DNA from: Piscirickettsiaceae bacterium CG07_land_8_20_14_0_80_44_28
GTDB taxonomy: Bacteria; Pseudomonadota; Gammaproteobacteria; Thiomicrospirales; Thiomicrospiraceae
DNA: 52,132 nucleotides
Assembly: GCA_002779995.1 (NCBI GenBank)
Contig: PEWX01000114.1
Coordinates: 1-52,132, forward strand
Direction: 5' to 3'
The notes below the pieces were generated by a model. That model had not been told where the DNA came from. It saw nothing but the letters and a program-made list of their open reading frames with translations, and ran no database searches. This document shows, in pieces, positions 1 through 52,132 of this stretch; position 1 is the first letter of the stretch, and each line of letters begins with the position of its first letter. A program made the position numbers and the translations under genes.

Positions 1-1
1 G

Positions 2-58
2 TTTGCTGTATTGAAGAGCGGCAAACCGTTTGATCGAGAATATGAGATTCGTGCTTGA
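2..58 (+). pseudogene. C-terminal end of an upstream gene cut by the window edge
   Basis: Reading frame 2 stays open from the first base and ends at TGA 56-58. It encodes 18 residues ending KPFDREYEIRA. The wording loosely resembles the tail of some IS110-type transposases, but the piece is too short to assign. It may be an intact gene that continues outside the window rather than a broken one. Confidence 0.3.
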
Positions 59-142
59 TTTTATAAATCAAACACGGTATCTGGTCAGTTTTATCTACAA
101 CAAGAGCTTTTTAACACCTTTTGCTACTAACCAAACCTATAC

Positions 143-179
143 GGGGTCTGTCCCCGGGTCTGTCCCCGGGTCTGTCCCC
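143..179. repeat. three tandem copies of the 12-mer GGGTCTGTCCCC
   Basis: The unit GGGTCTGTCCCC is repeated exactly at 144-155, 156-167 and 168-179, with an extra G at 143. Each unit is an imperfect palindrome (GGG...CCC). It is a close relative of GGGGTCTGACCCC, found twice inside the DUF2063 gene at 9787 and 9814, and of CTGGGGACAG in the repeat-rich right end of the window. Confidence 0.85.
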
Positions 180-180
180 A

Positions 181-444
181 GATTTGAAAACGGCTCAGGG
201 TAAACCGATGCGATAGCACTTAATGGAATCTCATCTGTTTGTTTGACCCATTTTGTTCACCTTTTGCCAGTCATTGTGAAAAATATACCTTTTGCATATT
301 ACCACTTTAGAAATCATCAGACTCGTTAAATATGCTGATTCCGTTTTAGCGGGCTTCGTTATCTTTTCACCCTATTTGGGTTTGTTATAAAACCGTCATT
401 TTGTCATCATCTGCCGGTCAAATTGCGTGGCTATACTGGTTTGT
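181..444. other. intergenic region upstream of the phosphotransfer operon
   Basis: About 260 bases without a convincing gene. The stretch is AT-rich and should carry the promoter of the following six-gene operon. TATACT at 432-437 resembles a -10 box, but no well-spaced -35 is visible and it lies only 7 bases before the chosen start codon. I see no terminator, operator or RNA gene here. Confidence 0.4.
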
Positions 445-1125
445 ATGACTCACACTTATCCGCAATTTTTAGCTTTTATTCGTCATGGTGATTACCATCA
501 GCGTGCTGACACGCCCAGTGCTTGTCAGGCAGGAGCTTTAACACTGGAGGGAAGGCAGCAGGCGGAGGCGGCCGCATTTGAGATTTCCCGGTTTGCACAA
601 GATCAGCAACTTTCTTTAAACCAAACAATCTTTACTTCTCAATTATTGCGTGCTTGGCAAACGGGCAGTTTGCTGTCTCAACAATTGCATCAACAAACCC
701 GGCAAAATTTTAACTGCCAAGCAGTAGACGATTTGCATGAGCGGTGTGTTGGCGCGTTTGCCAACCTGACCCGCGCTGAAATTGAGCAAGCGGTTAAAAC
801 CGATCCGCGCAGTGCGCCTATGCCGGAAAATTGGAAATCAGACAGCCATTATTGTTTGCCTACTATCGGCGCAGAATCGTTATTGGATGCCGGAAATCGG
901 GTATTACAAAGACTTCAAGCATTATTAGCTTATCCTTCTAGTCGCTTAACGACTGTGGTAGGACATGGTGCGGCTTTTCGACATGCCGCCTATTGGATGG
1001 GCGTTTTATCATTTGATGAGATTCAACGTTACTCAATGTATCACGGCCGCCCTCTGTTTTTTAAATACCTCCCTGATGAAGGTTGGCAAAAAATTGGTGG
1101 CGATTGGAAAATACGGGGAAAATAA
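445..1125 (+). CDS. histidine phosphatase family protein (phosphoglycerate mutase / SixA-like)
   Basis: A 226-residue protein of the histidine phosphatase superfamily. It carries the catalytic RHG motif at residues 13-15, the conserved 'TSQLLRAWQT' segment with a phosphate-binding Arg, and the second catalytic His in 'VVGHGAAFRH' (His174). Such enzymes remove phosphate from small molecules or from phosphohistidine proteins through a phospho-His intermediate. A GTG at 427 would add six residues, but ATG 445 puts RHG at the usual distance from the N-terminus, so I prefer it; neither start has a strong ribosome site. It is the first gene of a run of six same-strand genes with gaps of 18 bases or less. 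Because the run also holds kinases, it may reverse a phosphorylation made by them, which is inference. The substrate is unknown. Confidence 0.8.
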   Translation: MTHTYPQFLAFIRHGDYHQRADTPSACQAGALTLEGRQQAEAAAFEISRFAQDQQLSLNQTIFTSQLLRAWQTGSLLSQQLHQQTRQNFNCQAVDDLHERCVGAFANLTRAEIEQAVKTDPRSAPMPENWKSDSHYCLPTIGAESLLDAGNRVLQRLQALLAYPSSRLTTVVGHGAAFRHAAYWMGVLSFDEIQRYSMYHGRPLFFKYLPDEGWQKIGGDWKIRGK

Positions 1126-1127
1126 CC

Positions 1128-2339
1128 ATGATTTATGCACAATCTGTTGAACCTTGGCAACCACAAAGCCTTTCGCCTATACAGGTGCCACTGGAAAATT
1201 GGCTGGCGCCGACTCAAGACAGTTATTTTTTTACCGATTTACATGCGGATGCTGAGGCGTTTTTACGCTCACTGAAATTGAGCCATTTGGTGACTTTGGA
1301 CAGCACTGTGTCCAATATCCAGTTAACCACCAAAGCCATGAGCGGCCGGATTATTATTGGGGGGGATTGTTTTGATAAGGGGCCAAGCAATTTACAATTA
1401 TTAAAGCTGATTCATCAGCTTCGACCCGCCGATCTAGTGATCTTGGCGGGCAACCATGATATTCGTCTTTATGCCGGATTAAGTGCGATGGATTTTATGG
1501 CGGATCCTTGTCAGGCACACTTTTTTGTGCGCATGGGGCGTAAGGTCATTAAATTGTTTGAAGAGGTTTATTTGACTTATTGCTCAAACTTAGCGGAAGT
1601 GACGCTGACAGATGCCGAAATTCGCGCCAAACTCTTTCCCGGCAAAGATTGGTCAAATCGGTTCCGGATTGATGCTAAACCGTTTTTATCGGCTAAAAAA
1701 ATCCATAAAGAATGCCAGCAAATCGCCCGTAAACAGCAGGATTTTACCCAGGCCTGGTCAGAATTAGGGTTTAATCTCAAACAACTCTACCAAGCTGTCG
1801 AACAAACGCGCCGTTTATTTATGGACGCTGAAGGCGAATTTGCGTGGTTTTTCAGTTCGCTCGATCTGCTCCATGTTTCCGGCAGTTATTGTTTTAGTCA
1901 TGCGGGGATGGATGATGAAATGGCGGAAAAACTCAGTCATCAAAGTGTGGCGGATTTGAATCATCAACTACACCAACATCTCCAAGCAGGCCATATTTTT
2001 CAGCTGTATTACAGCGCTTTTGGCAATGTGTTTCGCACCAAGTATCGTGAAAACGATTGGCCGCTTACCGAGCATGGTGCGGCACATTTAAAGCAGCGAC
2101 ATCTTTTTGCATTAGTCAACGGACACCGCAGTCACCTAGGCGGTCAGCAATTATTTTTTCGTCAAGGGCTGCTGCATTTTGAGTGTGATACCTTGTTGAA
2201 TGCCAACTGTCGTCAAAAATCAAACCGCCAATCTTTGGGAGAAGCTGTTACAATTTTCTATGCTGATGGTATGGTATCGGCTCTCAGTGGTGACTATCCC
2301 GCCACCAAGCAATTTCATCCAAAAGATTTAGGCAGGTGA
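1128..2339 (+). CDS. calcineurin-like metallophosphoesterase (PPP-type fold)
   Basis: A 403-residue protein. It starts at ATG 1128, two bases after the previous stop and behind GGGGA (1116-1120). The di-metal phosphoesterase motifs appear in order: D-x-H in 'FTDLHAD' (Asp37, His39), GGDCFDKG (Asp80), GNHD (108-111), a later His in 'FSHAG' and the closing 'NGHRSH'. These motifs match metal-dependent Ser/Thr-phosphatase-like enzymes. It is larger than a minimal phosphatase (about 250 residues) because of a helical insert between GNHD and FSHAG. With the preceding histidine phosphatase it gives the operon two phosphatases of unrelated folds beside two kinase folds. The substrate is unknown; a phosphoprotein, or a product of the operon's own kinases, is plausible. 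Confidence 0.82.
   Translation: MIYAQSVEPWQPQSLSPIQVPLENWLAPTQDSYFFTDLHADAEAFLRSLKLSHLVTLDSTVSNIQLTTKAMSGRIIIGGDCFDKGPSNLQLLKLIHQLRPADLVILAGNHDIRLYAGLSAMDFMADPCQAHFFVRMGRKVIKLFEEVYLTYCSNLAEVTLTDAEIRAKLFPGKDWSNRFRIDAKPFLSAKKIHKECQQIARKQQDFTQAWSELGFNLKQLYQAVEQTRRLFMDAEGEFAWFFSSLDLLHVSGSYCFSHAGMDDEMAEKLSHQSVADLNHQLHQHLQAGHIFQLYYSAFGNVFRTKYRENDWPLTEHGAAHLKQRHLFALVNGHRSHLGGQQLFFRQGLLHFECDTLLNANCRQKSNRQSLGEAVTIFYADGMVSALSGDYPATKQFHPKDLGR
1748..1757. repeat. CCAGGCCTGG iterated palindrome
   Basis: Perfect 10-bp core inside the metallophosphoesterase gene, encoding 'QAW'. The T/A-rich flanks are weak at this copy. Confidence 0.85.
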
Positions 2340-2343
2340 CCTT

Positions 2344-2655
2344 ATGGCGAAAAAGACTCCTTATTTTGAACATGAATCCTTACAAGATAAGGATACGATT
2401 ATCAGTTATTTAAAAGCCATTACTCAGGGGTTTAAAAAAGGTGCCATTAAATTCAGCGATGAAGATGAGAATTTTGTGCTCACCCCTCAGCCATTTGCTA
2501 ACTTAAAAATTAAGGCCACTCAAAGCAAAAAAGGCCAAACGCTGAATATTAAAATCAATTGGTCTTCGGATCAGGATGAAGATGCCGATGACACGCCCTT
2601 GTTTATTGACCCAAAACATCCAAAAAAATCCAACAGATCCAAAAAGTCCTCTTAA
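2344..2655 (+). CDS. small amphi-Trp-domain-like protein
   Basis: A 103-residue acidic/lysine-rich protein starting four bases after the metallophosphatase stop. The N-terminal half (YFEHESLQDKDTIISYLKAI) is helical. It is followed by strands ending 'LKIKATQSKKGQTLNIKINW', an alternating amphipathic strand closing with Trp, as in the amphi-Trp domain reported beside GAK-type kinase genes. The last 25 residues are a charged tail rich in Lys, Ser and Pro. It has no catalytic motif, signal peptide or membrane segment. A role as a phosphoacceptor or adaptor for the neighbouring kinases is inference only. Family assignment is by eye and moderately sure. Confidence 0.6.
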   Translation: MAKKTPYFEHESLQDKDTIISYLKAITQGFKKGAIKFSDEDENFVLTPQPFANLKIKATQSKKGQTLNIKINWSSDQDEDADDTPLFIDPKHPKKSNRSKKSS

Positions 2656-2673
2656 CGCTGATTCGCTGCCATT

Positions 2674-4308
2674 ATGCAACTCATCCCCGCCCTTTATGAC
2701 CCGCTCCGATTTTTGATTATCGAGTTGCAAAAGCAACTGGAGTTGGTCACATTATTTTTTGAAACCGGTGAAGCGGATGTTGCAGAACGCAGCTTGGCGC
2801 GCGTCGATTATATTGATAATCAACATTTAATTTTATTAAATCGAGCCGCCGCTTTTTTAGCCGAAACCCCTGAAGCTGAAAGCCGCATTGCCGTGCAAAG
2901 TTATGAGCATTTAAATCAAAGTTTAAAAACGCTTTCTCGACAATGCCAGGCGATTGTTTTTCAGGCTCAGTCTTGTCGCAGCGCGCTAAAGATTCTGCGC
3001 CGCAAAGCGGTATTTAAAGCCCTACAAGACTTAACGGCAGGGTTGGAAATGATTGAACCCGCGATTGAATCCGAAAGCTCCAGTTTAGCGATTGATATTT
3101 GTCGCTTAAAAGTCCACATTGATAAACGCTGTGACCAACAATTGGATCGCCTTAAAAAGCGGTTGAAAAACGGTCAGCAAACTGAAATGCTGTTAAATGC
3201 CAGCTTTGTGTTACGTGACATCAGTGCCATGGGAGAAGGGTTGTTGCGGATTGGCGAGGGGATTATCTCTGCTAACTTGGGGCAAATGATTCAGATTGAA
3301 CGTTATCATTCTCTGGAAGCGACTTTGTCAGCCTTGCAACTCAATCCCCAGCAAAATGAATTGTCCATCCGCGCTTTGGGTGAAACCAAATCCGGTTGTA
3401 GCTTGTCCGGGGTGATGGGGACCGACTCAGAAGGCGAAATGCTCGCGGTGTTTAAAGAAGGTGATCAAGCTAAATTACAAGAGGAAAAAACCGGCATTGA
3501 AAGCTGGCATCAAGTTTATCCCGGTATCGCCCCTAAGGTGTATTCTTATCACAAAAATGGCAGTAAGGCGGCTTTGCTATTTGAGTATTTGACTGGCGAT
3601 ACCTTTGAACGGTTACTACTGGATAAGGATCGTAAACTCCTGAAAAAGGGATTAAACACCCTTTTTGGAACTTTACAAAATATTTGGCAAGCAACCCAAA
3701 TCGAAAAGCACCAAGCGGCGCACTATATGCAACAGCTTAAAAAACGCTTGCCTGCGATTTTTGCCGTGCATCCCGAATTTGAATTAAAAATGATCAATAT
3801 CAACGGGGTAAAATCGCATTCCATTAGCAATTTAATTGAAGCCTGTGCCACCCTTGAGGACGGATTATCGGTGCCAAAAGCGGTTTATATTCATGGGGAT
3901 TTTAACTTAGACAATATCATTTACGATTCGGTGGAGGATGAAGTGAATTTTATTGATTTACATCGCTCGGACTATCAAGACTATGTACAAGATTTATCTG
4001 TGTTAATGGTGTCGTGTTACCGCATCGCTAATTTTGATCCGCAAGTGCGCAAATTGATTGCGCAAACCATGCAAGCCATTTATGACTTTGGTGCAGACTA
4101 TGCTGACCAAATCAAAGACGATAGCTACGCTTTGCGAATGGCATTGGGATTAAGCCGTTCTTTTTTAAGCTCAACCCGTTTTGTACTCGATAAACAACAT
4201 GCCAAAGCCATGCATTTTCGCGCCCGTTATTTAATGGAACAAATCCTGCGCTTATCACCCCAACACCTTAACAATTACCAAATTCCAAAAGAGATTTTCC
4301 ATGACTAA
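2674..4308 (+). CDS. fusion of a PhoU-like helical domain and an APH-fold phosphotransferase
   Basis: A 544-residue protein. Residues about 1-215 are all-helical and resemble PhoU/DUF47-type bundles. Residues about 240-540 form an aminoglycoside-phosphotransferase / choline-kinase fold, with the Brenner motif HGDFNLDN at 407-414 (catalytic Asp409, Asn414) and the metal-binding 'FIDLHRSD' (Asp428). The segment 'AVFKEGDQAK' may be the nucleotide-binding Lys strand. APH-fold enzymes phosphorylate hydroxyls of small molecules or proteins. Its last 8 bases overlap the ATP-grasp gene, which supports co-translation. The fused PhoU-like part may sense or dock something, which is inference. No symbol is warranted. 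Confidence 0.75.
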   Translation: MQLIPALYDPLRFLIIELQKQLELVTLFFETGEADVAERSLARVDYIDNQHLILLNRAAAFLAETPEAESRIAVQSYEHLNQSLKTLSRQCQAIVFQAQSCRSALKILRRKAVFKALQDLTAGLEMIEPAIESESSSLAIDICRLKVHIDKRCDQQLDRLKKRLKNGQQTEMLLNASFVLRDISAMGEGLLRIGEGIISANLGQMIQIERYHSLEATLSALQLNPQQNELSIRALGETKSGCSLSGVMGTDSEGEMLAVFKEGDQAKLQEEKTGIESWHQVYPGIAPKVYSYHKNGSKAALLFEYLTGDTFERLLLDKDRKLLKKGLNTLFGTLQNIWQATQIEKHQAAHYMQQLKKRLPAIFAVHPEFELKMININGVKSHSISNLIEACATLEDGLSVPKAVYIHGDFNLDNIIYDSVEDEVNFIDLHRSDYQDYVQDLSVLMVSCYRIANFDPQVRKLIAQTMQAIYDFGADYADQIKDDSYALRMALGLSRSFLSSTRFVLDKQHAKAMHFRARYLMEQILRLSPQHLNNYQIPKEIFHD

Positions 4309-5221
4309 ACTGTCTCCTTATAAAATCGGCGTGGTTGGCATTCCGGGCAAATGGTCTACCGAAGTATTAGCAGATGAAATTGAAGCCCTGACCGGGTTTC
4401 GATTGGTGATTGACATAACGCAGGTGGTTGCGGATTTGGCGACCCCGTCAATCAAATATCAAAACCACTGTTTATGTGATTTGGATGCCATTGTGATTAA
4501 AAAGATCTCTCAAACCTATAGCCCTGCTGTTATTGACCGTTTGGAGATTTTACGATTTGTTGAAAAATGTGGTGTACAGGTTTTTTCAAAACCACAGGAA
4601 ATTATTCGCTTAGTCGATCGACTAAGCTGCACCATCTCGCTGACCAAAGCCCATATTCCGATGCCGCCAACCGTGATTACCGAAAGCCTGGAGGCCGCGT
4701 TTGACACAGTTCAGACGTTTGGCGAAACCATTTTAAAACCGCTGTTTTCCACCAAAGCGCGTGGCATGGCGTTACTTAACCCTAAAACCGCTCACAAAAC
4801 ACTTAAAGCGCAATTACAAAGTTATTATGAAGAACACGGTTTTTTCTATTTACAAAAAAAATTAACCTTGCCCGGAAAAGATATGGGGCTGATGTTTCTC
4901 GGCGGGGAATACCAAGGGGCTTATGCGCGAGTGGGTAATAGCCACAGTTGGAACACCACCATTCACTCCGGCGGAAAATATGCCCAGGCCTTTCCGTCGG
5001 ATGAAATTATTGAAATGGCGCATCAAGCTCAGTTGGTTTTTGATTTAAGTTACACCACGGTCGATATTGCTGAAACCGAACAAGGTCCAGTGTGTTTTGA
5101 GGTCTCTGCTTTTGGTGGATTTAAAGGCGCACAAGAAGGCTTAAACATCAATATGGCCGCACGCTATGCGGCCTATGTCATTGAACAACTCCACCCCACT
5201 GAGACTGATAAAACGGCATGA
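4301..5221 (+). CDS. ATP-grasp enzyme, GAK-system type
   Basis: A 306-residue protein whose ATG overlaps the end of the kinase gene. The ATP-grasp features are the Lys in 'ETILKPLFSTKARGMALL' (central-domain lysine and the small glycine-containing loop), 'FYLQKKL' near the adenine site, and the C-terminal metal-binding 'VCFEVSAFGGFKG...LNINMAARYA' with its Glu/Asn pair. Layout and size resemble RimK-like ligases, which join a carboxylate to an amine with ATP. ATP-grasp next to an HprK-like kinase is the defining pair of the GAK gene set. The product of this reaction has not been defined to my knowledge. The gene ends by overlapping the next start by 4 bases (ATGA). Confidence 0.78.
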   Translation: MTKLSPYKIGVVGIPGKWSTEVLADEIEALTGFRLVIDITQVVADLATPSIKYQNHCLCDLDAIVIKKISQTYSPAVIDRLEILRFVEKCGVQVFSKPQEIIRLVDRLSCTISLTKAHIPMPPTVITESLEAAFDTVQTFGETILKPLFSTKARGMALLNPKTAHKTLKAQLQSYYEEHGFFYLQKKLTLPGKDMGLMFLGGEYQGAYARVGNSHSWNTTIHSGGKYAQAFPSDEIIEMAHQAQLVFDLSYTTVDIAETEQGPVCFEVSAFGGFKGAQEGLNINMAARYAAYVIEQLHPTETDKTA

Positions 5222-6339
5222 ATAACGCTCAAACCCTCACACAACATTTCAATCAAACCTTGCAAGATCAACCCTGCTTGTCCAAAGGGCTCTTGTTGCC
5301 TTTAACCGATTATGCCATTGCCATTCGCTCTAATTCTCACGAATTGCTGACAGAACTAGCTGACTATTTTCACCTTGAAATGACTTTACAGTTGGATTCA
5401 GCAGAGATAGCCGTTCAAGCGATTGAAACGGATGATTATTTAAAGGTTGGCAAACACTGGCCAGACTGGGCGCGTGAAGCCGGCAAAACCGGGCGCAAAG
5501 AAACGTTTGTGGATGCCGAAGACGGCCGATTTATTTATAAAATCAAAACCGGCATGGTATTTTGGCAAAATGCTGAAAGGCCTTGTGCTTTTGGCCCAAT
5601 TGTGCAGCACCCGAATCAAGTGATTAACTTTGTATTGAGTCAATATTTAAACCACCACTTACGCCAAGGTTGGTTACTGGGACATGCTGCCGGCTTACAA
5701 ATTGATGGCAAAGGTGTTGCGATTGCCGGTTTATCCGGGGGGGGTAAATCGACTCTGATGCTGCATCTGCTAGAACAAGGGCAGCACTTTATTAGCAATG
5801 ATCGCCTGTTAATAACGCCTCAAACGACCGAAAAAACGCCCAGGCCTGGGCGTTTTTGGATGCGTGGCATCCCAAAACAGCCACGCATCAACCCTGGCAC
5901 GGTTGTTCACAATGCCAGATTACAATCGTTGATTCCGGCAGAAAGACGTCACCAATTATTGGCGCTATCAGCGTCTAAACTGCGCCATTTAGAAGAAAAG
6001 GTTGATGCGGATGTTGATCAGCTGTTTCATGCCGGATGTACGCAATCGCAAGCGCCATTGCATTTATTGGTGGTGTTAAATTGGTCAACCACAACAAATC
6101 AACCCACCCAAGCAAGACTCACCAACTTGGCACAAAGCCCTGAATTGCTGCCGGCATTAATCAAAAGCGCCGGGCCTTTTTTTGCGGACACTCAGGGGCA
6201 GTTTTTGGCAAATCAAACCCGACCCGATGCAAACGCTTATCTAACCCAATTGGCCAACCTGCCTTGCCTGGAAATTTCCGGTCACCTGGATTTCTTGCAG
6301 GCTCGGGATGCGGTTTTAGAACAGATTCAATCCCTTTGA
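5218..6339 (+). CDS. HprK-related kinase (GAK-system type B)
   Basis: A 373-residue P-loop protein. The Walker A-type motif GLSGGGKST lies at residues 171-179, followed by 'FISNDRLLI' (Ser193-Asn194-Asp195) at the place of the HprK catalytic acidic segment. True HprK phosphorylates Ser46 of HPr, but no HPr/PTS gene lies here, and the family known as HprK-related kinase B is of unknown substrate. The N-terminal 150 residues are not recognised. A perfect 26-base palindrome (5832-5857) sits inside the coding region and encodes 'KTPRPGRFW', which may be an insertion tolerated in a loop. The last 13 bases overlap the convergent YihY gene. Last gene of the six-gene operon. Confidence 0.78.
   Translation: MNNAQTLTQHFNQTLQDQPCLSKGLLLPLTDYAIAIRSNSHELLTELADYFHLEMTLQLDSAEIAVQAIETDDYLKVGKHWPDWAREAGKTGRKETFVDAEDGRFIYKIKTGMVFWQNAERPCAFGPIVQHPNQVINFVLSQYLNHHLRQGWLLGHAAGLQIDGKGVAIAGLSGGGKSTLMLHLLEQGQHFISNDRLLITPQTTEKTPRPGRFWMRGIPKQPRINPGTVVHNARLQSLIPAERRHQLLALSASKLRHLEEKVDADVDQLFHAGCTQSQAPLHLLVVLNWSTTTNQPTQARLTNLAQSPELLPALIKSAGPFFADTQGQFLANQTRPDANAYLTQLANLPCLEISGHLDFLQARDAVLEQIQSL
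5832..5857. repeat. CCAGGCCTGG repeat in a perfect 26-bp palindrome
   Basis: The core CCAGGCCTGG (5840-5849) is extended on both sides to a perfect palindrome running from an A-run to a T-run. It lies inside the HprK-like gene and is the most complete of the ten copies in this window. Confidence 0.9.
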
Positions 6340-7166
6340 TTTGGCGGGGTAACAACTGCTAAATCGATTTGACGCACCACCGAGGCATTAAAAATAATCA
6401 CCAACCACAGCAAATACAACCATAACAAGAATAATGGGATGACGGCAAAGGCACCGTAAATCAAATCATAGGTTGGAAACCACTTTACGTAAACACCAAA
6501 GCCAAATTTTAATAGTTCCAACTCCAGGGTTGTCAAAATAGCGCCAACCCAAGCTGCGCTCGCCGAGACCTTAGCGGCCGGCACAAACCGATATAAAAAC
6601 CAAAACCCTACCGCATTGATAAAAAAGGGTAATTGCTTTAAGGCATCCGCCATGCCAAAAAGATCGGGCAAAATGGGTGCCGCCAATAAAATTGAGCTTA
6701 AAACCAATCCCGCGCCTAAAATTAACGGGCCTAATAAACTCACCCCTAAATAATGTAGCAAGCTCACCCACCAACGCCGTTGATAATGTCGATGCCACAT
6801 TAAGTTAATTTTTTTATCAATGGTCCACAATAAAATCAATGCGATACCCAACATCGAAACAATACCAATACCTTTGAGCTGTCCGGCCTTTTGTGCAAAC
6901 TTGAGCAAATAAGCTTCCAGCTGTGGCGTGGCTTCGGGGAGCAAAAAATGCACTACTTTATCAATCACTTCCGCTTGAAAAACCGCAAAGCTATCGGACA
7001 AGGCAAACACCCCAAATAAAATCGCCAAAAACGGCACCAGCCCGACCAAAGAAGCATAAGCCAAAATGGTGACGGAATCCAACCCCTGTTTGTCGATAAA
7101 GTTGTGAGCAGCTTGTCGCCAAAAATGACGTTTATAAAGCCGAGGCTCCGCAGGATTTTTATTCAT
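6327..7166 (-). CDS. YihY/BrkB-family inner-membrane protein
   Basis: A 279-residue polytopic protein with about six hydrophobic segments. It shows the family's early 'LVGLVPFLAILFGVF', 'LWTIDKKINLMWH' and late 'YGAFAVIPLFLLWLYLLWLVIIFNASV' signatures. The YihY family was once called ribonuclease BN, an assignment later withdrawn, and its function remains unsettled. The start at 7166 gives a normal family length. It is convergent with, and overlaps by 13 bases, the HprK-like gene, so it is a separate transcription unit. The 130 bases between its start and the GGDEF-EAL gene must hold two divergent promoters; I could not place them. Confidence 0.85.
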   Translation of the reverse strand: MNKNPAEPRLYKRHFWRQAAHNFIDKQGLDSVTILAYASLVGLVPFLAILFGVFALSDSFAVFQAEVIDKVVHFLLPEATPQLEAYLLKFAQKAGQLKGIGIVSMLGIALILLWTIDKKINLMWHRHYQRRWWVSLLHYLGVSLLGPLILGAGLVLSSILLAAPILPDLFGMADALKQLPFFINAVGFWFLYRFVPAAKVSASAAWVGAILTTLELELLKFGFGVYVKWFPTYDLIYGAFAVIPLFLLWLYLLWLVIIFNASVVRQIDLAVVTPPNQRD

Positions 7167-7296
7167 AAGGTTATCGGTATCCCTGTATAATCTTGGACTG
7201 TTTCATGATTTACTTCAATTGTGGCGTTGCTTTTGGTTGCGAGTGAAACCATTATCCTTGAAAATGAATAAAAATGAATAATGTGACTCAAATTCT

Positions 7297-9654
7297 ATGA
7301 TCTCTCATTCAAAAAATTTTACCCGCTACCTGCTACTCAGTTATTTGTTTGTGCTGCTTTTAGTCACGGCGGGTGCGGGGGTTTTTATTCACTATGAACG
7401 ATCTCTAGCGAAATCGTTTACCAGCTACTCCCAAAATGCTGAATTGAAGTCGCATGTCGATAGTATTTTATTTTCCGCCAATCAACGCAGTATTTTATTG
7501 GTGCAAATGATAAATGCCCCCGATTTTTTTCAAGTCGATGCCCTTAATATGGAAATGCTCAAGCATGAGCAAACCGTCATTACGCATCTACAAAGCCTCA
7601 TCCAAAGCGTTGAAACAAAAAGCCAAGAAGAATATCTGCGCCAAGCCGGTATCGTCATGTCTTACAACCGCAAGATACAAACAGAAATTTATCAGCTTCT
7701 AATGGATGAAAAACAACACCAGGCTTTAGACCAATTGCTGCGCGTCGCCATTCCGGTTCAAGATAAGGTGCAACTGTTATTTAATCAACTGAAAAACAGC
7801 TATGAAAGTCGCGTTAGCCAATCAAAAGAACAATTTTCAAATGCGATAAACGATATGATCAAAATGATCTTTATCGTCTCCATTCCCATTATTATAAGCC
7901 TATTAGTCATTGCCACCTTAACCACTCGACGTTTAAACGCTTTTGCTAAGAATCAACAAGCCATTTTAGACTCTTTAGAGGAGCGAGTTAAGGAACGAAC
8001 GAACGCCCTATTACTCGATCACAATTTACTACAAAACTTAAATGAAGCCATTGGTATCTTTGACCATCATGACCAACTGCACCTAACCAATAAGAAACTG
8101 GATGACCTGGCTAAGGTTTGCGATACTCCTAAAAATGGTACCGTTTGGCAATTACTGATGTGCCTTTTTAACGATGTCGATATCGGGCATATTAAGTATC
8201 ATTTAAAGCATAAACAGGCTTGGCGTGGCGAAGCGACTTTGAGCCAATCAGCAGATAGCGTTTATATGATTGATATTGCTAATATCAATGATCCTAGCTT
8301 ACCAAACAGCTACCTTTCAATTTCCTTAACCGATATTTCTGACTTAAAATCCACCCAGCGCCAGTTGGAGCATACTTCTCATTACGACTCAGTAACACAA
8401 CTCCCGAACCGTTACTTCTTCAATGTCACCTTAGACCGTTTGCTAAGGGAAACACCCAAACAGCCACTGCATCTTATCTATATCGACTTGAATGATTTTA
8501 AATGGGTCAACGACCATCTCGGCCATGCGGCTGGGGATGAATTTCTATTCAATGTGGGGGTTCAGTTTAAGAAGGTCTTGCCGAACAGCGCCTTTATTGC
8601 CCGTTTAGGCGGCGATGAGTTCGCAGTTTTATTACCTGGGCACTTTGAGGTAAGCGAGCTAACCAAGTTATGCAAAAACCTTTTAAAAACATTAGAAAAG
8701 GTCAATGAGCATCAATCCACCCATCAAGTTGGCTGTAGCATGGGCGTGGCATCTTATCCGATTCATGCTGAATCCGCTGAAGATTTAGTCCATAAAGCGG
8801 ACTATGCGATGTATTCGGCTAAGGACAGTGAAAACGGCCATTACTGTATTTTTACCGATCAAATGAAAAAGGCTTTACTGGATCTCCGAGAGATTGAAAT
8901 TAACTTACATCGAGCAGTTAAAAATGCCGAGTTTGAGGTCTATTATCAACCCCAATACAGCTTGCATAACCTAAAATTGGTGGGAGCGGAAGCCTTGGTG
9001 CGCTGGCCAACACCCGAACGCATGATTTCACCTGTCGAGTTTATACCACTGGCGGAACGCTTTGGACTGATCAATCAAATTGGTACCTTGGTGATGCAAA
9101 AGGCCATTCATCAGCTGCAACAATGGCAGACAATCGCCAAACCCCTGCCAAGAATTGCCATTAATGTTTCTGCCTCTCAGTTATTAATGGGCGACTTTGG
9201 CGATTTGGTTGAACGGATTTTAGCTAGCAATCAATTAATGCCCAGTCAAGTTGACGTTGAAATTACCGAATCAGTTATGATGAAAAATTTTGAGTTAAAT
9301 GGGGAAAATGAGGGCAGCTGTTTAAGCCGCTTACAACACAAAGGCCTCGAAATCTCAATTGATGACTTTGGCACCGGCTATTCTTCTTTGGCCTATATCA
9401 AGCACCTGAATGTTGACCGAATTAAAATAGATAAGAGCTTTATTGACGATATTGCCACGCAAAGTGAAGCCAGATCAATTGTCAGTGCCATTATTGAAAT
9501 GGGGCACAGCTTGGGGCTTAAAGTGCTGGCCGAAGGCATTGAAACCCCAAATCAACTGGATATTCTCAAAAAATTGGGCTGTGATGAGGGGCAAGGTTAT
9601 TTATTCAGCCGACCGCTGCCAGCCAAAGAGTTTGAGCAGAAATGCTTGGCATAA
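7297..9654 (+). CDS. membrane-anchored GGDEF-EAL cyclic di-GMP enzyme
   Basis: A 785-residue protein. An N-terminal membrane helix (about 12-33) and a second one (about 187-209) flank a periplasmic, mostly helical sensor region. A short coiled coil and a PAS-like segment (about 235-350) follow. The GGDEF domain has an intact signature 'GGDEF' at 438-442. The EAL domain has 'EALVRW' from about residue 565, 'DDFGTGYSS', 'KIDKSFI' and 'EGIE'. Both domains keep their catalytic signatures, so it could make cyclic di-GMP, degrade it, or switch between the two; sequence alone does not decide. It ends 3 bases before the convergent DUF2063 gene. The periplasmic ligand is unknown. Confidence 0.92.
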   Translation: MISHSKNFTRYLLLSYLFVLLLVTAGAGVFIHYERSLAKSFTSYSQNAELKSHVDSILFSANQRSILLVQMINAPDFFQVDALNMEMLKHEQTVITHLQSLIQSVETKSQEEYLRQAGIVMSYNRKIQTEIYQLLMDEKQHQALDQLLRVAIPVQDKVQLLFNQLKNSYESRVSQSKEQFSNAINDMIKMIFIVSIPIIISLLVIATLTTRRLNAFAKNQQAILDSLEERVKERTNALLLDHNLLQNLNEAIGIFDHHDQLHLTNKKLDDLAKVCDTPKNGTVWQLLMCLFNDVDIGHIKYHLKHKQAWRGEATLSQSADSVYMIDIANINDPSLPNSYLSISLTDISDLKSTQRQLEHTSHYDSVTQLPNRYFFNVTLDRLLRETPKQPLHLIYIDLNDFKWVNDHLGHAAGDEFLFNVGVQFKKVLPNSAFIARLGGDEFAVLLPGHFEVSELTKLCKNLLKTLEKVNEHQSTHQVGCSMGVASYPIHAESAEDLVHKADYAMYSAKDSENGHYCIFTDQMKKALLDLREIEINLHRAVKNAEFEVYYQPQYSLHNLKLVGAEALVRWPTPERMISPVEFIPLAERFGLINQIGTLVMQKAIHQLQQWQTIAKPLPRIAINVSASQLLMGDFGDLVERILASNQLMPSQVDVEITESVMMKNFELNGENEGSCLSRLQHKGLEISIDDFGTGYSSLAYIKHLNVDRIKIDKSFIDDIATQSEARSIVSAIIEMGHSLGLKVLAEGIETPNQLDILKKLGCDEGQGYLFSRPLPAKEFEQKCLA

Positions 9655-9657
9655 CTT

Positions 9658-10494
9658 TTATGGCAAGGGGTGAGGAATCAACACCTGTTGTTGTAACAAG
9701 CCATCAAGCGCCGGCAAGGCCAATTCTGCCAAGGTGGTCGCTGGCTGTTGCATTGTCTCGGCCATCTCTGCAATCACATCTTTAATGGGGTCTGACCCCT
9801 TTTCTTCTTTAATGGGGTCTGACCCCTTTTCTTCTAAACGTGTTAATAAGTCATAGAGCAAGGGCGTCAGTGCCATAAACTGCACTTGATCGTTCACATC
9901 TCGATAAGCCAATAAAGTGGTCAGCGTTTCGGGTTGCTCAGGGTTGGCATTTTCGGCACTGATTTGATCAACAGGCCATTGATAGGCTAACGGAATAGCC
10001 ACCGGCGATAAACGATAACCACTTTGCAGATTGGCTTGAGGCGGCGATACTAAATAAATGCCTTCTTGTTCATCAACCAACAATGCCAATTCAATCCATT
10101 CATAATGCGCCAGCTCTAGTAAATATGGAGGGTCATCATCGCGTGGCTGATAGTCCGCTTGCAAAAATAATAAGAACTCTTGCCCTACTTCATGGAACAA
10201 CGGGGTTCGCGCCTTATGTTTTTGCATATATTCTCGAATCAACTCTAACCAGCGTGTTTCACCCAACACCGAATAGGTAACGGGAAACAAGTTACTAAAG
10301 AAACTATTGACATTATTGAAGAATAATTGCTCATAAGCGGCTAGGCGTCTGGGCTCTATTTCGAGCGCTATTTTACCCAGGCCTGGGTGTTTTTGCGGCC
10401 GATAAGGCTGGTTTTGCGGGTCACGAATATGGGCGGCAAAGAGCGTTTGTAATTGCTGAAAGCGCGGTAAGTCGGTAAATGTGGTGCTAGACAT
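9658..10494 (-). CDS. hvfC: DUF2063 family protein (HvfC/BufC-like partner of DUF692)
   Basis: A 278-residue protein with the DUF2063 layout: 'RFQQLQTLFAAHIRDP' at the N-terminus, 'AYEQLFFNNVNSFFSNLFPVTYSVLG' and 'PPYLLELAHYEWIEL'. DUF2063 proteins are encoded beside DUF692 enzymes and are thought to help present the peptide substrate. Its start overlaps the DUF692 stop by 8 bases, so the two are translationally coupled. Residues 221-238 are an in-frame 9-residue duplication (KGSDPIKEE type) encoded by two 27-base repeats that carry GGGGTCTGACCCC. A CCAGGCCTGG repeat lies near the N-terminal coding part. The 'DNA-binding' label often given to this family is not supported by anything seen here. 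Confidence 0.8.
   Translation of the reverse strand: MSSTTFTDLPRFQQLQTLFAAHIRDPQNQPYRPQKHPGLGKIALEIEPRRLAAYEQLFFNNVNSFFSNLFPVTYSVLGETRWLELIREYMQKHKARTPLFHEVGQEFLLFLQADYQPRDDDPPYLLELAHYEWIELALLVDEQEGIYLVSPPQANLQSGYRLSPVAIPLAYQWPVDQISAENANPEQPETLTTLLAYRDVNDQVQFMALTPLLYDLLTRLEEKGSDPIKEEKGSDPIKDVIAEMAETMQQPATTLAELALPALDGLLQQQVLIPHPLP
9781..9834. repeat. two tandem 27-bp units, each with the palindrome GGGGTCTGACCCC, inside a gene
   Basis: Exact 27-base units at 9781-9807 and 9808-9834. Each contains GGGGTCTGACCCC (9787-9799 and 9814-9826). Because 27 is divisible by three, the reading frame of the DUF2063 gene is kept. The motif is related to the triplet repeat at 143-179. Confidence 0.92.
10377..10386. 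repeat. CCAGGCCTGG iterated palindrome
   Basis: Perfect core extended to CCCAGGCCTGGG with a T-run (GTGTTTTT) on the right. It lies inside the DUF2063 gene, encoding 'HPGLGK' on the minus strand. Confidence 0.88.
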
Positions 10495-11347
10495 CTTGTG
10501 CTCCCCGAGTGCGTTGACTTTGACGAATTTGATTCATTTCCGACTGCAATTCTGCAAGCGGTGGAATATTAAAATCGCGCTCTAGCAAAGTCGGTTGAAT
10601 GCCATGCGCTGCGTAGGTTTGATCTAACAAGTCCCAAACCACGGGTTTGACAGCTTCGCCATGGGTATCAATTTTTAAGTCGTCCGCTTCATCAAAGTGC
10701 CCTGCCATGTGCAAATACATCAACCGTTCCGTGGGCATGGTTTCAATAAAGGCCAAAGGATCATATTGCTGATGATTAATGCTGTTAACAAAGGTATTGT
10801 TGACATCCAATAACAGCCCACAATCGGCTTCTGAGACCACCGCATTGATAAATTCGACTTCCGAGAGCTCATTGGTGGGCAACGCATAAAAAGAGACATT
10901 TTCCACCCCGATCGGCTGCTCTAATAAATCTTGTACTCTTTGAATCCGTTTTGCAACATAGTCTACCGCTTCTTCGGTAAACGGAATCGGCATCAAATCA
11001 TACAAATGGCCAGAATCCCCGCAATAGCTTAAATGTTCGGTATAAAGCGGCACTTGATGGGTTTTAAAAAACGCTTTTAGTTCCAGAATGAAAGTCTCAT
11101 CCAGTGGATGTGGGCCGCCGATATCAAGGGATAAACCATGACACACCAATGGATAACGCTCGGAAAGCTGTCGCAAAGCCCGACCTTGTCGGCCACCAAA
11201 ATGCAGCCAATTTTCAGGCGCGACTTCCAAAAAATCCACCACAAAATCGGGTGTATTGAGCAGCTCATCAAAAAAATCTCGCCTTAATCCCAAACCGACC
11301 CCTTGGACTTTTGGGCTGGCAAAACGGGGCGCTATTGAGTGTGACAT
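10487..11347 (-). CDS. hvfB: DUF692 multinuclear non-heme iron oxidase (MNIO; HvfB/BufB-like)
   Basis: A 286-residue TIM-barrel protein of the DUF692 family: 'GLGLRRDFFDELL', 'VDFLEVAPENW', 'LVCHGLSLDIGGPHPLD', 'YTEHLSYCG', 'PIGVENVSFYA', 'LLLDVNNTFVN', 'YLHMAGHF'. The His, Asp, Glu and Asn residues in these motifs are the iron ligands and active-site residues of the family. Members modify cysteines in ribosomally made peptides, for example methanobactin and copper-binding bufferins. I start at 11347, where AGGGA precedes the ATG; a start at 11404 would add 19 atypical residues. It lies 90 bases downstream of cusA on the same strand. No adjacent DUF2282-type (HvfA/BufA) precursor is seen. The only Cys-rich exported protein nearby is at 17904-18266. 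Confidence 0.85.
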   Translation of the reverse strand: MSHSIAPRFASPKVQGVGLGLRRDFFDELLNTPDFVVDFLEVAPENWLHFGGRQGRALRQLSERYPLVCHGLSLDIGGPHPLDETFILELKAFFKTHQVPLYTEHLSYCGDSGHLYDLMPIPFTEEAVDYVAKRIQRVQDLLEQPIGVENVSFYALPTNELSEVEFINAVVSEADCGLLLDVNNTFVNSINHQQYDPLAFIETMPTERLMYLHMAGHFDEADDLKIDTHGEAVKPVVWDLLDQTYAAHGIQPTLLERDFNIPPLAELQSEMNQIRQSQRTRGAQDV

Positions 11348-11437
11348 AATCCATTCCCTAATGACGATTATTAATCTTTGCGGTTGGCTGTCATTATAGG
11401 CCAACCCAAACAGAAATGCGATCCATACGCAGATGGG

Positions 11438-14400
11438 TTAAACGGTTTTAGCCGATGTCGTTGCCAGTTGCTGGTTAAACCGGGTGATTTCAGTGCGCTT
11501 GATCAGACTGTAAACCGCCGGCAGGACCACCAGCGTCAGCAAGACTGCACTGATCATGCCGCCGACCATCGGCGCCGCGATTCGGCTCATGACTTCTGAT
11601 CCGGTTCCCGATCCATACAGAATGGGCAGCAATCCGAGAATAATCACCGAAACGGTCATCATCACGGGGCGAACCCGCAACCCGGCTCCTTGTATGAGGG
11701 CTTGCTGATAAGCGGATGGCGAAATCGGTTGCCCAGAGTCGTGTGCCTTTTTCTTGAGTGCTTTCAGCGCTAAATTTAAATACACTAGCATGATCACACC
11801 AATTTCGACGGAAACCCCGGCAAGCGCAATAAAGCCAACCCCAACGGCAACGGAAAAGTTAAAGCCCTCTAAATAAATCAGCCAAAGCCCGCCAATCATC
11901 GCCATCGGCAGCGTGGTGATAATAACAGCCACTTCGCTAAAGGCTCTGAAGTTGAGATAAAGTAGCACAATAATAATCGCCAATGTCAGCGGTAGTACAT
12001 AACTTAATTTTTCTTTGGCTCGCTCCATATATTCATATTGCCCTGCCCAAGTCAGTGAATAACCAGCAGGCAGTTCCAGTTCGCGATCTAACACCGTTTT
12101 GGCCTGATTCACGTAACTGCCAACATCAATGTCTTCAATATCAATAAAGGTCCAGCCATTCAATCGGGCGTTTTCACTTTTTATGCCTGGTGGGCCATTT
12201 TCAATGCGAATATCTGCCACATCGCCCAAGGTAATATGCTGACCGTTTGGTGTGACGATGGGTAAGCGATCCAATTGTTTGGGAGAATCTCGATAATCTT
12301 GTGGATACCTGAGATTAACGGGATAACGCTCTTGCCCTTCTATCGTTTGCGTGACATTCATGCCGCCAATCGCAGTGGCAACGATTTGTTGAACATCGTC
12401 GATATTCATGCCAAAACGGCTGGCTTTTTCTCGTGCTATATCAATTTTAATATAACGTCCTCCTGCGACTCTTTCGGAATAAACCGAGGCGGTTCCCTCA
12501 AGGTTCGATAAGATTTTTTCAATGTCCTGACCCAGCGTTTGAATCACATTCAAGTCAGGCCCGGCCACTTTGATGCCAACGGGCGTTTTAATCCCTGTTG
12601 CCAGCATGTCAATGCGGGTTTTAATCGGCATCACCCAGGCATTGGTTACCCCGGGAAACTGAACAAGTTGGTCAAGTTCTTTTTTCAAATCTTCGCTGGT
12701 GAGGCCTTCACGCCATTGTGATCGAGGCTTTAACTGGATAAAGGTTTCAATCATGGTTAAGGGTGCGGGATCGGTCGCGGTTTCTGCTCGCCCCACTTTC
12801 CCAAACACATTTTGGACTTCCGGCAGGGTGCGAATCAGTTTATCGGTTTGCTGTAACAATTCGCGCGCCTTACCAATGGAGATGCCAGGATAGGTGGTTG
12901 GCATATACATTAAATCGCCCTCGTCTAAGGGCGGAATAAATTCACTGCCGATTTTATCGACGGGGTAAAAGCCCAATACCGTGACAACGACTGCGCCCAG
13001 CAGCGTCATTTTAGGGAACTTTAATGCCCGTTTGAGCACGGGCAGATACATTGCAACCAACAATCGGTTGAGGGGATTCTTTTTTTCCGGCGTCACTTTG
13101 CCTCTGATAAAATACCCCATTAACACCGGGATCAAGGTAACGGCCAGACCAGCCGCCGCGGCCATGGCATAGGTTTTGGTAAACGCCAAAGGTGCGAACA
13201 TGCGACCTTCTTGCGCTTCCAAAATAAACACGGGTAAAAAAGAAACGGTGATAATCAGCAAACTGAAGAAAAGCGCGGGGCCCACTTCAGCGGCAGATTC
13301 CGCAACGACTTGCCAGCGGTTTTCATTGGTCAGCGGGGTTTTTTCCATGTGTTTATGCAGATTTTCAATCATCACGATGGCGCCATCCACCATAGCGCCG
13401 ATGGCAATGGCAATCCCCCCTAATGACATAATATTGGCATTAATGCCTTGTGCATACATCACCATAAAGGAAACCAAAATTCCCAATGGTAGGGTAATGA
13501 CAGCGACGAGCGAAGACCTGATATGGAATAGAAAAGCCACACAAACTAAGGTCACCACCGCCAGCTCTTCGAGCAGTTTCGTCCAAAGATTTTCGACTGC
13601 GCGCTCAATCAGCCCGGAACGATCATAAACAGGAACAATCTCAACGCCATCCGGTAATGATTTTTTGAGTGAATCGATTTTTTCTTTGATGCCTTGAATG
13701 GTTTTTTGAGCATTTTCACCATAGCGCATTACCACGACGCCACCAACCACTTCGCCTTCGCCATTGAGTTCGGCAACCCCACGGCGCATTTGCGGCCCTA
13801 TATTCACCTCAGCCACATCCCCAATCGTCAGTGGAACGCCCCGCTCATTGGTTCCCAGCGGAATGCTTTGAATATCGGACACCGATTGAATATAACCGGT
13901 AGCGGTTACCATATACTCTGCTTCAGCCATTTCTAAAACAGAAGCGCCCATTTCTGCATTACCCCGCTTGAGTGCTGTCTGAATATGACTTAACGGGAGG
14001 TTATAGGCACGAAGTTTATTGGGATCAACCTGCACCTGATATTGCTTTACCATGCCACCAATCGCGGCAACTTCAGAAACGCCGTCTACGGTCTGCAATT
14101 CATATTTCAAAAACCAATCTTGAATCGACCTTAATTGACTCAAATCATGCTGACCTGTCTTATCCATCAAAGCATAAATATAAACCCAGCCCACCCCTGT
14201 TGCATCGGGGCCCAATTCAGGCCTGGCCGATTCTGGTAGGCTGGAGGCGGCTTGATTCAAATATTCTAGCACCCGACTTCGAGCCCAATAGAGATCGGTA
14301 TCATCGTCAAAAATAATGTATACATAGGAATCCCCAAAGAAAGAATACCCCCGAACTGTTTGTGCGCCGGGTACCGATAACATAGCAGTGGTTAAAGGAA

Positions 14401-14602
14401 AGGTCACCTGATCTTGAACCACTTGCGGGGCTTGGCCAGGATAACTGGTTTTCACAATCACTTGGACGTCTGATAAATCTGGCAAGGCATCCACAGGGGT
14501 ATTTTTAACGGCAAACAAACCGCCAAAGGCAATGATAACGGTGACTAAAAGCACTAAAAAGCGATTAACCACCGACCAACGAATAATGGATTCAATCATC
14601 AC
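11438..14602 (-). CDS. cusA: CusA/CzcA-type heavy-metal RND efflux pump
   Basis: A 1054-residue inner-membrane pump. It starts 'MIESIIRWSVVNRFLV' and has two sets of membrane helices around two large periplasmic loops. Heavy-metal RND hallmarks include 'PVDALPDLSDVQV', 'GAMVDGAIVMIEN' (TM4, with the proton-relay Asp) and 'GKVGRAETATDPAPL', typical of the Cu(I)/Ag(I) CusA branch. Periplasmic Met residues, as in 'LMYMPTTYPG', fit Cu/Ag transport. The pump takes metal from the periplasm or inner-membrane face and drives it through CusC with the proton gradient. Its start overlaps the cusB stop (ATGA). The 90 bases to the DUF692 gene hold no clear terminator, so read-through is likely. Confidence 0.93.
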   Translation of the reverse strand: MMIESIIRWSVVNRFLVLLVTVIIAFGGLFAVKNTPVDALPDLSDVQVIVKTSYPGQAPQVVQDQVTFPLTTAMLSVPGAQTVRGYSFFGDSYVYIIFDDDTDLYWARSRVLEYLNQAASSLPESARPELGPDATGVGWVYIYALMDKTGQHDLSQLRSIQDWFLKYELQTVDGVSEVAAIGGMVKQYQVQVDPNKLRAYNLPLSHIQTALKRGNAEMGASVLEMAEAEYMVTATGYIQSVSDIQSIPLGTNERGVPLTIGDVAEVNIGPQMRRGVAELNGEGEVVGGVVVMRYGENAQKTIQGIKEKIDSLKKSLPDGVEIVPVYDRSGLIERAVENLWTKLLEELAVVTLVCVAFLFHIRSSLVAVITLPLGILVSFMVMYAQGINANIMSLGGIAIAIGAMVDGAIVMIENLHKHMEKTPLTNENRWQVVAESAAEVGPALFFSLLIITVSFLPVFILEAQEGRMFAPLAFTKTYAMAAAAGLAVTLIPVLMGYFIRGKVTPEKKNPLNRLLVAMYLPVLKRALKFPKMTLLGAVVVTVLGFYPVDKIGSEFIPPLDEGDLMYMPTTYPGISIGKARELLQQTDKLIRTLPEVQNVFGKVGRAETATDPAPLTMIETFIQLKPRSQWREGLTSEDLKKELDQLVQFPGVTNAWVMPIKTRIDMLATGIKTPVGIKVAGPDLNVIQTLGQDIEKILSNLEGTASVYSERVAGGRYIKIDIAREKASRFGMNIDDVQQIVATAIGGMNVTQTIEGQERYPVNLRYPQDYRDSPKQLDRLPIVTPNGQHITLGDVADIRIENGPPGIKSENARLNGWTFIDIEDIDVGSYVNQAKTVLDRELELPAGYSLTWAGQYEYMERAKEKLSYVLPLTLAIIIVLLYLNFRAFSEVAVIITTLPMAMIGGLWLIYLEGFNFSVAVGVGFIALAGVSVEIGVIMLVYLNLALKALKKKAHDSGQPISPSAYQQALIQGAGLRVRPVMMTVSVIILGLLPILYGSGTGSEVMSRIAAPMVGGMISAVLLTLVVLPAVYSLIKRTEITRFNQQLATTSAKTV

Positions 14603-16332
14603 TCACCTCCCATATCATGACTGGAATGGTCAGCGGTTTGAGGCATCGAAGGACGAGGTGAAATGTCGGTAATTACTAAATCCTCACGAACCTCAAAGCT
14701 AAAGACGATTTCATCGCCTACTGTTAGGTTAGCCAAATTGATCGCCTGATCTAACATAAAGTCCAGTGTGGCTGCGGCTCGGTTCCATTTCTCAATCGGC
14801 TCTCGGGCTATCGTCAATACACGAGTTTGCTCATTAATCGCTTCAATAACCCCTTCCACAGTCGCCGTTGGATATGAAGGTTCTGAAAGAAGATGCAATG
14901 CGCTTATTTCATAATTCCCTTGTTCAGTCTGGATGATCTGAAATTCAATCGTTTGCCCTTTTGCAAGCGCATTGAGATCAACCTGATCAGCAACCGTAAA
15001 ATCCATTGTCATCTCAGGCCAACCCCATTCTGGTACAGGCACATGGCTAATATTAATCATGCCATGATCGACCATAATGCTGTTGACTTGACCTTCTGTC
15101 CACACTGAATCGGGCATTGTTTTAGGTGTCATACGCTTAAAGTCAGAGGTTTTACTGGATTCAGAATCAATCAAGAAGTGTGCAGAGGTGACAACCTGAT
15201 CCCCTTCATTGAGACCTTCCAATATCTCGATGCTTTGACTGCCAATATGCCCCAAAGTCACGGCGATGGATTTAAACTGACCTTCGCCTAAAGCTATGAC
15301 AACCCGATCTTGTTTACCCGTGCGAATAACGGCTTCTTTTGGCACTGAAATCATTTTCTCTTTTGGGCTTAATTGAATGGCTATTTGAGCAAACATATTG
15401 GGTTTGAGGTGATGTTGTGCATTTTCAAATTTCAATCGAATACGTAAGGTTCGTGTTTTTGGATTCAGTGTTGGATAAACATAATCGACCACACCTGTCC
15501 ATTGTTGACCGGGTAGAGCGTCTAATGTCATCGTGACTGGCAGTCCTGCTTCGATCAAAGCGATATCTCGCTCATACACTTCCGCTTCAACCCAAACCTG
15601 ATCTAGCTGGCCAATACTCATTAAGGTATTGCCAGGTTTGACATAGAACCCTTCTCTGATTTCAAGTTTATGGATGACACCCGATTGCGGCGCAAAAAAT
15701 GTAATGTTTTGTTGAACTTTTTGTTTTGATTGCAGCTCACGAATGAATTCAGTTGACAATTGCAGTGATTTTAACCGCTCTTTAGAAGCGTTCACCAGTG
15801 AGCGATTGCCCCGTTTTAAGGCGATCAAAAATTCTTCCTGTGCATTCACCAGTTCTGGAGAATACAGTGAATAAAGCGGCTGCCCTTTTTTGACGCGATT
15901 ACCCGCTGTTTTGACAGACAGTTTGTCGATCCAGCCGGAAACCCTAGGGTGGATATGTACTAGTTTGTCTTCATCAAACTGAACATAACCAACGGTTATA
16001 ATCTCTGAAGGCATGACTTTCAGTTCAACGGGAGTGGTTGTGACACCGAGGTTATTCACCACCGTTGGGGAAATGGTAATGGTTCCACCCCCTTCTTCAC
16101 CCGATGCATTCGCTTCTTCATAAACAGGAACAAGATCCATTCCCATCGGGGATTGTCCAGGTTGATCTCGGCGGTAGTTAGCGTCCATTGGCGCAACCCA
16201 GTAAAGCGGTTTTTTTTCTTCAAGTTGCGTCTCATCGGTGCCTAAAACGCCTGTCTGCTGAAGCGCACTTAAACTTAAAGCACCCAATAGCGTGCCAATG
16301 ACCAACACGATGATCGTTTTCATATTAGACAT
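14599..16332 (-). CDS. cusB: CusB-type periplasmic adaptor with an HMBD and two C-terminal CusF-like domains
   Basis: A 577-residue membrane-fusion protein. An N-terminal signal anchor (about 4-24) is followed by a heavy-metal-binding domain at 44-71 (YWVAPMD...SPMGMDLVPVY), then lipoyl/barrel and helical hairpin regions typical of CusB. A CusF-like OB domain at about 410-480 carries Trp436/Trp438 and Met441/Met443 in 'EWGWPEMTMDF', the cation-pi/thioether Cu(I) site of CusF. A second CusF-like domain follows (about 495-565), in which the site reads 'KWNRAAATLDFM' and lacks the paired Met, so it is probably degenerate. CusF is usually a separate chaperone. The start has GGAG nearby and lies 2 bases after the cusC stop. 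Confidence 0.9.
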   Translation of the reverse strand: MSNMKTIIVLVIGTLLGALSLSALQQTGVLGTDETQLEEKKPLYWVAPMDANYRRDQPGQSPMGMDLVPVYEEANASGEEGGGTITISPTVVNNLGVTTTPVELKVMPSEIITVGYVQFDEDKLVHIHPRVSGWIDKLSVKTAGNRVKKGQPLYSLYSPELVNAQEEFLIALKRGNRSLVNASKERLKSLQLSTEFIRELQSKQKVQQNITFFAPQSGVIHKLEIREGFYVKPGNTLMSIGQLDQVWVEAEVYERDIALIEAGLPVTMTLDALPGQQWTGVVDYVYPTLNPKTRTLRIRLKFENAQHHLKPNMFAQIAIQLSPKEKMISVPKEAVIRTGKQDRVVIALGEGQFKSIAVTLGHIGSQSIEILEGLNEGDQVVTSAHFLIDSESSKTSDFKRMTPKTMPDSVWTEGQVNSIMVDHGMINISHVPVPEWGWPEMTMDFTVADQVDLNALAKGQTIEFQIIQTEQGNYEISALHLLSEPSYPTATVEGVIEAINEQTRVLTIAREPIEKWNRAAATLDFMLDQAINLANLTVGDEIVFSFEVREDLVITDISPRPSMPQTADHSSHDMGGE

Positions 16333-16334
16333 GA

Positions 16335-17834
16335 TTATTCTCCAAAATCTTGTTGAGTCGAGGTCGTGCCATTAGAGGCAGCATCGGTAAAGAAATAATT
16401 AATCCGCGCAATGGTCTTTAATGCATCGACATCTATTTTTAACGACGCAATACGCGCATTCAGTTCGGTGATTCGAGCGCCAACAACCTCAGAGAAATCG
16501 CCATCATCATGGGTATAGGCAGTGAGTGAAACCTCTGCTTGCTGTCTGGCTTGTTTTAAGAGTTGTGAGCTGTAGCGCTTTTGTCGTTCTGAAAGGCGTT
16601 GGAGTTGCTGAGTTTCTTTCTTCAAGGCACTCAGCATGCTTCTCATGAGCAGCAACTTTTCAGTTTTGACCGCATCCGCGTCAGCTACCGATGCGGCCAG
16701 CTCTCTGTCCTGCAAATGATCGGTAAAAATGGGCACATTAAAACTCATACCGATCGAAAGTAAATTGGCTCGATCAATACCTGATGGGTTATTGCCTCTA
16801 ATTCCGTAACTCGCATTCAATCCCCATTGGGGCTTATAACTTTGCTTTGCCAATTCGACCGTTTTTCTTGACGCTTGATGTTTAACATCAATTGCTAGTA
16901 TGGCGGGATGGTTTGACAGGGTTTTGACTAGCTCATTATTTGAGTTTTGCATTAGCTCTAATATAGGCAGACTGAGTAGATCAATTTCAGGACGTTTTTC
17001 TGAAACACGGAAATTGGATAGCGCCACATCCAAATCAAAAGAACGGTTTGAATCGGATTGTTGATCAATGAGCACCCACTCACCCAATTTTGCCAGTGCA
17101 ATTTCAAGTTTCTGTTGTTCAACGGTCAATCTATCTTCAAGCTGAATCAACTCCAAATCAGCACGTATCACATCGTACTGTCGGGTTCGGCCACTAACTG
17201 ATGAATAGCTCACTTGAGCGATGTCTGTCATTTGTTCAAATAAATCACGATCTTGATTGATCAAATCAATCGTTTTTTGTGCTAAAAAAGCATCCAGCCA
17301 AAGTTGAGTGACCCGACTTTTCAGTTTTGCCTTTCTGTCCGTCCGTAATAATGGAAATGCCGTTGCCTCAACGTGCAATTTTGCTTGCTTGATTGCAAGG
17401 CTATCTCCCCTTGGAAAAACTTGAGAGATACCTACTTGCAGCTGTGTCATATTTTCTTGATTGAGATTGAACGTATCGGTTGGCAAGCTAATCAAACCAA
17501 CTGAAACCCTAGGATCTGGAAGCGCACTCGCGGCAATACTTCTATTTTCTTTCGCCAACTGTTGGTACTGACTCTGTTGCAACCATGGATCCTGCTTCAG
17601 CGCTAAGTCAATGGCTCTTTGTAAAGTAAGCGTTTCCTGCGCAGCTGCCGAAACCGCTAAACTACTCAGGAACATCACCATCAGCGAACGCCGACCACGC
17701 AATAGCGAAATTAACACCCGAACAATGGATTCCCTTTTGGTGAGGCGCGTTTTAACAAAAAAGGCAATAAGGGGTTTTAATAGCCTCGAGGTAAAGCACG
17801 ATAGTATCATTTCGTAAGATATTGATTGTCTCAT
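16335..17834 (-). CDS. cusC: TolC-type outer-membrane factor of the Cus system
   Basis: A 499-residue outer-membrane efflux protein: 'LTLQRAIDLALKQDPWLQQSQYQ', 'ALPDPRVSVGLISLP', long helical repeats and 'INYFFTDA' at the end. The mature chain seems to start after 'SLAVSAAAQ' (about residue 66), so the leader is long. The start at 17834 is supported by a GGAGC ribosome site 6 bases upstream, but an internal Met near residue 52 would give an ordinary signal peptide, so the true start is uncertain. It forms the outer duct for the CusBA pump. Transcribed with cusB (2-base gap); 69 bases downstream of the Cys/His-rich exported protein. Confidence 0.85.
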   Translation of the reverse strand: MRQSISYEMILSCFTSRLLKPLIAFFVKTRLTKRESIVRVLISLLRGRRSLMVMFLSSLAVSAAAQETLTLQRAIDLALKQDPWLQQSQYQQLAKENRSIAASALPDPRVSVGLISLPTDTFNLNQENMTQLQVGISQVFPRGDSLAIKQAKLHVEATAFPLLRTDRKAKLKSRVTQLWLDAFLAQKTIDLINQDRDLFEQMTDIAQVSYSSVSGRTRQYDVIRADLELIQLEDRLTVEQQKLEIALAKLGEWVLIDQQSDSNRSFDLDVALSNFRVSEKRPEIDLLSLPILELMQNSNNELVKTLSNHPAILAIDVKHQASRKTVELAKQSYKPQWGLNASYGIRGNNPSGIDRANLLSIGMSFNVPIFTDHLQDRELAASVADADAVKTEKLLLMRSMLSALKKETQQLQRLSERQKRYSSQLLKQARQQAEVSLTAYTHDDGDFSEVVGARITELNARIASLKIDVDALKTIARINYFFTDAASNGTTSTQQDFGE

Positions 17835-17903
17835 GGCAAAGCTCCGTAATTTAATTACATTTTAGGAAAAGGCATAGCCTCTCCCAACATCAAGTAATAA
17901 AAA

Positions 17904-18266
17904 TTAACCGAGCCGAGGAGGTCGTTTTTCGTGCGCTAAATCAGCTGACTGGAGAGAAGAAATAAATAAAGAAAAAGGATTTGAATTGTCGAGTCTCTGC
18001 AATAACAGATCGCCATTCATTAATGTCATTGATGCAGTGGAAAAATGACAGCCAGAACCACATTGGCAATCTGCCCCACAAGATTCACAGTCATGCTTGG
18101 CTTGCGTTGTGCCTGATTCATCACAACAGTCATGCATCGAAGCAGTGTGGTGTGTTGGCGCCATATCCTGCTCTGCCTTCACCGCATGGTGATGCCCCAT
18201 CGCATAACTGCCTTGGAAAGCGGTTAGCAAGAAAATGAATAAGACCAATCGTTGAGTAATTTTCAT
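17904..18266 (-). CDS. Cys/His/Met-rich exported metal-binding protein (CopL-like)
   Basis: A 120-residue protein with a clear signal peptide (residues 1-22, 'LFIFLLTAFQGSYA'). A His/Met-rich stretch (MGHHH, PTHHTASMH) is followed by a cysteine cluster, 'CCDESG' then 'CESCGADCQCGSGC', and a C-terminal 'HEKRPPRLG' tail. The pattern resembles CopL-type and other small copper-responsive exported proteins found before copper-efflux genes. It is the first gene of the likely operon that continues with cusCBA and the DUF692/DUF2063 pair. A periplasmic copper buffer or sensor is the simplest role. Because the operon encodes an MNIO peptide-modifying enzyme, it could also be that enzyme's substrate; this is speculative. 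Confidence 0.75.
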   Translation of the reverse strand: MKITQRLVLFIFLLTAFQGSYAMGHHHAVKAEQDMAPTHHTASMHDCCDESGTTQAKHDCESCGADCQCGSGCHFSTASMTLMNGDLLLQRLDNSNPFSLFISSLQSADLAHEKRPPRLG

Positions 18267-18318
18267 CGTTTGATTTTAATACAACCTTGGTTCAAACACA
18301 ATCTTATTTAATTTAAGA

Positions 18319-18356
18319 CCTTTGCACGAGTGGGGCGCGGTGAAAAAATCTAAAAA
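18319..18356. repeat. possible insertion-sequence end or MITE remnant, copy 1
   Basis: CCTTTGCACGAGTG followed by GCGCG and A-runs. The same string with few changes recurs at 24237. Both lie in intergenic DNA. The sequence resembles terminal repeats of IS elements ('ACCTTTGCA...'), but no transposase is near. Confidence 0.4.
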
Positions 18357-18371
18357 ACGCGCTACCCCCCT

Positions 18372-18399
18372 CTTGAATTTTTCAAATCAAACCCCAGAA
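18372..18399 (+). promoter_or_regulatory. sigma-32 heat-shock promoter of hsp20
   Basis: CTTGAA (18372-18377), a 14-base spacer, then CCCCAGAA (18392-18399), a near-consensus sigma-32 promoter (CTTGAA ... CCCCATnT). Transcription would begin near 18405, leaving a leader of about 40 bases before the hsp20 ATG. This matches the expected heat-shock control of small heat-shock proteins. Confidence 0.85.
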
Positions 18400-18446
18400 T
18401 TAAACTGTTAAATCAGTTAGTTAACTCAACAATGGAGGTATTTAAA

Positions 18447-18872
18447 ATGAGTTTATTTTTAAGCCACTTAGAACCCTTTAAAGAGCTAAGGGATCTTGAA
18501 AACCGATTAGCGCAAATTTCACCCAAATCCACCACAGCCAATGTGGCAGCCTTTACCCCAACCGTGAATACGCGGGAAGGCGATTACGCTTATCACATTG
18601 AAGTGGATTTGCCTGGCGTCAACAAAGAAGATATTCATGTTGAAGTCAAAGAAAATCGGTTGACTATTTCCGGTGAACGCAAAACCAAAGAAGAAGTCAA
18701 AGAAGACAACTATCATCGCATTGAAAGCAGCTATGGTAAATTTGAGCGTAGCTTCACACTGCCAGAAGATGTTGATGGTGAAAACGTAGATGCCAGTTGT
18801 GATAATGGGGTATTAGAAGTCGTTTTACCTAAAAAAGAACGCACCCCCAGCAAAATGATACAGGTGAAATAA
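18447..18872 (+). CDS. hsp20: Hsp20/alpha-crystallin small heat-shock protein
   Basis: A 141-residue ATP-independent chaperone. The alpha-crystallin domain spans about residues 35-135: 'YAYHIEVDLPGVNKEDIHVEVKE', 'NRLTISGERK', 'YGKFERSFTLPEDVD', and the conserved 'NGVLEVVLPKKE'. A C-terminal 'SKMIQVK' takes the place of the I-x-I type anchor. The start at ATG 18447 is fixed by a strong GGAGG ribosome site at 18434-18438; an upstream ATG at 18432 overlaps that site. It binds unfolding proteins in the cytoplasm for later refolding. It is a monocistronic unit with a sigma-32 promoter before it and an intrinsic terminator after it. Confidence 0.95.
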   Translation: MSLFLSHLEPFKELRDLENRLAQISPKSTTANVAAFTPTVNTREGDYAYHIEVDLPGVNKEDIHVEVKENRLTISGERKTKEEVKEDNYHRIESSYGKFERSFTLPEDVDGENVDASCDNGVLEVVLPKKERTPSKMIQVK

Positions 18873-18897
18873 CCTCCTCAAAACCAACTGTGAATGT

Positions 18898-18920
18898 AGC
18901 CACCCTTGCGGTGGCTTTTT
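18898..18920 (+). terminator. intrinsic terminator after hsp20
   Basis: A 7-bp stem AGCCACC (18898-18904) / GGTGGCT (18910-18916) with a 5-base loop, followed by a T-run to 18920. It ends the hsp20 transcript before the convergent doeC gene. Confidence 0.88.
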
Positions 18921-18957
18921 GTTTATTTAGAGAATATTTGCAGACTGTTTCAATCTG

Positions 18958-20328
18958 TCAGTTATTGGTCGGCCCCACCCAAACCTGCTGAACATTAACA
19001 AACTCCATAATACCATGCGGCCCCAGCTCTCTTCCGTAACCCGATTTTTTTACGCCACCGCTAGGGAGTCGAGGATCGGTTTTCACTATACCGTTAATAG
19101 CGACTTGTCCAGCCTCAATTTCAGCCGCCATTCGACGGGCTTTATCGGTATCCGCTGTCCAAATTGAGGCAGCCAACCCATAAGGGGTGTCATTTGCCAT
19201 TGCCAAGGCTTCGGCTTCAGACTCGGCCTTCATGACGACTGCAATTGGGCCGAATGTTTCTTCGCAAGCCGCTTGCATCGAAGCCGTGACATCTACCAAT
19301 AATGTCGGTGGATAAAAAAAGCCTTTCCCTTCGGGAATTTCGCCTCCAAGCAAACACCGTCCACCTTGCTGAACTGTCATTTTTACCTGCCTATCCAATG
19401 CTTCTTGCAAATCAGCCCGTGCAATCGGCCCCACTTGAGTGTCTTCTTCCAAGGGATCGCCCATTTTTAAATTCGCTAAAAGGGGTTTGAATACCTCAAT
19501 AAACGCATCGTAAACCGAGGCGTCTACAATAATGCGTTTTGCAGCAATACAAGATTGCCCGGCATTGATGATGCGCGACAAGGCTAATGTCGCTGCTGCT
19601 TTTTCTATATCCGCATCAGCGAATACTAAGCTGGGATCAGATCCACCCAACTCTAATACAGCTGGTTTGATATGTTTTGCTGCTAAAGAAGCCACTTGGC
19701 TTCCTGCCCAACTGGAGCCGGTTAAAGACACCGCACATACAGCATCATCTTCTAACACTTGTGCGACCTGGTCATTATGAATACGCAGATTCTGCAACAA
19801 CCCGGGGTGGCCGGCTTTGACAAATAATTCCGCAATGGCTTCCGCGCAGGCGGGTACATGAGAATCGTGTTTCATCAAGCAAGTATTACCCGCCATCAAG
19901 GCTGGTGCACAAAAACGAAAAGCCAACCAGAAGGGCGCATTCCAAGGCAAAATACCTAATACCGGTCCTAAGGGCAAATGCTGTACATAACTCAGCGAGG
20001 CATCTGACTCTAACGTTTTCGGCTCAAGATATGCGGCGCCATGCTCAGCATAATGCCGAGCGCACCAGGCGGATTTTTGTACTTCGCCACGCGCTTCTTT
20101 AATGGGTTTTCCCATTTCTAACGTCATCAATCTGGCCAACGCTTCTTCATCTTCCAGCATTAAATCCGCCACTTTATTTAATACCACTGCACGCGCTTCA
20201 AAAGGCGTTTTACGCCAGGTTTTAAAGGATGTTAAAGCCGTTTCAATAGCTTGTTCGACTGCTTTTGGCGTTAAGGTGTGATATTGATGAATGACTTCAC
20301 CGGTGGTGGGATTGGTTGCTGTAAACAT
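18958..20328 (-). CDS. doeC: aldehyde dehydrogenase of ectoine degradation (aspartate-semialdehyde dehydrogenase, SSADH-like)
   Basis: A 456-residue NAD(P)-dependent aldehyde dehydrogenase. The general-base Glu is in 'LELGGSDPSLVF' and the catalytic Cys in 'NAGQSCIAAKRI'. By sequence alone it would be called succinate-semialdehyde dehydrogenase (GabD-like). Its place as the last gene of a doeB-doeD-doeA-doeC run supports the DoeC role: oxidation of L-aspartate 4-semialdehyde to aspartate, the final step of ectoine breakdown. AAGGAG precedes the ATG, 9 bases after doeA. It converges on hsp20 downstream. An independent GABA/succinate-semialdehyde function cannot be excluded. Confidence 0.82.
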   Translation of the reverse strand: MFTATNPTTGEVIHQYHTLTPKAVEQAIETALTSFKTWRKTPFEARAVVLNKVADLMLEDEEALARLMTLEMGKPIKEARGEVQKSAWCARHYAEHGAAYLEPKTLESDASLSYVQHLPLGPVLGILPWNAPFWLAFRFCAPALMAGNTCLMKHDSHVPACAEAIAELFVKAGHPGLLQNLRIHNDQVAQVLEDDAVCAVSLTGSSWAGSQVASLAAKHIKPAVLELGGSDPSLVFADADIEKAAATLALSRIINAGQSCIAAKRIIVDASVYDAFIEVFKPLLANLKMGDPLEEDTQVGPIARADLQEALDRQVKMTVQQGGRCLLGGEIPEGKGFFYPPTLLVDVTASMQAACEETFGPIAVVMKAESEAEALAMANDTPYGLAASIWTADTDKARRMAAEIEAGQVAINGIVKTDPRLPSGGVKKSGYGRELGPHGIMEFVNVQQVWVGPTNN

Positions 20329-20337
20329 AATGACTCC

Positions 20338-21582
20338 TTATGCCGATGTTTCGGTTTTTTTGGTTTTCTGGTTCTGAGGAACGGGTTTAATGGATGTTTT
20401 TTCGGATGCAGGCGGGTTGGATTTCACCGTAAAGTCCTGTTCAACATCGTCAAAAAATGAACCACATCCCGTTTCAGTGATATAAAAAGTGTCAGAAATA
20501 CCGCAGGTTTTATCACCATCAACCCCCCACATCCACGGAATCACATGGAAGGTCATTCCCGGTTCCAGCACCGAACTGTCTCCTTGGAACAAACTCAAAA
20601 TATACCCTTCATCCCAACTGGGCGGAAAAGCAATGCCGATGGAGTAGCCAGAACGGGTAATGAGCTTGGCACCGATTTCATTGTCTGAAATGATATTTCG
20701 AATCATATTATCCACATCCGAAACCGTCATCCCCGGGCGCATTTTTGCACTGGTATGCGCCAAAGCGATTTTCATAATTTCTTGTGCTTTATACATGCTA
20801 TCCGTCAACTCACCACAAATAGCGGTGCGCATCATCGCAGTGTGATAACGTCGATAACAACCGGCCACCTCAATAAAAACATGCTCTCCAGGTTGCACCT
20901 CTCGTCCCTCCCAAGACGCATGACCAATCATGGTTCTGGGGCCGGACGTGACATAAGGCATAACGGCCGGGATTTCGCCGCCGGCAGCAAACATGGCTTG
21001 ACTGATTGCCCCACCAATCTCATTTTCCGTCACCCCCGGCGCGCAGGCATCAATCCCGGCTTGCATACCCGCTTTTGTCGCAACTGCCGCTTTTTTCATA
21101 ACGTCAAGTTCATAACTGGATTTACACACGCGTCCTTGTTCCACAATTCCAAAACAATCCATCAATCGGCTTTTGGTAAAAGTGGTGTGAAAAGTATCCT
21201 GATGATAGGCAGGGAAAAAATAAGAGTTTCGTTCATAGCCGATGGATTTTCCCGCCAAACCAAACTCCACCAATGCTGAAATCAACATTTGGATTGCATC
21301 ACCGGTATCTGGATAAGGGCGCGTAATTTCCACCCAGGTTCGTGCCAAGACATTGGATTCTTCCAACTTACGCGTCACCATAAAAGGTTCGCTTTCCAAC
21401 GGCACCACCAACGCTTGGAAAAAGGAATACCCGGTGGTTTGGTAATCGGTTAAATACATCAGATTTTCCGGGTCGGAAATAATCACGGCATCCAGCAAGC
21501 GCTTTTCCATCCGCTGCCTCAATTCATGAATCCGACGTTCATATTCTGAAAAAGGAAAGGTCATATCATCACGCTCTATCAT
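20338..21582 (-). CDS. doeA: ectoine hydrolase (M24 fold, metal-free type)
   Basis: A 414-residue protein of the M24 (creatinase / Xaa-Pro peptidase) fold. The creatinase-like N-terminal domain contains 'DPENLMYLTDYQTTGYSFFQALV'. In the C-terminal pita-bread domain the usual two-Asp metal motif is replaced: 'VFIEVAGCYRRYHTAMMRT' has Glu and Ala where metallopeptidases have Asp. This loss of metal ligands is known for ectoine hydrolases (DoeA/EutD), which open the ectoine ring without a metal to give N-acetyl-diaminobutyrate. The C-terminal 30 residues are a Lys/Pro/Thr-rich tail of unknown role. Its ATG overlaps the doeD stop (ATGA), so it is co-translated. Confidence 0.85.
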   Translation of the reverse strand: MIERDDMTFPFSEYERRIHELRQRMEKRLLDAVIISDPENLMYLTDYQTTGYSFFQALVVPLESEPFMVTRKLEESNVLARTWVEITRPYPDTGDAIQMLISALVEFGLAGKSIGYERNSYFFPAYHQDTFHTTFTKSRLMDCFGIVEQGRVCKSSYELDVMKKAAVATKAGMQAGIDACAPGVTENEIGGAISQAMFAAGGEIPAVMPYVTSGPRTMIGHASWEGREVQPGEHVFIEVAGCYRRYHTAMMRTAICGELTDSMYKAQEIMKIALAHTSAKMRPGMTVSDVDNMIRNIISDNEIGAKLITRSGYSIGIAFPPSWDEGYILSLFQGDSSVLEPGMTFHVIPWMWGVDGDKTCGISDTFYITETGCGSFFDDVEQDFTVKSNPPASEKTSIKPVPQNQKTKKTETSA

Positions 21583-22838
21583 GACTTTATCTCCATTTGA
21601 CGCTGTAATGCGTGTTCTAAAATAGCCAGGCCTGCCTGTAATTGGTCTTGCGGAATGGTTAAAGGCGGAATCAATTTAATCACCTGCCCACCAACGCCAC
21701 AAGGTCCGAATAACAAACCGTGATCGAAACAATCTCGTGCGACCGCTTTTGCCAAAGTGCCGTCTTTGACATCCAACGCTTGCATCATCCCTTTGCCTCG
21801 CACACAAAAACCCTGCTCTGAATAGCGTTCCGCCAACCCGTGCAAGTGGTGTTGCATGATCTGTCCTTTGGCACGGGTTTGTTCCATCAGTTCATCATCT
21901 TCAAAAAAACGTAAGGCCTCTCGCCCGGCCACAAATGAAAGATTTTGACCACGGAAAGTGCCGGTATGTTCGCCAGGCTTCCAATGATTGTCATGTTCCG
22001 GTTTAACTAAATTCATCGCCATTGGGGTTCCCAATCCACCAATACCTTTTGCCAAAGTAACAATATCGGGATCAATGCCCATTCCTTCAAAGCTGAAATA
22101 GTGCCCGGTTCGACCACATCCGGCCTGAATATCATCCACGATCAATAAGGCGCCTAAATCACGAGCCAATCTCTGTAACGCTTGCAACCATTCTGCCGAA
22201 GCGACATTCACCCCGCCCTCGGCTTGAATGGCTTCAACAATAAACGCCGCAGGTTTTTCGGCACCACCGGAGGAATTTTCATACAAGGCTCTCAAGGTAT
22301 CGAGGCTTTCAATGCCGCCGCCCTGATTACTTTCAAAAGGCCAGTGAGATACCATCGTTAAAGGCACGCCGGCCGCATTGCGAAACACTTCATTCGCGGT
22401 ACAAGCTAAAGCCCCCAAGGTCATGCCATGAAATCCTTGGCTAAAAGCAACCACCTCTTTTCGACCCGTGACGCGACGTGCTAATTTCAGCGCCGCTTCC
22501 ACCGCATTGGTTCCGGTCGGCCCCATAAATTGAAGCTTATAGTCCATATTTCGGGGTTTCAAAATGGTCTCGACAAACCCCTTAATAAATTCTCGTTTTG
22601 CGCCAGTCATCATATCCAGACTGTGGAGCACACCATCGTTTTGAATATATTCAATAATTGCTGCTTTAAGTTTAGGGTGGTTATGTCCAAAATTCAGTAC
22701 CCCTGCACCCGCATAGAAGTCGATATACTCTTTGCCATTTTCATCCGTCTGTTTGGCATTTTCGCCTTTAACAAAAACAGCCGGATAAGATCGTGCATAG
22801 GCACGGATTTCGGACTCATAACTTTCAAACCAATCCAT
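21579..22838 (-). CDS. doeD: diaminobutyrate transaminase of ectoine degradation
   Basis: A 419-residue class-III PLP aminotransferase closely resembling EctB-type diaminobutyrate transaminases: 'DFYAGAGVLNFGHNHP', 'GPTGTNAVEAALKLARRVTGR', 'FHGMTLGALA', 'IVDDIQAGCGRTG' and the PLP lysine in 'TLAKGIGGLG'. In ectoine synthesis EctB forms diaminobutyrate. In degradation, DoeD converts diaminobutyrate to aspartate semialdehyde, feeding DoeC. No ectA or ectC is in the window and the neighbours are degradation genes, so I call it DoeD. A ribosome site (GAAGGAGAAAGAAAG) precedes the ATG. Confidence 0.85.
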   Translation of the reverse strand: MDWFESYESEIRAYARSYPAVFVKGENAKQTDENGKEYIDFYAGAGVLNFGHNHPKLKAAIIEYIQNDGVLHSLDMMTGAKREFIKGFVETILKPRNMDYKLQFMGPTGTNAVEAALKLARRVTGRKEVVAFSQGFHGMTLGALACTANEVFRNAAGVPLTMVSHWPFESNQGGGIESLDTLRALYENSSGGAEKPAAFIVEAIQAEGGVNVASAEWLQALQRLARDLGALLIVDDIQAGCGRTGHYFSFEGMGIDPDIVTLAKGIGGLGTPMAMNLVKPEHDNHWKPGEHTGTFRGQNLSFVAGREALRFFEDDELMEQTRAKGQIMQHHLHGLAERYSEQGFCVRGKGMMQALDVKDGTLAKAVARDCFDHGLLFGPCGVGGQVIKLIPPLTIPQDQLQAGLAILEHALQRQMEIKS

Positions 22839-22883
22839 CTTTCTTTCTCCTTCTAATGCGACACAATCGTGTCCTGAATGAAT

Positions 22884-24056
22884 TTACTCAGGCACAGGTG
22901 CGCCCGCCAAACGACTAAAAACCTTAACAACTTGCTCAATCACGTGATCATTAAAAACATACTCCGGACTATGACAGGGGGCCGAATAATGTTGACCTTT
23001 TTTCGAGGTTTCTGCCATACCGATTAATGCAAATGCACCGGGAATCTCATTTAAGTAATAACTGAAATCTTCTGATGCCATTAATGGCATCAACAACTTA
23101 GACTGGGCGGTGTGATCACACCTTTCCGCCTGCAAGGCGGCTCGATAGTCTGCGGCGGCCTTTGGATGATTAATGGTCGCTTCATAGCGCGCGCGGATTT
23201 CAATTTCGGCCTCAACGCCATAACTGCTGGCTGTTGCAGAAGTAATTTCTTCAATCAGCTGATTAATGGGCGCACGCCATTGCGGTTGAGACAATCGGAT
23301 ACTCCCTTCAAGCTTCACCTTGTCAGGAATCACCGTGACATTACTCATGGCATTGATGGAAGTGACACTCACCACCGCATTAGCTTGCGGTGGAAGCCGG
23401 CGGCTGACAATTTGTTGCAGATTTAACGTCACGGCTGCAGCCGCTAAAACCGGATCATGCGTCATCTCCGGTTGAGAAGCATGGCCACCTTGACCTGTTA
23501 GTGTAATATGAAAGGTTCCGTTTCCGGACATCACCGGACCATCCGGACAAAGCGCCTCACCGTAAGCCAGTGCTGGCCAATTATGCCAGCCATAAATATA
23601 ATCCACCCCTTTTAGAGCGCCTTCTTCAATCATTTTTTTAGCACCATGCCCGCCTTCCTCCGCCGGTTGAAAGAGCAATGAAATGCGATGGGGGAGTAAA
23701 GATTCATTTTGTTTAAACCAAGCGGCTGCGGCAAGGAGTGTCGCGGTATGGCCATCATGACCACACGCATGCATTTTCCCCGGTTCAACCGAACAATAAT
23801 TCACGCCGGATGCTTCTGTAATCGGCAAGGCATCCATATCCGCACGAAATGCGATATGTGAACCTTCTGACTGAGGAGATAAAGTCGCAACGGTACCGTA
23901 ATGAGCACAGATACGCCAAGGGATGTCTAATTCAGTGAGTTGCGCACGAATATACTCGGCTGTTTGCGCCTCCTCCCAGGTTAACTCCGGGTGTTGATGC
24001 AGCCAGTGACGACTAGCAATTGCTGACGCCAAAATGGTCTGCCAAGGCTGAGACAT
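22884..24056 (-). CDS. doeB: M20-family amidohydrolase, probable N-acetyl-diaminobutyrate deacetylase
   Basis: A 390-residue metallo-amidohydrolase (M20D, hippurate-hydrolase-like). 'FRADMDALPI' contains the metal-bridging Asp region, 'HACGHDGHTATLL' provides metal ligands, and 'PAEEGGHGAKKM' holds the catalytic Glu and a metal Glu. A late 'MASEDFSYYLNEIPGAF' completes the site. As first gene of the doe operon it is best seen as the deacetylase that releases acetate from N-acetyl-diaminobutyrate before DoeD. Some organisms use an AstE/AspA-type DoeB instead; the M20 version is often named DoeB2. Substrate assignment rests on context. A ribosome site GGAGGAGG lies just before the ATG. Confidence 0.8.
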   Translation of the reverse strand: MSQPWQTILASAIASRHWLHQHPELTWEEAQTAEYIRAQLTELDIPWRICAHYGTVATLSPQSEGSHIAFRADMDALPITEASGVNYCSVEPGKMHACGHDGHTATLLAAAAWFKQNESLLPHRISLLFQPAEEGGHGAKKMIEEGALKGVDYIYGWHNWPALAYGEALCPDGPVMSGNGTFHITLTGQGGHASQPEMTHDPVLAAAAVTLNLQQIVSRRLPPQANAVVSVTSINAMSNVTVIPDKVKLEGSIRLSQPQWRAPINQLIEEITSATASSYGVEAEIEIRARYEATINHPKAAADYRAALQAERCDHTAQSKLLMPLMASEDFSYYLNEIPGAFALIGMAETSKKGQHYSAPCHSPEYVFNDHVIEQVVKVFSRLAGAPVPE

Positions 24057-24312
24057 TGCACCTCCTCCTGAATATGAATTCAGTTAGTGTTGCATTAACA
24101 TCGTCCAGAACGACTCTGCTAAACAGAAAATGGGAAAACCTAAAATAGGGGTTTGAATAAACACCATACCAAATTAAAGAGGAATTGCAAATACAGAAAT
24201 AGTTGGCGATAAGATTGAGAAGGTATAAGACTGAAACCTTTGCATGAGTGAAACGCGAAAGAAAAATACCGAAAAATCTTATCCGTTAATCCATCCCGTA
24301 CAAAGATCTCGA
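24057..24312. other. intergenic region between the chemoreceptor gene and doeB
   Basis: 256 bases without a gene. It should hold the doe operon promoter and the end of the chemoreceptor transcript. At 24237-24272 lies CCTTTGCATGAGTG followed by AAACGCG and A-runs, the second copy of the possible IS-end remnant seen at 18319. No EnuR/DoeX-type regulator gene is present here or elsewhere in the window. Confidence 0.5.
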
Positions 24313-25467
24313 CTATTTAACGCTGCACAATAAAGTTGGATTTTCTTCTGAGGATAGTGCGATTTTTTCTAATGCTTTTAGCACATCGTCACTGGCGTGT
24401 TCCATGCGCTGTAAACTGGCAATGCCCTGATCATAATCACCTGCATGATAATATTCGAGTGCTTGACGGCCTTGGCTATGCACTTCTTGATGCACCGCTT
24501 CAAGCTCCTTATAACCAGGAAGTTTTGAATAACAATGCACGCCTTCACCTTGGTAATACCACTTCCCTAATCGGCAGTTATGATGGTCTGATAAGTCATT
24601 TGCCTGCAAGTGAGATACGCCCATAAAGACTTTATAAATATCCATTTTAAATACCATGTGATCCACTTTTGCCGAACTCACAAAACTGCGCAAAGCACTG
24701 GTAGAAATCACTTCTTCCATTCGACTATTGGTACTAATGAGTTTTGAAATGCTTTCATTGGCCTGATCACCTTGATTACAAAGCGATCGCGCCTCATTGG
24801 ACAAGGCCAAAATATTTTTTTGAGAGTCTTTCACATCATGTTGAATGACGGATACCAATTTTGAAATATCCGAAGTAGCTTTCGCGGTTTTTGAGCTCAA
24901 TACACGCACTTCATCCGCCACCACTGCAAAACCGCGCCCCGATTCGCCGGCCCTGGCGGCTTCAATCGCCGCATTAAGTGCCAATAAATTGGTTTGTTCA
25001 GAAATCCCTTCAATTAAGGAGACAATTCCGCCAATTTCTTCCGCCCGATTTTCTAAGGCGGCTACCAGGTTAGAGGCACTCAAAGCGACTTCACTTAGGT
25101 GATTAATGCCCTGAGTCATGATTGATAAATCAGATTGGGCTGATTGGCTGACACTAATCGATCCCATGACATCATCATGACCTGTTTTCAGGCGCTCTCC
25201 CAATTGTGCCAACGACCCTTGAAAAGTGACCACGCCTTTTGCATAGTGATCCAGTGCTTGAAAAAGGGCTTCAGCACCGGCCGATATTTTATTGTTCTCG
25301 GCTGCATCTTGACTGTCTTGCAACTGACTTTGGGTTGAGGACAACATCCCCTTTAACGCAGTGACTTCATCTTGCAAGGCTTCGGTTTCGTTGTCTTTTT
25401 CTGATAACTGGCGTCTTAACTGGGTAATTTGTTGTTTAAGTGCTTTATTTTGAAACAGTCCGAACAT
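24313..25467 (-). CDS. soluble methyl-accepting chemotaxis protein with C-terminal CZB domain
   Basis: A 384-residue chemoreceptor without a membrane segment. Residues about 5-60 are a coiled coil. The signalling hairpin carries the canonical tip '[19 protein letters not shown]' followed by '[12 protein letters not shown]'. Residues about 265-365 form a chemoreceptor zinc-binding (CZB) domain, '[15 protein letters not shown]', '[15 protein letters not shown]' and 'HQEVHSQG', with the His/Cys zinc site. CZB receptors are cytoplasmic and respond to zinc or oxidants such as HOCl. The receptor has no ligand-binding periplasmic part, so it probably senses internal state. It follows sdhE on the same strand but has its own ribosome site; no che genes are nearby. 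Confidence 0.92.
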
Positions 25468-25519
25468 AATGGCTTCTCCTGATATTGATGCTTAATAAGC
25501 AAAACAAATGCCATTTTAG

Positions 25520-25529
25520 CCAGGCCTGG
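25520..25529. repeat. CCAGGCCTGG iterated palindrome
   Basis: Perfect core in the sdhE/chemoreceptor gap, directly next to the sdhE stop codon, with TTATTTTT on the right. One of only two intergenic copies. Confidence 0.88.
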
Positions 25530-25805
25530 TTATTTTTCTAAGAAATGGGTGCGAATACGTTGAATTAAGAGGGCGTATTCCGTGGGGGCTTGTTGCGGTG
25601 ACAACAACCATTCAAACAATTGTTGGTCGTTTTTAGTTAAAAGCTGCTCGAACAACTGACGCTCATGCAGATTGTTTACATCTTCTGTCGATTTATTGGC
25701 AAGCTGCTGCCAATAAGCCATCAATAATGTCTCTACCTCGGCAAGGCCGCGCCGACAATTTAATCTCATCGCCTTTAATTGCTGAATATGTGTTGAATCA
25801 GTCAC
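25530..25805 (-). CDS. sdhE: succinate dehydrogenase flavinylation factor SdhE
   Basis: A 91-residue all-helical protein. The family signature RGxxE appears as 'RRGLAEVE' (Arg19-Gly20...Glu23), and 'EWLL' lies near the conserved C-terminal helix. SdhE promotes covalent attachment of FAD to SdhA. It lies 2 bases after sdhB and closes the sdh operon, a common gammaproteobacterial order. Length is normal for the family. Confidence 0.9.
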   Translation of the reverse strand: MTDSTHIQQLKAMRLNCRRGLAEVETLLMAYWQQLANKSTEDVNNLHERQLFEQLLTKNDQQLFEWLLSPQQAPTEYALLIQRIRTHFLEK

Positions 25806-25807
25806 GC

Positions 25808-26524
25808 CTAATCAACTTGTTTTTCTAACATTAACGACTTGAGCTGCTGAATGGCCTGGCTGGGCTTCAACCCTTTGGGACAACTGGCCGTACAGTTTTG
25901 GATATTTCGACAGCGAAAGGTTTTATAGGGATCATCCAAGCTTTCAAGGCGCTCCCGAGTGGTAATATCTCGACTATCGACCACAAAACGTCTGGCCGCC
26001 AATAAGGCTGCCGGGCCATGAAATTTATCAGGATTCCACCAAAAAGACGGACAACTGGTACTACAACATCCACATAAAATACACTCATAACTCCCATCCA
26101 GTTTTGCTCGGTCTTCCGGGCTCTGCAATAATTCATGATCCAAATCAATCGAGACACCGGCAGGTGTTGGTTTCAAATAAGGCTCCACCGTATGATAATG
26201 TTCATAGAACAAGGTCATATCAATCACCAAATCCCGAATCACCGGCAGCCCGGGCATGGGTCGAATCACCACAGGTTGAGTCAATTCTGATACCTTAGTG
26301 ATACAGCTGAGTTTGTTTTCGCCATTCACATTCATACCATCCGAGCCGCAAACCCCCTCGCCACAAGAACTTCTAAAGGTTAAACCGGGATCTTGCTCTC
26401 GCAGCTTTTCCAATGCACCTAACAACATCATTTCGTTACCAATCAACGCATCGTCTAATTCATAGTCCTGATAATAAGGTTGTTCGTCCGTTTCAGGGTT
26501 GTACCGGTAAATAGAAAAACGCAT
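25808..26524 (-). CDS. sdhB: succinate dehydrogenase iron-sulfur subunit
   Basis: A 238-residue protein. The plant-type [2Fe-2S] domain has Cys54, Cys59, Asp62 and Cys74 in 'SSCGEGVCGSDGMN...LSC'; Asp instead of a fourth Cys is also found in E. coli SdhB and is not a defect. The C-terminal domain has 'CILCGCCSTSCP' and 'CRNIQNCTASCPKG' for the [4Fe-4S] and [3Fe-4S] clusters. It carries electrons from SdhA flavin to the quinone site. Start at 26524 (MRFSIYRYN), behind TAAGGAG; an upstream ATG would add seven unlikely residues. Confidence 0.96.
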   Translation of the reverse strand: MRFSIYRYNPETDEQPYYQDYELDDALIGNEMMLLGALEKLREQDPGLTFRSSCGEGVCGSDGMNVNGENKLSCITKVSELTQPVVIRPMPGLPVIRDLVIDMTLFYEHYHTVEPYLKPTPAGVSIDLDHELLQSPEDRAKLDGSYECILCGCCSTSCPSFWWNPDKFHGPAALLAARRFVVDSRDITTRERLESLDDPYKTFRCRNIQNCTASCPKGLKPSQAIQQLKSLMLEKQVD

Positions 26525-26556
26525 AATCAGCTCCTTAGCAAACAATTCATCACAGT

Positions 26557-28344
26557 TTAATAAACACGGGGCTTAGGTTTAAAGCCCTCAACGGTCAAAG
26601 CCGTTAAGGTGACGGGTTTATAACGCACTTGGTGGTTTTCGATAAAATATAAACTGTGCTTTAGCCAATTCACATCATCTCGTTCGGTAAAATCAATCCG
26701 TGAATGGGCGCCACGGCTTTCTTCACGCAACACAGCACTATGCACTGTGGCATAGGCCAAGGTCATCAAGTTTTCTAATTCCAACGCCTCAATGCGATCT
26801 AAATTAAATGCACGACTATGATCCGATAACACCGCTTGGTCAATGCGCTGTTGAATAGGGTCAAGTTCGGCCAATAAGGTTTGCATTGAGTCAACATTTC
26901 GAAACACCCCACAGCCTTCTTGCATAGCGGTTTGTAAATCCGATTTAATCACCCCTGTGGGGTCTTTAACTTCAGTGGCGGATTGATTTTCCCATTTTTG
27001 TAACCGGGCAGCAATGAGGCTTAAATCCAGCGGTTGATCAAAAAAGTCACTGGGTTTCTGAGTTTGTAAAACGCGATCAATCTCTTGCGCCGCCGCTCGC
27101 CCAAATACCACGATATCCAATAACGAATTACCGCCTAACCGATTCGCTCCATGCACCGAAACGCACGCACATTCTCCAACAGCATACAACCCGCTAACCG
27201 GAATGGATTCGCCTTTATCATCCAGCGTCAACACTTGGCCTTTAAAATTGGTGGGGATTCCACCCATCATATAATGCGCGGTGGGATAAACCGGAATGGC
27301 ATCAGTACACATATCCAACCCGGCAAAGGTTAAGGCTAGGTCTCGAATCCCTGGTAAGCGCTGTTTAATCATCTCAGTGTCTAAATGCGTTAAATCTAAA
27401 AGCACATGATCTTTATCGGGGCCACACCCTCTCCCTTCTTTGACCTCTATGGCAATCGCACGCGCCACGACGTCACGAGAGGCTAAATCCTTAACATGTG
27501 GCGCATACTTGACCATAAAGGCCTCTCCTAACCCATTTCGAAGCACTCCGCCCTCACCGCGCGCCGCTTCGGATAACAACATACCTTTATTCGCGACGCC
27601 CGTTGGATGAAACTGCCAAAACTCCATATCTTGCAGTGGCAAGCCGGCTCTTGCGACCATCGCCAAGCCATCACCGGTATTAATTTTGGCGTTGGTATTG
27701 GTTTTAAAAAGTTGGCAGGCCCCCCCGGTGGCCATCATCACCGCATGGGCTCGAATCAATTGATATTCACCCGTTTGCATATTCATTACCACCATACCCG
27801 CAATGCGCTGCCGGTCATCTTTAACCAAGTCTATGGCAAAATACTCATTAAAAAAGGTCGTGCCCGCCTGGATATTTTGTTGATATAAGGTTTGTAAAAT
27901 GGCATGACCGGTGCGATCCGCGGCTGCACAGGTTCGAGTTGCTTGGCTTTCCCCAAAATTTCGACTCTGTCCGCCAAAAGGACGTTGATAGATTTTGCCC
28001 TGATCGGTTCTAGAAAAAGGCACACCAAAGTGCTCTAATTCACGCACAATTTCGGAGGCCTCTCGGCACATAAACTCAATCGCATCCTGGTCGCCCAGAT
28101 AGTCACTGCCCTTAATGGTGTCATACATATGCCAGTGCCAATTGTCTTCAGTAACATTCCCTAAAGCGGCATTAATGCCGCCTTGTGCAGCAACGGTATG
28201 CGATCGGGTTGGGAACACCTTCGACACCACTGCCACCCTTTGTGAAGATTGTGACAATTGCAAAGCAGCTCGCAGTCCGGCGCCGCCCGCACCGACAATC
28301 ACGACATCGAAATGAAACGTATCAATATGATCTAATGCCATCAT
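26557..28344 (-). CDS. sdhA: succinate dehydrogenase flavoprotein subunit
   Basis: A 595-residue flavoprotein with the FAD Rossmann motif 'GAGGAG' at 18-23 and covalent-FAD His49 in 'SHTVAAQGG'. Active-site segments include 'QFHPTG', 'SEAARGEGG' and 'HGANRLGGNSLLDIVVFGR'. It oxidises succinate to fumarate in complex II on the cytoplasmic face. Length and motifs match SdhA; a quinol:fumarate reductase is less likely given the SdhC/SdhD and SdhE context. It lies between sdhD and sdhB with short gaps. Confidence 0.97.
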   Translation of the reverse strand: MMALDHIDTFHFDVVIVGAGGAGLRAALQLSQSSQRVAVVSKVFPTRSHTVAAQGGINAALGNVTEDNWHWHMYDTIKGSDYLGDQDAIEFMCREASEIVRELEHFGVPFSRTDQGKIYQRPFGGQSRNFGESQATRTCAAADRTGHAILQTLYQQNIQAGTTFFNEYFAIDLVKDDRQRIAGMVVMNMQTGEYQLIRAHAVMMATGGACQLFKTNTNAKINTGDGLAMVARAGLPLQDMEFWQFHPTGVANKGMLLSEAARGEGGVLRNGLGEAFMVKYAPHVKDLASRDVVARAIAIEVKEGRGCGPDKDHVLLDLTHLDTEMIKQRLPGIRDLALTFAGLDMCTDAIPVYPTAHYMMGGIPTNFKGQVLTLDDKGESIPVSGLYAVGECACVSVHGANRLGGNSLLDIVVFGRAAAQEIDRVLQTQKPSDFFDQPLDLSLIAARLQKWENQSATEVKDPTGVIKSDLQTAMQEGCGVFRNVDSMQTLLAELDPIQQRIDQAVLSDHSRAFNLDRIEALELENLMTLAYATVHSAVLREESRGAHSRIDFTERDDVNWLKHSLYFIENHQVRYKPVTLTALTVEGFKPKPRVY

Positions 28345-28357
28345 GTTATTCCGGCCT

Positions 28358-28696
28358 CTAGTTTTGTATCAAAGATAAAGTTAAATAGAGTAAATTCAGT
28401 AAAACCAGCATCAAGCCCAACCCCAACACACTCAAACCGACTAATACTATTTTGCGTGGCAAATAATCGATTAGGATGTCTCGCATTCCCACCCAAGCAT
28501 GGACTAATATTAACAGCAACGCTAAAAGGGTTATCATCCAAAATTCGCCCGCGAGAACCGCTTGTTTAAACGCCTGCAAAGTGGCAAACGAGTGCTGATT
28601 TAAATACCAGGCCGCCAAAGGAAAGTAGAGCAATAAATAAATCGCACTGATACGCTGCCATAAATGCGCTTTTAATCCCGTTAATAACCCCGACAT
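28358..28696 (-). CDS. sdhD: succinate dehydrogenase membrane anchor subunit D
   Basis: A 112-residue protein with three membrane helices. The heme/quinone-site signature 'LVHAWVGMRDILIDYL' has the H-x3-G...D-Y spacing of SdhD. It starts at ATG 28696, which shares a base with the sdhC stop (TAATG), giving tight coupling; an upstream in-frame ATG would run deep into sdhC. Anchors SdhAB to the inner membrane and helps bind heme b and ubiquinone. Confidence 0.9.
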   Translation of the reverse strand: MSGLLTGLKAHLWQRISAIYLLLYFPLAAWYLNQHSFATLQAFKQAVLAGEFWMITLLALLLILVHAWVGMRDILIDYLPRKIVLVGLSVLGLGLMLVLLNLLYLTLSLIQN

Positions 28697-29088
28697 TACC
28701 ACAGCCTCCAAATGACCCAAACCGACCAAATAGCAAAAATCACCAATACCCCCTGCGCTGATAATTTGGCCCGATCCAATCGCGTTAACATCTGTGCAAC
28801 ATTATGCTCCATTAACAAATGGCGCAAACCGGTTAACCAATGAAAACTCAAGCTCAAGGCGCCGGCAATCACCAAAACTTTGCCTAACGGATGACTCAAC
28901 CAAGCCCAGGTTTGTTGATAACGCTCCGGTTGCAACAGTAACAAATTCAACCACACCAACCCAAAGATAAGACTGACCACCACCAGCACACCACTGATGC
29001 GATGTAAGATGGATAAAATGGCATTAAGCGGAAATCGAAAAGCCCGTAAATTCAAATAAACGGGTTTATTGCCAGGATGCTGATACAT
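28696..29088 (-). CDS. sdhC: succinate dehydrogenase cytochrome b556 subunit
   Basis: A 130-residue protein with three membrane helices. Typical features are 'RPVYLN'-like 'KPVYLNLRAFRFPLNAILSILHRISG' and the heme-ligand His region 'SFHWLTGLRHLLMEH'. Start at 29088 (MYQHPGNKP) behind AGGAG; a start at 29133 would add 15 residues without support. First gene of sdhCDABE, so the operon promoter must lie in 29089-29355. Confidence 0.93.
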   Translation of the reverse strand: MYQHPGNKPVYLNLRAFRFPLNAILSILHRISGVLVVVSLIFGLVWLNLLLLQPERYQQTWAWLSHPLGKVLVIAGALSLSFHWLTGLRHLLMEHNVAQMLTRLDRAKLSAQGVLVIFAIWSVWVIWRLW

Positions 29089-29355
29089 CAAAAGTCTCCT
29101 GTTAAAAAGTGTAAGAAATATTGGCGCAAGCAATTAACAAGCAATGAATTTTAGGGTTTTAGTATAAACCATGCTGCCTTTTATTAAATCAAAACTTACC
29201 CTGTTTTTGAATATTTACTCAAATTTAAATTTTCTGCAAAAATTACCGTAAAAATACAGTATAGTAAATTCGCAATCAGCCAATACTAAAACGTAACACA
29301 ACGCTAATTATGACTTAAAATCGACCAGGCCTGGTCATTTTTAAAGGGACAAACC
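29089..29355. promoter_or_regulatory. divergent promoter region between sdhC and the acetolactate synthase gene
   Basis: A 267-base AT-rich region that must drive sdh leftward and the acetolactate synthase gene rightward. TATAGT at 29260-29265 is a possible -10 for the rightward gene, but no matching -35 is obvious. A CCAGGCCTGG palindrome lies just before the ribosome site AAAGGGAC. Confidence 0.5.
29323..29336. repeat. CCAGGCCTGG iterated palindrome in a 5' leader
   Basis: Core 29325-29334, extended to the 14-bp palindrome GACCAGGCCTGGTC, with AAAA to the left and ATTTTT to the right. It sits about 20 bases before the acetolactate synthase ATG. As RNA it could form a short hairpin followed by U residues, but the same element inside genes argues for a DNA-level repeat. 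Confidence 0.88.
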
Positions 29356-31026
29356 ATGAAAGCATCCGATCTATTTATTAAAGCCCTTGAAGCCGAAAAT
29401 GTAAACATGATCTTTGGCATTCCCGGAGAAGAAAATCTCGACCTACTCAACTCAATTAAAGACTCCTCTATTCAGTTGATCTTAACACGTCACGAACAAG
29501 CAGCAGGATTCATGGCGGCTACCTATGGTCGATTAACCGGCAATGCCGGCGTCTGCTTAGCAACCCTCGGTCCGGGGGCTGCCAATCTGGTCACCGCTGC
29601 CGCTTATGCGAATTTAGGCGCCATGCCCATGCTCATGATTACCGGACAAAAACCCATAAAAACCAGCAAACAAGGTCAATTCCAAATTGTTGATGTTGTC
29701 GGAATGATGCGTCCCATTACCAAATACACCTATCAGATTAGCAGTGGTCACAATGTCGCTGCCAGGGTTCGCGAAGCCTTTCGCATGGCTAAAACGGAAC
29801 GCCCAGGCGCCACCCATTTAGAACTACCAGAAGACATTGCCCGTGAACCCTCTTTAGGACATGTTATCGAACAAGGCGAGCATCGCCGCCCCATTGCAGA
29901 ACAAAAAGCGATTAAAAATGCCGTTAAAATGATTGAAAATGCCAAACGACCGCTGATATTAATTGGTGCCGGCGCAAACCGCAAAACGGCCGGGCGGATG
30001 ATTCGACAATTTATCGACAAAACCGCCATTCCATTTTTTACGACCCAATTGGGCAAAGGGGTCGTGGATGAACGACACCCCCTCTATCTTGGCTGTGCTG
30101 CGTTATCGAATAACGACTTTTTACACAATGCCATTCGCGATACCGATATGATTATTAATATTGGACATGATGTAGTCGAAAAGCCGCCGTTCTTTATGAG
30201 CGAAAAGGGCTTCAAAGTGCTGCACATTAATTACACCAATGCCCAAGTTGACCCGGTCTATTTTCCGCAGGCAGATGTGATTGGCGATATTGGTAATAGC
30301 CTCTATCAACTCAAAGAAGCCATTACCCCTCAAGCCCATTGGAATTTCAAACCGTTTTTAGCGGCTAAAAATTATATTGATGACAATTTGCAACAAGGTG
30401 CTGAAGATGGCCGATTCCCGGTCTATCCACAGAGGCTGGTAAAAGACATCCGGCGCGTTATGCCGGAAGATGGCATTATCACGCTCGACAATGGTGTCTA
30501 TAAGATTTGGTTTGCGCGCAACTACCCGGCCTATCAACAAAATACCGTACTACTCGATAACGCTTTGGCAACTATGGGTGCAGGGCTGCCCTCAGCGATT
30601 GCTGCCAAACTGGTTTTTCCCAAAAAGAAAGTCATCGCAATATGTGGCGACGGCGGTTTTATGATGAATTCCCAAGAAATGGAAACGGCTGTTCGCCTCA
30701 AACTGGATTTGGTGGTCCTAGTGTTACGAGACAATGCTTATGGCATGATTAAATGGAAACAAGCCAATATGCAACTGGCAGAGTTTGGACTCGATTTTGG
30801 CAATCCCGACTTTGTACTTTATGCACAAAGTTATGGCGCGCATGGTCACCGAATCCACGAAACGAACGCTATTATACCCACCATTGAAAACTGTTTTGAG
30901 GCAGGCGGTGTGCACCTGATTGAAGTGCCAATGGATTATTCGGAAAACGACTATATCCTCAACACCCAAATTAAAGAAAAAAGCCAGCAATTGTATGAAA
31001 TGATCCACTCAAAACAGCTATCTTAG
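29356..31026 (+). CDS. alsS: acetolactate synthase, AlsS-like large subunit
   Basis: A 556-residue thiamine-diphosphate enzyme. 'FGIPGEENLDLL' and 'ILTRHEQAAGFMAATYGR' provide the catalytic Glu, and 'GDGGFMMNSQEMETAVRLKL...LRDNAYGMIKW' is the ThDP/Mg motif. Wording such as 'MITGQKPIKTSKQGQFQIVDVVGMMRP' is typical of the AlsS-type branch. It joins two pyruvates into acetolactate, for valine/leucine or acetoin formation. No regulatory small subunit (ilvN/ilvH) and no alsD is adjacent, so a catabolic or stand-alone role is possible but unproven. A clear ribosome site AAAGGGAC precedes the start. Confidence 0.85.
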   Translation: MKASDLFIKALEAENVNMIFGIPGEENLDLLNSIKDSSIQLILTRHEQAAGFMAATYGRLTGNAGVCLATLGPGAANLVTAAAYANLGAMPMLMITGQKPIKTSKQGQFQIVDVVGMMRPITKYTYQISSGHNVAARVREAFRMAKTERPGATHLELPEDIAREPSLGHVIEQGEHRRPIAEQKAIKNAVKMIENAKRPLILIGAGANRKTAGRMIRQFIDKTAIPFFTTQLGKGVVDERHPLYLGCAALSNNDFLHNAIRDTDMIINIGHDVVEKPPFFMSEKGFKVLHINYTNAQVDPVYFPQADVIGDIGNSLYQLKEAITPQAHWNFKPFLAAKNYIDDNLQQGAEDGRFPVYPQRLVKDIRRVMPEDGIITLDNGVYKIWFARNYPAYQQNTVLLDNALATMGAGLPSAIAAKLVFPKKKVIAICGDGGFMMNSQEMETAVRLKLDLVVLVLRDNAYGMIKWKQANMQLAEFGLDFGNPDFVLYAQSYGAHGHRIHETNAIIPTIENCFEAGGVHLIEVPMDYSENDYILNTQIKEKSQQLYEMIHSKQLS

Positions 31027-31088
31027 CAACCTGTCGGACTTAAGCCAATCGGCTGCTGGTGCGCACAACTTGCTGCCGGATGAGTGAA

Positions 31089-31499
31089 CTATTTCTCTAT
31101 TTTGTCGTTCGTGTCCGCTTCAGATTGAGTTGCTGTCTGTTCAGAAGCTGCTGCGGCTTCCGTTGTTTTAGCCGGTTCTGAGGATTCAGCTGTTTCAGAC
31201 GCTTCAGCCACTGATGGCGCTGTTTCAGTTGCTACCGGCCAATCGCTCATTGGATAAGGGTGTTGTTCGGTGTTATAGGTTAAAAACATCAAAATCTGGT
31301 ATTGGTATTGACTGAGACTTTCACCAAAACTGACTAATTTTTGATTGGTATCTGCGGAAAAAAGGACTTTTATAAACTGAACGATTACAACCACAAACGT
31401 CACGAATTTTGCCACACCCAAGAAAAACATAAAAATAACCATATACAACCCGCGCATCCAAGCACTGCGATCTTTATAGGGTTTTGTTGCATCACTCAT
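31089..31499 (-). CDS. DUF4389 membrane protein
   Basis: A 136-residue protein. The N-terminal part 'RSAWMRGLYMVIFMFFLGVAKFVTFVVVIVQFIKVLFS' forms one or two membrane helices, and 'LVSFGESLSQYQYQILMFLTYNTEQHPYPMSDWP' completes the DUF4389 domain. The last 50 residues are a low-complexity Ala/Glu/Thr/Ser tail without predicted structure. The function of the family is unknown. It is transcribed away from the arsR-like gene and stands alone. Confidence 0.8.
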   Translation of the reverse strand: MSDATKPYKDRSAWMRGLYMVIFMFFLGVAKFVTFVVVIVQFIKVLFSADTNQKLVSFGESLSQYQYQILMFLTYNTEQHPYPMSDWPVATETAPSVAEASETAESSEPAKTTEAAAASEQTATQSEADTNDKIEK

Positions 31500-31602
31500 G
31501 ATTAAACTCCTTTGTTAATAGAGACCAAATGGCTTCGGTATGAGTATAACACTGATTATCCTTTTTCCACCCAGCTGAATGGCTATCCCTTTTTCTAATC
31601 GC

Positions 31603-31631
31603 TTGACAATAGAATCTAGCGCTTATATCAT
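31603..31631 (+). promoter_or_regulatory. sigma-70 promoter of the ArsR-family gene
   Basis: TTGACA (31603-31608), a 17-base spacer, then TATCAT (31626-31631). The putative repressor operator begins at the -10 box, so a bound repressor would block RNA polymerase. Confidence 0.7.
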
Positions 31632-31646
31632 TGTTCGTCGAATAAC
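31630..31646. promoter_or_regulatory. operator 1 of the ArsR-family repressor (imperfect)
   Basis: The right half CGAATAAC (31639-31646) is identical to the right half of the perfect operator at 32021. The left half ATTGTTCG matches GTTATTCG at six of eight positions. It overlaps the -10 of the promoter above, which implies autorepression. Confidence 0.65.
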
Positions 31647-31662
31647 GAATAAAGGTTAATCC

Positions 31663-31998
31663 ATGAGTATTACAATATCCTGTCATGATGCAGAAGGTAT
31701 TTCAGACACCAACGATAATGCTGATTTACAAGATGATATTGCGGCTTTTGCGAAAATGAGCAAAGCGCTGGGGCATCCTGCACGGGTACAGTTATTGAAC
31801 TATTTAAATACCCATGAAACCTGTTATTTCGGTAAGTTAACCGATGTTTTGCCCCTAGCCGCGTCCACCATTTCTCAACACATCACCATTTTGAAGGAGG
31901 CGGGTTTGATTATGGGGCATGCCGAAGAAAACCGAGTTTGTTATTGCGTTAATCAAACGGCTTTAGCGCGCTATAAACAACTCGTCGCTAACTTGTAA
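31663..31998 (+). CDS. arsR: ArsR/SmtB-family winged-helix repressor
   Basis: A 111-residue metalloregulator. 'MSKALGHPARVQLLNYL' is the family opening and 'LAASTISQHITILKEAGLI' is the recognition helix-turn-helix. Cysteines that could bind As(III) or another soft metal lie in 'ETCYFG' and 'RVCYCV', plus Cys7 in the N-terminal tail. This arrangement differs from the classical ELCVCD site. It probably represses its own promoter and the flavoprotein gene behind it, since near-identical inverted repeats precede both genes. Expected inducer: arsenite, organoarsenical or another thiophilic signal, inferred from the downstream ArsO-like gene. Confidence 0.87.
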   Translation: MSITISCHDAEGISDTNDNADLQDDIAAFAKMSKALGHPARVQLLNYLNTHETCYFGKLTDVLPLAASTISQHITILKEAGLIMGHAEENRVCYCVNQTALARYKQLVANL

Positions 31999-32020
31999 AA
32001 ATTTTTTATCTAATTAATTC

Positions 32021-32037
32021 GTTATTCGGCGAATAAC
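32021..32037. promoter_or_regulatory. operator 2, perfect 17-bp inverted repeat
   Basis: GTTATTCG-G-CGAATAAC is a perfect inverted repeat around a central G, 14 bases before the flavoprotein ATG. Its half-site recurs at 31639. It is the likely binding site of the ArsR-family repressor. Confidence 0.75.
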
Positions 32038-32051
32038 AAAAGGAAAGAAAC

Positions 32052-33449
32052 ATGGATAGTCAAAACACAAACCAAAATTTATCAACGCTTCCGGTTGCTG
32101 TGATTGGCGCCGGCCCTGTTGGATTAGCGGCAGCAGCCCATCTGGTACAACGCGGATTAACGCCGTTAGTCTTTGAAGCCAGCGCCGATATCGCCGCGAA
32201 TTTTGCATCCTTTGCGCAGGTAAAATTGTTTTCGCCGTGGCGTTATAACTTGGATAAAGCCGCAGTGGCGCTCCTAAAGAAACATCATTGGTCAGAGCCG
32301 AATTTGGATGACATCCCGACGGCTGGCGAGATGATCCGCCATTACCTAGAGCCTTTGGCCAAACTTCCCGAAATCGCGCCCCACATAAAAACAGCCTCCA
32401 AGGTGGTTGCGCTTAGTCGTCTTGAAGCCAATAAGGTAAAAACCCAGGGTCGTGATCAGCAGCCTTTTGTTATTCGTGTCGAAACGCCTCAGGGTCAGGA
32501 AGAATTTTTAGCACAAGCCATCTTGGATGCCAGTGGTACTTGGAATCAGCCGAACCCGATGGGGTCAAACGGCTTACCCGCATTGGGAGAGGAAGCGTTA
32601 AAAGAACATATTTCCTATGGAATGCCGGATATTCTCGGAAAATTCAAACCTCAATTTGCACACAAACGGGTATTGGTTGTGGGTTCTGGTCACTCTGCGG
32701 CAGGGAATCTGATTGCCTTATCACAGCTTGCCGAATCGGCACCCGACACCCAAATTTTCTGGGCGATTCGCGGAGAGAACTTTACCCGAATTTTTGGTGG
32801 CGGCAGTGCCGATGGCCTTCCCGCTCGCGGCGCATTAGGGCAGCGCTTAAAAGCCCTGAAAGAATCGGGGCAATTGACACTCTACACCCAATTCAATACC
32901 CAACAGTTAACGTCCACTGCAAATGGAATAGCCGTTGTCAGCCATAATGGCCAGCGGATTGAAGCGATTGATGAAATGATTGTTTCGACGGGTTCACGTC
33001 CGAACCTGACAATGAATCGAGAATTGCGCATCCAATTGGATGCTTGGTTAGAAAGCACCGAAGCCTTGGCACCATTAATTGACCCGAATGACCATTCTTG
33101 CGGCACCGTACGCCCGCATGGCTATCAAGAACTGGCGCATCCGGAAACCAACTATTACATGGTGGGTGCAAAAAGCTACGGACGCGCACCCAACTTCCTG
33201 ATGGCAACGGGTTATGAACAAGTTCGCTCTATCGTGGATGCCTTGGTTGGTGATATGCAATCTGCAAATGACGTTCAGCTTGATTTGCCGCAAACAGGTG
33301 TTTGTAATTCCACCTTTGAAGGATCAGACGCATCAGAATTACAACAAAACGGCTGTTGCGGAATCAAGCCAACGAAACCTGCCCATCATCTTGTTGTGCG
33401 CCAAAATCGGCTTGTTGTGGTTAAACCCATTTACTCTGTTCATAGATAG
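32052..33449 (+). CDS. arsO: ArsO-like flavin-dependent monooxygenase / NAD(P)-binding protein
   Basis: A 465-residue flavoprotein. The N-terminal FAD motif 'VIGAGPVGLAAAAHL', the FMO-like middle 'LDASGTWNQPNP' and the second Rossmann motif 'VLVVGSGHSAAGNL' mark it as a flavin monooxygenase-type protein. The C-terminal part has 'VGAKSYGRAPNFLMATGYEQVRSI' and a Cys-rich tail 'ELQQNGCCG'. Proteins of this layout are encoded in many arsenic operons (ArsO). About 27 residues extend past CCG; many relatives seem to end there, so the extension may be recent. It follows the ArsR-family gene by 53 bases with its own operator. No arsenite transporter or arsenate reductase is in the window. Confidence 0.7.
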   Translation: MDSQNTNQNLSTLPVAVIGAGPVGLAAAAHLVQRGLTPLVFEASADIAANFASFAQVKLFSPWRYNLDKAAVALLKKHHWSEPNLDDIPTAGEMIRHYLEPLAKLPEIAPHIKTASKVVALSRLEANKVKTQGRDQQPFVIRVETPQGQEEFLAQAILDASGTWNQPNPMGSNGLPALGEEALKEHISYGMPDILGKFKPQFAHKRVLVVGSGHSAAGNLIALSQLAESAPDTQIFWAIRGENFTRIFGGGSADGLPARGALGQRLKALKESGQLTLYTQFNTQQLTSTANGIAVVSHNGQRIEAIDEMIVSTGSRPNLTMNRELRIQLDAWLESTEALAPLIDPNDHSCGTVRPHGYQELAHPETNYYMVGAKSYGRAPNFLMATGYEQVRSIVDALVGDMQSANDVQLDLPQTGVCNSTFEGSDASELQQNGCCGIKPTKPAHHLVVRQNRLVVVKPIYSVHR

Positions 33450-33450
33450 A

Positions 33451-33470
33451 AGCCGCAAAATGCGGCTTTT
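33451..33470 (+). terminator. intrinsic terminator between the flavoprotein gene and copA
   Basis: Stem AGCCGCA (33451-33457) / TGCGGCT (33461-33467), loop AAA, then a T-run. It lies in the 21-base gap between convergent genes and serves the rightward transcript. Confidence 0.85.
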
Positions 33471-35672
33471 CTAAAGTTCAGTAAAACGGAGTCTTAGCGC
33501 ATTCCCGATCACGCTCACCGAAGATAATGACATGGCGGCCGCAGCAATAATGGGCGACAGCAATATGCCAAAAAACGGATACAAGAAACCGGTTGCCACT
33601 GAAACACCAATCGCATTATAGATAAAGGCAAAAAACAAGTTTTGACGAATATTGCGCATGGTGGCCACAGACAATTTTCGCGCTCGGACAATGCTGGTCA
33701 AATCGCCTTTTAGCAAGGTGACGCCAGCACTTTCCATCGCCACATCGGTGCCGGTACTCATAGCCAAGCCCACATCGGCTGCCGCTAAAGCAGGGGCATC
33801 ATTGGTGCCATCTCCTGCCATCGCAACCACACGCCCTTGCTGTTGTAGTTTTTTGACAATTTTCCCCTTATCATCGGGCAAAATTTCCGCTTCCACTTCT
33901 TCAATGTGAAGGGTTTTTGCAACGGCTTCCGCCGTGCGACGGTTATCCCCCGTCAATAAAATAATGCGAATCCCCAACGCGTGTAACGCTTTAATCGCAC
34001 TTGGCGTCGTTTCCTTAATCGGGTCAGCAATGGCCAAAATGCCTGCGACATTGCTATCCACAGCCATAAAAATCACGGTGGCGCCTTCTGATCTTAATGC
34101 TTGTGCTTGCTCGGTTAAAGCTGAAATATCAATAGATTGCTTTTGCATCAATTGCTGGTTACCCAGCACGATATCCTGACCATCCACTTTTCCAATCACG
34201 CCTAACCCGGTTGGCGAGTCAAAATTTTCTGCCGAGCTTAAATCCAATCCCTTTTCTTTTGCCGCCTTCACGATCGCATAAGCCAATGGGTGTTCACTGC
34301 CTTGTTCAAGCGAGGCGGCGAGCGCCAATAGCCGATCTTCAGCAAAATCCCCCACCGTCACGATTTGGGTCACCGTCGGTTTGCCTTCAGTTAAGGTGCC
34401 GGTTTTATCAATCACCAAAGTATCGACCTTTTCCAAGCGCTCCAAGGCCTCAGCATTTTTAATCAACACCCCGGCTTGTGCGCCTTTACCAACCCCCACC
34501 ATAATCGACATGGGTGTTGCCAACCCCAGCGCACAAGGACAAGCGATAATTAACACACTCACCGCAGCGATCAACGCATAACTCAAGGCGGGTTCAGGCC
34601 CGAAAATTAACCAAGCAATAAAAGTGATCACCGCAATCAAGATCACCGCGGGCACAAACCAGCCCGCAACCCGATCAGCCAACCGCTGAATCGGCGCGCG
34701 ACTTCGCTGTGCCTCGGAAACGGAATGCACAATTTGCGATAACATTGTCTCCCGACCAACGCGCTCGGCTTTCATCATAAAGCTGCCCGTCTGGTTCATG
34801 GTGCCGCCGATCACCTGATCGTCTTGCGCTTTTTGAATGGGCATTGACTCGCCGGTAATCATCGACTCATCGACCGTGCTACGACCATCCATCACCACGC
34901 CATCTAAAGGCACCTTATCGCCTGGACGAACCCGCAATAAATCCCCCACCTGTATTTGATCTAAACCGACTTCTTCTTCGTCTTGCCCATTAACCCGCCG
35001 CGCGGTTTTGGGTGCTAGGTCAAGCAAGGCTCTAATGGCTCCGCCCGTTTGCTCTCGTGCTTTCAGCTCTAACACTTGCCCCAGCAACACTAAAACGATA
35101 ATCACCGCCGACGCTTCAAAATAAACAGCGACCACGCCATCCTTCAAGAACGTCGCTGGAAACAGACCCGGCGCTAAGGTCGCAATCACACTATAAAGCC
35201 AGGCGATGCCCGTCCCCATGGCAATGAGCGTAAACATATTGAGGTTTCTAGATTTTAACGATGCCCAGCCTCGTTCAAAAAATGGCTTACCCGCCCACAA
35301 CACCACGGGGGTTGCCAATAGCAATTGCAAACCGTTTGACATCGAAGCGCTGATGAACTGGTGTAAATCAACAAAGTGACTGCCCATTTCTAATAGAAAA
35401 ACCGGCACTGTTAAGATCAAACCTATCCAGAATCGGCGACGGAAATCCGTCAGTTCGGGGTTTTCTGAATCATCAATGAGGGTTTCAGGTTCCAATGCCA
35501 TGCCGCAAATCGGGCAATTTCCTGGCTCAGCTTGACGAATTTCAGGATGCATCGGACAGGTATAGATCATATTCATTCCATCTGAAGGCAGTGGCGATGG
35601 CGGTTGCTTTTGTGGATCATCACCCGTATGGCAACAGGCCTGTTCCGTGTGGTGGTGTTTCTGATGTGACAT
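33471..35672 (-). CDS. copA: Cu(I)-exporting P1B-type ATPase with N-terminal HMBD
   Basis: A 733-residue P-type ATPase. A His-rich N-terminus (HQKHHHTE) precedes a heavy-metal-binding domain at about 37-62 ('YTCPMHPEI...[10 protein letters not shown]') in place of the usual HMA domains. The membrane CPC motif is at 378-380 ('[10 protein letters not shown]'), the phosphorylation site DKTGT begins at Asp422, and late helices carry 'YNAIGV' and '[13 protein letters not shown]', the Cu(I)-specific P1B-1 residues. It pumps Cu(I) (or Ag(I)) from cytoplasm to periplasm, where the Cus system elsewhere in the window could take over. It converges on the flavoprotein gene. No cueR-type regulator is adjacent. 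Confidence 0.93.
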
Positions 35673-35725
35673 AACAACCTCCGTTTCTAGGTTAAGTAAT
35701 GTGTAAAGAATTCATTTCTAACAAA

Positions 35726-38038
35726 CTATTTGATCGAGGGCGTTTGATGCAAAAACCACCAGGCCTGGCCCAGTGCAATGCCGCCATCATTGAGCGGCGT
35801 GTGTTGTTGAAAATAGAGCGGCTGAGATTGATTCTTAAAATACTTTATAAGCTGTTGTAGTAACACTTTATTTTGAAAAACCCCACCGGAAATAACCACC
35901 GGTAAATCCGGCTTTTGCTTGGCCAAGTATGCCACTAAATGGATCTGCATATTGATAAATCGACTTACCATTTTTGACTGACTCAGCGCCGCTTGCTGAT
36001 CTCGGCATAGCTGTTCAATCATTGGATTCAAATCGATTTGATCGCGATTTATCTTAAAATCATACGCTTCTTTGACTGAAAAATCATACAACTCTGCCAT
36101 TAATAAACCACTCTGGCCTTCATAATCCAACTGTTGGTTTAAACCCATCAAGCTGGCCACCCCATCCCAAATCCGCCCCATTGAGCTGGTAGCCGGACAA
36201 TTGAGAGGCTTTTGATAGAGCTGATAAAGTTGACGAATCTCCAATTCGCTAAACGCTTTAACCGTTGGCGACGTCATTTCCAACACCGTTTCCAGCGCAT
36301 ACCGCTCAAACAACCAAGCTAAAGCAATGCGACGCGGTTGGCGAATGGCCTTTTCTCCGCCCAATAATAGCGTGGGACGCAGATGCCAAAGCCGTTCAAA
36401 CCCTTGAACGGACGCCAGCAAAACCTCCCCGCCCCAGATGGTTTTATCCAAGCCATAGCCGCTGCCATCCCAACTAAAACCCAGTACAGGCTGAGTCAGC
36501 CCGTGTTCTGCCATACACGCCAATAGATGCGCATAATGGTGTTGCACCCGATACAGTGACGGCTCAGCATCAGTCTGTTTTTGCGCCCATTTGGAACTGG
36601 CATAGCTTGGATGTTGATCACTCACCCAATGCGTCGGCTCAATCGACGTTAATTCGGATATGCGGCTAATTTGATCGCTAAACCGCTGTTGTGCCGCCAA
36701 CGAATGCAAGTCTCCGACTTCAGGAGACATCAAAAGTTGTTGATTTCGGCCAATCACAACGGTGCTCTTTTGCTGCGCGCCCACCGCTAAAAACGACCAG
36801 GCCTGGTGGTTTTTGGCCGCAAACGACAGCGGAAAAGGCGCTAACCCGCGTGCCATTCGTAAGGTAACGGTTTTACCCAAAACGCTTTGCACCACACTGT
36901 CATCACACGGGTTGATAATCTCACGATTAAAATCCAGCACGCCATCAACCACTGGCGCATCGTTACGCGCTAGCTTCTGAAAGATCATTTTGGCATCGGT
37001 CAAAATAGGTTCACCGGAAAGATTCGCACTGGTCGCGACTAACGGAACCGTCACAGATTCAAACAATAAATGTTGTAAGGGCGTATAGGCCAAAAAGAGG
37101 CCTATGTGCGTCAACCCAGGCGCAACGGCATTACTCAACGATTGAGCTAACGCCGTGTCCTGACGGCGCTTCACTAACACAATCGGGTGCGCAAGCGAAC
37201 ACAGCAACTGGATTTCATGCGCTGACAACTCCGCCAGTTGTTGTGCCATTTCCAAGTCGCGGCACAAAATTGCAAAGGGTTTGGCCGGCCGTCGCTTACG
37301 TTCGCGCAAGGCTTGAACCGCCGCAGTTTGCGTCGCATCTGCCATCAAATGAAAGCCGCCAATCCCCTTAAAAGCGACCAGGCCTGCTTGTTGCAACCTG
37401 TTTGCCACTTGTTGAATGGCCGCTAACCCTTTTGAAACCAAACGCTGTTGCGCATCATAATAAACTAATTCCGGCCCACAATCCGGGCAACAAATCCCTT
37501 GGGTATGAAAACGCCGATTATGGGAATCCTGATAATCTTGCTGACACGGTTTGCACAAAGCAAAATCCGCCATAGCGGTATTGGCACGGTCATAAGGCAT
37601 GGCGCGCAACATGGAATAACGCGGTCCACAGTCTGAACAACTGATAAACGGATCGTGATAGCGTCGATTATTTGGGTCGTTAAATTCTGCTAAACAGGCA
37701 TCACAGAGGGCTAAATCGACTGGGATTTCAAGCGTATTCGTCACCGACTCAGCAGATTGGCTGGGGAGAATTTGAAAGTCTTTAAAGTCGGCCAACGGTA
37801 ACACCGTTTGCGTCATCTGCTCAATCTGCGCTTGGGGGGACAGTTGGTGCTGTAATCGTTGTTGAAACTCGGTCAGCCGACTTTCCAACCCTTGTAGATG
37901 TAACACCACCGCTTGCCCGGCATTATAGACCGACCCCACCAATGCCAACTGCTGCGCCTGCTGAAACACCCAAGGCCGAAACCCCACGCCTTGCACCTTG
38001 CCGGTTAAAATATAGTGATGATGTTGGCGTTCAGTCAC
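35726..38038 (-). CDS. hypF: carbamoyltransferase HypF
   Basis: A 770-residue maturation enzyme. Residues about 8-95 form the acylphosphatase domain ('GKVQGVGFRPWVFQQA'). Two zinc-finger motifs follow ('CDACLAEF...CSDCGPRYS' and 'CKPCQQDY...CCPDCGP'), then the YrdC-like domain and the Kae1-like carbamoyltransferase domain ending 'VISGGVFQNKVLL'. It uses carbamoyl phosphate and ATP to load HypE, starting cyanide-ligand synthesis. The start is GTG 38038 behind AGGAAA. It is the last gene of the hydrogenase operon, 18 bases after the protease gene. Two perfect CCAGGCCTGG repeats and one near-match lie inside this gene. Confidence 0.94.
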   Translation of the reverse strand: MTERQHHHYILTGKVQGVGFRPWVFQQAQQLALVGSVYNAGQAVVLHLQGLESRLTEFQQRLQHQLSPQAQIEQMTQTVLPLADFKDFQILPSQSAESVTNTLEIPVDLALCDACLAEFNDPNNRRYHDPFISCSDCGPRYSMLRAMPYDRANTAMADFALCKPCQQDYQDSHNRRFHTQGICCPDCGPELVYYDAQQRLVSKGLAAIQQVANRLQQAGLVAFKGIGGFHLMADATQTAAVQALRERKRRPAKPFAILCRDLEMAQQLAELSAHEIQLLCSLAHPIVLVKRRQDTALAQSLSNAVAPGLTHIGLFLAYTPLQHLLFESVTVPLVATSANLSGEPILTDAKMIFQKLARNDAPVVDGVLDFNREIINPCDDSVVQSVLGKTVTLRMARGLAPFPLSFAAKNHQAWSFLAVGAQQKSTVVIGRNQQLLMSPEVGDLHSLAAQQRFSDQISRISELTSIEPTHWVSDQHPSYASSKWAQKQTDAEPSLYRVQHHYAHLLACMAEHGLTQPVLGFSWDGSGYGLDKTIWGGEVLLASVQGFERLWHLRPTLLLGGEKAIRQPRRIALAWLFERYALETVLEMTSPTVKAFSELEIRQLYQLYQKPLNCPATSSMGRIWDGVASLMGLNQQLDYEGQSGLLMAELYDFSVKEAYDFKINRDQIDLNPMIEQLCRDQQAALSQSKMVSRFINMQIHLVAYLAKQKPDLPVVISGGVFQNKVLLQQLIKYFKNQSQPLYFQQHTPLNDGGIALGQAWWFLHQTPSIK
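35759..35768. repeat. CCAGGCCTGG iterated palindrome
   Basis: Perfect core near the 3' end of hypF (encoding 'GQAWWF'). On the minus strand it reads into TGGTTTTT, so here the T-rich side follows the gene's direction. Confidence 0.87.
36789..36814. repeat. CCAGGCCTGG repeat in a 26-bp near-perfect palindrome
   Basis: Core 36797-36806 inside hypF, extended symmetrically from AAAAAC to GTTTTT with one mismatched pair. It encodes 'NHQAWSFLA'. The same architecture appears at 5832-5857. Confidence 0.9.
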
Positions 38039-38056
38039 TGGATAGTTTCCTAGTGC

Positions 38057-38626
38057 TTAGAAAGTGGATTCGTTGACCGTACTAAGGGTCTGATAGCCGC
38101 GAACAACTTGTGTCAAGGCATGAGGTGAAGGTTTAGGGGTCGCTGTAATGCTCCACTGCGCTAACTGCTGTAATATGGATTCAATCAAATTCGGCAGATG
38201 GGTTTCAACCGAATCCGTTAAACCCATCTTCACCGACTCTATGTCTTCCGGCACCATGGCAACAATTTGAATGTCTGCCATCCCCCCCGCTAAAGCACCC
38301 ATTTCCAGGGTTTGTAACACTTCCACCTCATGTGCCGTTTGTCGGTAAGCGCCCATGGCTTGTAATGCTGTGGCCGGCATTGAATAGACTGTGCCCGGCG
38401 GTGAATCGTCACTGACACTGATTGCATCCAAAACAATGACCCGCTCATAGCGTTGAAAATAGCTTAATAGGTTCATGCCTAAGGTGCCGCCATCGAGCAC
38501 ATCCACCGCTGGCGAGAAATCATAATTTTTCGCCAAAACTTGGCTGGCATAAACCCCCAAGCCATCGTCGCAAAACAAGATATTACCAACCCCAATCACC
38601 GCTGTTTGTACAGGGGCTTTCAGCAT
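38057..38626 (-). CDS. hupD: hydrogenase maturation endopeptidase (HupD/HyaD family)
   Basis: A 189-residue protease: 'VIGVGNILFCDDGLGVYASQVL', 'VLDAISVSDDSPPG' and 'TAHEVEVLQTL'. These carry the three nickel-sensing ligands, with Asp where many HybD-type enzymes have Glu. It removes the C-terminal tail of the large subunit after Ni insertion. The start at 38626 (MLKAPVQTAV) overlaps the end of hupL by 7 bases; a start at 38707 would add 27 residues that merely read hupL in another frame. It should cut HupL after His549. Confidence 0.9.
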   Translation of the reverse strand: MLKAPVQTAVIGVGNILFCDDGLGVYASQVLAKNYDFSPAVDVLDGGTLGMNLLSYFQRYERVIVLDAISVSDDSPPGTVYSMPATALQAMGAYRQTAHEVEVLQTLEMGALAGGMADIQIVAMVPEDIESVKMGLTDSVETHLPNLIESILQQLAQWSITATPKPSPHALTQVVRGYQTLSTVNESTF

Positions 38627-40332
38627 ACTCCGCCCATCGCCGGCACACGGTATTCCGCCAAAGGTTGCCCCTTTGCATCCATCACATGCACCGCACACGC
38701 CAAACAAGGATCAAACGAATGCACGGCGCGCAACACCTCCAAAGGCTGTTGGGGATCGGCTAAGGTTAATCCCACAATCGCCTCTTCATAAGGACCGCGT
38801 ACCCCTTGAGCATCTTTCGGCGAGGCATTCCAAGTAGTGGGCACCACGGCTTGATAATTGCTGACTTTCGCTTCGTCAATGCACACAAAATGGCTCAAGG
38901 TGCCACGTGGAACCTCCAAAATAGCGCGACCTTGGGTCTGTTTCGGCAAGTCTTCAAACACATATTTTGTCCAGGTCGTTTCATCATAATATTTAATATT
39001 TTCAATCAGTTTACTGACAAACTTAAAAATCATATCGCCGACGACTTCCGCTTCCACCGCCCGAGCCGCATTACGGCCAATGGTGCTGGAAAAGTCCAAT
39101 AAGGTCATGCCCGTCGTTTCCATAAATTGCTGCATATAGGGTTGGATATAACGTGCATTTTGCTGATAACCAATGATCATCCGTGCCGCCGGCCCCACTT
39201 CCATCGGTTTTCCCTGATAGCGTGGGCTTTTAATCCAGCTATATTTGCCTTCGGTTTTTAAAGAGCCATCCGCATTTAAATCGGTGTAATCCGGTTCGGT
39301 GGTTTCTTCATAAGGTGACGTGGGGCCGGCATCTTGATACCAAGAACGTGAGGCCTCTTCGGTGATATGGCGTTCATCAAATTCGGCCATCTGATCAAAA
39401 TCATGCCCCCAAATCACGCCACTGGCAAACAAAGGTTCTCCATCAGCAAACGCATAGCCCCCCGAACTCATAAAGTTGCCATGTCCGCGACCTTCTCCTG
39501 CCTTGATTTGATCGCCATAAGCGGCCACCACCATTTTCATATCGGGTAGATAAGCCCGCTTAACAAATGCCTGAGTATCTTTAATCACAAATAAATAATC
39601 ATTCAGGCGTTGTGGATTCAGCATATCCATGACACTGGTGACACCGCCTACGACCAAGTTTTGCGGGTGTGGGGTTTTACCGCCAAAAATCGCAATCGCT
39701 CGGCTCACGTCTCGCTGAACGCGTAAGGCTTCCAAATAATGGTTCATGTGAATCAGATTTTCTTCCGGCGACAATTTGTACTGCGCATGTCCCCAATAGC
39801 CATTGGCAAACAACCCTAAGCGGCCTGCTGCGACAAAATCCGCTAATTTTTGCTGAACGGCTTTTAGATCGCCCTGACTACATTGATAAGGCTGATCGTG
39901 CCATTGATGAGCGATTTGGCTGGCTTTTTCGCAATCGGCGCTCAGTGCGCTGACCACATCGACATAATCCAACGAATGCAGATGATAATAATGGACAAGA
40001 TGGTCTTGCACAAACAACGCCAGTGATACCAAATTACGCACAATTTCAGCGTTCTTAGGAATTTGAATTTGATAGGCATCTTCAACCGAGCTAATCGACG
40101 CTCGATAATGGGAATTGGTACAGACCCCACAAATACGCTGGGCAATCAAGCCGGTATCGCGCGGGTCGCGACCCTTTAAAATGGTTTCAATACCGCGAAA
40201 CAATTGACCCGATGCCCAAGCTTCGGTGACTTGGTTGTTTTCATCCACTTCCACTTCCACCCGCAAATGCCCTTCAATTCGGGTCACGGGATCAATAATA
40301 ATTTTTTGGCTCTTTGCTGTTGGCTGTGTCAT
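38620..40332 (-). CDS. hupL: [NiFe] hydrogenase large subunit
   Basis: A 570-residue catalytic subunit. The N-terminal nickel motif 'RICGVC' is at 66-71 and the C-terminal motif 'DPCLACAVH' at 541-549, so all four Ni-binding cysteines (68, 71, 543, 546) are present. Twenty-one residues after His549 form the tail removed by the endopeptidase. 'GGKTPHPQNLVVGGVTSV' and 'GHGNFMSSGGYAF' are typical of uptake enzymes. It splits H2 and hands electrons to the fused small subunit encoded just upstream (ATGA overlap). The fine subgroup (1 versus 2) cannot be fixed by eye. Confidence 0.95.
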   Translation of the reverse strand: MTQPTAKSQKIIIDPVTRIEGHLRVEVEVDENNQVTEAWASGQLFRGIETILKGRDPRDTGLIAQRICGVCTNSHYRASISSVEDAYQIQIPKNAEIVRNLVSLALFVQDHLVHYYHLHSLDYVDVVSALSADCEKASQIAHQWHDQPYQCSQGDLKAVQQKLADFVAAGRLGLFANGYWGHAQYKLSPEENLIHMNHYLEALRVQRDVSRAIAIFGGKTPHPQNLVVGGVTSVMDMLNPQRLNDYLFVIKDTQAFVKRAYLPDMKMVVAAYGDQIKAGEGRGHGNFMSSGGYAFADGEPLFASGVIWGHDFDQMAEFDERHITEEASRSWYQDAGPTSPYEETTEPDYTDLNADGSLKTEGKYSWIKSPRYQGKPMEVGPAARMIIGYQQNARYIQPYMQQFMETTGMTLLDFSSTIGRNAARAVEAEVVGDMIFKFVSKLIENIKYYDETTWTKYVFEDLPKQTQGRAILEVPRGTLSHFVCIDEAKVSNYQAVVPTTWNASPKDAQGVRGPYEEAIVGLTLADPQQPLEVLRAVHSFDPCLACAVHVMDAKGQPLAEYRVPAMGGVC

Positions 40333-42776
40333 TTTGCTGCCCCCATAATTTTTTCTATATTAATCACTTTACGATTATTCGCCAACTCATCAAACGCCAC
40401 CTTGCCTTTGCCACAAGCAATACAGCCATGCCCAACCTGCACCGGCCAAGAAGTGCCTTCATTAAATTTCACCAGGGAACAATTGATGTCGGCATAAGGC
40501 CCTTTACAGCCCATTTCAAACAAACACCAACCTTTTTTGGCACCTTCATCGCCCCATTCCAACACAAACTCACCCGCATCATAATGGCCACGCCGCTCAC
40601 AATTATCATGCACTCGTGGCGCATAAGCCCATAACGGCTTATTATTGTCATCCAGCTCCGGCATTTCACCAAACATCACATAATGCAACAAAGTCCCCAC
40701 CACATTAATCGGATTCACCGGGCAGCCGGGCAAATTAATCACATCGCTGCGGCCTAAGGCCTCGCCCACCCCAACAGCGCCCGTTGGATTCGGTGCGGCC
40801 GCCACCACACCGCCATCCAGCGCACAAGACCCCACGGCAAAAATCGCGCTGGCTTTTTGCGCCACACGCTTGAGTAAATCCACCCCGGTTTCGCCTTTGG
40901 GGCCAATGCGCAAATATTTTCCGTCCATTGCCAAAGGCACCGCCCCCTCAACCACCAACATAAATTCACCGGCATCATCTTCTAATAATTGATCCAGTCG
41001 ATCTTCAGAATGGGGGCCGGAAGCGGCCATTAATAATTCGTGATAATCCAAGGAAATGAATTTTAAAATGAGTTCATCAATACTCGGATTGACGGTTTTA
41101 ATAAAGGCTTCAGAATTACCGCTACAATCCGCTAATTCCAACCAAATCACCGGAACCCGATTCAACTGTTGAACACCTTGTTTAACCACCTCATCAAATT
41201 CAGCGGGCAAATCGAGATTCAAGGACATCATTGACACCCAGCCATTAAAATCCTGTACCTTATCAAACGCCTTTAAAGCCGTATCTAAGTCGGCATTTTC
41301 CAAGTTTTGTTGCGGATGCAACCGCTTAAATTTCTCTAGGCGCTTTTTGACTCTCGCCAGTTGCTCGGCTTCTTTTTCGGCCGCACGTTGTTGCTGCTTC
41401 TTACGCACTTCTGCCGCATCCACATGTGCATTGGCCACCAAATTGGCCACATCTTTTTTACAACGGCCACACACCCGCCCTGCCTGGCTATAAGCCTGCA
41501 ACTCGCTAAACTGCGTGACCGCATTGTCTTCAATCAGCGCAATCAGATCATTTTCATAACTACCGGTACAACTACACACCAAACGGCCGCGACCACTTTC
41601 ATGGCGATTGTTGTACAAATAGGCGGCATCCACATCTTCTTTTTCAATAATCAGTTGTTTTAAATAAAGTGCATCCACATTCGAGTTCACACCAATAAAG
41701 CGCATCAATTTTTCATTATTTAAAATATATTGATCAATGCGCCCTTCTTTTTTGGAGCGCAATAACACCACTTCATTCTGGTCATCGAGAATATCGTAAT
41801 CCGGCGCGCGCACATCCGTGAAATGAAAAGACCCGACTTTTAAACCGTCAATCGCCACTTCGCGATGATAAGGCTCGGGCGTCTTATTAAAAATATCTGC
41901 CACCGCTACATCGGCTTGGTTTCGGCATTCCAACGCATGCCCCGCCACAAAGCCACTTTCATCAATTTGCGCCGCTTCGCCCACCGCATAAATAAACGGA
42001 TCAGAAGTGCGCATCATCCGATCGACCAAAATGCCGCGATCACACCCTAACGTACTTTTGGCAAAATCAATATTAGGCTGAATGCCAATGCCAAAAATTA
42101 AAAACGGATTTTCAATCAGATGCTTTTTGGTCTGAAGGGTGACAATGTGTCCATCCTGGATATTTTGTTCGACAATTTCATCTTCAAATGAAATCACAAT
42201 GCGCGGATCGGCTTCAAAGGTTCGTTGCATCAACATGACACTGGATGGGTCTAGGTCGGGGGAATAGAGACTGGAATCTCTGACCAATAAATAGATTTTT
42301 TTCGGTTGCGGCATGCCCATCAACGTATCAAGCAACTCCAAACCGATCGGCCCGGCACCGACAATGACTAATTCGCGTTGATCCAGATTTTGAGCAATTT
42401 TGAAGCTGTCATCTGCGCTACGAAAGGTCACCGCATTATCCAGTCCCTCAATATCAAACAAAGTGCGCGGCAAGGAACCGCTGGCGATAATGACATAATC
42501 ATAGTCATACCGCTTGTCGCCACAAATCACCTGCTTATTTTGGGGGTCTAAGCCGGTAGCGGCATGATCCAATTTCACCGTGACATTCGGATTGAGCGCT
42601 AAGGTAATATCTTGAATATTGGATTCGCCCGACACCAAATCACACAAATGAATACGATCATAAGGCGCATACTGCTCTTTAGACAGAATCAGCACCTCGA
42701 CGTGATCATCCTGTGCCAAAATCTGATTGGCCAAATAATCTGCGGCAATGCCTCCGCCAATAATCACAACCCGCAT
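40329..42776 (-). CDS. hupS: fusion: FAD/NAD(P) oxidoreductase + BFD-type [2Fe-2S] domain + [NiFe] hydrogenase small subunit
   Basis: An 815-residue three-part protein. Residues 1-390 are a NirB/rubredoxin-reductase-like oxidoreductase ('VVIIGGGIAADYL', 'VIVGAGPIGLELL', 'FIYAVGEAAQ'). Residues about 400-445 are a BFD-like [2Fe-2S] domain with Cys401, Cys403, Cys436 and Cys439. A charged coiled linker follows, then the hydrogenase small subunit (about 545-815). Its proximal-cluster motif reads C551-S-G-N554, with Asn in place of the second Cys, as in cyanobacterial HupS. 'GSCALDGG', 'LPGCPVNP', 'VHDNCERR...WCLFEMGC' and 'HGCIACGKG' supply the other cluster ligands. There is no Tat signal, so the enzyme should stay in the cytoplasm. 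ATG 42776 is behind GGGGGT; the upstream extension reads hypA out of frame. Confidence 0.93.
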   Translation of the reverse strand: MRVVIIGGGIAADYLANQILAQDDHVEVLILSKEQYAPYDRIHLCDLVSGESNIQDITLALNPNVTVKLDHAATGLDPQNKQVICGDKRYDYDYVIIASGSLPRTLFDIEGLDNAVTFRSADDSFKIAQNLDQRELVIVGAGPIGLELLDTLMGMPQPKKIYLLVRDSSLYSPDLDPSSVMLMQRTFEADPRIVISFEDEIVEQNIQDGHIVTLQTKKHLIENPFLIFGIGIQPNIDFAKSTLGCDRGILVDRMMRTSDPFIYAVGEAAQIDESGFVAGHALECRNQADVAVADIFNKTPEPYHREVAIDGLKVGSFHFTDVRAPDYDILDDQNEVVLLRSKKEGRIDQYILNNEKLMRFIGVNSNVDALYLKQLIIEKEDVDAAYLYNNRHESGRGRLVCSCTGSYENDLIALIEDNAVTQFSELQAYSQAGRVCGRCKKDVANLVANAHVDAAEVRKKQQQRAAEKEAEQLARVKKRLEKFKRLHPQQNLENADLDTALKAFDKVQDFNGWVSMMSLNLDLPAEFDEVVKQGVQQLNRVPVIWLELADCSGNSEAFIKTVNPSIDELILKFISLDYHELLMAASGPHSEDRLDQLLEDDAGEFMLVVEGAVPLAMDGKYLRIGPKGETGVDLLKRVAQKASAIFAVGSCALDGGVVAAAPNPTGAVGVGEALGRSDVINLPGCPVNPINVVGTLLHYVMFGEMPELDDNNKPLWAYAPRVHDNCERRGHYDAGEFVLEWGDEGAKKGWCLFEMGCKGPYADINCSLVKFNEGTSWPVQVGHGCIACGKGKVAFDELANNRKVINIEKIMGAAK

Positions 42777-42799
42777 AACACCCCCTTTTTTTTGCCCCG

Positions 42800-43147
42800 T
42801 TAAGAATCCATTTCCAATTGCATTAACATCAGCGCATCGCCGTCCACAATCGTTAACAGCTTGTCTTCGCAAGTGGAACACGACTCGCCAAACCCACGCA
42901 TTTCCTGTTGTGTACCACACTGCTGACATTGCCCAATCAATGGTTGCTGTTGCAACACCAATTGTGCTTGCCGGCAAAGCCGACTATTTTCTTTAAACGT
43001 ATCAAAGGCCGTTTGCAATAAATAAGGTTCAACGCCACTCAATACGCCGATTTTGACATCCACTCGCTGAATGGACGAAGCCTTATTTTCAGCAGCCAAG
43101 GTTTCACACTGCTCTATTAATGCTTGCACAATTGAAAATTCATGCAT
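42800..43147 (-). CDS. hypA: nickel metallochaperone HypA
   Basis: A 115-residue protein starting MHEFSIV, with the nickel-binding His2. The zinc site has Cys74, Cys77, Cys90 and Cys93 in 'GQCQQCG' and 'ESCSTCED'. It delivers Ni to the large-subunit precursor with HypB. It lies between hypE and the small-subunit fusion, an order unlike the usual hypAB pairing, since hypB heads this operon. Confidence 0.94.
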   Translation of the reverse strand: MHEFSIVQALIEQCETLAAENKASSIQRVDVKIGVLSGVEPYLLQTAFDTFKENSRLCRQAQLVLQQQPLIGQCQQCGTQQEMRGFGESCSTCEDKLLTIVDGDALMLMQLEMDS

Positions 43148-43170
43148 CGACTATCACCTTAAATTTCACC

Positions 43171-44184
43171 CTAACAAATTCTTGGTAACAGTTCACCTTG
43201 AGGCAGCTCTAAAACCCGCTGTGCACCCCAAGCGCTGCTTAAAATGACCAGGCCTGGTTGAAATTCCAGCACCTCACCAATCACAGCGGCATTTTCACAA
43301 AAGTCAAATTGATGCAATATAGCCAAGGCGTCACTGGCCGCACTGGCCGGCACACTTAAAACAAAGGTGCCTTCATTGGCAAAATCATAGGCTTCAAATC
43401 CCAGCAATTCGCAAATCCCTTGCACCGACTCCGAAATGGGCACTTGCGCTTCTTGCACATCAATCGACACCGCAGACGCTTGCGCCCACTCATTCAACAC
43501 CGCCGCCACCCCCCCGCGCGTCGCATCTCTCAGCGCATGAAGTGGCACGCCCGCATCCAATAACGCCTCAACCGCCGGCCAAACACTGGTGCAATCACTT
43601 TCAATCGGCGTTTGTAATTGCAAGGTTTCTCGTTCTGCCAAAATCACCGCGCCGTGGCGGCCAATGTCCTGCGAAACAATAATGACATCGCCCGCCTGCA
43701 ATCCATGTGCTGTGGGAGCGGTTTGCGTTGGAAGCGCCAACTGCCCAATCCCCGATGTATTAATAAATACTTGATCCACCGCGCCTTTGGGCACCACTTT
43801 AGTATCGCCACACACCACTTTCGCGCCGGTCTTTTTTAACTCTTGCGCCATACTCTGCACCAAACGTTCTAGCGTTTTCCACGGCAAGCCTTCTTCAATC
43901 ATAAAAGCACAACTTAAATACAAAGGCTGAGCCGCCATCATCGCCAAATCATTCACCGTACCCGCCACCGCGAGTTTGCCAATATCGCCCCCTTTAAAAA
44001 ACAACGGGGTCACGGTAAAGCTGTCGGTGGTAAACGCTAAAGCACCGCTGGTTTCAAACACCGCCGCGTCCTCAGCCTGCTTTAATAAGTCATTATCAAA
44101 ATAACGATAAAATAATGTCTGAATCAATTGTTGGGTTTCAACGCCACCGCCACCGTGACTCAAGCTAATATTGCCCTGACTCAC
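43171..44184 (-). CDS. hypE: carbamoyl-dehydratase HypE
   Basis: A 337-residue ATP-dependent enzyme of the PurM/AIRS fold: 'SLSHGGGG', 'TTDSFTVTPLFFKGGDIGKLAVAGTVNDLAM', 'RDATRGGVAAVLNEWA'. The C-terminal PRIC motif puts the thiocarboxamide Cys at the last residue. It dehydrates the carbamoyl group from HypF to a thiocyanate, the cyanide donor. The start is GTG 44184, overlapping the hypD stop as GTGA, with AGGAG seven bases upstream; a longer start inside hypD has no support. A CCAGGCCTGG repeat lies in the C-terminal coding part ('PGLVIL'). Confidence 0.94.
   Translation of the reverse strand: MSQGNISLSHGGGGVETQQLIQTLFYRYFDNDLLKQAEDAAVFETSGALAFTTDSFTVTPLFFKGGDIGKLAVAGTVNDLAMMAAQPLYLSCAFMIEEGLPWKTLERLVQSMAQELKKTGAKVVCGDTKVVPKGAVDQVFINTSGIGQLALPTQTAPTAHGLQAGDVIIVSQDIGRHGAVILAERETLQLQTPIESDCTSVWPAVEALLDAGVPLHALRDATRGGVAAVLNEWAQASAVSIDVQEAQVPISESVQGICELLGFEAYDFANEGTFVLSVPASAASDALAILHQFDFCENAAVIGEVLEFQPGLVILSSAWGAQRVLELPQGELLPRIC
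43248..43257. repeat. CCAGGCCTGG iterated palindrome
   Basis: Perfect core inside hypE, flanked by AAAATGA on the left; the right side lacks the T-run. Confidence 0.85.
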
Positions 44185-45353
44185 TTTACTGCTCCTTGAG
44201 AACGGCCAGGTATTTTCGGCACATTGGCATAGCGATAATAAGCATGACACGCGCCTTCACTCGACACCATACAACTCCCCAAAGGCCTTTGTGGATCACA
44301 GCCTCGGCCAAAAACGGCACAATCTTTCGGCTGAGCAATGCCGCGCAAAATGTCTCCGCAAATACACATTTTATGATCGTCCAAAGCTTCATTGGACAAA
44401 TGATGGGCAAACACCTGTTCCGCATCCCACTGAGCAAATTCTGGCCGCAATTGCAGCGCACTGAATGGAATGTCACCCAACCCCCGCCAACGAAACGTCG
44501 CTCGCGGTTGTAAAAACTGTTCCATCAACTGCTGAGCTTTAACATTCCCTTCCCAATTGACAGCACGGCTATATTGAATTTGCAATCGCGGCTGATTCGC
44601 CAAAACCTGCTCAACAATCATTAACAAACTTTGCATCACATCCACCGGCTCGAAACCACTCACCACAATCGGCAGCCCGTAGCTATCCACTAAAGGTTGA
44701 TAAATTTTAGCGCCCGCAATCACACTGACATGAGAGGGTCCAATTAACGCCTCAATGCGACAATCGTCATCCTCCAGCAAAGCGGATACAGCGGGCGGCA
44801 CCAGTACATGATTAATATGAAAAAATAAATTGGTCAGCCCCAATTGCTGCGCCTGCTGCAAGACCACTGCGGTCATGGGCGTGGTGGTTTCAAAACCGAT
44901 GGCAAAGAAAACAACCTGTTTATCCGGGTGTTGTTGGGCGATTTGAATGGCATCCATCGGCGTGTAAAGCGCTCGCACATCATGCCCTTGCGCGCTGACT
45001 TTCGCCAAAGAGGTTTTAGATCCAGGGACTCGAATCATATCGCCCAGCGTCAGCAAAATGGTGTTCTCCATTTGCGCCAACGCAATCGCCTGATCAATGC
45101 GTTCTTTGGGCATAATGCACACAGGACAACCGGGGCCATGAATAAACTCAATTAGCTCAGGCAAAAGCGACTTCAAACCATATTTCATCACCGTATGAGT
45201 ATGACCGCCGCAGGCTTCCATAATCCGTAAAGGACGAGACAAATATTGCGCCCGTTCCGTAATCTGTTCGGCCAACGCCTGCAACGTCTTGGGGTCACGA
45301 AACCCCTCATACAACTGCTGCAATGCTAAAGCGTGATCTTCAGTTTGACGCAT
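44181..45353 (-). CDS. hypD: hydrogenase maturation scaffold HypD
   Basis: A 390-residue iron-sulfur protein: 'IMEACGGHTHTVMKYGLKSLLP', 'HGPGCPVCIMPKERID', 'FFAIGFETTTPMT', 'VVSGFEPVDVMQ' and a C-terminal cluster region 'MCICGDILRGIAQPKDCAVFGRGC'. With HypC it carries the iron while CN and CO are attached. The start is at 45353 or three codons upstream at 45362; both lie within the end of hypC, so the two are translationally coupled. Confidence 0.94.
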   Translation of the reverse strand: MRQTEDHALALQQLYEGFRDPKTLQALAEQITERAQYLSRPLRIMEACGGHTHTVMKYGLKSLLPELIEFIHGPGCPVCIMPKERIDQAIALAQMENTILLTLGDMIRVPGSKTSLAKVSAQGHDVRALYTPMDAIQIAQQHPDKQVVFFAIGFETTTPMTAVVLQQAQQLGLTNLFFHINHVLVPPAVSALLEDDDCRIEALIGPSHVSVIAGAKIYQPLVDSYGLPIVVSGFEPVDVMQSLLMIVEQVLANQPRLQIQYSRAVNWEGNVKAQQLMEQFLQPRATFRWRGLGDIPFSALQLRPEFAQWDAEQVFAHHLSNEALDDHKMCICGDILRGIAQPKDCAVFGRGCDPQRPLGSCMVSSEGACHAYYRYANVPKIPGRSQGAVK

Positions 45354-45585
45354 GCGGCGCATCCATTAAGGCAATCATCTCTTGGTACAAAGCCAAGCTC
45401 TGCAACGCATCGGCTTCATCAATTTTATTCATGGCAAAGCCAACGTGAATCAATACATAATCGCCTAATTCAACGGTTTCCGGCATTAAAGCCAAACTCA
45501 CCTGGCGTCGCACCCCCATCGTCTCGACCGTTGCCATCTCACCTGCCTGTATTTCAACCACTTTTGACGGAACCGACAAACACAT
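45340..45585 (-). CDS. hypC: hydrogenase maturation chaperone HypC
   Basis: An 81-residue protein starting MCLSVPSKVVEI, with the essential Cys2 and the family's 'LGDYVLIHVGFAMNKIDE'. It shuttles Fe(CN)2CO from HypD to the large subunit. The last bases overlap hypD. Normal family length. Confidence 0.95.
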   Translation of the reverse strand: MCLSVPSKVVEIQAGEMATVETMGVRRQVSLALMPETVELGDYVLIHVGFAMNKIDEADALQSLALYQEMIALMDAPHASN

Positions 45586-45628
45586 TTACATCTACTCCCA
45601 AGAGCTCGAAACGTTCGAACCCTAAAAA

Positions 45629-46381
45629 TTAACCACGCATTTTTCGCTTAAATTCAATCCAATCCACCAAGCGTTTCGTTGCCGCTTCATCCCGATGAGA
45701 CCACTCCAATATGTCCACATTCGGTTTCAATCGTCTCACCATCGCCTTGGCGGCCGCCACATCAAAATCAAAATGCGGCAATAAATCGACTTTGGTTAAA
45801 ATCACCAAATCCGCCTTATGAAACATCACCGGATACTTTTCAATCTTATCATCGCCTTCAGGAACCGACAGCAACACCACATTCAAATGCGCACCCACAT
45901 CATAACTGGCCGGGCACACCAAATTCCCCACATTCTCAATAAAGCACACATCCAAGCGATCTAACGGCATCTGATGCAAGCCCTTATGCACCATAAACGC
46001 ATCCAAATGACAGGCAGAACCCGTTTGAATTTGAAACGCCGCTATGCCTTTTGCTTGCAAACGCTCGGCATCCCGCGCCGTTTCCAAATCGCCTTCAATC
46101 ACCCCAAACTCAAACGGCCGATCAGAAAACGTCGCCAAGCTTTCCAGCAAACTGGTTTTGCCACTGCCGGGGCTGCTCATTAAATTCATCGCCAACACCC
46201 CTTCGCGTTCAAAATGGGCGCGGTTATGTTCAGCTTCATGGTCATTCTTATGCAAGATATTCTGAATCACTGCCACCGTATTGGCATCATTCAATTGCGG
46301 ATTATCATGAACAGGATGAAACTGGGACTTTGGCGATAAGGCCTCGCGATCGGTTAAAGAACACCCACAATCTTCACACAT
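45629..46381 (-). CDS. hypB: nickel-insertion GTPase HypB
   Basis: A 250-residue GTPase. The N-terminal 'MCEDCGCSLTD' is the CxxCGC high-affinity metal site. The P-loop 'SSPGSGKTS' is at 69-77, followed by 'GVIEGDLETARDAERL', 'IENVGNLVCPASYDVG' and 'LTKVDLLPHFDFD'. It lacks the long His-rich stretch that stores nickel in some species. It drives Ni transfer from HypA. It is the first gene of the nine-gene hydrogenase operon, so the promoter should lie in 46382-46691. Confidence 0.95.
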   Translation of the reverse strand: MCEDCGCSLTDREALSPKSQFHPVHDNPQLNDANTVAVIQNILHKNDHEAEHNRAHFEREGVLAMNLMSSPGSGKTSLLESLATFSDRPFEFGVIEGDLETARDAERLQAKGIAAFQIQTGSACHLDAFMVHKGLHQMPLDRLDVCFIENVGNLVCPASYDVGAHLNVVLLSVPEGDDKIEKYPVMFHKADLVILTKVDLLPHFDFDVAAAKAMVRRLKPNVDILEWSHRDEAATKRLVDWIEFKRKMRG

Positions 46382-46691
46382 CTTTGCTTTCCTTTAGGTG
46401 TTTTAATCAACTAACTCACTTTGTTTAGTTAGTGTAGCACTTTGATGGAATCAATTAAAATGACAACTTTTTGAAATAAAACATTTTAACGCAACAGAAC
46501 CTTGCCCCCTGACACGTCAAGCGGAAGCAGAAACATGATCCAGAAACTGAGGCCAATACAATGAATTCGCTTTAGTCCGACAGAATCATAGGTGCTAGAA
46601 TGTTATGTAATTGAATACTTGGGCGGCTTCGATTACCCCATCCTTGATTCTGCGGGGTTAATTCAAGGTGCTCGTTCACTTCGGGGAAGTT
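46382..46691. promoter_or_regulatory. divergent promoter region of the hydrogenase operon and the antiporter gene
   Basis: 310 bases without a gene. An inverted repeat CTAACT (46411-46416) / AGTTAG (46427-46432) about 35 bases upstream of hypB could bind a regulator. On the antiporter side, ATTACCCC (46632-46639) can pair with GGGGTTAAT (46654-46662) with one bulge, and CCTTGA (46642-46647) can pair with TCAAGG (46663-46668). The two pairings interleave, so only one could form at a time in the leader RNA. No known riboswitch class was recognised. Confidence 0.4.
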
Positions 46692-48362
46692 ATGTTTGAA
46701 AGCGCATTTGTTGAGTTTGGTGTTTTATTAGCGGTATCGGCCATCGTAGGTTTTGTGGCCATGCAGCTTCGTCAGCCTTTAATTGTGGCATTCATAGCGG
46801 TCGGCATTATTGTGGGCCCGGCCGTGCTAGGAGTCGTGTCTCTCAATGATCAAATCGAGCTGTTAGCACACCTGGGTATTGCCATTCTATTATTTGTAGT
46901 CGGCTTAAAACTCGATTTGCACATCATTCGCACCATGGGGGTCGTGGCGCTATTTACCGGTTTAGGCCAGGTTGTTTTTACCTCTGTATTTGGTTATTTA
47001 ATTGCACTGGCCTTAGGCATGCCGCCCATCGGAGCCTTATATGTGGCAGTTGCACTGACTTTCTCCAGTACGATTATTATCGTCAAACTCTTATCTGACA
47101 AACGTGAATTAGATGCCTTACATGGCCGTATCGCCATTGGGTTTTTAATTGTACAAGATATTGTTGTGGTACTGGCAATGATCGGTTTAACCGCAATGGC
47201 ACAAAACGACAGTTCAACCAGTGTCGGATTTGAAGCCTTTATGGTGCTTGTAAAAGGCTTATTTATGCTACTGGTTGTCGCCCTGCTTATGCGTTATGTG
47301 ATTCCAAGCTTGTTGAACCGCTTGGCACGCTCTCCCGAACTACTCATTTTGTTTGCCATCGCTTGGGCCGTCATGGGGGCATCTGTTGGTCAGATGTTAG
47401 GCTTCAGTCAAGAAGTGGGCGCTTTCTTAGCAGGCATCTCCTTGGCCTCAACCCATTATCGTGAATTAATTGGTGCGCGTCTGGTGAGCCTGCGTGACTT
47501 TTTATTGCTGTTTTTCTTTATCAGCCTTGGTGCCAGCTTGGAGATGGAAACACTCGGCACACAAGTGGTGCCTGCATTAATATTATCTGTATTCGTTTTA
47601 ATCGGTAACCCCCTGATTGTTATGGCCATTATGGGGTATATGGGATATCGAAAGCGAACCGGATTTTTAGCCGGATTAACCGTCGCTCAAATTTCCGAGT
47701 TTTCTTTAATCCTGGCTGCATTAGGCTTTAATTTAGGCCATATTGATCAAGAAACCGTCGGTTTGATTACACTGGTTGGTCTGATTACGATTTCGGCTTC
47801 GACTTATATGATTTTATACTCACATCCTCTCTATGAAAAATTAGCGCCCTTAATGGGCGTATTCGAGCGCAAAAATCCATATCGAGAAGTGGCATTGGAT
47901 CAGGAACAGATTGAAAAACCCACCGATCTCATCGTGTTTGGCTTGGGACGATTTGGGATGGTGATTGCTCAAAACTTGCAAAAACAAGGCAAAACCGTAT
48001 TAGGTGTCGATTTTAACCCCAATTTGGTGCGAGAAACAATGGAACACGGCGTACCGACACGTTATGGTGATGCCGAAGATCCTGAGTTTATTGCGAGCTT
48101 ACCTTTGCATGAAGCTAAGTGGGTTGTCGGTACAATGCGTGATCAGCATTTAAATATGGTGTTATTTAAAGCCCTAAAAGCAGATCATTTTAAAGGTCAG
48201 ATTGCTTTAGCCGCAACCCATCAAAAAGATGCCGATCAACTCAAATCAATGGGAGTGGATATCGTGTTAGTGCCTTATCATGATGCCGCTTTAGAAGCCG
48301 TGCATCTGCTATTAGCGAATGACGATCCTCGCAAGTTTGACCCCGCTATGAAACCCTTATAG
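46692..48362 (+). CDS. CPA2-family cation:proton antiporter with TrkA-N domain
   Basis: A 556-residue protein. Residues about 1-385 form 12-13 membrane helices of the Kef/CPA2 type ('LRQPLIVAFIAVGIIVGPAVLG', 'LTFSSTIIIVKLLSD', 'GFSQEVGAFLAGISLA'). A cytoplasmic Rossmann TrkA-N domain starts near residue 412 ('VFGLGRFGMVIAQNL') and would bind NAD(H) or another nucleotide. It exchanges K+ or Na+ for protons. ATG 46692 is behind GGGGAAG; an upstream start would add eight residues. No KefF/G-like ancillary gene is adjacent. It may serve pH or ion balance; physiological ion unknown. Confidence 0.88.
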   Translation: MFESAFVEFGVLLAVSAIVGFVAMQLRQPLIVAFIAVGIIVGPAVLGVVSLNDQIELLAHLGIAILLFVVGLKLDLHIIRTMGVVALFTGLGQVVFTSVFGYLIALALGMPPIGALYVAVALTFSSTIIIVKLLSDKRELDALHGRIAIGFLIVQDIVVVLAMIGLTAMAQNDSSTSVGFEAFMVLVKGLFMLLVVALLMRYVIPSLLNRLARSPELLILFAIAWAVMGASVGQMLGFSQEVGAFLAGISLASTHYRELIGARLVSLRDFLLLFFFISLGASLEMETLGTQVVPALILSVFVLIGNPLIVMAIMGYMGYRKRTGFLAGLTVAQISEFSLILAALGFNLGHIDQETVGLITLVGLITISASTYMILYSHPLYEKLAPLMGVFERKNPYREVALDQEQIEKPTDLIVFGLGRFGMVIAQNLQKQGKTVLGVDFNPNLVRETMEHGVPTRYGDAEDPEFIASLPLHEAKWVVGTMRDQHLNMVLFKALKADHFKGQIALAATHQKDADQLKSMGVDIVLVPYHDAALEAVHLLLANDDPRKFDPAMKPL

Positions 48363-48446
48363 GAAACCTCGATTAACCCCTCGATGATTTAAATGCCATA
48401 GAAACCGTTTGACAAGCAAGTATTACTTGAGTATATTTTGCCCTAT

Positions 48447-48467
48447 CGATATTTACCTTGGTATAGC
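48447..48467. promoter_or_regulatory. possible ModE operator (weak)
   Basis: CGATATTTA, six bases, then TATAGC immediately before modE. The left half fits the ModE half-site pattern CGnTATnTA, but the right half is poor. Autoregulation by ModE would be expected. Confidence 0.3.
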
Positions 48468-48469
48468 TT

Positions 48470-49273
48470 GTGACTAACCGTTCCTCCCCCAATCCGGAAT
48501 TTTTCGCCCCTTGGCATGTGCATTTAGGCAGTGGCGACATCAGCCCGCGTCGCTTGCAATTATTGCAATCCATTGAAACCACCGGTAGCGTAGCGCAAGC
48601 CGCTAAACAAGTCGGCATGACCTATAAAGCCGCATGGGATGCAGTGGGAATTATGAACAATTTGGCAGGTGAGCCATTGGTGAACCGCCAACATGGCGGC
48701 AAAGGCGGTGGCGGCGCCACCTTGACACAAAAAGGTCTGCAAATCATCACCATCTACGAACGCCTATCCGCCATGCAAGCCATGTGGATGGCATCTTTGG
48801 ACGAGGCGGATGCCGATATTTTGCCCCTTATGCGGAGAATCAAAATGCAAACCAGCGCACGTAACAGCTTTTACGGCACAATTGAAACCGTTAAAACCGG
48901 CGCAGTCAATGCCGAAGTGGTGTTAAAACTGCAAGGCGAAGACCGTATTATCGCCACCGTCACCACCGACAGCGTGACGCGCATGGGTTTAAAACCGGGC
49001 GTGACCGCTTGGGCATTAGTCAAAGCCAGTTGGGTGGTGTTGGCGAAACAACAAGCCAAAGGCCTGATTAGTGCGCGTAACTTTTTATGCGGCCAGGTCA
49101 CACGCATTACCGAAGGTCCGGTGAATGTCGAAGTGGTGGTTGAACTCAAGGGCGGCAATACATTGTCGTCCATTATTACCCACGGCGCGCTGGCGGAATT
49201 AAACCTCGCTGAAGGCGAACCCATCTGCGCCATGATTAAAGCCTCCCACGTCTTGATTGGTGTGGATGAGTGA
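48470..49273 (+). CDS. modE: molybdate-responsive regulator ModE
   Basis: A 267-residue regulator. The N-terminal winged helix (about 15-115) contains 'ISPRRLQLLQSIETTGSVAQAAKQVGMTYKAAWDAVG' and the family's GGKGGGG turn. Two TOBE/MOP molybdate-binding domains follow, starting 'SARNSFYGTIETVKTGAVNAEV' (about residue 132) and 'SARNFLCGQVTRITEGPVNVEV' (about 202). With molybdate bound it represses the uptake operon. The start is GTG 48470. It precedes modABC on the same strand, an order also seen elsewhere. Confidence 0.94.
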   Translation: MTNRSSPNPEFFAPWHVHLGSGDISPRRLQLLQSIETTGSVAQAAKQVGMTYKAAWDAVGIMNNLAGEPLVNRQHGGKGGGGATLTQKGLQIITIYERLSAMQAMWMASLDEADADILPLMRRIKMQTSARNSFYGTIETVKTGAVNAEVVLKLQGEDRIIATVTTDSVTRMGLKPGVTAWALVKASWVVLAKQQAKGLISARNFLCGQVTRITEGPVNVEVVVELKGGNTLSSIITHGALAELNLAEGEPICAMIKASHVLIGVDE

Positions 49274-49304
49274 ATGTTGAATGTTGAATGTTGAATGTTG
49301 AATG
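49272..49304. repeat. tandem 7-bp repeat GAATGTT between modE and modA
   Basis: Four full copies of GAATGTT and a partial fifth, starting within the modE stop codon and ending 25 bases before the modA ATG. Such short arrays change copy number easily and could alter spacing in the modE-modA leader. Confidence 0.92.
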
Positions 49305-49328
49305 ATAAATTTTGGATGGAGAATTGAT

Positions 49329-50096
49329 ATGCTATCTATTAAAAAACGGTTTAAAACCGCCTTTATCGCACTTACCATGATCACCCTAAGCTCAACCGCC
49401 CAAGCGCAAAAAATGACCATTGCCGCCGCGTCGGATTTAAAGTTTGCGCTGGATGAAATTCACGCAGAATACAAAAAAGCCTTCCCTAATGACAAAGTAA
49501 ATGTAATTTACGGCTCATCCGGCAAGTTTTCACAACAAATTGAAAATGGCGCACCCTTTGATCTGTATTTTTCCGCTTCAAAAAAATACCCGGATAACCT
49601 CGCTCAAAAAGGCTTTGCGGCCACTGAACCTAAACTCTACGCACTGGGTCGAGTAGTGTTATGGAGCGCTCGCCATGATGCCTCAAAACTCACCCTAAAA
49701 GAGTTAACCGATAAAAAATACCGTAAAGTCGCCATTGCCAGCCCAGATCATGCGCCTTATGGCGTGCGCGCCATGGAAGCTTTAAAACATCAAGGGGTTT
49801 GGGAGGCCTTGCAACCCAAAATCGTGATTGGCGAAAACATTGCACACACCGCACAGTTAATAGAGCAGGGTGCTGCGGATATTGGCATCATCGCCTATTC
49901 CTTAGCCTTGAATCCGCAACTGGCGAAAAAAGGCAGATATTATCTGATTCCACAAGCCATGCACCAGCCGTTAGAGCAAGCCTATATCATTACCCAAAAA
50001 GGCAAAGATAATATCGTGGCCACTCGTTTTGCCGATTTTATGACTACCAAAAAGGCACATGACATTATGGTGAAATATGGTTTTGTCATCCATTAA
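49329..50096 (+). CDS. modA: molybdate-binding periplasmic protein ModA
   Basis: A 255-residue binding protein with a signal peptide (1-26, ending 'SSTAQAQ'). 'MTIAAASDLKFALDEI' and 'VIYGSSGKFSQQIENGAPFDLYFSA' place the Ser residues that bind the oxyanion. 'DIGIIAYSLAL' is a later family motif. Start at 49329, behind GGAGAATTGAT; an upstream start at 49302 would place the signal peptide inside. It captures molybdate, or tungstate, for ModBC. Confidence 0.94.
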   Translation: MLSIKKRFKTAFIALTMITLSSTAQAQKMTIAAASDLKFALDEIHAEYKKAFPNDKVNVIYGSSGKFSQQIENGAPFDLYFSASKKYPDNLAQKGFAATEPKLYALGRVVLWSARHDASKLTLKELTDKKYRKVAIASPDHAPYGVRAMEALKHQGVWEALQPKIVIGENIAHTAQLIEQGAADIGIIAYSLALNPQLAKKGRYYLIPQAMHQPLEQAYIITQKGKDNIVATRFADFMTTKKAHDIMVKYGFVIH

Positions 50097-50119
50097 GCCC
50101 GCCTAAAAGGAAACCCATT

Positions 50120-50815
50120 ATGGATTTTTTATCCATTACCTCCGCTGAAATACAAGCGCTGTTACTCACCTTTAAACTCGCCCTCTACACCACAATGATT
50201 CTTGTGGTGTTTGGCGCGCCTTTGGCGTGGTGGCTGGCTTTTACCCAGTCGCGATGGGAGGCGGTGGTGTCTACCTTGGTGGCTTTGCCTTTGGTGCTGC
50301 CGCCAACGGTACTGGGTTTTTATCTGTTGATTATTCTCGGCCCCTATGGTGCCGTGGGCGGCACGCTGGAAGCCATGGGACTGACGCATCTTGCGTTTAG
50401 TTTTGAAGGGATTTTGATTGGGTCGGTGATTTTTTCGCTCCCCTTTGCCATCCAACCCATGCGCGATGCCTTTGCGGCCATGCCACAAGCCCCTATTCAA
50501 GCGGCGGCCACTTTAGGCGCAGGACCGATGGATCGCTTTTTTAGCGTTATTGTTCCCTTAGCGCGTGGTGGTTTATTAACAGCAATTGTCATTTCGTTTG
50601 CACATACTTTAGGCGAGTTTGGCGTGATTGCCATGATGGGCGGTTCGATTCCCGGCGAAACCAAAGTGGTCTCCATTGCCATTTACGACTACACCCAAGG
50701 CATGGATTACGCTGCAGCCCACAGATTGTCGGCCATTTTATTGTTTTTATCCTTTGTGATTTTAGCGACTTTTTACGCCATTAACCGCCGCTTTATGGCG
50801 CCCATCAAGCTTTAG
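50120..50815 (+). CDS. modB: molybdate ABC transporter permease ModB
   Basis: A 231-residue permease with five membrane helices. Typical sequences are 'LPLVLPPTVLGFYLL', the EAA-loop region 'AAATLGAGPMDRFFSVIVPLARGGLLTA' and 'AHTLGEFGVIAMMGGSIPGET'. It forms the membrane channel, lies 23 bases after modA and is followed by modC after 9 bases. Confidence 0.95.
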   Translation: MDFLSITSAEIQALLLTFKLALYTTMILVVFGAPLAWWLAFTQSRWEAVVSTLVALPLVLPPTVLGFYLLIILGPYGAVGGTLEAMGLTHLAFSFEGILIGSVIFSLPFAIQPMRDAFAAMPQAPIQAAATLGAGPMDRFFSVIVPLARGGLLTAIVISFAHTLGEFGVIAMMGGSIPGETKVVSIAIYDYTQGMDYAAAHRLSAILLFLSFVILATFYAINRRFMAPIKL

Positions 50816-50824
50816 GAGGTTGCC

Positions 50825-51892
50825 ATGATTGAATTTAACCTGCAATTGTCCTACCCCGGGTTTGACTTTCAAACGGGTGATGTGCGCTTATCGGGCGAGG
50901 GAATAACCGCTATTTTTGGCCCGTCGGGTTGTGGTAAAACGACCCTTCTTAGAACGCTTTCCGGTTTGACGCGCGCGCAAGGCTACGCCAAACTGCATGG
51001 CCAAGTGTGGCAAGATGCCAACCAATTCGTGCCGGTACACAAACGCCGCATTGGCATGGTGTTTCAAGATGCCGCGCTGCTGCCGCACCTGAGCGTGCAA
51101 GGTAATTTGGATTACGCCCTCAAACGCTCAGGCATGGGTATGAGCCAAGCCAAAAAAGAACAAGCCCGTTGGGTCGAACTATTAAAACTCGAAACCTTGC
51201 TTGGCCAACCTGTACTCACCCTCTCTGGCGGACAAAAACAACGGGTTGGTATTGCGCGTGCGTTATTGTCCAATCCGCAACTTTTAATGCTTGACGAACC
51301 CATGTCCGCATTGGATTGGCGCACCAAAAACGAACTGATTCCCCTAATCAAAGAAGTGGTGGAAGCCTCAAAACTGCCCACCCTGCTCATTACCCATTCA
51401 CCTGAAGAAGTCGAGCGTTTGGCCGATGATGTGCTGTTACTCAACCAAGGGCGTGTTGAACAAGTTGAAACCCTGCAACAAACCCTGTCGCGCGCCAATT
51501 CACCATTGTTTGACGAACAAGGCGCGGTGTCGGTATTAATGGGTTTGCCAGGCCTGGTAGAAATGGGGTTGCGAACCATCAAAGTGGGTCAAGACAATCT
51601 TTATATCAGTCAAACGCACGCTATCCACACACCCGACGTGCGCATTCGAGTTTTGGCAAGAGATGTTAGCTTAGCGCTGTCTGACCCAAAAGAGCTGAGT
51701 ATCGTCAACCATTTACAGGTCACTATTAAAGAACTCATCCCACAAGGCGAACACCGAATGTTAGCACGATTACACCTACAAGATGGCCAACACCTCTTCG
51801 CCGAAATCACCCAACACTCCGCCCAACGCCTAACCCTACAACCAGGCCTGGTCGTTTTTGCACTGATTAAATCCGTCGCACTGGCGGAATAA
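50825..51892 (+). CDS. modC: molybdate ABC transporter ATPase ModC
   Basis: A 355-residue ATPase: Walker A 'GPSGCGKTT' near residue 36, Q-loop 'MVFQDAALLPHL', signature 'LSGGQKQRVGIARALL', Walker B 'LLMLDEPMSALD' and H-loop 'LLITHSPEE'. The C-terminal TOBE domain (about 285-355) binds oxyanion for feedback inhibition. Preceded by GGAGGTTGCC. Two CCAGGCCTGG repeats lie in the C-terminal coding part, encoding 'LPGLVEM' and 'QPGLVVF'. Confidence 0.95.
   Translation: MIEFNLQLSYPGFDFQTGDVRLSGEGITAIFGPSGCGKTTLLRTLSGLTRAQGYAKLHGQVWQDANQFVPVHKRRIGMVFQDAALLPHLSVQGNLDYALKRSGMGMSQAKKEQARWVELLKLETLLGQPVLTLSGGQKQRVGIARALLSNPQLLMLDEPMSALDWRTKNELIPLIKEVVEASKLPTLLITHSPEEVERLADDVLLLNQGRVEQVETLQQTLSRANSPLFDEQGAVSVLMGLPGLVEMGLRTIKVGQDNLYISQTHAIHTPDVRIRVLARDVSLALSDPKELSIVNHLQVTIKELIPQGEHRMLARLHLQDGQHLFAEITQHSAQRLTLQPGLVVFALIKSVALAE
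51548..51557. repeat. CCAGGCCTGG iterated palindrome
   Basis: Perfect core inside modC; flanks lack the A/T-runs. Confidence 0.85.
51842..51851. repeat. CCAGGCCTGG iterated palindrome
   Basis: Perfect core at the 3' end of modC with TCGTTTTT on the right, matching the common right arm. Confidence 0.88.
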
Positions 51893-52132
51893 GCAGTAAA
51901 AGCACCGCCCCTCGTTCCCACGCTCCCGCGTGGGAATGCAGACCTGATTTGGATACTGACATGATGGGTATGCGTTCCCTCTGGGGACAGTAGGAACGAG
52001 ATGGGGATAGGACAGTGGTAACGAGACGGGCATAACTCGTTTTCTTGATTTTCAGCCTGAAATATATGTTTACCGGGATTTATAAATTTTCAGCAAGCGT
52101 AGAATCGTCAAAATCAATATTCTTATAAATAG
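51893..52132. repeat. REP-like repeat region at the right end
   Basis: No gene is seen. A perfect hairpin TTCCCACGC (51915-51923) / GCGTGGGAA (51928-51936) with loop TCCC belongs to the 'CGTTCCCACGC...GCGTGGGAA' class of dispersed palindromes common in gammaproteobacteria. It is followed by ATGCGTTCCC, CTGGGGACAG, AGGAACGAGA and GTAACGAGAC, which look like decayed or variant copies of the same element. The first hairpin may also act as a transcript end for modABC. The last 90 bases are AT-rich with nothing recognisable. Confidence 0.75.

Follow-up and report, generated by a model that had tools for sequence, protein, structure and literature searches.

A dispersed palindrome in a relative of Thiomicrorhabdus, probably a local dialect of a family-wide, uptake-sequence-like motif

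A repeated palindrome in the window and its genome

The window, i.e. the whole stretch of 52,132 nucleotides analysed here, comes from a bacterium whose nearest named relatives are Thiomicrorhabdus, and in and between its genes, including within hypF and the genes for an RND transporter and an ABC-transporter ATPase and upstream of a chemoreceptor gene, the palindrome CCAGGCCTGG recurs (Table 1). Allowing at most one mismatch, 13 matches were found (ten perfect, three with one mismatch) against a mean of 0.93 and a maximum of 3 in 100 shuffles. All ten perfect copies lie where the sequence-only reading placed them, as do the single-mismatch copies at 21626 and 37378, whereas its third such copy begins at 14217 and not at 14219. 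It was also right that eight of the ten perfect copies fall within genes in differing frames, since all three codon phases are used (phase 0 four times, phase 1 once and phase 2 three times). The flanks aaaacgc and gcgttttt extend the perfect palindrome of the copy at 5840, and CCAGGCCTGG itself includes two CCWGG sites, AGGCCT and GGCC. In ortholog alignments of hypF, the relative G006 carries TCAGGCCTGG at the same codons as the site at 35759, with no indel, and ACAGGCCTGG at the site at 36797, with a six-codon length difference just upstream; at the 37378 site, the amino acids at its codons are conserved in G006, G008 and G035.

Table 1. Copies of the palindrome in the window, perfect or with one mismatch
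Match	Position	Setting	Peptide, codon phase, flank
perfect	1748..1757	in ORF 1083-2339(+)	QAW, phase 2
perfect	5840..5849	in ORF 5218-6339(+)	PRPG, phase 1
perfect	10377..10386	in ORF 9658-10494(-), DUF2063/NGO1945-type protein	phase 0
one mismatch, TCAGGCCTGG	14217..14226	in CusA/CzcA-type RND transporter ORF 11438-14602(-)	
one mismatch, CCAGGCCTGC	21626..21635	in ORF 21579-22838(-)	
perfect	25520..25529	intergenic, upstream of chemoreceptor ORF 24313-25467(-)	
perfect	29325..29334	intergenic, 22 bases ahead of TPP-enzyme ORF 29356-31026(+)	
perfect	35759..35768	in hypF 35726-38038(-)	GQAWWFL
perfect	36797..36806	in hypF 35726-38038(-)	HQAWSFL
one mismatch	37378..37387	in hypF 35726-38038(-)	
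perfect	43248..43257	in AIRS-domain ORF 43171-44250(-)	phase 0
perfect	51548..51557	in ABC-transporter ATPase ORF 50825-51892(+)	phase 0
perfect	51842..51851	in ABC-transporter ATPase ORF 50825-51892(+)	phase 0, right flank tcgtttttg

Counted over the whole genome (2,279,771 bases), CCAGGCCTGG is present 404 times and its reversed control not once. A 346,517-base sample of this genome (the window and 20 further stretches) contains it 67 times, whereas the 159 other ten-base palindromes matched to it in G/C and A/T letter counts occur 0.13 times on average and 3 times at the highest, figures that uphold its earlier description as highly iterated. The motif is strictly conserved, with few one-mismatch copies: 19 against 67 perfect ones in the own genome (G000), 25 against 74 in the family genome G010, and 60 against 122 in G002, where 37 of the 60 differ at the outermost base. 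The A/T-run flanks proposed from the sequence are real, positions -8 to -4 carrying 0.36-0.86 bit each over the 67 own sites and positions -7 to -4 carrying 0.46-0.88 bit over 121 sites of G002; extra weak A/T peaks lie about ten bases out. The suggested 26-base architecture proved to be a tendency, not a universal feature, as 42 of the 67 own copies have two high-scoring flanks, 19 have one and 6 have none, at a flank-score background of 3.9% per flank.

Dialects and their placement across the family

How far does this motif extend beyond the source species? In 37 of 62 genomes of the family, whole-genome counts revealed a core that is present 236-1173 times, and four such cores could be told apart: CAGGCCTG in 32 genomes (236-1173 copies; at most 74 in the others), CCAGGTTGGG in G010 (364) and G001 (400; others at most 7), ACCGGCCGGT in G031 (1025; others at most 15) and ACAGGCCGGG in G029 (537) and G055 (321; others at most 16). 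De novo searches of sampled sequence added CCAGGCTGGG in G003 (15 copies in 140 kb; stretch L024, whose words were swamped by another repeat, was set aside in this search but used in a further one) and a CCAGGGGTGGG-type core in G007, whose 10-mer CCACCCCTGG occurs nine times in 67 kb. CCAGGCCTGG is one dialect of this family-wide motif, which has at least six. The own dialect and that of G031 are palindromic. Of the asymmetric dialects, exemplified by the sharp consensus AAAATCTrCCAGGTTGGGk (74 sites), three belong to the same genus and one to another; the earlier label of a genome-wide palindrome is true of the source species but fails across the family. The own palindrome does not exceed 35 copies per genome in 51 genomes from other families of the class. 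Within the family, no word of the same kind was found de novo in ten dialect-less genomes, each sampled at 40-62 kb, or at 112 kb for G012 and G018 together; of the remaining dialect-less genomes, 12 had no useful sample and G011 only 9.9 kb.

Dialects swap in place at orthologous gene positions, where each species has its own, with four coincidences at three loci against 0.004 expected, a figure that presumes an even spread of sites over codons; orthology was defined solely by the one best hit kept per ORF and target genome. Such orthologous sites are common to a palindromic and an asymmetric dialect. In stretches of G001 and G010 aligned at 84-89% identity, all four sites are intact in both.

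The copies favour intergenic DNA and variable protein positions. Under a simple longest-ORF rule for gene calling, ORFs hold 45 of 67 sites in the own genome, 58 of 122 in G002 and 26 of 74 in G010, against a coding fraction near 0.9, and in 68 alignments to another genome (at least 35% identity, from 145 in-ORF sites) amino-acid identity at site positions is 0.47 versus 0.60, with gaps in 21 of 68 versus 8%. All nine close pairs of the asymmetric dialect are inverted, a test that applies only there because a palindrome has no orientation; close pairs of the palindromic dialect fall below expectation (3 versus 8.0 and 1 versus 2.9). Sites are dispersed round the chromosome, and neither an ori- or ter-centred distribution nor regular spacing was seen, the spacing looking random (CV 0.99; dispersion 0.56 and 0.76, P 0.061 and 0.23). 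Strand bias, a check proposed with the original observation, is not clear either for CCAGGTTGGG in the G010 and G001 genomes (166/198 and 195/205) or for replication strand in G010 (42 sites on the G-rich strand versus 30). No core-genome enrichment was seen by a crude proxy on partial genomes, ORFs that have homologues in the family showing a slightly lower density than those without (0.131 versus 0.169, 0.127 versus 0.178 and 0.057 versus 0.074 per kb). A 22.7-kb motif-free stretch of contig C11 was considered as an island and rejected, as ten of its ORFs belong to ordinary families of metabolism and signalling. Just three viral contigs (35.6, 14.3 and 39.0 kb), taken irrespective of host and chosen for holding a strict 18-mer, each hold one, where the density of G010 (56 per 460 kb) would give about 4.3, 1.7 and 4.7.

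A probable uptake-type signal and its rivals

What could have spread and rewritten such a word? The sequence-only reading had listed four candidates without ranking them, and of these a DNA-uptake sequence is favoured because dialects, permissive sites and inverted pairs are published hallmarks of DUS, whereas a HIP1-like or methylation palindrome and a mobile element now appear unlikely. Judged from sequence, CCAGGCCTGG with its A/T-run flanks is probably a DNA-uptake-type signal in its local dialect, and the best reading of the family's repeats is that they are uptake-sequence-like, in a third bacterial family and with a palindromic main dialect. The signal would be a word of about 18-26 bases bound by a putative DNA receptor at the cell surface that belongs to the natural-transformation machinery; fragments bearing the word would be taken up and recombined preferentially, the word would accumulate over generations at whatever sites the genome allows, and a change in receptor specificity would have it rewritten in place as a new dialect. 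The receptor itself, a bias in uptake and the accumulation as a result of that bias are inferred. Chances seem evenly balanced for the further proposal of a third, independently arisen uptake-specificity system with a palindromic main signal, in which asymmetric dialects would have arisen via change of one half-site while the AAAA-...-CCAGG half was kept. A palindromic signal would be read equally both ways, perhaps through a receptor that is symmetric or dimeric.

Competence genes, which the sequence-only reading had proposed to look for, are present: ComEC was found in 37 of 39 dialect genomes, the two without a match (G055 and G059) being fragmented drafts, but it also occurs in most genomes without a known dialect and hence is not discriminating. 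A PilB-sized ATPase is present in 20 of 20 genomes examined, and G002, with 673 copies, has only two T2SSE-type ATPases, none of them PilT/PilU-sized. A search for GspH/FimT-type receptors by the GspH domain gave hits in 3 of the 62 genomes, all of them lacking a known dialect, and no receptor was singled out among three minor-pilin families, which track the species phylogeny and are for the most part acidic. A five-pilin cluster, which sizes and order suggest to be type II secretion GHIJK, is absent in G001, G003, G007 and G010, and was rejected as a dialect correlate, G012 and G018 possessing it without a known dialect.

Alternatively, the motif might be the site of a cytoplasmic chromosome-binding protein (nucleoid-associated, or acting in segregation or recombination) that binds hundreds of dispersed sites and whose specificity drifted between species, making the dialects co-evolved binding sites. 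This is unlikely, even though the length of the motif, the helical placement of its A/T contacts and its chromosome-wide dispersal would fit and a palindromic dialect would suit a dimer: there is no ori/ter centring and no clear replication-strand bias, and the motif is therefore neither MatP/Noc-like nor Chi-like (a Chi-like site was also rejected because the motif is too long), repeated rewriting of hundreds of sites would be hard for an essential regulator but is typical of uptake dialects, and inverted pairs and permissive placement are DUS traits. That the copies are intrinsic terminators, or a REP-like intergenic element spread as a repeat, with a hairpin and then U5, is very unlikely. 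A consensus copy does fold at -12.6 kcal/mol with a U-run and a G010 inverted pair at -31.3, and the motif is over-represented between genes, convergent ones flanking 24 of the 48 intergenic sites in G010 (a count without background); yet 45 of the 67 own copies are inside ORFs, an asymmetric copy on its own shows no folding (-1.2, z 0.97), only 19 of 74 asymmetric copies have a nearby inverted partner, and A/T runs face outward, as termination needs, in only 4 of 9 close pairs. Termination would more likely be a secondary use of the motif.

Highly improbable, too, is a HIP1-like palindrome kept by a cognate DNA methyltransferase or a mismatch-repair effect, because some sister genomes, in the same genus and in another, have asymmetric versions and because A/T runs 4-8 bases beyond the core, unexpected for a methylase target, are conserved; orthologous sites shared by a palindromic and an asymmetric dialect weigh against it as well, notwithstanding the hundreds of copies of the palindromic own and G031 dialects and the finding, in the part of the source drawn on here, that cyanobacterial HIP1 tracks methyltransferases (PMC4390886). 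The footprint of a tiny mobile element, suggested by many identical short copies and by indels near sites in some alignments (21 of 68), is scarcely credible, because a lone substitution, with no indel, separates the hypF site at 35759 from its counterpart in G006 and because dialects swap in place. Moreover, the unit common to the copies measures only 18-26 bases, with nothing larger, the indel excess is as expected for variable protein regions, and no clean insertions with target duplications were seen in the alignments compared.

If the uptake reading is true, what would follow? The origin and change of uptake sequences have so far been judged on two cases, to which a family of environmental sulfur-oxidising bacteria would add a third, in which at least six dialects occur, several of them in a single genus, and swap in place at orthologous positions. 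Comparison could then test how self-recognition in natural transformation originates, drifts and co-evolves with its receptor; a palindromic signal would limit the ways in which the receptor can read DNA, and half-site changes would offer a natural series of receptor re-specification.

Comparison with known repeat systems

To our knowledge, uptake sequences are known from Neisseriaceae and Pasteurellaceae only, and no earlier report of the uptake-like repeat of the present family was among the literature matches listed. The DUS receptor in Neisseriaceae is the minor pilin ComP; the USS of Pasteurellaceae consists of a core and an A/T-rich flank, with ComN/PpdA as the predicted receptor. As far as the cited portions of the literature go, the family motif resembles Neisseriaceae DUS in being short, strictly conserved and present in hundreds to thousands of copies (PMC3630211, PMC2397512), in having species-specific dialects with a conserved part (PMC3630211), and in its permissive or intergenic placement and inverted pairs, which in DUS are terminator pairs (PMC2397512). 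USS and DUS double as terminators, a share of terminators holding the sequence, as the relevant part of PMC13020248 describes. Unlike Neisseriaceae DUS, the family motif is unrelated in sequence, longer, equipped with an A/T run and palindromic in its main dialect; its copies are fewer than in Neisseria (several hundred), no ComP-like receptor was found, and the crude test saw no core-genome enrichment, whereas Neisseria DUS are core-genome enriched according to the section consulted of PMC2397512. With Pasteurellaceae USS it shares the layout of a core plus an A/T-rich flank and the dispersal of copies; dialects are common to both as well (PMC12616744, in part), whereas the core differs and the motif of the Thiomicrorhabdus family is palindromic in most carriers. 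Like HIP1, which the cited part of PMC4390886 presents as a highly iterated palindrome in and between genes with species variants, the own motif is an iterated palindrome in and between genes that varies between species; unlike HIP1, the family motif has asymmetric dialects and conserved A/T flanks.

Abundance and anatomy of the palindrome

The window holds ten perfect and three one-mismatch copies of CCAGGCCTGG (mean in shuffled sequence, 0.93), as the sequence-only reading had listed them save for one coordinate, which is corrected in the table. The genome-wide count and the comparison with like palindromes that it called for give 404 copies in the whole genome of the window (2,279,771 bases in 122 contigs), where the same letters read backward do not occur, and 67 copies in 346,517 bases of that genome, in which the remaining 159 palindromes of this length and G/C content occur 0.13 times on average. 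One-mismatch neighbours are scarce, numbering 19 against 67 perfect copies in this DNA and 60 against 122 in the relative G002; for CCAGGTTGGG, the asymmetric sister dialect of the relatives G001 and G010, the corresponding figures in G010 are 25 and 74.

In the 67 sites of the window's genome the bases left of the core are rich in A from -8 to -4, position -3 is a pyrimidine and -1 leans towards purine, with the mirror image on the right; the same flanks recur in G002 (sample GC 50%), where A/T also peaks more weakly at -14/-13. At least one good flank accompanies 61 of these 67 sites and 110 of 121 sites in G002; for a given flank, a random position qualifies in 3.9% and 5.7% of cases, respectively. 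The extended A/T-flanked architecture proposed earlier is a tendency, complete on both sides in 42 of the 67 (69 of the 121 in G002). By folding, a consensus palindromic copy is predicted to form a hairpin followed by a U-run, at -12.6 kcal/mol; an asymmetric copy alone gives no fold, and an inverted pair folds at -31.3.

Dialects and replacement in place

Among ten relatives within the window's genus, six carry 367-677 copies of the palindrome and four carry 0 or 1, because the latter bear other words instead: unbiased word counts in stretches of their DNA brought out CCAGGTTGGG in two, CCAGGCTGGG in G003 and a word of the CCAGGGGTGGG type in G007. The initial count in G003 had been masked by dense repeats. 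In other genera, G029 has AACAGGCCGGGT and G031 has ACCGGCCGGT, and three further genomes outside the genus (G021, G025, G035) keep CAGGCCTG, the core shared by palindrome genomes, with the outer bases freer. In whole-genome counts over the 62 genomes of the family, CAGGCCTG reaches 236-1173 in 32 (remainder at most 74), CCAGGTTGGG 364 and 400 in two (at most 7), ACCGGCCGGT 1025 in one (at most 15) and ACAGGCCGGG 537 and 321 in two (at most 16). A known dialect is present in 39 of the 62, including the two known from samples (G003 and G007). The 23 genomes with no known dialect comprise ten sampled at 40-62 kb, one at 9.9 kb and twelve with no useful sample; no comparable word was found in the ten (two of them pooled, 112 kb). 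Outside the family, the palindrome has at most 35 copies in any of 51 genomes, with each family of the class represented by one. By the window's SdhA, the closest named relatives are Thiomicrorhabdus strains, which NCBI places in Piscirickettsiaceae and whose GTDB family is Thiomicrospiraceae.

The dialects of the genus align as AAAA-W-Y-N-R-CCAGG followed by CCTGG, TTGGG or CTGGG, the spacer of G007 being shorter by one base (AAAATCG-CCAGG-GGTGGG). In the G010 logo the left side is sharp, with A in 69-72 of the 74 sites at each position from -8 to -5, and the right side fades within two bases. The putative recogniser therefore does not require palindromy in every species.

When ORFs of two palindrome genomes were aligned with those of two CCAGGTTGGG genomes (140 best-hit pairs, 52,169 codons), the pairs held 24 palindrome and nine sister-dialect sites, which coincided within one base four times, at three separate loci, with 0.004 expected if placement is even; a separate alignment of G010 with G002 yielded one more coincidence. 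At one locus the corresponding codons of G003 hold CCCAGCCTGG, the word of that genome, and at a replaced site the protein tracks the DNA word (EKRPGLAELN versus EKRPNLADLK). Insertion and substitution had both been entertained as origins; the copy at 35759 in HypF differs from the relative G006 by one base, with no indel. All four sites in aligned stretches of G001 and G010 are unbroken in both.

Placement on the chromosome and in mobile DNA

With ORFs called by a simple rule, sites fall within them in 45 of 67 cases in the window's genome, 58 of 122 in G002 and 26 of 74 in G010, against a coding fraction of about 0.9. In G010, 48 intergenic sites were classified, of which 24 lie between convergent and four between divergent genes (raw counts). 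Inside proteins the sites occupy variable positions, with amino-acid identity of 0.47 versus 0.60 and gaps close by in 21 of 68 versus 8%. Round the chromosome, site density fits a uniform spread (dispersion 0.56, P 0.061; 0.76, P 0.23), the intervals between sites listed over 362 kb of the relative G008 are no more regular than chance (CV 0.99), and core-genome enrichment was not seen by a crude proxy. At short range, G010 has nine pairs within 300 bases versus 2.4 expected, all nine inverted and four with A/T runs outside; partners within 60 bases (at most two mismatches) are inverted for 19 of 74 sites and direct for none.

Other repeats were encountered along the way (see table), among them a tandem array that is CRISPR- or attC-like in look and a hairpin-like repeat of G010 that recurs in G001. 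Depletion of the sites in prophages is suggested. In prophage-like viral contigs (L333, L335/L336) the CCAGGTTGGG dialect occurs as single perfect copies, of which at least one falls within a phage-like gene and reads KIYQVG; phage DNA is therefore able to hold the word.

Positions of individual copies and accompanying repeats
Feature	DNA	Position	Content
One-mismatch copy	window	14217	previously placed at 14219
Copy in HypF	window	35759	
Tandem array	window's genome, contig C4, stretch L011	149-1039	14 GTTCTAGAAC copies, 65-70 base spacing, inside a longer repeat
Hairpin-like repeat	G010 and G001; stretches L144, L021, L140, L151	~11328-11476 (L144)	CTCGCCTTAC/GTAAGGCGAG beside or between CCAGGTTGGG copies
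Dense repeats	G003, stretch L024	first 60 kb	28 copies of CAGACCTAGCCG-type words

Competence genes and known uptake systems

Competence genes, raised earlier as a point to be checked, are indeed widespread: ComEC was found in 37 of the 39 genomes with a known dialect (56 of 62 overall) and a PilB-sized ATPase in all 20 genomes examined, though G002 shows none of PilT/PilU size; Haemophilus does without PilT. Type IV pilin-like proteins occur in 17 of 17 genomes. A conserved pilin operon adjoins what we read as a miaB-like gene in several of the loci covered and includes a response regulator and a histidine kinase in some genomes; since the operon's pilins mirror species phylogeny and most of them are acidic, no receptor is named. 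GspH-domain pilins exceeded the cut-off in only three of the 62 genomes, none of these with a known dialect. Some members of the window's genus (G001, G003, G007, G010) lack a five-gene pilin cluster that resembles GHIJK of type II secretion.

Among the matches listed, in a search covering mainly literature outside subscription, there was no earlier report of these words or of uptake sequences in these genera. Portions of the literature deal with HIP1, the iterated palindrome of cyanobacteria, and its methyltransferases (PMC4390886), with uptake words in terminators (PMC13020248) and with ComN as the predicted receptor of the uptake signal sequence (PMC12616744). The DNA uptake sequences (DUS) of Neisseriaceae are described in two further sources as occurring in dialects (PMC3630211) and as permissively placed, strongly conserved, found in inverted terminator pairs and missing from recently acquired genes (PMC2397512). 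The family repeat differs from DUS in having no core-genome enrichment by the crude proxy and copy numbers below those of Neisseria. It matches them in the combination of high copy number, dialects, strict conservation, placement at tolerant positions, inverted pairing and the presence of competence genes. The repeat would therefore work like an uptake sequence, and is described as such here rather than as a formal member of the class.
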